DNA of 23,260 bases, taken from IMG/VR virus record IMGVR_UViG_3300004206_000002, positions 1 through 23,260 of that record, one strand, 5' to 3'. The DNA comes from a virus. The notes below the pieces were generated by a model. It was not told the origin of the DNA and searched no databases. It worked only from the letters and a program-made list of their open reading frames with translations. Shown one piece after another: positions 1 through 23,260 of this stretch; positions within the stretch are counted from its first letter, which is position 1; each line of letters begins with the position of its first letter. A program made the translations under genes and the position numbers.

Positions 1-138
1 AATCGCGTCATATCGCGTCTTCTGCCAGAAGGCATAGCAACATACTAGAACTAGAATAAATTGCAGCGGATAGCGCGTGAACAGGTCTATGACTTTACCA
101 ATAAACGATTTAAAGATAAGCCATGCAGCGGTAATCAT
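1..138 (-). CDS. Rz-like inner-membrane spanin, N-terminal part (runs off left edge)
   Basis: This is a partial gene of 46 codons that continues beyond the window. It opens with ATG at 138, and the ATG overlaps the TGA stop of the endolysin gene (ATGA), so translation is probably coupled. The peptide begins MITAAWLIFKSF and has one strong hydrophobic segment around residues 23-38 (PLQFILVLVCCYAFW), followed by the polar start of what should be a periplasmic domain (QKTRYDAI). A short cytoplasmic N-terminus, one membrane anchor and a position directly after holin and endolysin are the usual layout of an i-spanin (Rz), which with an outer-membrane lipoprotein partner fuses the inner and outer membranes at lysis. 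The coiled-coil periplasmic part and any nested Rz1 lie outside the window, so the call rests on position and topology. Confidence 0.7.
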   Translation of the reverse strand, partial: MITAAWLIFKSFIGKVIDLFTRYPLQFILVLVCCYAFWQKTRYDAI

Positions 139-515
139 TGGTAATCCCAGACAACATGATTAGGTAATCCCTTACCGCCAATGCCTAAATGCAGGAAGTT
201 ATCAGCCACGCCTATCCTGGTAATGCCATGACGCAATGCAATGGTGATTAATGCGTACCTGTCTTTTCCATTATCACAAGCTACATCGCCGCATGAGCCC
301 TGCGTATGCTCACCATTGGAGTTTAATTTCTTAGCTTCTATCGGGTGTTTCTTTGACCTGAACCCACTGGTTACGCGCATAGGCTTATTAAAGTCTTTAC
401 GGATGGCTTCAAGTATCAACATAAACTCATGCTGCATATTGTTTTCACCGGTATGCTTGCAGTCAAATTCTTTCTTGGTAAAGTATTTATACTCTTCCCA
501 TTTAGCCGCTGTCAT
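135..515 (-). CDS. Endolysin, M15-type zinc peptidase (126 aa)
   Basis: This is a predicted peptidoglycan-cleaving peptidase of the M15 (D-Ala-D-Ala carboxypeptidase-like, M15_3) family. It shows VTSGFRS at residues 48-54, HPIEAKK at 57-63, then H70 and D77 in GEHTQGSCGDVAC, and H109 in FLHLGI. H70, D77 and H109 match the expected His-x6-Asp...His zinc ligands. The length suits single-domain phage endolysins of this family. There is no signal peptide, so release to the periplasm would need the holin encoded just upstream. The start overlaps the holin stop as ATGA, and its own TGA overlaps the spanin ATG, which gives a compact holin-endolysin-spanin cassette. The exact bond cut (L-Ala-D-Glu or D-Ala-mDAP type) cannot be told from sequence. 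Confidence 0.9.
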   Translation of the reverse strand: MTAAKWEEYKYFTKKEFDCKHTGENNMQHEFMLILEAIRKDFNKPMRVTSGFRSKKHPIEAKKLNSNGEHTQGSCGDVACDNGKDRYALITIALRHGITRIGVADNFLHLGIGGKGLPNHVVWDYQ

Positions 516-703
516 TTTCCAATGCCTTGCGTAGTTACAATGCGCAACATGGCATTACCTACCGCTAGAACCGTTACCGAGATTGCATAAATATTCCCCG
601 GCAATAAGCTTTGTAATGCGCTGAATGTTGCTTCAAGAGCAACAAGCCCAGATACAATTGCGTTAAACCATAAGACGCGAGATTTCCACCATGCTTTCAT
701 CAT
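512..703 (-). CDS. Holin (63 aa, two hydrophobic segments)
   Basis: This small membrane protein is likely to be the holin that permeabilises the inner membrane for the endolysin. I place the start at the ATG at 703 (protein MMKAWWKSRV...), because an AGGGGG ribosome binding site lies just upstream and this ATG overlaps the TGA of the preceding gene. A longer reading frame open from 781 would overlap that gene by about 80 bases. A positively charged, Trp-rich N-terminus is followed by two hydrophobic stretches, about residues 11-30 (LWFNAIVSGLVALEA) and 37-56 (NIYAISVTVLAVGNAML), joined by a short turn with LLPG. The gene ends in an ATGA overlap with the endolysin. The layout matches short two-helix holins found before M15 endolysins in podoviruses of proteobacteria. 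Function is inferred from size, topology and position. Confidence 0.78.
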   Translation of the reverse strand: MMKAWWKSRVLWFNAIVSGLVALEATFSALQSLLPGNIYAISVTVLAVGNAMLRIVTTQGIGK

Positions 704-1017
704 TTGCCCCCTGTCCATAATCCAAACTTCGCCTGAAGCCCGGTAATAATTAAACCTAGAATAATTATGGTTAATCCCCATGCGCCCTTTTTGGCAAGAT
801 CAAGCTTCATTTCCAGCCAGAAGTTCTCTTGCGCTTGCGCTGCTTTTATCATGGCTTCGTGAGATAGTCGGTGATTGTCTGGACCATCAGGGAATGCACT
901 CATGCAACGGTTAGCCTTATCGTTTAGCGCATCCATTTTTTTATCAATCTCTTCCAATCTCTCACCCTGCTCATAAACCATTCTTTGTAAAGATTCCATA
1001 TTTATTCTTTCGGTCAT
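700..1017 (-). CDS. Small protein with N-terminal helix and C-terminal membrane anchor (105 aa), lysis cassette
   Basis: The first half is charged and helical (residues about 5-40, EQGERLEEIDKKMDALNDK, likely coiled coil). One membrane segment lies near the C-terminus (about 79-96, GAWGLTIIILGLIITGLQ). The tail ends LWTGGK and its stop overlaps the holin start. Helix-plus-C-terminal-anchor proteins beside holins resemble haemolysin XhlA-type partners or antiholins in layout, but I do not recognise a specific family, so a role in controlling lysis is inference. The start is uncertain. The ATG at 1017 has no clear ribosome binding site, while an in-frame ATG at 999 has a GAAAG about 8 bases upstream and would remove six residues. 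Confidence 0.75.
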   Translation of the reverse strand: MTERINMESLQRMVYEQGERLEEIDKKMDALNDKANRCMSAFPDGPDNHRLSHEAMIKAAQAQENFWLEMKLDLAKKGAWGLTIIILGLIITGLQAKFGLWTGGK

Positions 1018-1027
1018 ATTATTAATT

Positions 1028-1047
1028 AAGCTATCTTTCCGTAGCTT
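1028..1047. repeat. Small inverted repeat between two membrane-protein genes
   Basis: AAGCTA at 1028-1033 and TAGCTT at 1042-1047 form a perfect 6-base stem around an 8-base loop, inside the 41-base gap between the 110-aa and 105-aa genes. AT-rich sequence flanks it, but no T-run follows on the minus strand. It could be a weak mRNA hairpin or chance. Confidence 0.3.
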
Positions 1048-1058
1048 TAATCTTCAAT

Positions 1059-1391
1059 CTAATCTAAATGGTTGCCGGTATGGTCAAATGGATTCAGTAG
1101 TAAATCCCCAATATAACGCGCTAACTTTCCTCTTAACGTATGTTGTTTGGCATGACGCTTTAACCGATCAGTTACTAACAATTCTTTAGGTAATTCAAAA
1201 AATACCAGCGTGAACACTAGAACATTATTGATGAAGTCTAAAAGTATGCTGATAGCCACGAATGGAACACACAACACCCACAACAAGCCATTGAGTTTAC
1301 TTTCTGCGTGAGCGCGTATCATTGCCATACTTGCCACATACATAATGAAAAACAGGTATAAATCAGCTAATAGTATGTATAAATAAATCAT
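1059..1391 (-). CDS. Membrane protein of unknown function (110 aa), first gene after the tail fibre
   Basis: This is a strongly hydrophobic protein with two or three predicted membrane segments: one at the N-terminus (MIYLYILLADLYLFFIMYVA) and one or two around residues 36-65 (LLWVLCVPFVAISILL and VLVFTLVFF). A basic, hydrophilic C-terminal tail follows (DRLKRHAKQHTLRGKLARY) and ends in LLLNPFDHTGNHLD. I chose the ATG at 1391 because AGG in the fibre stop codon region gives a ribosome binding site six bases upstream. An in-frame ATG at 1415 adds eight residues and overlaps the fibre gene by 17 bases with poorer signals. No enzymatic motif is visible. Its position at the head of the lysis genes makes a holin-like or lysis-timing role possible, but it could equally be a membrane protein that alters the infected cell. 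Confidence 0.78.
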   Translation of the reverse strand: MIYLYILLADLYLFFIMYVASMAMIRAHAESKLNGLLWVLCVPFVAISILLDFINNVLVFTLVFFELPKELLVTDRLKRHAKQHTLRGKLARYIGDLLLNPFDHTGNHLD

Positions 1392-1398
1392 AAATGGC

Positions 1399-2883
1399 CT
1401 ATATATAAGCAACATTCACTTTGCCGCTACCATCAAAAGTACCGCCATAAACCCTAACAATATCAAGCTCGCCTGACAAATCAACCGTTCCTGATGTGCA
1501 AGTTACGTTTGCAGAACCAAATGCCGCCGCCATGCCTTGGCAGCTCCACGTATTTGTTGAAGAATCTAATAATGTAAAAGTAACTTGACCCTTATACGTG
1601 TCAGCAGCCAAATCAAGTGGTGCAAACAAAAAACCAGAATTTGAGTTCCCGCCAGAGCTTGTATTTGCTACCGATGAAACTGCACTGTATCTTGAATAAT
1701 ATCCAGTGGATTTAGGCGTGCCACCAGTGCCTAATCTAAATCCCAATGACACGGTAGCGTTAAAAGAAACATCGGTAAATGAGACTATAATATGCTTAGT
1801 TCCAGATGGAATAACGAAATCTTTAGCCGTGCCTGATGTGGTTGCTTGTGGAGTTCCTAGCGTAATACTTGAAGCAGCAGCAGGCGCTGTACTCGCCCAC
1901 GTTGTACCATCAGACGTTAGTACATTACCGCTCGTGCCAGGCGCTACCGCTTGAGGTGCGCTTACGCCGTTACCAAGCAATACGCTATTTAACGTCAATG
2001 TATCTGCACCGATGCCGCCTTGTGCTACGCTTAACGGAGTTGTAAGTCCTGCCAGTGAGGTAATATCATTGTTCGCCCCTGATTTTGCCGCGCCTAGATT
2101 CGTTCTAGCCGTTCCTGGTGTAACTTCAGATAAGTTATTAGCAGCCAGCATATCGCCAGTACCTTCCCCTGCCGCACCTTTAGAGGCAAATATTTCCCAA
2201 AGTCCATTTGAATAATCAGTCGAGAACGTGCCTGAAGTGTGATCAGATAATGCGATATAACTATTACCTGATTCATATACGATGTTATTTTTAATATAGG
2301 CAGTTGCTGTTAGCCAGCTACCTACCCATTCAAAGCCTACGATATTTGCAGCCGCACCAACAACCGAAGCGGCAGAACCTGATGCTGCTGTAGCACTGGC
2401 ATCTGCTGCACTGGCTGAAGCTGCCGCGCTAGTTGCTGCTGCTGATGCTTGCGTTAGATAATCTTCTGGCTCTATCTCACTGGAAACGTCAACTTTAACC
2501 GCTCTATCTACCTGCTCCTGAACCTGCTGCACCAGCATGGTTAATTTGTCTAATGCATTCTCGATGATTTCAGGATAAAAGCCGCCCTGATTCTGTATGT
2601 CAGTTTCCTGCAGCATATCGAGATCAGAAACGATGGTAATCGTGTTTCCAGTTGCGTAAGTCGCTATGGTTTCAACTGTCCCGCCCGGTGACGCATTCTG
2701 ATCAGAATTAAGACTTACGGAATATTGAGAATCAAGCGTAAGATCAGTTTCAACCGCTAATGAACTGGTAAGCACTACACGAACGTCAGCCGTAGTAAAG
2801 CACTTAAATGAGAATGGAAACGATGTTAATACGCCATTACAATTTAATGGGCCTGCTTTGCGCGTAGATGAACTGACAGTCAT
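1399..2883 (-). CDS. Tail fibre protein (494 aa)
   Basis: This is the probable receptor-binding fibre. Residues 1-130 resemble the N-terminal attachment domain of podovirus fibres (for example NGVLTSFPFSFKCF, then LTLDSQYSVSLNSDQN, then a helix with MLVQQVQEQVDRAVK). A low-complexity Ala/Ser/Thr stretch at about 143-180 (ASAAATSAAASASAAD) is a likely stalk helix, as in other fibres. A small carbohydrate-binding-like piece follows (WVGSWLTATAYIKNNIVYES), then repeats of fibre-shaft type (AQGGIGADTLTLNSVLLGNG, SGNVLTSDGTTW) and a C-terminal beta domain of about 150 residues ending in FDGSGKVNVAYI, typical of fibre tips. An AAAAGGAG ribosome binding site stands seven bases before the ATG at 2883. 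The gene follows the giant ejection protein and a copy of the 13-base module motif. Confidence 0.88.
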   Translation of the reverse strand: MTVSSSTRKAGPLNCNGVLTSFPFSFKCFTTADVRVVLTSSLAVETDLTLDSQYSVSLNSDQNASPGGTVETIATYATGNTITIVSDLDMLQETDIQNQGGFYPEIIENALDKLTMLVQQVQEQVDRAVKVDVSSEIEPEDYLTQASAAATSAAASASAADASATAASGSAASVVGAAANIVGFEWVGSWLTATAYIKNNIVYESGNSYIALSDHTSGTFSTDYSNGLWEIFASKGAAGEGTGDMLAANNLSEVTPGTARTNLGAAKSGANNDITSLAGLTTPLSVAQGGIGADTLTLNSVLLGNGVSAPQAVAPGTSGNVLTSDGTTWASTAPAAASSITLGTPQATTSGTAKDFVIPSGTKHIIVSFTDVSFNATVSLGFRLGTGGTPKSTGYYSRYSAVSSVANTSSGGNSNSGFLFAPLDLAADTYKGQVTFTLLDSSTNTWSCQGMAAAFGSANVTCTSGTVDLSGELDIVRVYGGTFDGSGKVNVAYI

Positions 2884-2912
2884 ATGGCTACTCCTTTTAT
2901 GCCCTATTTTCT

Positions 2913-2926
2913 ATCAGTTATCAGTT
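2913..2926. repeat. Tandem 7-base repeat in the fibre gene leader
   Basis: ATCAGTT occurs twice head to tail (2913-2919 and 2920-2926) in the 55-base leader between the 13-base motif and the fibre start. It could be part of an operator or leader structure, or be incidental in AT-rich DNA. Confidence 0.35.
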
Positions 2927-2928
2927 TA

Positions 2929-2941
2929 TAAACGCACCCTA
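2929..2941 (-). promoter_or_regulatory. Module-head motif, copy in front of the fibre/lysis genes
   Basis: The minus strand reads TAGGGTGCGTTTA and its first three bases are the TAG stop of the 2153-aa gene. The same 13 bases stand at 22679-22691, with near copies at 18157-18170 and 11834-11846. This copy lies 45 bases before the fibre start codon. I see no convincing sigma-70 -35/-10 pair spaced around it. I infer a phage-specific promoter or a regulator binding site. Confidence 0.55.
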
Positions 2942-5900
2942 ATCACGAGGAGGGCCAACAATAATTGCTTGCGGCCCTGCTTCACCTTCCATATAAGCTT
3001 TTGTACCTAGCGCTACGTCAGATATTAGCTTGCCTGGCATACCTGTTAGGAACCCAGCGCCCATAATCACACGCTTAATATCCCTGTCATCACCGCTACC
3101 TTCCCATAAATCCTGTATGCTGCCAGGTGTTTGAATTGCCATTTGAATAGCGCTTTCAACAGGTGACATTTTATAACCAAATGACCTAACATCTTCGTCA
3201 AACTGATTCCATACAGGGCGTGCAACATCACGTACTAACGGAATCATTGCTGTCTGGAAAAATACGACTGATTCAATAGAGCGTTTCATATACTCTTCAT
3301 CGTCATCATCGCCCCAACCAAATAGAAATTCAGTAATGATTGCTGGTAAGGCCACGATAAATATATACTTCACCGTAAAATTAGCCACTGCATTTGCACG
3401 ATTGCCGCTATTCCATTGCTGTTTACTAATCGCGCCAGCGACAACAAGCCTTTGCCCTTGCGCCTGAAAGTAATTAAAGAACATCAGAAACATTTGTTTA
3501 AATGCGTTCATAGCTCCTTTACCGCTAACCATCGTTGATTGATCAACATCTCGGCCTGAACCCATTGTGGTTTGAATCACAGCATCTGCAAATTTAACAG
3601 AAGCTTCTACGTCATTCTTAGTTTCAGTCATGTTCTGTTCAAATGCCGCGTTCCATACCGGAAAACTTACGCCAACATCAACCAATCCCATTAAAAATAG
3701 TGCATATTTGGTATCAGGCGTAATGTTGCTATTCACCGTAAATTCTTTAATCATGCCCTGTACATCTCGATCATAACCATTCATCAACCGCGATTTCATG
3801 TAAGGCGAGTTTTCAATAGCAAAGTTAATATTCTTTGACATCGAAGGTGAGTAAAACTTAGCCAGATTTTTTAATACCAGCGCTGGCTTTACTTTCGTTA
3901 ATGCCGGCGATAAGCCAGTAAAGTTTTGTAGCGCTGTGGTCATGCCAGAGAGCAAAACTGCCACTGTGTTTTTTCTGGCAATGCTAAAAGCTTTTTCCAT
4001 CATTCCAGTAGGATTGTACTGAGGGATTGCAATTTCACTAATGCGCTGTGTAATGGCTTTGTAGTGTTTTTCACCTAATGATTTTTTCAAAGCAAGTGCG
4101 ACTTGATTATCATTAAGCAGGCGCATAGTATCAGCCAGCGCTTCACGGAAAGCTATATCATGCAAGGTTTCATTAACTGCACTACTAAAGACATCTAAAT
4201 GCAGATTTGGCCTTAAATTGCTTTGTGTTACACGTTCTTTGCTAGTGCCTTGCCTTGTAGCGCGTGACATCCCAATACCAGCCCGTAATTCATCCAATGA
4301 CTTGCTTGCATCAAAAGTCTGTACCTGCACGCCTTTTTCTGGATTGTCAGCAGACCGATAATCAAGATGGAAGTAACCGCCTTCTAATGTGCCAAATTTA
4401 GTATCAAATGCCACGCCTTTTACTTTTGGTGGGGATATGCCTTTAGTCCGATTATTTACAGATTCCAGTTCCGGCCATATCATTTCATCAGAAACGCGCC
4501 ATAATGTTTTAACAAGTTCAATATCGCGCTGATCAAGCAGATCAATAATCTGCTGCATCTGCCCTGCATCAAACCAGTTTGAAAGGCGCTGCCGGCCTTC
4601 TTCACTTCCATATAAGGCAACAGCTACAACAGCATTTTCTCGCGTTAATGAAATGCCCACTGTGTTTGTGCCAATATCTCTACGGCTAAATGCACGCCTT
4701 TCTGCAAGACTGTATTGATCTTTTAAATAAGGTTTAAGCTCTGCATAAATTTCTGATAAGCGATTTGATTTGTAGTTTGAAGCCTCACTGTACCTTCCAA
4801 ATAAGCTTTCAAATACTGTGCCGTTAGTCTGGCCGCCATCTAATATCTCAGCCATTGCCGTGATATTTAAATACCCTGACAGCATACCGTCTTTGCTATC
4901 AGCAAGCTTATCTTCAAGCTTAACAACCAATGAAGGAATGTCAGCTTTTACTTTACCCTCAGCATCAAACAACTGCGGATAGGTTTTTTTAATCTGTTCA
5001 AGAATCGTTGCTTTTTCTTCTTGGAAAGTCTGATTGCGAATTTCTTTGTATTGCTTGTTTTCACGCCTTGCTAATTGCTCAAGCTGCGTAACAGCTCCCA
5101 TCAAATCACGCAATTCAGCAAGCGTCATATCCTTGTATGACTTGCGATAAGTTTCATCAAGCACAAAATCAGGCAAGTCAGGTATTACCGCAACAAGTCT
5201 TTCTGCTTCTTTCTCTACCCATTGCGCCAATGGTTCTTTACCGCGAATTTCTGCAAGTTGAGCATTGCTTACACCGGTACGAAAATCAAATCGTTCTAGC
5301 ACTGCTAGCATCTGAACCAAAGGCTCACCGCGCATATTCCCTTGTACGCTAGATTTATTTAGTTTGCGAACTTTATCAATGTATTTTTCTATTTCATCAA
5401 GCGCTGCAAACGCTTCTTTTGCTATTCTGTTATTTAATAACTGGTCACGCTTTGCCTGTACCACAGTATTTGTATCACCTTGACGCATAGATTTTTCTGC
5501 TAGTTTTGCGGATTTTTCCTCTGCCCTTGTATAAATATATGGCTTAATGTCTTTAACTGTTTTCTGCGCTATTTTTTGCTGTGCATATTCTTTAGCTGCC
5601 GCCTCTAATATCCTGCGATTGCCTAATGCTTTATTCTGTGCGGATAACTCAGTAGCCAATACTCTAGCTCTAACCTCGTTATGCACTGCCTTATCAGCAG
5701 CCTCGTTCATTTTCTTGGCATCAACCAGATCACCAAACTCAGCTAACATACGTTCATCGGTTAAACGGTCAATCAGTGACTTAGGATTTTCAGCCGCAAG
5801 TAATGATTTCACTAACTGATCACCACTGTTAAATCCGAATAACTCAGCTACCGCATCAGGTGGATTGCCTAACTCCATCACCATGCCGGTACGACCTATG

Positions 5901-8900
5901 CCAAGATTGCGCCATTCGCCCTCTTCGCCATACATACCGCGCATCATGTTTAAATCTAGCTTACCCTTGCCGAATGCATCTAAGCGTACACGTTCCTGCT
6001 CGTCATAGATAGATTCTTGCCATTTACGATACTGTTCACCTTCAGCGAATAGACTGTATTGTTTTTCGCCTCTGGCTTCTTCAAAGAATTTATCTTCGAA
6101 CTCGCGCAAATCCCACTTGCCGTTTTCATCTTTAGCCAGATATTCATATTGTGATAAGGCTTCAGCCATTTCATCAACGGATAAACCGCCATCTTTACGC
6201 AGTACCGGCTTGCCAAATACGCCAGAATCAAATCGGTCTTTAGGGTCCAATCCCCATTCAGAAGCTGCTAACTGTCTATTTAATCCACCAAGTTTAGCAA
6301 TAGCGGTATATAAACTATCCTTTTCAACATCAACGCCTTTAGTCGCTTTAACCTTTTCAGCCTGCTGCGCTTTGGTTTCATCTGGGATTTGTTTTAACCA
6401 TGAATAGGCTTGATATACGGGTTGCGTCATGACTTCGCGCCTTACTGCCATGCGTACTGCTCTGCGCTCTGTATCGGCCTTACGCTGTAGGTCTTTTAAT
6501 ACTCGACTACGCGCACCCTGCAACCATTTCATATCGCGTAATGAACGTGCTGTTAATGCTGTTTTAGCTTCATCTGTTGCGTCTTGTTGATTCTGTAGGT
6601 ACTCAGCATATTCATCTACACTCATGCCTGCATCTTCCATTGAAGCAAACATCGGCATCATGCCACGTACTGCTTCAGCTTTGTTAATCGCATCATCACT
6701 AGCCAGCATACGATCAAACACTTGGCGCACTTCGTTAGTTAAGCCAGGCTCACCGCTACGTTCAAAGAATTGTTTTAATGACTTGTAAGCAGACAGCATG
6801 AATGAGCGTAACTTAGCAAATACTCGGCTTAGTTCAAGCGTAGGCGCTGTACCTTCCATAGCGTACTGCTCAAAACCTCTGGCTAGTTTCTCATGGTAAA
6901 AACGCTTTTGGTCTATGGTCATGTTACGCCATACGTCTAAAGCCGGTTGCTCGGTAGATTCAATCCCAAACCAATTAAACAACTGGTTCATATCATCTAC
7001 TATGCTTTGTGGTGCATCTGGCTTGCTGGCTACGTCAGCATAGACTTCTAGGAAAAAGTGACCTAGCTCATGAATGAATGTTGATGCATCAGCATTTTTA
7101 AGCAGGGTAATGTTAGCGCCCTGAGTAATGTCATTACTGAATGAAATTTGACCACGGGCTTTCTGTTCGTTAGTCTGATTAAACTGATTATTCCCTGCCT
7201 TGCTCAATATGCCTTTAAACGATGGTGACGTTTGGTAAGCTTCAGGATTGCGTCTTAATTCATCTAGTGCCTGATGTGGATATTCAAAACCTAGCATCTG
7301 CTCTTTTAATAATGCACGTAATACAGTTTTTTGTTTAGAATTGGCCGCCTCGTACAACGCATCATAAGCATCTTGTGGTGTGTAGGTTTCATCGTAAACT
7401 ACCTGTGATAGCTTGGATAAACTGCTCAACGCTTCGTTTTTACCTACAGAATCATTCTGCTCAAAACCATCAGCAGTTATATTGCCACTTACTTGCAATG
7501 GATAACGCGCAAATGCTTCACTAGGCGTAATGCCTAAGCTACTTGCTAGTGTTGAATACCACGGTGAAACTAAACCATTCACATAGGCTTGATTGTTTTG
7601 TGGTGTAAATCTGCCGACTGCATTTAGTTGACCTAACAGATTATCACTTACCTCAGTCAGTGATTGTGTCCATGCCTCGTTATCCTGATATTTCTGGGCT
7701 ACGTTTTCAGCCTGTTTCTGCAATTCCTCTACTGCCGTATCAAGCTGAGTTTTAGCCTCAAACGCACTGATGCCATTTTCATCTGCGCGTAAGTGTTGCA
7801 GTACCGCACCGCCTAATTCTGTTCCGGCAATAGTCGCACCAAACTCACCAACTGGAATAACTAGATCTACGCCTTGCGCTATGGCCTCTTCTAGCTGTTT
7901 TTGAATGACAGGTGAAGATTGCATCAGCGTATTCACATCAACGCCTAAATTCTGTGCTTCCTGCATAAATGTACGCGCATCTATGTAAACTTCTTCAATA
8001 CCGTTTTCACCGCCTGCTTCCTGTAGGAATGTGGCAAAGTCTTGGGCTGAACGCTCTTTAAGTTTTGATTGTGCCGCTAACTGTTGAATGTTAGCGAAAG
8101 CCTGCATTGACTGATTTGCAGCTTCGCTCTGGTATTGGAGTTTTTCCTGTTCGGTAGAAACAAAGTTACCAGCCGCCTCAATGGATTTGGCAATCGCTAC
8201 CTGTCCGGTAGTGCCTACAAACGTAGCAATAGCAGTTTGCAAAGCAGCATCAGGTCTTTCAGCCAGATATTCGCTGAATGGTTTTTCAGGGTTTAATGCC
8301 GCCCATTCGTTTAAGTCCTGCAATACCGTAGCAGCCTGCTCACCGATCTGCTCTTGCACGTTACTCAGTAATACGGTTTTTAACAGCCCAGCCTCACCGC
8401 GCAACCCTTTAAACAATGTTTCAACTGGAATTTTCTCAGTAGCCCACTCAACCGCCGCCTGTGAACCTGCGTACACTAAAGCCTGATTTGCATCTAAACC
8501 ACTGGCCCTAGCCTTTGCATATTCCTGACCACCTGCAATACCTACCATTGCATTCAAAGCCAATGAAGAATTGCCTGAGTAAATACCGGCTATCAATGGT
8601 GGTAGATTCATACCTAGCGATTCAAAGCCACTATTAACTGCCTTCTCTACAAAACCTTGATCAGAAGTATCGCCGGTAATCGCTTCAGCTACATTAGATT
8701 GATTCTCTGACAGACCAAGTAAGCCCTGCTCTGCTACGCGCAATGGGTTAGCCGGCAATACTGTACCGACCAATGGGTCTAGCAATGGCGCAAGCGTACC
8801 AAACGGACTAGCTAACGCGCCATAAATACCTTGCCCTGCCCTTGGTAATAAACCAGCCGCTACCGACTTGGCAAAGCTGCCAGTAACATCACCGAGACTG

Positions 8901-9400
8901 CGCTCATAAGGTCTGTCTTTAGCGCGTGCAATGGTTTCACTAAAACTCTGTTCGCTCATGGCACGACTTAATTCAGACGCTTCACGAAAGCCTTTTTTAG
9001 TCAGTGCTAATTGCTTAATAGCATCTTCGTTACCACGCAGTTCATCGGTAATGTCGTGTGTGAGTTTGGCAAATTCAGGATTAGTCAGGTTACGACCTGT
9101 TACCGGGGAGGTATCGTAAAGCGATTCAACCTGTTTGCTGATAAACTTGCGTCTGACTTCTTCAGGATTGCGCTCGGAAATGGCATCCGGCAAACCAACC
9201 TTACGGCCTAAGTTCCGAGATTGTGCGATTTGATCAGGATTAAACTTAGTCGCAATACTGGTAACAGTAGCTGCACGTTTTTTCTGTGTAGTGGTTACAT
9301 CATCAATCGCTGAATCTAGCCGTGATAATGGGTCATCGTTAGCTTGAGTAACTTCCCCTGTGGCTATATTGATTGCAGAATCTAAATCATCTAGTGCCAC
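2939..9400 (-). CDS. Giant internal virion / DNA-ejection protein with HELGH metallopeptidase motif (2153 aa)
   Basis: This is the last and largest protein of a T7 gp13-14-15-16-like series, so it probably rides inside the capsid and enters the host with the DNA. The start is a GTG at 9400 with an AAGGGG ribosome binding site six bases upstream. A hydrophobic Gly/Pro-rich region lies at about residues 175-330. A zincin signature, HELGH, sits at 777-781, followed by GFEQYAMEG with a candidate third ligand E844. A long charged helical region runs from about 930 to 1500. Hydrophobic, probably membrane-inserting, segments sit at about 1807-1825, 1896-1914, 2007-2027 (YIFIVALPAIITEFLF) and 2041-2055, with the acidic patch DDDDEE after the third. 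No lytic transglycosylase domain like that of T7 gp16 is apparent. It belongs in style with the large polyvalent phage proteins. Its mass is much above that of T7 gp16 (about 1320 aa). Confidence 0.85.
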   Translation of the reverse strand: MALDDLDSAINIATGEVTQANDDPLSRLDSAIDDVTTTQKKRAATVTSIATKFNPDQIAQSRNLGRKVGLPDAISERNPEEVRRKFISKQVESLYDTSPVTGRNLTNPEFAKLTHDITDELRGNEDAIKQLALTKKGFREASELSRAMSEQSFSETIARAKDRPYERSLGDVTGSFAKSVAAGLLPRAGQGIYGALASPFGTLAPLLDPLVGTVLPANPLRVAEQGLLGLSENQSNVAEAITGDTSDQGFVEKAVNSGFESLGMNLPPLIAGIYSGNSSLALNAMVGIAGGQEYAKARASGLDANQALVYAGSQAAVEWATEKIPVETLFKGLRGEAGLLKTVLLSNVQEQIGEQAATVLQDLNEWAALNPEKPFSEYLAERPDAALQTAIATFVGTTGQVAIAKSIEAAGNFVSTEQEKLQYQSEAANQSMQAFANIQQLAAQSKLKERSAQDFATFLQEAGGENGIEEVYIDARTFMQEAQNLGVDVNTLMQSSPVIQKQLEEAIAQGVDLVIPVGEFGATIAGTELGGAVLQHLRADENGISAFEAKTQLDTAVEELQKQAENVAQKYQDNEAWTQSLTEVSDNLLGQLNAVGRFTPQNNQAYVNGLVSPWYSTLASSLGITPSEAFARYPLQVSGNITADGFEQNDSVGKNEALSSLSKLSQVVYDETYTPQDAYDALYEAANSKQKTVLRALLKEQMLGFEYPHQALDELRRNPEAYQTSPSFKGILSKAGNNQFNQTNEQKARGQISFSNDITQGANITLLKNADASTFIHELGHFFLEVYADVASKPDAPQSIVDDMNQLFNWFGIESTEQPALDVWRNMTIDQKRFYHEKLARGFEQYAMEGTAPTLELSRVFAKLRSFMLSAYKSLKQFFERSGEPGLTNEVRQVFDRMLASDDAINKAEAVRGMMPMFASMEDAGMSVDEYAEYLQNQQDATDEAKTALTARSLRDMKWLQGARSRVLKDLQRKADTERRAVRMAVRREVMTQPVYQAYSWLKQIPDETKAQQAEKVKATKGVDVEKDSLYTAIAKLGGLNRQLAASEWGLDPKDRFDSGVFGKPVLRKDGGLSVDEMAEALSQYEYLAKDENGKWDLREFEDKFFEEARGEKQYSLFAEGEQYRKWQESIYDEQERVRLDAFGKGKLDLNMMRGMYGEEGEWRNLGIGRTGMVMELGNPPDAVAELFGFNSGDQLVKSLLAAENPKSLIDRLTDERMLAEFGDLVDAKKMNEAADKAVHNEVRARVLATELSAQNKALGNRRILEAAAKEYAQQKIAQKTVKDIKPYIYTRAEEKSAKLAEKSMRQGDTNTVVQAKRDQLLNNRIAKEAFAALDEIEKYIDKVRKLNKSSVQGNMRGEPLVQMLAVLERFDFRTGVSNAQLAEIRGKEPLAQWVEKEAERLVAVIPDLPDFVLDETYRKSYKDMTLAELRDLMGAVTQLEQLARRENKQYKEIRNQTFQEEKATILEQIKKTYPQLFDAEGKVKADIPSLVVKLEDKLADSKDGMLSGYLNITAMAEILDGGQTNGTVFESLFGRYSEASNYKSNRLSEIYAELKPYLKDQYSLAERRAFSRRDIGTNTVGISLTRENAVVAVALYGSEEGRQRLSNWFDAGQMQQIIDLLDQRDIELVKTLWRVSDEMIWPELESVNNRTKGISPPKVKGVAFDTKFGTLEGGYFHLDYRSADNPEKGVQVQTFDASKSLDELRAGIGMSRATRQGTSKERVTQSNLRPNLHLDVFSSAVNETLHDIAFREALADTMRLLNDNQVALALKKSLGEKHYKAITQRISEIAIPQYNPTGMMEKAFSIARKNTVAVLLSGMTTALQNFTGLSPALTKVKPALVLKNLAKFYSPSMSKNINFAIENSPYMKSRLMNGYDRDVQGMIKEFTVNSNITPDTKYALFLMGLVDVGVSFPVWNAAFEQNMTETKNDVEASVKFADAVIQTTMGSGRDVDQSTMVSGKGAMNAFKQMFLMFFNYFQAQGQRLVVAGAISKQQWNSGNRANAVANFTVKYIFIVALPAIITEFLFGWGDDDDEEYMKRSIESVVFFQTAMIPLVRDVARPVWNQFDEDVRSFGYKMSPVESAIQMAIQTPGSIQDLWEGSGDDRDIKRVIMGAGFLTGMPGKLISDVALGTKAYMEGEAGPQAIIVGPPRD

Positions 9401-9403
9401 GAA

Positions 9404-11065
9404 TTACCCCTTATTTGCTAAATTTGCTTTAATTGCTTTCAATTCTTCAGATGTTGGTGCGCGGCCTTTATTCTTTTCAAACCGCTGCTTAATCGCATCG
9501 TCACTCGGGATAAACTTATTGGCTTCCGGCTTGCCATAGAACTCATAAGCTCGACCTTCTTTGTCGTCTTTGTACCAAGCACCGCCAGGCACTTCACCTT
9601 CAATCACCATGCGGTCAATAATCTTTTGCCTTGCTTCTTCACCCAATGGTTTGCCTTGCTTCTTCTGCTCAGTCAGCACCGCATCACGAATGACGCTTTC
9701 AAACTTGTATTTATCCGTTTTCTCAATGCCTAATGCGCCTACGGTTAAGCTGATTTGTCCATCAAGAGTAGTAACGTCTTTGATCTCGTCAGGCTTTTTA
9801 CCCTGTAAATCTATTAACTCTTCGCGCTTTTCTTTAGGTATGTTTCTAAAGTCCTCGCGTAAGTCGCGATTCTTAAATGCTTGTGGGTTATCTCTGGCTT
9901 GCTGACGAATGGCATAGTAGTTATCCCATGCCGCCACATTGTCCTGTTTCTCGCGCTTGGATTCTGCTCTATCCTGCGCTACTCTTACGCGCTCGGTACG
10001 CTGATACATTTCATCATCAATAGAATCGCGCTGCTGTGGTGTGAGCATGGATAATGTCTGCGCATCTACACCTCTACGGCCTTTACCCTGTTCTACGGCA
10101 ATGGTCCATGCTCTATCGAAAGCTTGTTTTTGCGCTTGCTGTGTCGCTTCTTCCTGCTCTTTGAATCGTGTCTTAACTTCCTGCACCGCTAATTTCATAC
10201 CATCTGCATCAGTAGCGAACTTCTCACGCACCATAGATAATGCTTCTGTTTCAGACTGTGCCGTACCCATTGCCACCGAAACTTCACCCAATACTTTGAC
10301 GTTACGCTCTGCGATTTCCAGTGACTTAACAAACTGTCCACGCGCTGCCGGCAACATCTGCGCACCGAACTTATTCATGTAGGCTCTGGCTTGTTCAGGA
10401 TTGCCATCCATCATGTTCTGCAACATGCCAGAATGGTATTGGCTGGTATATTTCAGCATATCCAGTTGCGCTTTTTCAGGCGTATCACCGTTTTCAGTCG
10501 CTAACCGGCTCACTGTTACCTGAATATTGCGCAAGGCATCTGTGGCTAATCCTGCATTGCTAGGGTCATCCAGTGATAATTTGATAGATGAATCAATAGA
10601 GGCCAGTGCGCCTTCCTGTTTGGCTGCTCTGACTTGTCCATCCTGATACTGTGACATTGAATCCAGTGTAGATAAGCGAACACCGCGCAAACGTTCAACA
10701 TACAAGCGCTGCTGATTTTGCGTCATTTTTTCAGTCGCTTTACGTGCGGTTTCGTACCACCACTTTTCAGCATCTTTAACTAAGCCATCTGCCGCTAAAC
10801 CCCTACGACTGCGCGCTTCAGATTGAAACTGTAGATAAGCTTCGCGTGTCTGTGCTTCGGCACTTAACGCTGTAGCTGTATCTAGTTCGTTTTGGCGTTT
10901 TTCTTCAATCACCGCTACGTTATTTAAGCCTTGCGCAAGCTTATTCAAGTTTCCTGCCTGCGTCATACTGGTAAACAGTTCAGGCGATGCAATAGACTGT
11001 TGTTGCACGTTTGGCGCAGCTTGCAGTCTTTGCGTTAAATTGTCATAGGTAGGTACGGTAGGCAT
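9404..11065 (-). CDS. Internal virion protein, T7 gp15-like position (553 aa)
   Basis: This is a largely helical, charged protein with many Gln, Lys and Glu residues and no signal peptide or membrane segment. Helical stretches such as WWYETARKATEKMTQNQQRL and EVKTRFKEQEEATQQAQKQA are consistent with a tube-forming internal core protein. It sits between the gp14-like and giant gp16-like genes, the place of gp15 in T7, and its stop is three bases from the next start. The ATG at 11065 is preferred because AAAGG stands six bases before it; a TTG two codons upstream is also in frame. At 553 residues it is shorter than T7 gp15 (about 750). Assignment rests mainly on order and helical character, since no catalytic motif is seen. 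Confidence 0.75.
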   Translation of the reverse strand: MPTVPTYDNLTQRLQAAPNVQQQSIASPELFTSMTQAGNLNKLAQGLNNVAVIEEKRQNELDTATALSAEAQTREAYLQFQSEARSRRGLAADGLVKDAEKWWYETARKATEKMTQNQQRLYVERLRGVRLSTLDSMSQYQDGQVRAAKQEGALASIDSSIKLSLDDPSNAGLATDALRNIQVTVSRLATENGDTPEKAQLDMLKYTSQYHSGMLQNMMDGNPEQARAYMNKFGAQMLPAARGQFVKSLEIAERNVKVLGEVSVAMGTAQSETEALSMVREKFATDADGMKLAVQEVKTRFKEQEEATQQAQKQAFDRAWTIAVEQGKGRRGVDAQTLSMLTPQQRDSIDDEMYQRTERVRVAQDRAESKREKQDNVAAWDNYYAIRQQARDNPQAFKNRDLREDFRNIPKEKREELIDLQGKKPDEIKDVTTLDGQISLTVGALGIEKTDKYKFESVIRDAVLTEQKKQGKPLGEEARQKIIDRMVIEGEVPGGAWYKDDKEGRAYEFYGKPEANKFIPSDDAIKQRFEKNKGRAPTSEELKAIKANLANKG

Positions 11066-11079
11066 AAACAACCTTTAAT

Positions 11080-11649
11080 TTATAATTTAGCCCAAGGGTC
11101 TGATGATATTTTTATACCTGACGATGCATTACCGCTGCCACCATTGCCGCTCATGGTGTACCACTTATTTGCTACTGTACCCAATGCCGGGTTAGTCATG
11201 ATTGATGTAGCTCCTGATAACAATGGATTCTGCGCGTCTGCACTGGCTTGTAGCATATTTGAATTGGATTGTGAATTAGCGCCTTGCTGTCTATACGCCC
11301 ATGCTTCACGACTTGCGTTATCACGTACCGTTAAAGCATCCTGCTCACCCATCCAGTCAGTATCGGATAAGATATTCAGTGCTGAACCTTCTGAAATATC
11401 AATGCCGTTAGCCGCTAAACGTGCGGTCTGGCTACCTTTCATCATTGCTGTTCTGCGTCTTTGCTCGGCTTCAGCTACTTCACCGCGCTTAATTGCATCT
11501 TGTGCTTGATACTCAGCAGTGATTGCATTGTTACGCGCTACTGCGGATTGATATTCCATTGAAGCTTTAGCGGATGCACTTTGTTGATAGGCACTAATCC
11601 CACCCATTACCAGGCTTGCAGCACCTAAAGCCATTGTTAAATCACACAT
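11080..11649 (-). CDS. Internal virion protein, T7 gp14-like (189 aa)
   Basis: The N-terminus, MCDLTMALGAASLVMGGISA, is a Met-Cys start followed by a hydrophobic Ala/Gly-rich segment, as in T7 gp14, the protein thought to form the outer-membrane pore of the ejection channel. A long Ala/Gln-rich helix follows (YQQSASAKASMEYQSAVARN, then EYQAQDAIKRGEVAEAEQRR). The middle part, SQTARLAANGIDISEGSALN, is characteristic of this family. The C-terminal part is Ser/Gly/Asn-rich and ends in SDPWAKL. GAGG eight bases upstream of the ATG serves as the ribosome binding site and overlaps the end of the gp13-like gene. The length is close to that of T7 gp14 (196 aa). Confidence 0.85.
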   Translation of the reverse strand: MCDLTMALGAASLVMGGISAYQQSASAKASMEYQSAVARNNAITAEYQAQDAIKRGEVAEAEQRRRTAMMKGSQTARLAANGIDISEGSALNILSDTDWMGEQDALTVRDNASREAWAYRQQGANSQSNSNMLQASADAQNPLLSGATSIMTNPALGTVANKWYTMSGNGGSGNASSGIKISSDPWAKL

Positions 11650-11651
11650 AA

Positions 11652-12119
11652 TTAGCCTCTTAATTCAAATCTGTAAAACGGATAACCTTTTACACCGAAA
11701 GGCTCTGCATCAAAAAATGTAAAGCCCATCAACTTTAACCACCGGATTGTTTTTGTATTGCGCACATCACAATGGTTAGTGAGTATCGGTGATACATTTA
11801 ACATAGCTTGAATATACTCCCGGCTGTGCCTAATAAACGCACCCTTATGTTTCTCAATCAGGTCTGTGCCAAGCATCCAGATGATTGCAGTATCGGAAAG
11901 TAAACCTAGTGGATGCATACCGAACAGACAAACGAATTGACCATCTGCATACACCGCCCATTTGTACTTGGATTTATCAAATGATAATTGAATGGTTCTT
12001 TTATAATCACCATGCGAAGCCTGCAACTCTTGTTTATCGTCATGCCGGATATTGGCTATTAACAAATCAACATCGGCTTGTGTAGGCTGTCTTAGTTCTA
12101 CCTTAACTGAATCTCTCAT
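11652..12119 (-). CDS. T7 gp13-like protein with GNAT-type fold (155 aa)
   Basis: This protein resembles the gp13/DUF2833 group of T7-like phages: small proteins with an acetyltransferase-like fold encoded between the tail nozzle and gp14 genes. In T7, gp13 is needed for correct internal core assembly. Visible family features are AIIWMLGTDLIEKHKGAF near the middle, the region NTKTIRWLKLMGFTFFD that resembles the acetyl-CoA-side helix and strand of GNAT proteins, and a C-terminal YPFYRFEL strand. I cannot say whether it keeps acetyltransferase activity. The start ATG overlaps the nozzle gene stop as TAATG. A copy of the 13-base module motif lies inside this gene at 11834-11846. Confidence 0.8.
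   Translation of the reverse strand: MRDSVKVELRQPTQADVDLLIANIRHDDKQELQASHGDYKRTIQLSFDKSKYKWAVYADGQFVCLFGMHPLGLLSDTAIIWMLGTDLIEKHKGAFIRHSREYIQAMLNVSPILTNHCDVRNTKTIRWLKLMGFTFFDAEPFGVKGYPFYRFELRG
11834..11846 (-). promoter_or_regulatory. Module-head motif inside the gp13-like gene
   Basis: The minus strand reads AAGGGTGCGTTTA, 12 of 13 bases identical to the copies at 2929-2941 and 22679-22691. It encodes the residues KGAF in the gp13-like protein and lies about 185 bases before the gp14-like start. Promoters within the preceding gene are common in T7-like genomes. Because it is coding sequence, chance is a fair alternative for this copy. Confidence 0.4.
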
Positions 12120-14665
12120 TAACCACCCAAGGCTACCTCCATAACCATACTGAGTACAGTCACCGGCAATGGGTCTGTTTGCTGAATGATTAACTGACCT
12201 GAGCTATTCCAATCCGGCTTAACCTGTATTTCAATTTCGTCAGTTATCCAGTTTGGCGGCGAACCGTAAGGCTCGGTAGTTCTTTGCTTAAATTGGACTA
12301 GATTATCAGCATCATAACCAACCATAAGGCCGCTGGTCTGATAAACGCGCAGCACAGCTTTATTAACATTTTTAACCATTGCCTGACCAAGTGCCGGACC
12401 TTCAAAACTCACCGGCAAGGTTTTAATCCTTGAGGTAATCGGCAAGCCAATATGTACTAGGGTAGATTCTTGCGGCAATGTAATTGCACCGTTTAGGACA
12501 GTTAAATCTTTCACTACCGCTCCATTACACAAGGCAACGACTGTTTTACCTTCCAGATGATATAAGCCTGATATTTCCGTAACGCCTGCGCCGCTATATG
12601 ATAGCCCAGAATCGACAATAAAGCTATCTTCAAGGCTATCTATCAAACGATTAGATAAACGCTCGATATAGCGCACTGTCTGGTCTTGTATGGTACGTTT
12701 AACAGTTACATAAAGCACATCACGACCTGATTCATTCACCGCGGCAACCGATTCAAATAATCCATCGGTAGTATGCTGATGCCATGCAAATACTTTCTGT
12801 TCCGGCATATAAGTAATACCTAGCAATACGCCATCATCACGCACTACCCACACCACCGGAACAGGAGTACGGGTTAAGCACATATCAACAATAGTAAAAC
12901 CATCGAATAAATGAGGTGCAATCAGTGATAAATCATTGGACTTAAAGCCGTTTGCTTCAAAGTTATAGGCTAGATCATGCAATCTTCCAGACTGCGCACG
13001 TACATAAATGCCGGTATTATTCACCACTACCGGCTGCACATCGGTACAACCATTGTAAGACTGTGGCCTGACCGTAACGGATGATGGGGTCAAAGCGTCA
13101 CTGTTTTGCGTACTAATCTTCCATTCGCCGCCGCTGGTTAAAATAAGCAGTTCAGTTAAAGGTACGATATTTCTAACTCTTTGTACTTCACGTGAAACAA
13201 TGCGTAATGAAATAGCATCATCGTCTTGTGTCGGAATGGAATAGTTAAGATTTGATTCTGTGGCTGATCGAGTCATCCATAGATTCTGTGGCTTGTTATT
13301 TGTGCCGCCAAAGCATCTACGCTGTTCAAAATAAGACACAGCGCCAGGGTAATTATTCGCACTGTCAAACGGGTTTTGTCCTTCAGGTGGGGTACGTGTC
13401 ACATCGGCTGTAATATTGTCATCTACAAAGCTAGTGCCAGAACCCTGACCAATATATCCATATAAACCGTTTTTCTCTTTGTAGACGTTATACCTGATCG
13501 CGCCGGACACTGAAGACCATGTAATCGTGTTCTTATTCCCTGCTGTAGTCAGATTGTTAGTTATGCCTACCGCTACCAGCAATACAGTGCCGCCACTAGT
13601 AAACGTCGTGTATGAAGTTGTATCAACTACTACACCGTTGGAATCTTTCACCGTAAATGTATTGGCTGCAGGTACAGTGTTTACATAGTATGTGCCATCG
13701 GTTATTTCAACCATGCCGCCAACATTAGCGATATAAATTTCATCTTCAACCGATAACGAATGATTAGCTGATGTAGTAAATACGCCTGCTGCTGCTTTGC
13801 TGATTGCGGATATGGTTCTAACCGTATCTACACTTTCCGGACTAGCTAAAGATTCTTCAAGGCTTTCATCGGCAATCGAAGTAACTTGATAGCGGTAAAC
13901 CGTTGAGCCGCTGCCGGTAGTAGCAACCGTTTCAACATTAGAAGGCCCATTGATCGTAGGTATAAAACTAATGGTGGATAAGGTAAATGTGGTTGACGTA
14001 GTACGTCTTAGCTCTCGCGGCGCATAAGTTGGATGGACCAACGTCAATACATCGGCTGATTGTACATAATGAATATCAAACAGATCAGCTTCAAGATATG
14101 GTGAACTAATCTCATATACTTCAGCAATCGTGCCATCAGACACATATGCGGTATAACTTGTAGTATCAATGTAATCGCCGCGTAAATCTTTGAGCTTAAA
14201 GGTATTTGCACCTGTATCTACATCTGATACCACCACATAACGACCGTTTATCTCTGTCATACCTACTACGCCTGAGACATAGAACCACGTACCATTAGCT
14301 GGGTCTGTGCCGGTGTAAGTTAATACACCTTCTGTAGCCTGGCTGATTGCCGTAACTACTAAGCCAGTTTTTAGCAACGTGCCACCATTGGTATGCACGC
14401 GGATATACTGATCGCCAAACTCTAAAACGTACGTCTGTTCGGTACTGTATGCAAACTCGATAAGATTAGACTTCTTATCCTGGTACTTGGTCTGAAGAAT
14501 ATAACTGAATCCTGCGCGATTCTGTGCCGGGCCATGCGGTAATACAACAAAGTTCAAACATTCAGCTAGACCGGATTGATATTTATCCAGATCAATACGC
14601 CCGAACAGTTCAGGCGCTATCTCGCCGCCAACAAAGCTCCGTTGTATGGTTTTAATAGAGGCCAT
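12119..14665 (-). CDS. Tail nozzle protein, T7 gp12-like tubular protein B (848 aa)
   Basis: The N-terminal signature, RSFVGGEIAPELFGRIDLDK followed by SGLAECLNFVVLPHGPAQNR, is typical of phage tail tube/nozzle proteins of podoviruses. Two copies of an FCCH-like beta domain are inserted, at about residues 105-185 and 284-364. Each holds a VGGM- or VVGM-type turn with E-I-(N/T), an ANTF(K/T) strand and DTTSYT. Two fibronectin-like stretches sit near 240-275 and 370-425. The later half is beta-rich, with LLILTSGGEWKIS and VRPQSYNGCTDVQPV as recognisable strands of this family. It would form the distal tail and seal the DNA channel. A ribosome binding site (AGGGA) stands about nine bases before the ATG, and the stop overlaps the next start as TAATG. 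Confidence 0.88.
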   Translation of the reverse strand: MASIKTIQRSFVGGEIAPELFGRIDLDKYQSGLAECLNFVVLPHGPAQNRAGFSYILQTKYQDKKSNLIEFAYSTEQTYVLEFGDQYIRVHTNGGTLLKTGLVVTAISQATEGVLTYTGTDPANGTWFYVSGVVGMTEINGRYVVVSDVDTGANTFKLKDLRGDYIDTTSYTAYVSDGTIAEVYEISSPYLEADLFDIHYVQSADVLTLVHPTYAPRELRRTTSTTFTLSTISFIPTINGPSNVETVATTGSGSTVYRYQVTSIADESLEESLASPESVDTVRTISAISKAAAGVFTTSANHSLSVEDEIYIANVGGMVEITDGTYYVNTVPAANTFTVKDSNGVVVDTTSYTTFTSGGTVLLVAVGITNNLTTAGNKNTITWSSVSGAIRYNVYKEKNGLYGYIGQGSGTSFVDDNITADVTRTPPEGQNPFDSANNYPGAVSYFEQRRCFGGTNNKPQNLWMTRSATESNLNYSIPTQDDDAISLRIVSREVQRVRNIVPLTELLILTSGGEWKISTQNSDALTPSSVTVRPQSYNGCTDVQPVVVNNTGIYVRAQSGRLHDLAYNFEANGFKSNDLSLIAPHLFDGFTIVDMCLTRTPVPVVWVVRDDGVLLGITYMPEQKVFAWHQHTTDGLFESVAAVNESGRDVLYVTVKRTIQDQTVRYIERLSNRLIDSLEDSFIVDSGLSYSGAGVTEISGLYHLEGKTVVALCNGAVVKDLTVLNGAITLPQESTLVHIGLPITSRIKTLPVSFEGPALGQAMVKNVNKAVLRVYQTSGLMVGYDADNLVQFKQRTTEPYGSPPNWITDEIEIQVKPDWNSSGQLIIQQTDPLPVTVLSMVMEVALGG

Positions 14666-14668
14666 TAA

Positions 14669-15337
14669 CTAATCCCTGAGAATGCGACCATCGGCATCAT
14701 AAACACTGCGCTGGTCTGAAATACCATATTGCTGTGTCCATGTAGGTACGTGCTGCTTTTGTGCGTCATAGCTTCGTGCAGAAGCGTCTTTACCGGCTGC
14801 CATGTTCATCATTTGTAAGGCTTTGTTATACATGGTGTCGGCTATTTTCATCCCGGCATCACCTTTAATCAGTGGACCAGCTAGGAAACTCGCCAACATG
14901 AAAGATAAGGTATTTACAAATAATGGCGAGAACTTCGTAGTATCGGTAACTAGCGAGATATATTTCAGTGAGGCATTCTCTACATTGGTAAAGATGATTA
15001 ACTGGCCTGTGCTGTTTGTCTCAATGATAAAAGGCTGTGTATCGGCTTCGCTGGTTGTTTCTTCAGGATAGACAGATAAAGCACGAATGTAATTTGAGGG
15101 GATGGCATAGGTATAAGCCCATGCATCGGTAGTTGTATCGTTAGTAGAAACAAGGCTTACGCGCTTGGTTGCAAAGTTCCAAGGATGAAGCTCTAACAGG
15201 TTATCTCTGGCAATCGGATAGAACCGTTTAGCCTGTTCTGCCTGCGCCGAACCTTCAGGCGGGTCTATGCTGGTAACAGTAGCAGAATCGCCAAGTCTAG
15301 CCAGTGCAAGATTAACAATATCTACTGCTGATGCCAT
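14669..15337 (-). CDS. Tail tubular protein A, T7 gp11-like adaptor (222 aa)
   Basis: This is probably the ring that joins the portal to the tail nozzle. The N-terminal helix region, VDIVNLALARLGDSATVTSI, then EQAKRFYPIARDNLLELHPW followed by NFATKR, is the hallmark of the T7 gp11-like gatekeeper family, as is the core ALSVYPEE and the C-terminal helical part (AGPLIKGDAGMKIADTMYNK). The gene is followed after three bases by the nozzle gene, the usual pairing. The ribosome binding site, AAAGGG five bases before the ATG, may be covered by RNA structure in the 79-base gap upstream. The length is close to that of T7 gp11 (196 aa). Confidence 0.88.
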   Translation of the reverse strand: MASAVDIVNLALARLGDSATVTSIDPPEGSAQAEQAKRFYPIARDNLLELHPWNFATKRVSLVSTNDTTTDAWAYTYAIPSNYIRALSVYPEETTSEADTQPFIIETNSTGQLIIFTNVENASLKYISLVTDTTKFSPLFVNTLSFMLASFLAGPLIKGDAGMKIADTMYNKALQMMNMAAGKDASARSYDAQKQHVPTWTQQYGISDQRSVYDADGRILRD

Positions 15338-15352
15338 AATTTCCCTTTCAAT

Positions 15353-15390
15353 TCTTTCAAGATAATCTCGTTAAAAATCACCTTGAAAGA
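15353..15390. repeat. 9-base inverted repeat upstream of the tail tube gene
   Basis: TCTTTCAAG at 15353-15361 and CTTGAAAGA at 15382-15390 are perfect inverted copies separated by 20 bases. On the transcript this hairpin would lie between the terminator-like hairpin at 15391-15409 and the ribosome binding site at about 15343-15349. The sequence UUGAAAG occurs again over that site, so the upstream arm could pair with either copy. It could be an RNA switch or a protein operator. Confidence 0.5.
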
Positions 15391-15409
15391 AGGGCTAATG
15401 AAAGCCCCT
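15391..15409 (-). terminator. Probable weak intrinsic terminator after the capsid module
   Basis: On the minus strand AGGGGCT, loop TTCATT and AGCCCT form a five-base GC-rich stem (GGGCT/AGCCC) with a bulge, followed by TTCTTTC. It begins seven bases after the TAA of the 96-aa gene. The T-tract is interrupted, so termination is probably partial, allowing readthrough to the tail genes. Confidence 0.55.
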
Positions 15410-15416
15410 CTATTTA

Positions 15417-15707
15417 TTACGCTTCTCGACTAGCTTCAGCCAATGTTGCTTCAACTTCAGCAATCGCGGCCTTTAACTTATCAATTCCCCAAGTCTTTGC
15501 TGCACCAATGCCTAAAGCTTTCGCCTTTTCCACTAATGCATCCTTTTCATCAGGCTTTGCAGGGTCGTCAGTTTCAGCAGGCACATCTTTCAGCACCTTC
15601 ATCCACTTACCAACCTTTACGCTATCAGCGATTGCAAATACATCACCTTTACGTTTGCGCTTACCATCATAAAAACCAGGGGATAATGCTTCTACTTTTT
15701 TAGGCAT
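15417..15707 (-). CDS. Small protein with C-terminal helix-extended-helix-like segment (96 aa)
   Basis: I do not recognise a named protein. The N-terminal part has GFYDGKRKRKGDVFAIAD, a short basic loop and beta-like strands often seen in small phage head proteins of this position. A Pro/Asp/Glu linker at about 43-55 leads to two helices (DALVEKAKALGIGAAKTWGI, DKLKAAIAEVEATLAE) that look like the HeH/LEM or SAP-like fold found at the end of many phage head-completion proteins. AAGGAAA lies upstream of the ATG as ribosome binding site. It follows the cement gene after 11 bases and precedes the tail tube gene, so a role in head completion or head-tail joining is reasonable inference. Confidence 0.72.
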   Translation of the reverse strand: MPKKVEALSPGFYDGKRKRKGDVFAIADSVKVGKWMKVLKDVPAETDDPAKPDEKDALVEKAKALGIGAAKTWGIDKLKAAIAEVEATLAEASREA

Positions 15708-15718
15708 GATCAGTTTCC

Positions 15719-16186
15719 TTAGATAGCGTCAGCGTAAGCTTTCCACTTCTGAACATCAAAAGTGAGGAAAGCGTTAATTGCACCGGCTGAGATGGCTGTA
15801 GTGCCTGTTACCTGCAAAATACCCAAGTAACGCTCATACGCATTGCCTTCCAATGGCAGCGGTACTGCAAACAACACTGTTCCGGCCGCAAGGGTAGTTG
15901 TGTCAGTTGTGGTACTGGTTGCAAATTCAGGTGATGTGTAATGCACTGTTGATGTAGTGGTAGATACTGAAGCTGAATCATCTGAAGCCAGTTTAAAAGC
16001 CACTGTGCCGGTTGATGAAGCCACTTCAATGCCTGTTGCTACGGTAACAACAAAGTAAACCTCTTTACCGTTACCTACATCACGCACTTCGCTCAGGTCT
16101 AACTGACTGCCAATCAGATATGTACCGGCAGCACCCGTATTAAGGGCGACTGCATCGGCAAATTCTGTACGTTTGTCTAAAATCAT
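15719..16186 (-). CDS. Capsid cement/decoration protein, BPP-1 Bbp16-like (155 aa)
   Basis: This is a beta-rich, Thr/Ser/Val-rich protein encoded directly after the major capsid protein. The start MILDKRTEFADAVALNTGAA, the strand LIGSQLDLSEVRDVGNGKEV, and the end LGILQVTGTTAISAGAINAF followed by LTFDVQKW match the Bbp16 cement protein family of Bordetella phage BPP-1, which forms trimers clamping capsomers on the head surface. The Thr-rich loop at about 73-102 (SVSTTTSTVHYTSPEFATST) is longer than the rest of the fold needs and may be surface exposed. AAAGGAG stands about eight bases before the ATG. Its place next to the capsid gene supports the call. Confidence 0.85.
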   Translation of the reverse strand: MILDKRTEFADAVALNTGAAGTYLIGSQLDLSEVRDVGNGKEVYFVVTVATGIEVASSTGTVAFKLASDDSASVSTTTSTVHYTSPEFATSTTTDTTTLAAGTVLFAVPLPLEGNAYERYLGILQVTGTTAISAGAINAFLTFDVQKWKAYADAI

Positions 16187-16202
16187 TTTAATGCTCCTTT
16201 AA

Positions 16203-17198
16203 TTAAACGCCTGATTCAGTGTTAGTAATCGCATCAACACGGCGGAATGGGATGCCTTCAAACATCGTTACGTGCTTGCCGCCTACTGTTTCCATTGTCA
16301 AAGTAGATGAAGCCACTTTGTTAGCAATCTGACGTTTCAAGAAGCTCAAAGCACGACGGTTGCCGTAAAACACTGGTCGGCATGATGACAATGAAGGAAT
16401 CAACTCTGTAGCTTGTGACAGCAAATCAATCAGATCAGGGCCAGAACCTGCGTTCTTGGTCAAATCTTCCTGATCGTAGTTAATGCGCACTACATAACGC
16501 CAGTCACGTACTGACAGGCCGCAATCCCAACGGTAGTGTGTGCGGTACATTTCAGCACGACCATTAGAATTATCTACGTTTTCAACCGTTACTTGGCCTT
16601 TGTCAGTCATTTGCAGACCGCCTTTAGAGCCTTTAGGATAGATGCCGTGAACAGTGTTCGCGCCCCAACCTACCAGCCAGATAGAACTGTTATCAGTTGA
16701 ATCCGGTGTATCAGCAGAAGTCAGGATGTTGTCACCGTTAGCCGCTGATTGATCGTTGTAACGAGGCGCAAGACCTACAAACTCTTCAGGAGCGTCAGCA
16801 GTGCCGTAGAACAAGGTAGATGCGAACTCTTGGTTCATACCTTCAATGTGCGCCATATCTTCTGACAAGCGGAATGCAGCGGTATTGCCTGCCAAGTCAG
16901 CCAGGGCTTTATCTACTTCAGCGTAAGCTTCCAACATACCGCAAGCATCAGTGATTTGCGCTGTACGTGATTTAGTTGGTTGTACGCCACCGTACAGTTT
17001 GCGCCATGTTGGCTCAGGCAAACCGGTACGAACGGTAGTGCGATGACCAGTAGGTAAGTTACCTTCCAGCCATACCATATCTTCAATGATAGGATTTTGT
17101 TCGTTAAGAATTTCTACGATTTTTGCAATCTTGTCATCTGGGTCAAGACGTTTTGCAAAATCAAGAAGGGTCGGATGAATTGCGCTTAATGCAGCCAT
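16203..17198 (-). CDS. Major capsid protein, BPP-1 Bbp17-like (331 aa)
   Basis: This is the HK97-fold shell protein of the BPP-1-like group. Recognisable parts are the N-terminal HPTLLDFAKRLDPDDKIAKI, then IIEDMVWLEGNLPTGHRTTV, LPEPTWRKLYGGVQPTKSRT and the helix EAYAEVDKALADLAGN. The segment EGMNQEFASTLFYGTADAPE and the late strand VRINYDQEDL also fit. The protein starts MAALSAI, and there is no obvious long propeptide, so assembly probably relies on the separate scaffold protein encoded upstream. AAAGG precedes the ATG. The stop is 16 bases from the cement gene. Expression is probably high, since a terminator and the 13-base motif lie at the head of this module. Confidence 0.93.
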   Translation of the reverse strand: MAALSAIHPTLLDFAKRLDPDDKIAKIVEILNEQNPIIEDMVWLEGNLPTGHRTTVRTGLPEPTWRKLYGGVQPTKSRTAQITDACGMLEAYAEVDKALADLAGNTAAFRLSEDMAHIEGMNQEFASTLFYGTADAPEEFVGLAPRYNDQSAANGDNILTSADTPDSTDNSSIWLVGWGANTVHGIYPKGSKGGLQMTDKGQVTVENVDNSNGRAEMYRTHYRWDCGLSVRDWRYVVRINYDQEDLTKNAGSGPDLIDLLSQATELIPSLSSCRPVFYGNRRALSFLKRQIANKVASSTLTMETVGGKHVTMFEGIPFRRVDAITNTESGV

Positions 17199-17214
17199 GA
17201 TTTATTACCTTTCG

Positions 17215-17832
17215 TTAGTTCATAGTGGGGAACATAATGCTTGCCGCCGATTTTTCTGATTTAGAAGAACCGTTACTTACGACTAGCGTGTCATTACTTA
17301 CCGACTTACCAATGTTGTAAAAAGCCTTAACAATCGCCGGGTGGTTTCCAAAGCCAGTTGATTGCAGCAAATCTTTAAGCTCTTGACCGCCAAACTTATC
17401 AAGTGCCTGTTTAGCTAATGAAATGTTCTCGTTGAACTTTTCACCGCCTAAGTCTTTATCTGCTTTAACCTGCTCTGCCCATTGATCTACTTGCGTCTGC
17501 CAGGCTTCAGCTTGTTGTTGCTGCATCTTCACGCCCAAATCAGCGAATTTCTGCGCAACCTCTTTGCTTAAATTGTTCTCTTTCGCAAGTGCTTTTAAAT
17601 CACCAGCAAGTTCCTCATTCGCGGTAAAGCCCTCAGGTAAAGTAAAGTCGTAATCTGCATCGGTTGACTGGTTCTCAGTCGCAGCATCTTTACTCTTTGA
17701 ACTATCTGCCTGCGTGTCGGTAGTTGCAGTAGATAAGTCGGCTTGTGCATCAGTGGTTTGCAAGGTAGTAGCGTCTGCATTCACAACAGCTTCGGTGTTA
17801 CCCTGTACGGTTGCGTTATCTTCAGTTGCCAT
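17215..17832 (-). CDS. Scaffold protein (205 aa)
   Basis: This is a hydrophilic, Asp/Glu/Thr/Gln-rich protein directly before the major capsid gene, the normal place and composition of a scaffold. Residues 1-60 are disordered-looking (many T, D, S, A and Q). The segment DFTLPEGFTANEELAGDLKA, then LSKEVAQKFADLGVKMQQQQ, is typical of podovirus scaffolds with a TerB/phage-scaffold-like helical core. The C-terminus ends AASIMFPTMN, a form common in this family, where basic or apolar C-terminal residues bind the capsid inner face. The gene overlaps the preceding Bbp19-like gene by 11 bases, and AAAGGAG within that gene serves as its ribosome binding site. Confidence 0.88.
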   Translation of the reverse strand: MATEDNATVQGNTEAVVNADATTLQTTDAQADLSTATTDTQADSSKSKDAATENQSTDADYDFTLPEGFTANEELAGDLKALAKENNLSKEVAQKFADLGVKMQQQQAEAWQTQVDQWAEQVKADKDLGGEKFNENISLAKQALDKFGGQELKDLLQSTGFGNHPAIVKAFYNIGKSVSNDTLVVSNGSSKSEKSAASIMFPTMN

Positions 17833-18127
17833 TTTCGTTAAACTCCTTTAGTAAATTCGTATAGCTATCAGGTGATACGGATTGCACTTCTGAAACAATG
17901 AATTGCCCAATATTCATTTCGCCGCAACGAAAGTAGGTTTCACTGTTGCCGGTGAACGGATTGCGATAAACACCAGTTTTCTCAAGTAATCGGTTAATCA
18001 CCCTGCGGCCTCTTTGGTCATTGAGTACATAGCGCAAATCTTCTAATTCTTTTGCGCGTTTGTTCTTCTGCTCTTTGCTCAGATCAGTCTCAATGTCACC
18101 GCTTAATGGGTCATAGTCTTTACTCAC
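17822..18127 (-). CDS. Bbp19-like protein (101 aa)
   Basis: This protein resembles the Bbp19 family of Bordetella phage BPP-1, which is encoded before the scaffold gene. The body ELEDLRYVLNDQRGRRVINR followed by LLEKTGVYRNPFTGNSETYF has the conserved pattern of a GRR helix, GVYR and FTGNSETxFRxG. The C-terminus has PDSYTNLLKE, also typical. The molecular role is not established. The start is a GTG at 18127 and I see no good ribosome binding site before it; no ATG is available before the conserved body, so the GTG is likely real. Weak initiation here would keep this protein low although it is first in the highly expressed capsid module. Confidence 0.82.
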   Translation of the reverse strand: MSKDYDPLSGDIETDLSKEQKNKRAKELEDLRYVLNDQRGRRVINRLLEKTGVYRNPFTGNSETYFRCGEMNIGQFIVSEVQSVSPDSYTNLLKEFNENGN

Positions 18128-18156
18128 GGTGTAAGGATAAAGCGGTTTTTAAGATG

Positions 18157-18170
18157 TAAACGCACCCCTA
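18157..18170 (-). promoter_or_regulatory. Module-head motif before the capsid genes
   Basis: The minus strand reads TAGGGGTGCGTTTA, the same as the copies at 2929-2941 and 22679-22691 apart from one extra G. It begins six bases after the T-run of the terminator at 18177-18200 and about 30 bases before the GTG start of the Bbp19-like gene. A promoter directly after a terminator, restarting transcription for the capsid genes, is the simplest reading. Confidence 0.6.
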
Positions 18171-18176
18171 ACATGC

Positions 18177-18202
18177 AATAAAAAGCCCACCGAAGTGAGC
18201 TT
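18177..18202 (-). terminator. Intrinsic terminator after the fibre-partner gene
   Basis: On the minus strand AAGCTCAC, a TTCG tetraloop and GTGGGCTT form an eight-base stem (one G-T pair), followed by a T-rich tract TTTTTATT. It lies 16 bases after the TAA at 18219. The UUCG tetraloop and T-run make it the best terminator in the window. Confidence 0.85.
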
Positions 18203-18218
18203 GTGTGTTTAGTCTTTG

Positions 18219-18569
18219 TTAAATCTGTGGTTCCAAAATAATTGCTGCACAAAACGCCTGACACTCTTCCAAAGTTGGCGCGGTTAAGTCTGCCCATCGT
18301 TCCGCGTATGCCGCTTGCATAGCCATAAATAGCGCATCTGGACTCGTCATCAGATATTCTCCTTGTGCTTTAAACTCTGGCGTGCATGGTGTGCTAGTTG
18401 ATAGTGTATTGCCGTAAATTGGCGTGTCACCATTCCAGCCGATAATGTCAGGTGCAAAGCTATAAGCCCCTCCACTATCGGGGTCAAAGCCTCGTCCGAT
18501 ATTGGCAGCTATGCGTGAGATTTCTGGGCTGTAAGTTAAGGTTAGGTTGAACCGTTCTGAGTAACTCAT
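18219..18569 (-). CDS. Unknown small protein coupled to the spike/LamG-like gene (116 aa)
   Basis: I do not recognise a named family. The N-terminal half is beta-like (SERFNLTLTYSPEIS), the middle is Gly/Pro/Asp-rich (GFDPDSGGAYSFAPDIIGWN), and the C-terminal half has two helices (DALFMAMQAAYAERWADL and LEECQAFCAAIIL). The ATG overlaps the stop of the spike-like gene as ATGA, so the two are probably made together. Short proteins directly after a fibre gene are often fibre assembly chaperones, which is my leading guess. It is the last gene before the terminator. Confidence 0.72.
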   Translation of the reverse strand: MSYSERFNLTLTYSPEISRIAANIGRGFDPDSGGAYSFAPDIIGWNGDTPIYGNTLSTSTPCTPEFKAQGEYLMTSPDALFMAMQAAYAERWADLTAPTLEECQAFCAAIILEPQI

Positions 18570-19861
18570 AGAGTAGCCCCTGTTAAAATTGCTGCACCTT
18601 TTTCAAGAGTTACCATATCAGCGTCAGACAAGGTGCCTTTGCCAATGATTGCTATTGATTCAGTACCAATTAAATAATCTAATATGGATGTTGTTATAGA
18701 GGCACCAAGGGTTGCTGTATTTACTGTGGTAGTTCCCAACTCAGTGCTATCTGTTGCTTGTTGCACTCCGTTACCACGCAGCACTTTAGTGTTTCCAATT
18801 TTTCTATACGTTGCTACTAAATTGGTATTTGCGAAGTTTGTTGCCCCATTCATAGCAGGGCCAGCAGCCGAATCATCCCTCACATTGGCTCGTAAAATAC
18901 CTGTTGCAGCAACAATAGTCATTTGTACGAGAATCGCATTTGTACTCGCAGAATTCCTAATGCTGAATAGACATCTATTTGCAGAAATGTCAGTGCATTT
19001 AGCTCCAACTATAACAAAGTGGTCATCTGCCATCTGGAACGGAACGCTACCTAATGAAAGGTAATCAGTTCCATCAAGCTGCCATTTGCAGTTACCTGTT
19101 GGACTTGATGCTGCTGCTGTAGTTGTTGGAATAAATTCAGATGCAGAACTTCCAAGCTCAAGCATCAAGTCCTTAACCAATAAAGCATCTGTACCATTTG
19201 GTGCATTAGTCCAAACGTCTGCATCCGTAACAGGGTCTAGTGCATAAACCCTGAATGCTGAACCAGCTGTTACTGGCTCAACATGAGTTGCCTTGCATAA
19301 ATAATAACCATCAGAAAGTAAAGTAATGCTTACATTAGTGCAGCCATTGGTACTTATAATAGAACCTGTAGCAATATTAAACTTTGCACCGCTATCAGTG
19401 TAGGGAAACCAAAATCTAAATTTCGATAATTCTCTTGCCTTAACTTTTAATTGCACAGTTATAGGAGTACCAACTGGCTGGATAATTGTAGAATACTCTC
19501 TAGCGTGGGAAATACCGGCTCCTCCCAACGGAGTGAATACACCTGAAGCTACCGTGGCACTAGCAGCTACACCTTCCAGATTGCTAGGCCATACACCATT
19601 AACTGCGCCCCTACGCAAAATAGGTTTATTCGCCGTTGTCGCCTGAGTGGCGTTAATAGTTCCGTTAGCGTCAACTACAAGCCCAACCGGATTATCCACC
19701 GTAGCCGGAGTAGTGCCAGCAGAATCAAGATAGTTTCCAGCAGTCAGTCCGTTGATTACGCCAATGCCAGGTAGATAGACGTGTGCGTCTGTGCCGTATT
19801 TCTGCAAGATTGAATACACTTGCTGAGATAAACTAGACCCAGATGATCTGGTTAATAGCAT
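18566..19861 (-). CDS. Head spike/fibre-like protein with carbohydrate-binding and LamG-like domains (431 aa)
   Basis: This is a likely virion surface protein. Residues 1-40 form a short helix (SLSQQVYSILQKYGTD). From about 60 comes NGTINATQATTANKPILRRG, a phrase that usually leads into lectin-like domains. Residues 95-250 look like a CBM-type phage head spike domain (TPITVQLKVKARELSKFRFW, LLSDGYYLCKATHV, LVKDLMLELGSSASEFIPTT). Residues 255-431 resemble a laminin-G/concanavalin-like domain (CKWQLDGTDYLSLGSVPF then DDHFVIVGAKC). The gene sits in the head module between portal and capsid genes rather than beside the tail fibre. It may decorate the head or connector and bind surface glycans. Ribosome binding is modest (AGG about 12 bases before the ATG). 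Confidence 0.75.
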   Translation of the reverse strand: MLLTRSSGSSLSQQVYSILQKYGTDAHVYLPGIGVINGLTAGNYLDSAGTTPATVDNPVGLVVDANGTINATQATTANKPILRRGAVNGVWPSNLEGVAASATVASGVFTPLGGAGISHAREYSTIIQPVGTPITVQLKVKARELSKFRFWFPYTDSGAKFNIATGSIISTNGCTNVSITLLSDGYYLCKATHVEPVTAGSAFRVYALDPVTDADVWTNAPNGTDALLVKDLMLELGSSASEFIPTTTAAASSPTGNCKWQLDGTDYLSLGSVPFQMADDHFVIVGAKCTDISANRCLFSIRNSASTNAILVQMTIVAATGILRANVRDDSAAGPAMNGATNFANTNLVATYRKIGNTKVLRGNGVQQATDSTELGTTTVNTATLGASITTSILDYLIGTESIAIIGKGTLSDADMVTLEKGAAILTGATL

Positions 19862-19864
19862 GAC

Positions 19865-20140
19865 TTACACACCTGCTCGATAAAAGAATGTAACGTCAAT
19901 CGTTCCGGCAATGGTGACGTGTAAGCCGCCTGAAATGCCACAAGGGAACGCATGATAACCTACGCCTGGCGTGATCGTTCCTGCTAGTGCTGTACCACTA
20001 GAACCGCCATTCTTTAATACTAATGTGCCGCTCGATGTACTGTTTACATAAAAGCCCATAAATGATCCGTTTACCGTAAACACGTCACCGGTTGCTGTCA
20101 TGTTCTTTGCTGTGCCTACTTCAATCACTGTAGTCGTCAT
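19865..20140 (-). CDS. Small beta-rich protein after portal (91 aa), possible decoration protein
   Basis: I do not recognise a named family. The protein is Gly/Thr/Val-rich and almost all beta strand by appearance (TATGDVFTVNGSFMGFYVNS, TSSGTLVLKNGGSSG, HVTIAGTIDVTFFYRAGV), without signal peptide or membrane segment. AAGGAA stands about eight bases before the ATG, and the gene lies ten bases after the portal stop and three bases before the spike-like gene. The context suggests a virion protein, for instance a base for the spike or a decoration protein. Confidence 0.72.
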   Translation of the reverse strand: MTTTVIEVGTAKNMTATGDVFTVNGSFMGFYVNSTSSGTLVLKNGGSSGTALAGTITPGVGYHAFPCGISGGLHVTIAGTIDVTFFYRAGV

Positions 20141-20150
20141 GATAAATTCC

Positions 20151-21824
20151 TTATGTTGAATATCCTGTTAAGCCCTGCATTACATCTGCCAGCGCGTTAC
20201 TTTCACCGGATGCAGTTTCAATGCTGCCAATCTTCGCCGCTGCATCTGCCATTGGCTGCATCATTGCCATTTGCTGCTGTTGCGCCATTTGCTCTTGTCT
20301 GCTCTTGCGGATTAACGCTACCTTGTCATCAGAAACTATTACTGATGGGTCAACGCCTAATCTCTGTGCGTAAACGTCTGCAAATTGGTCAGCATCAAAC
20401 TTGTCTAATACATCAGGTTTAATCTGCGCTAATGAGCCTAGCGTCATTGCGTAGCGGTCTAATGAACCTAATCCGACTAACTGCTGTGCCTGCGCTAGTG
20501 TTGATACAAAATCAACCTGCAGATTCTGGCCTGCCAACTCTTGAGGTGCTTGCGGCAATATGCCAGCCTGAACCATGCGCGAGAAGGTAATATCTATGAG
20601 CGGGTTAAGCATTTCATTATGTAAACGTTCTAGCACTGGCCCTACCATCAGCATCTTCTCTTCGTGCCGTTCAGCTACTTCAGTAGCGGTTATCCCTGAG
20701 CGATTATCATTAGCCAGCATTAAGAACAGATCAGCATAAAACGCTTGGTCTATCCTGCGCTCTGTGCGGTCAATGTCCTGCATCAGATATTGTTGATTTA
20801 GATTGACTTCAAACTGAGTTTTGATGCCGCCGTTCTGTGAGCTTGAATCGTAGTAAGCCACACCGCCGGGCAAGCTATTCACTTCCTGCGCCTTCATATT
20901 GATTGGTACTTGAATCGGTGGTTTAGTCTGATAGTCTATGCATTGCGCATTTCTTAATTCTTTGTGCTGTAGTGATTTAACGTCACCCAATGCTTCCATG
21001 CCTGGTGAACTACCATATACATCACCCTGCAATACCATCCAGCGAGGCGCAAGCCCTGGGAATTCGTCAAAGCCTGATTCTCTTAGCAACTTGCCGCCAT
21101 CAGCCGCAGCTTCAAAGTAGATAGACTTAAATGCTTTATTCTTTGCGTCTTTCTTTCCGTACTCACGATCATAACGAGGCTCTACACAATGAATAACCGT
21201 TATCCATTGGTCTAAATTGCCTGCATCGTATTTATTTATGACACTAGTGCTTACGTTTTCTTTGCCGAACTCCTGAATCACCTGGCTAACTGTCATCGGT
21301 ATTTCACGGTAAACAGTTTTTACCTGCTGGTTAGAATCAATCGCTAACGCATATTCGCCTACGGTCATAGGGAAATGCCTCAACACATCATCAAAGTTAG
21401 GCGATACGAACGTAAACGCCGTACCATAAGCACCTAGCTCTAAGTACATTTGATGCAATGAATTGTAGGTATTAGAACGTGCGAATATCTCACGCATAAT
21501 GCGAGAAGTCTTATCCAGCCATGCTCTTACCGGCTCGAACTCCATCAAGTCTGTATCAGGTGTAGCCAATCTAAACCAAGGTCTAGCCGGTGAAGTCATG
21601 CCTGCCATCATTCCAGACGCTAACGTGTTTAATGCGCGTGTAGCTTTGGAATTGATGATGTTGTTATGCTTCTTCTTACCGTTGTTTCTGTCTGATTCAA
21701 AGAACCTGCCAGTACGCGGCATGATATGATCGCTGATCTCGCGCCAATGGGTAATGTAGCTGCTTCGCTCATTCCACAACGCCTGCTTACGCTTGAGGTG
21801 ACGCTCTCTTAAAGATTCTTCCAT
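20151..21824 (-). CDS. Portal protein, T7-like head-tail connector family (557 aa)
   Basis: This is the dodecameric DNA gate at the capsid vertex. The N-terminal region HWREISDHIMPRTGRFFESD, then INSKATRALNTLASGMMAGM and TSPARPWFRLATPD, is diagnostic for the head-to-tail connecting protein family. Further family parts are YNSLHQMYLELGAYGTAFTF, GSSPGMEALGDVKSLQHKEL, and RSGITATEVAERHEEKMLMV followed by GPVLERLHNEMLNPLIDITF. The C-terminal end is Gln/Met/Ala-rich (QEQMAQQQQMAMMQPMADAA), a likely flexible barrel end. The ATG overlaps the previous stop as TAATG. Length agrees with the family (about 500-560 aa). Confidence 0.95.
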   Translation of the reverse strand: MEESLRERHLKRKQALWNERSSYITHWREISDHIMPRTGRFFESDRNNGKKKHNNIINSKATRALNTLASGMMAGMTSPARPWFRLATPDTDLMEFEPVRAWLDKTSRIMREIFARSNTYNSLHQMYLELGAYGTAFTFVSPNFDDVLRHFPMTVGEYALAIDSNQQVKTVYREIPMTVSQVIQEFGKENVSTSVINKYDAGNLDQWITVIHCVEPRYDREYGKKDAKNKAFKSIYFEAAADGGKLLRESGFDEFPGLAPRWMVLQGDVYGSSPGMEALGDVKSLQHKELRNAQCIDYQTKPPIQVPINMKAQEVNSLPGGVAYYDSSSQNGGIKTQFEVNLNQQYLMQDIDRTERRIDQAFYADLFLMLANDNRSGITATEVAERHEEKMLMVGPVLERLHNEMLNPLIDITFSRMVQAGILPQAPQELAGQNLQVDFVSTLAQAQQLVGLGSLDRYAMTLGSLAQIKPDVLDKFDADQFADVYAQRLGVDPSVIVSDDKVALIRKSRQEQMAQQQQMAMMQPMADAAAKIGSIETASGESNALADVMQGLTGYST

Positions 21825-22408
21825 TAAAGTAATGTCCTTCTTTGAGCGTTTTGTCTGACACTTGAAGTCGTGCCTGAGTTATTACCTAGACGAATATTGT
21901 CGGCAGTCTTGGGTTGCTGCATGGCAATACGCGCATAGCCTGCATCTTTGCCAAATACAGCCAGTGGTGAGCCTTGGTCCATGCGAAAGGTAAAATCACC
22001 GCGATCAATTCCAGATACACTTGATTTATCCAGATCAAAACCAGATGCATTTATCCACTCACCTGCTTCGGGCGAAAAGTAAGTATCGGTTGAATTGTTC
22101 TTAGGATTAGATGGACCGCCTGATACGCCGCCGTTCGAGTACATCTGTTCAGCTACATCAGGAATGAAGGCCATCAAGCCGCCTTCAGGTGTGTATTTAA
22201 ACTTTGTAACGTAGTCGCTCAGCTCTGATTTGCTCTGATTTGATGGGTACATGGCGCTTAGTGTTGAATCTGCGCTCTTACCGGTGCGTCTGTCTAACGC
22301 TGCCTGATATGCGCTCATATCAATCTTTACACCATCCGGCAAACCATCACCTTGCAGCAGTCCATCTTTGGTAATGGTGTAGCCTGTTTTCTTATCACCT
22401 GTCGCCAT
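21824..22408 (-). CDS. Unknown connector-module protein before portal (194 aa)
   Basis: I do not recognise a named family. The protein is polar, Ser/Gly/Asp-rich, with little predicted helix apart from a short stretch (MSAYQAALDRRTGK). A compact aromatic region sits near the middle (DTYFSPEAGEWINASGFDLD) and the tail is basic and Asn/Arg/Ser-rich (SSVRQNAQRRTLL). The start at 22408 is chosen because AGGTGG stands five bases before that ATG; an in-frame GTG at 22417 adds three residues. It overlaps the small Pro-rich gene upstream or abuts it, and its stop overlaps the portal ATG. A position between terminase and portal suggests a virion or packaging accessory. Confidence 0.75.
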   Translation of the reverse strand: MATGDKKTGYTITKDGLLQGDGLPDGVKIDMSAYQAALDRRTGKSADSTLSAMYPSNQSKSELSDYVTKFKYTPEGGLMAFIPDVAEQMYSNGGVSGGPSNPKNNSTDTYFSPEAGEWINASGFDLDKSSVSGIDRGDFTFRMDQGSPLAVFGKDAGYARIAMQQPKTADNIRLGNNSGTTSSVRQNAQRRTLL

Positions 22409-22409
22409 G

Positions 22410-22628
22410 TTAGCCACCTAACAAAGTGTTGGTGCCTAACTGACCTTTCGGAACAGCATCACCATTCGCACCTGTCAGAATCGTGCCAGAGTTGCCGCTA
22501 TTGGCTGAAGCGCGTGAGCCTGCAATATTCTTGCGTTTAAATGTTTCCTGCTCAGGCGCTTTTGAAGCTTGTGGTGGTGGTATTGCTGGTGGTGGTTTTG
22601 GAATACTAGGGCCGCCTAATCCGCACAT
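22410..22628 (-). CDS. Small Pro/Gly-rich protein after terminase (72 aa)
   Basis: The protein starts MCGLGGPSIPKPPPAIPPPQ, a Met-Cys-Gly start followed by a proline-rich arm, then a polar Ser/Asn/Gly-rich tail that ends NTLLGG. Such short proteins are common near the portal gene in podoviruses and their role is not known to me. The Met-Cys start resembles that of the gp14-like protein, but there is no hydrophobic signal and so no lipoprotein export signal. TAGGAG stands before the ATG at 22628. The proline codons produce a GGT/ACC-rich repeat in the DNA at about 22571-22600. Confidence 0.7.
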   Translation of the reverse strand: MCGLGGPSIPKPPPAIPPPQASKAPEQETFKRKNIAGSRASANSGNSGTILTGANGDAVPKGQLGTNTLLGG

Positions 22629-22678
22629 AATGAAACTCCTAATCGTTATGTGTAGATTTTATGGCGAGTTTAATTTTG

Positions 22679-22691
22679 TAAACGCACCCTA
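22679..22691 (-). promoter_or_regulatory. Module-head motif before the connector genes
   Basis: The minus strand reads TAGGGTGCGTTTA, identical to 2929-2941, and again its first three bases are the TAG stop of the gene before it (terL). It lies in the 60-base gap before the 72-aa gene, about 50 bases from its ATG. Confidence 0.55.
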
Positions 22692-23260
22692 GTAATTGAG
22701 AGGGTCATACTCTCTATCTGATATAGATTTGGTTGCTAATCGTTCAATCGCCGTTCTAGGTTTAGGCGTTACATTGTGTGCAAACGTCAAAGCTAAAGCA
22801 TCTGCCAAGTCCGGACTTCCACCGCCTTGCAAACGTTTTTTAATGTCATCTTTAGATTCTAAGCATCGCTTACCGGCTGCGTCATACCAGTAAACCGGTG
22901 TGGATATTTCCTGCTTTAATATTGGATTGTCTGGAATTGAGCCGCCTTCTTTAATCCACTCAGCCATTTCAATCCACATTTCAGATCGCTTGTTGATAAA
23001 CTGCTTTTCTTTAGTCGCTCTGCCGCCAAATGCAACTTCTACTACATCATGGTTTAACTGTCTTAACCGATCAATTACACCTGCACCTGCGCCGCTGTCA
23101 ATAAACACGGCGTCTGGCTGCCAATCGTATATCTCAGTAGCAATACGAGAAGCTAAATCCATATTGTTCATGCCGCGAAATACTAAAGGTGGATAAGCCT
23201 GTAAGCCCTGCCGTTTAAATATTACCGAACGATCATCACCAAACCTTGCAGGGTCAACAC
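22689..23260 (-). CDS. terL: Terminase large subunit, C-terminal nuclease part (runs off right edge)
   Basis: This is the motor-nuclease that packages DNA; only its nuclease half is in the window (190 residues plus stop). The frame stays open from the right edge, so the Met at 23171 is internal. The RNase H-like nuclease signs are in order: VDPARFGDDRSV at the very edge (first acidic residue), DAVFIDSGAGAGVIDRLRQL (second), and GGGSPDLADALALTFAHNV (third, DxxDA). KRSEMWIEMAEWIKEGG between them is also typical. The ATPase domain lies outside. The stop TAG is shared with the 13-base motif. Upstream packaging genes such as a small terminase would be expected beyond base 23260. Confidence 0.93.
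   Translation of the reverse strand, partial: VDPARFGDDRSVIFKRQGLQAYPPLVFRGMNNMDLASRIATEIYDWQPDAVFIDSGAGAGVIDRLRQLNHDVVEVAFGGRATKEKQFINKRSEMWIEMAEWIKEGGSIPDNPILKQEISTPVYWYDAAGKRCLESKDDIKKRLQGGGSPDLADALALTFAHNVTPKPRTAIERLATKSISDREYDPLNY

Follow-up and report, generated by a model that had tools for sequence, protein, structure and literature searches.

The CII protein of phage lambda, which acts at pRE, pI, and paQ, is a small phage activator of promoters whose -35 elements are poor, and it works at their -35 region. Mor and C of phage Mu and Ogr/Delta of phage P2 (Ogr is a zinc protein) are middle or late activators that act at several promoters with the host polymerase, and their binding sites are dyads located upstream of -35. 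In phage T4, the middle promoters contain a MotA box and are activated by AsiA and MotA through sigma appropriation (PMC6755090).

Here, we consider a repeated element in a 23,260-nt stretch of viral DNA (the window) and in related phages. We propose that this element is the -35-position half of activator-dependent late promoters, at which a phage-encoded helix-turn-helix (HTH) protein would recruit the host sigma70 polymerase. From the sequence evidence described below, we put the probability of this reading at roughly 85%. We use Bbp27-family late promoter as the name for this class, which is defined in this analysis. As in T4 middle promoters, the phage protein's box takes the place of the -35 element and the host sigma70 -10 is kept. 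But the T4 box is centered at -30, instead of about -34.5; T4 uses two proteins (AsiA and MotA, which has a double-wing domain), while we found just one small HTH protein in common; and the T4 proteins control middle genes rather than late genes. Like CII, Bbp27 is proposed to be a small phage activator at the -35 region, but CII is a tetramer that binds a TTGC direct repeat flanking -35, while the Bbp27-family box is single and not repeated. The resemblance to Mor/C and Ogr/Delta is that phage activators work at several promoters with the host polymerase; in contrast to their dyads upstream of -35, the Bbp27-family site lies at -35 and is not palindromic.

The window contains four minus-strand copies of the element, all of which include the 11-mer GGGTGCGTTTA. 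(This 11-mer does not occur on the plus strand.) The 13-mer TAGGGTGCGTTTA is found exactly at 22679-22691(-) and 2929-2941(-), with one mismatch at 11834-11846(-), and with one inserted G at 18157-18170(-). These are the four copies that a first-pass annotation had reported, and their coordinates bear it out. The identical copies both begin with TAG, which serves as the stop codon of the gene before them (these ORFs end at 22689 and 2939). The recognized core is GGTGCGTTTA, and this TAG is outside of it. A scan of the window for the 13-mer with up to 3 mismatches found 10 sites where 5.9 would be expected, which means that just the near-exact copies are meaningful. Could the repeat be a coincidence of chance or of coding? 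The copy at 11834 is intragenic and is one mismatch off, as might be expected under this view. However, when the strand was simulated 200 times with a third-order Markov model, an 11-mer of any sequence occurred four times in just one simulation. Also, relatives retain the orthologous copies, and in the intragenic copy the synonymous positions are conserved as well. We give almost no weight to coincidence.

In all four copies, a -10-like hexamer lies exactly 17 nt downstream of GGTGCGTTTA (Table 1). Because of this spacing, the element is at the -35 position of a promoter that lacks a sigma70 -35. The -10 hexamer expected of a sigma70-dependent promoter is present at the window sites, but there is no TTGACA-like -35 hexamer at 16-18 nt, and a consensus promoter was called at none of the four sites. 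(At the 17-nt spacing, the hexamer at -35 would read CGTTTA or CCCGTA.) The first-pass annotation had stated that no consistent sigma70 pair surrounds the copies; this is correct for the -35, but each copy does have the -10-like hexamer.

Table 1. Putative promoter elements and terminator in the window (feature, position, strand, remarks)
Site A activator box GGTGCGTTTA, -35 position	22679..22688	(-)	conserved in 14+ relatives
Site A -10 hexamer TAAAAT	22656..22661	(-)	17 nt after box
Site B activator box, capsid-module promoter	18157..18166	(-)	
Site B -10 hexamer TATCCT	18134..18139	(-)	
Intrinsic terminator, 8-bp stem + T-run	18183..18202	(-)	directly upstream of site B
Site C activator box	11834..11843	(-)	within 155-aa T7 gp13-like/GNAT-like gene (11652-12119)
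Site C -10 hexamer TATATT	11811..11816	(-)	in-frame ATG 6 nt later
Site D activator box, tail-fibre/lysis promoter	2929..2938	(-)	just past stop codon of 2153-aa gene
Site D -10-like hexamer GAAAAT, weakest of four	2906..2911	(-)	SD-led ATG at 2883

The copies were originally described as preceding connector, fibre/lysis, capsid, and ejection genes in transcript orientation, and this holds module by module. Site A lies across and after the stop codon of the terminase, and it precedes a 72-aa gene, a 197-aa gene, and the portal. Its predicted transcript start is at ~22649, with an SD-led ATG at 22628. Site B is preceded by an intrinsic terminator, which isolates the capsid module, so this module would need its own promoter. 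The same layout of a terminator followed by site B is found in relatives. The GTG start codon of a 101-aa bbp19-like gene (17822-18127) begins 6 nt after the -10 of site B, so a leaderless mRNA is predicted. Site C is upstream of the ejection-protein genes, and its codons (AAG GGT GCG TTT) are identical in all seven of the genomes that we compared; the synonymous sites are conserved.

A megablast search with the window against phages found no match. The pattern xGTNNNNNTR-N17-TAnnnT, which in transcript orientation matches sites A, B, and C exactly (site D has GAAAAT instead), is found at homologous places in Betaproteobacterial podophages and prophages, in BPP-1, and in Caulobacter phage Jess A (whose -10 sequences are only approximate). 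These places are after the terminase, at the capsid module, and at the tail fibre; correspondingly, boxes in the window lie before the post-terminase gene, the capsid module, and the tail fibre. BPP-1 has three GGTGCCCGTG-N17-TAnnnT sites at such places, with boxes at about 24132, 20747, and 6185 of NC_005357, and leaderless mRNAs are predicted for its bbp19 and bbp24. Between relatives, the 17-nt spacer diverges, but the box and the -10 are retained. The first-pass annotation had suggested scanning relatives for the element, and the orthologous copies turn out to be conserved, sense-oriented, and at the heads of homologous modules.

Across the relatives, the general pattern had 186 sense matches and just 8 antisense matches. 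Among the 239 box occurrences listed, 230 had a spacing of 17 nt (only spacings of 16 and 17 were scanned). Among more distant relatives, (GGTGCG/AGTGCG or RGTRCC)-N21-TAnnnT had 145 matches, versus 3-25 at other gaps of 12-30. A start codon lies 5-7 nt after the -10 at about half of the sites, and site B of the capsid module in the window is one of them. Because of this geometry, we infer that the mRNAs from these sites are leaderless. If so, there are many leaderless late mRNAs in Betaproteobacteria, which would make an open question about their translation directly testable.

The fixed -10 also bears on the proposal, in the first-pass annotation, that the element is a promoter for a phage-encoded single-subunit RNA polymerase. 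Such promoters are typically repeated, strongly conserved, and oriented elements with no sigma70 -35. But a bacterial-type -10 (TAnnnT) at a fixed 17 nt from the box does not fit with this reading, and start codons 6-7 nt past the -10 put the transcript start about 30 nt beyond the end of the box, while the promoters of single-subunit polymerases overlap the start. Furthermore, the gene for such an enzyme (RNA_pol, PF00940) was absent from a 43.9-kb relative and from six related complete phages, while a control phage with the enzyme was matched. (The genome of the window's phage is incomplete.) This proposal was not supported, and we consider it very improbable. A phage-encoded alternative sigma factor (region 2, PF04542) was also absent from these seven records, while it was matched in 10 control genomes.

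The other original proposal, a binding site for a late activator encoded outside of the window, fared better. One small HTH protein, encoded before the terminase, accompanies the box. The window ends inside the terminase, before the expected position of this gene. A relative whose portal segment is 99% identical has the gene; the close relatives in which it is found are L020 (at 975-1157, ~2.3 kb upstream of site A), L003, L005, and L017. The L020 protein includes TVRDIxxYRTWCN, which would also be expected for the protein of the window's phage. It is the sole early-region gene of the relative that is present in most of the promoter-bearing genomes, including BPP-1; among ORFs of at least 40 aa, we saw no second early gene that was widely shared. 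The proteins of this family have 60-110 amino acids and a single HTH. In BPP-1, the direct homolog of the proposed activator is Bbp27 (NC_005357 26337-26573), which is annotated as an "endonuclease." The family has probably been misannotated so far, and it is probably the reader of the box. We found no paper about Bbp27 itself and no description of these late promoters (most subscription papers were outside of our search).

The box and the HTH protein tend to occur together. Of 91 loci with the HTH and at least 8 kb downstream, 82 have the box, and among the loci that were fetched by the HTH alone, 45 have repeated boxes on the sense strand and none has them on the antisense strand. (HTH matches in Burkholderiales genomes, with ~3 kb of flank, were left out of the box test.) Among portal-related loci, the box is present in 29 of 32 with the HTH and in 5 of 27 without it (P = 2e-8, Fisher's exact test). 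In the three other HTH-containing loci (L152, L160, and L164), no box was detected. The five HTH-less loci in which a box was called are of the Gastranaerophilales type, and these boxes are probably chance matches. Epsilon15, a more distant relative, has neither a repeated box nor an HTH match. Vibrio phage 14E30.2 and Pseudomonas phage C171, which have weak similarity to the HTH, are not of this promoter kind.

Within a genome, the copies share one box variant, but the variants differ between genomes, even within one host genus. For instance, the Limnohabitans phages L136 and DC33 have the boxes GGTGCGCGTA and GGTACCCGTA, each with its own type of HTH. To relate these variants to the protein, we examined 413 pairs of residues and bases across 59 clusters of proteins. 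The two strongest pairs involve adjacent residues of the recognition helix (columns 47 and 48 of the alignment). Column 48 covaries with position 6 of the box (z = 14.4; D with G in 20 cases and K with C in 16), and column 47 covaries with position 4 (z = 12.0; R with G in 16/16, Q with A in 9/9, and W with T in 3/3). In Jess A too, the helix residue is D and the base at position 6 is G. Exceptions to the main rule include AKIC with GGTGTGCATA in L250 and L254, as well as L154, L150, and L147. Using a tree based on 40 alignment columns, with the recognition helix left out, we found 12 co-changes of column 48 and position 6 (4.0 expected, P = 1e-5) and 13 of column 47 and position 4 (3.9 expected, P = 1.6e-7), versus P of 0.03 or higher for 14 control columns. 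Because the residues of the recognition helix and the bases of the box covary, there is strong reason to think that the HTH reads the box, and derives its binding specificity, through this helix. If this is correct, the natural pairs of helix and box variants would be a ready set for studying the code of DNA recognition and for orthogonal promoter-activator pairs.

These results also bear on whether a host factor (an alternative sigma or a host activator) reads the box, with the HTH gene as a passenger. The -10 is host-like, and unusual -35 elements are known for some host sigma factors. However, phages that share a host genus can have different boxes, as in Limnohabitans; the boxes follow the residues of the phage HTH; and most portal-related phages that have no HTH also have no box. 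A host factor is therefore quite unlikely.

If the HTH protein binds the box, it might instead be a repressor or autoregulator that delays the late genes. Many small HTH proteins of phages act as repressors, and sigma70 region 4 could be blocked by a protein bound at -35. But there is no recognizable sigma70 -35 at any of the sites to block, and a repressor would need neither the single orientation nor the exact spacing of 17 nt (of the two spacings scanned). Because the -35 is missing and the orientation and spacing are fixed, activation seems to be the better explanation, and repression is unlikely.

The sequences themselves show the boxes, how they are oriented and where they lie, the constant spacing to the -10, and that the boxes are conserved and coupled to a phage gene. 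Under the activator model, the HTH protein would come from the early operon, immediately ahead of the terminase genes. It would bind as a unit to the non-palindromic site at about -39 to -30, the normal place of sigma70 region 4, and it would recruit the host RNA polymerase with its normal sigma, which would recognize the -10. The packaging/portal, capsid, ejection, and tail-fibre/lysis modules would then be switched on together, late in infection or after induction.

A more specific version of this model is that the HTH joins the holoenzyme and docks like sigma region 4 or like T4 AsiA (sigma appropriation). The box spans -39 to -30, which is region 4's place, and its specificity lies at -36, -34, and -32; in the T4 complex, the HTH of AsiA enters the groove between -32 and -37 (PMC6755090). 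Also, the spacing is the sigma70 optimum of 17, we found no partner protein, and the HTH has weak, sub-threshold matches to models of sigma region 4. However, a comparison of profiles (hhalign) gave 87% for the HTH of Hin recombinase and 6% for sigma70 region 4. We consider sigma appropriation to be possible but doubtful. Similarly, we only tentatively suggest that the Bbp27 family might be a plug-in module for promoter specificity: the HTH would replace sigma70 region 4 on the host holoenzyme, with host region 2 at -10, the phage module at -35, a residue-to-base code that phages re-tune, and leaderless late mRNAs.

As for homology, the idea that the HTH is a homolog of sigma region 4 was not supported, given the hhalign result and the best match to the Sigma70_r4 profile (E = 0.003), which is below the curated cut-off. 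By profile comparison, the closest homologous fold is the HTH of Hin and the resolvases (HTH_7 in Pfam), and in both cases an N-terminal arm precedes the HTH. One member of the family is above the cut-off for this serine recombinase profile (25.1 bits versus 23.8), and the others are below it. Unlike serine recombinases, the Bbp27-family proteins lack a catalytic domain, are free-standing, and are associated with promoters instead of recombination sites. There are also weak matches (E of 2e-4 to 0.03) to PHROG 836, which is labelled as a late transcriptional activator.

If the activator model is correct, then the annotated endonuclease becomes an activator of transcription, and the late regulator and the late promoters of BPP-1-like podophages have been identified. 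These phages include the model phage for diversity-generating retroelements. The third site in BPP-1 (~6185 on the record) is upstream of bbp9, mtd, avd, the template repeat, and brt, and the retroelement may be expressed from this site.

The first-pass annotation had placed four copies of a short repeat in the window, and we find them at those positions (see the table). Their common core is GGTGCGTTTA, with G or AG directly before it. In third-order Markov simulations, any 11-mer occurred four times on the strand in just 1 of 200 runs. The TAG that leads both exact copies is the upstream gene's stop codon, so it lies outside the recognised core. Exactly 17 nt 3' of each of the four copies is a hexamer (TAAAAT, TATCCT, TATATT or GAAAAT). 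If this -10-like hexamer is put at -12 to -7, the repeat, which we will call the box, spans -39 to -30 and occupies the place of the -35 element. No sigma70 -35 look-alike was found at any of the four sites. Thus, of the earlier statement that the copies have no consistent sigma-70 -10/-35 pair, the absent -35 stands, but a -10-like hexamer follows every copy.

Putative promoter boxes and associated features (the window, and Bordetella phage BPP-1, NC_005357)
Feature	Record	Coordinates	Strand	Remark
Site A	window	22679-22691	minus	
Site B	window	18157-18170	minus	directly downstream of an intrinsic terminator
Site C	window	11834-11846	minus	inside 155-aa gp13-like gene
Site D	window	2929-2941	minus	
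-10 of site C and in-frame ATG	window	11804-11816		inside the 155-aa gene; ATG 6 nt after the -10 and kept in relatives
2153-aa protein gene	window	2939-9400		large-polyvalent-protein domain (LPD22) near the N terminus; same place as the BPP-1 giant structural protein
Capsid-module gene	window	17822-18127		GTG start exactly at the predicted transcript start; ATG in close relatives
Third box	BPP-1	~6185		upstream of bbp9, mtd, avd, TR and brt
Region with terminator-like hairpin	BPP-1	1-6300	minus	sole minus-strand hairpin found there is weak, inside mtd

The window's gene content is that of the late region of a BPP-1/epsilon15-type podophage: portal, protease, major head protein, tail tube proteins, internal virion proteins, a transglycosylase-like protein, the 2153-aa protein and a tail fibre. 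The nearest named phages (BPP-1, zth2-2, Limnohabitans phage DC33 and two Manatee Spring phages) have portals that are 53-55% identical, and IMG/VR relatives reach 75-99%; one of these relatives is 43.9 kb and carries integrase-like and CI-like genes. (The record of DC33, PQ492659.1, says Inoviridae, but the phage has the portal and the late promoters of a BPP-1-like podophage.)

In close relatives, the box and the -10 are kept at the same sites and the 17-nt spacer has diverged. Because site C is intragenic, a coding coincidence is conceivable there, but all seven genomes use the same codons, AAG GGT GCG TTT. Of the codons whose amino acid is conserved, only 24% are identical across the seven genomes, and site C is the sole fully identical window among 44 such four-codon windows. 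GGT GCG TTT AT is kept at this position even in a locus (L137) whose protein is only 36% identical. The ATG that follows the -10 of site C could start a short leaderless product, or it could be merely a conserved methionine.

At lower identity, the box sequence changes. RGTRCC, GGTGCG or AGTGCG followed by TAnnnT gave 145 matches at a gap of 21, versus 3-25 at other gaps (12-30 tested), and the general pattern (xGTNNNNNTR and the -10) gave 186 sense versus 8 antisense matches. Each genome has a variant of its own, mostly identical in all its copies: GGTGCCCGTG in BPP-1 (three copies), GGTACCCGTA in DC33 (four copies), GGTGCCCGTA in MW202640 and GGTGCGCGTA in several Betaproteobacterial prophages. 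Over the seven free positions, boxes differ on average by 0.9 within a locus, a value biased low by our requirement that repeat copies agree, versus 3.2 between loci. The sites lie before the post-terminase gene, the capsid module and the tail fibre. One subgroup (L054-L061 and L094) has a 16-nt spacer, with boxes GGTACCCATG/GGTACCCGTG.

We compared the proteins encoded in the early region of the 43.9-kb relative with other promoter-bearing loci. Besides terminase genes, only a 62-aa helix-turn-helix (HTH) protein was widely shared (the first search found it in 25 loci, with Bbp27 of BPP-1 among the matches). Its gene lies upstream of terminase, which would put it beyond the window's end. Locus L020, which matches the window's portal at 99% identity over a 141-aa fragment, carries the gene some 2.3 kb upstream of site A. 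Profile searches placed the protein in no curated Pfam or NCBIfam family, and by profile comparison its HTH is nearer to that of Hin recombinase (87%) than to sigma70 region 4 (6%). Bbp27 is annotated as an endonuclease; it has only 78 aa and no nuclease domain.

The HTH protein and the box occur together. Among portal-related loci with long flanks, the box is present in 29/32 with the HTH protein versus 5/27 without it (P = 2e-8). Among contigs fetched by the HTH protein alone, correctly spaced xGTNNNNNTR boxes recurred on the sense strand in 45 loci, a minority of them phages of the first set, versus 0 antisense. Of the 91 HTH loci whose downstream DNA was long enough, 82 have the box. Several subgroups (L250, L252, L254, L281, L284, L286, L291 and L297) have an extra box at most a few hundred bases after the HTH gene, which suggests that the protein also controls the terminase operon there.

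The two also covary. We located boxes by positions 2, 3, 9 and 10 and the -10 only. Across 59 clusters with less than 80% identity, the top two of 413 residue-base pairs joined box position 6 to helix column 48 (D-G, K-C, and R chiefly with A or C) and box position 4 to column 47 (R-G, Q-A, W-T). Our alignment equates columns 48 and 47 with Q589 and R588, respectively, of E. coli sigma70. On a tree built from N-terminal columns only, changes coincided on 12 and 13 branches, respectively, versus 4 expected (P = 1e-5 and 1.6e-7); 14 control columns gave P of 0.03 or more. Box position 8 was linked to columns 10 (N-terminal) and 54; after tree correction, column 54 holds (P = 0.001) and column 10 is lost (P = 0.08). 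As expected from the rule, Jess A (Caulobacter) combines a D-type helix with GGTGCGCATG boxes, although its -10s fit poorly.

At the level of sequence, then, the boxes, their spacing and orientation, and their co-occurrence and covariation with the HTH protein are established. We infer that the protein binds the box directly and would activate transcription, with late timing, which agrees with the first-pass suggestion of a late activator encoded outside the window. A repressor could also read the box, but it would have no -35 to block, and the box keeps a fixed distance from the -10, so we prefer an activator. Boxes differ even between phages of a single host genus (Limnohabitans, phages L136 and DC33), which speaks against a host factor. 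The first-pass alternative, a phage RNA polymerase, is disfavoured as well, since we found none in the 43.9-kb relative or six related complete phages. As for how the putative activator works, AsiA of phage T4 inserts into the groove from -32 to -37 (PMC6755090), which is the place of the box here, so it is conceivable that the HTH protein displaces sigma region 4, or else touches it.

Of 201 distinct sites, 84 have an ATG that starts 6 or 7 nt after the -10, and 105, including site B, have ATG or GTG at 5-7 nt. Therefore many of these transcripts should be leaderless and would presumably undergo leaderless translation. GTG, as in the capsid-module gene, is an unusual leaderless start.

A phage protein whose box replaces the -35 element is already known from T4 middle promoters. 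In the literature searched, whose coverage is incomplete, we found no earlier description of this protein family, its code, its breadth or its leaderless late genes; one may exist elsewhere. In BPP-1, given the third box upstream of brt and only one, weak, minus-strand terminator-like hairpin found in the region, this late promoter may drive transcription of the diversity-generating retroelement.
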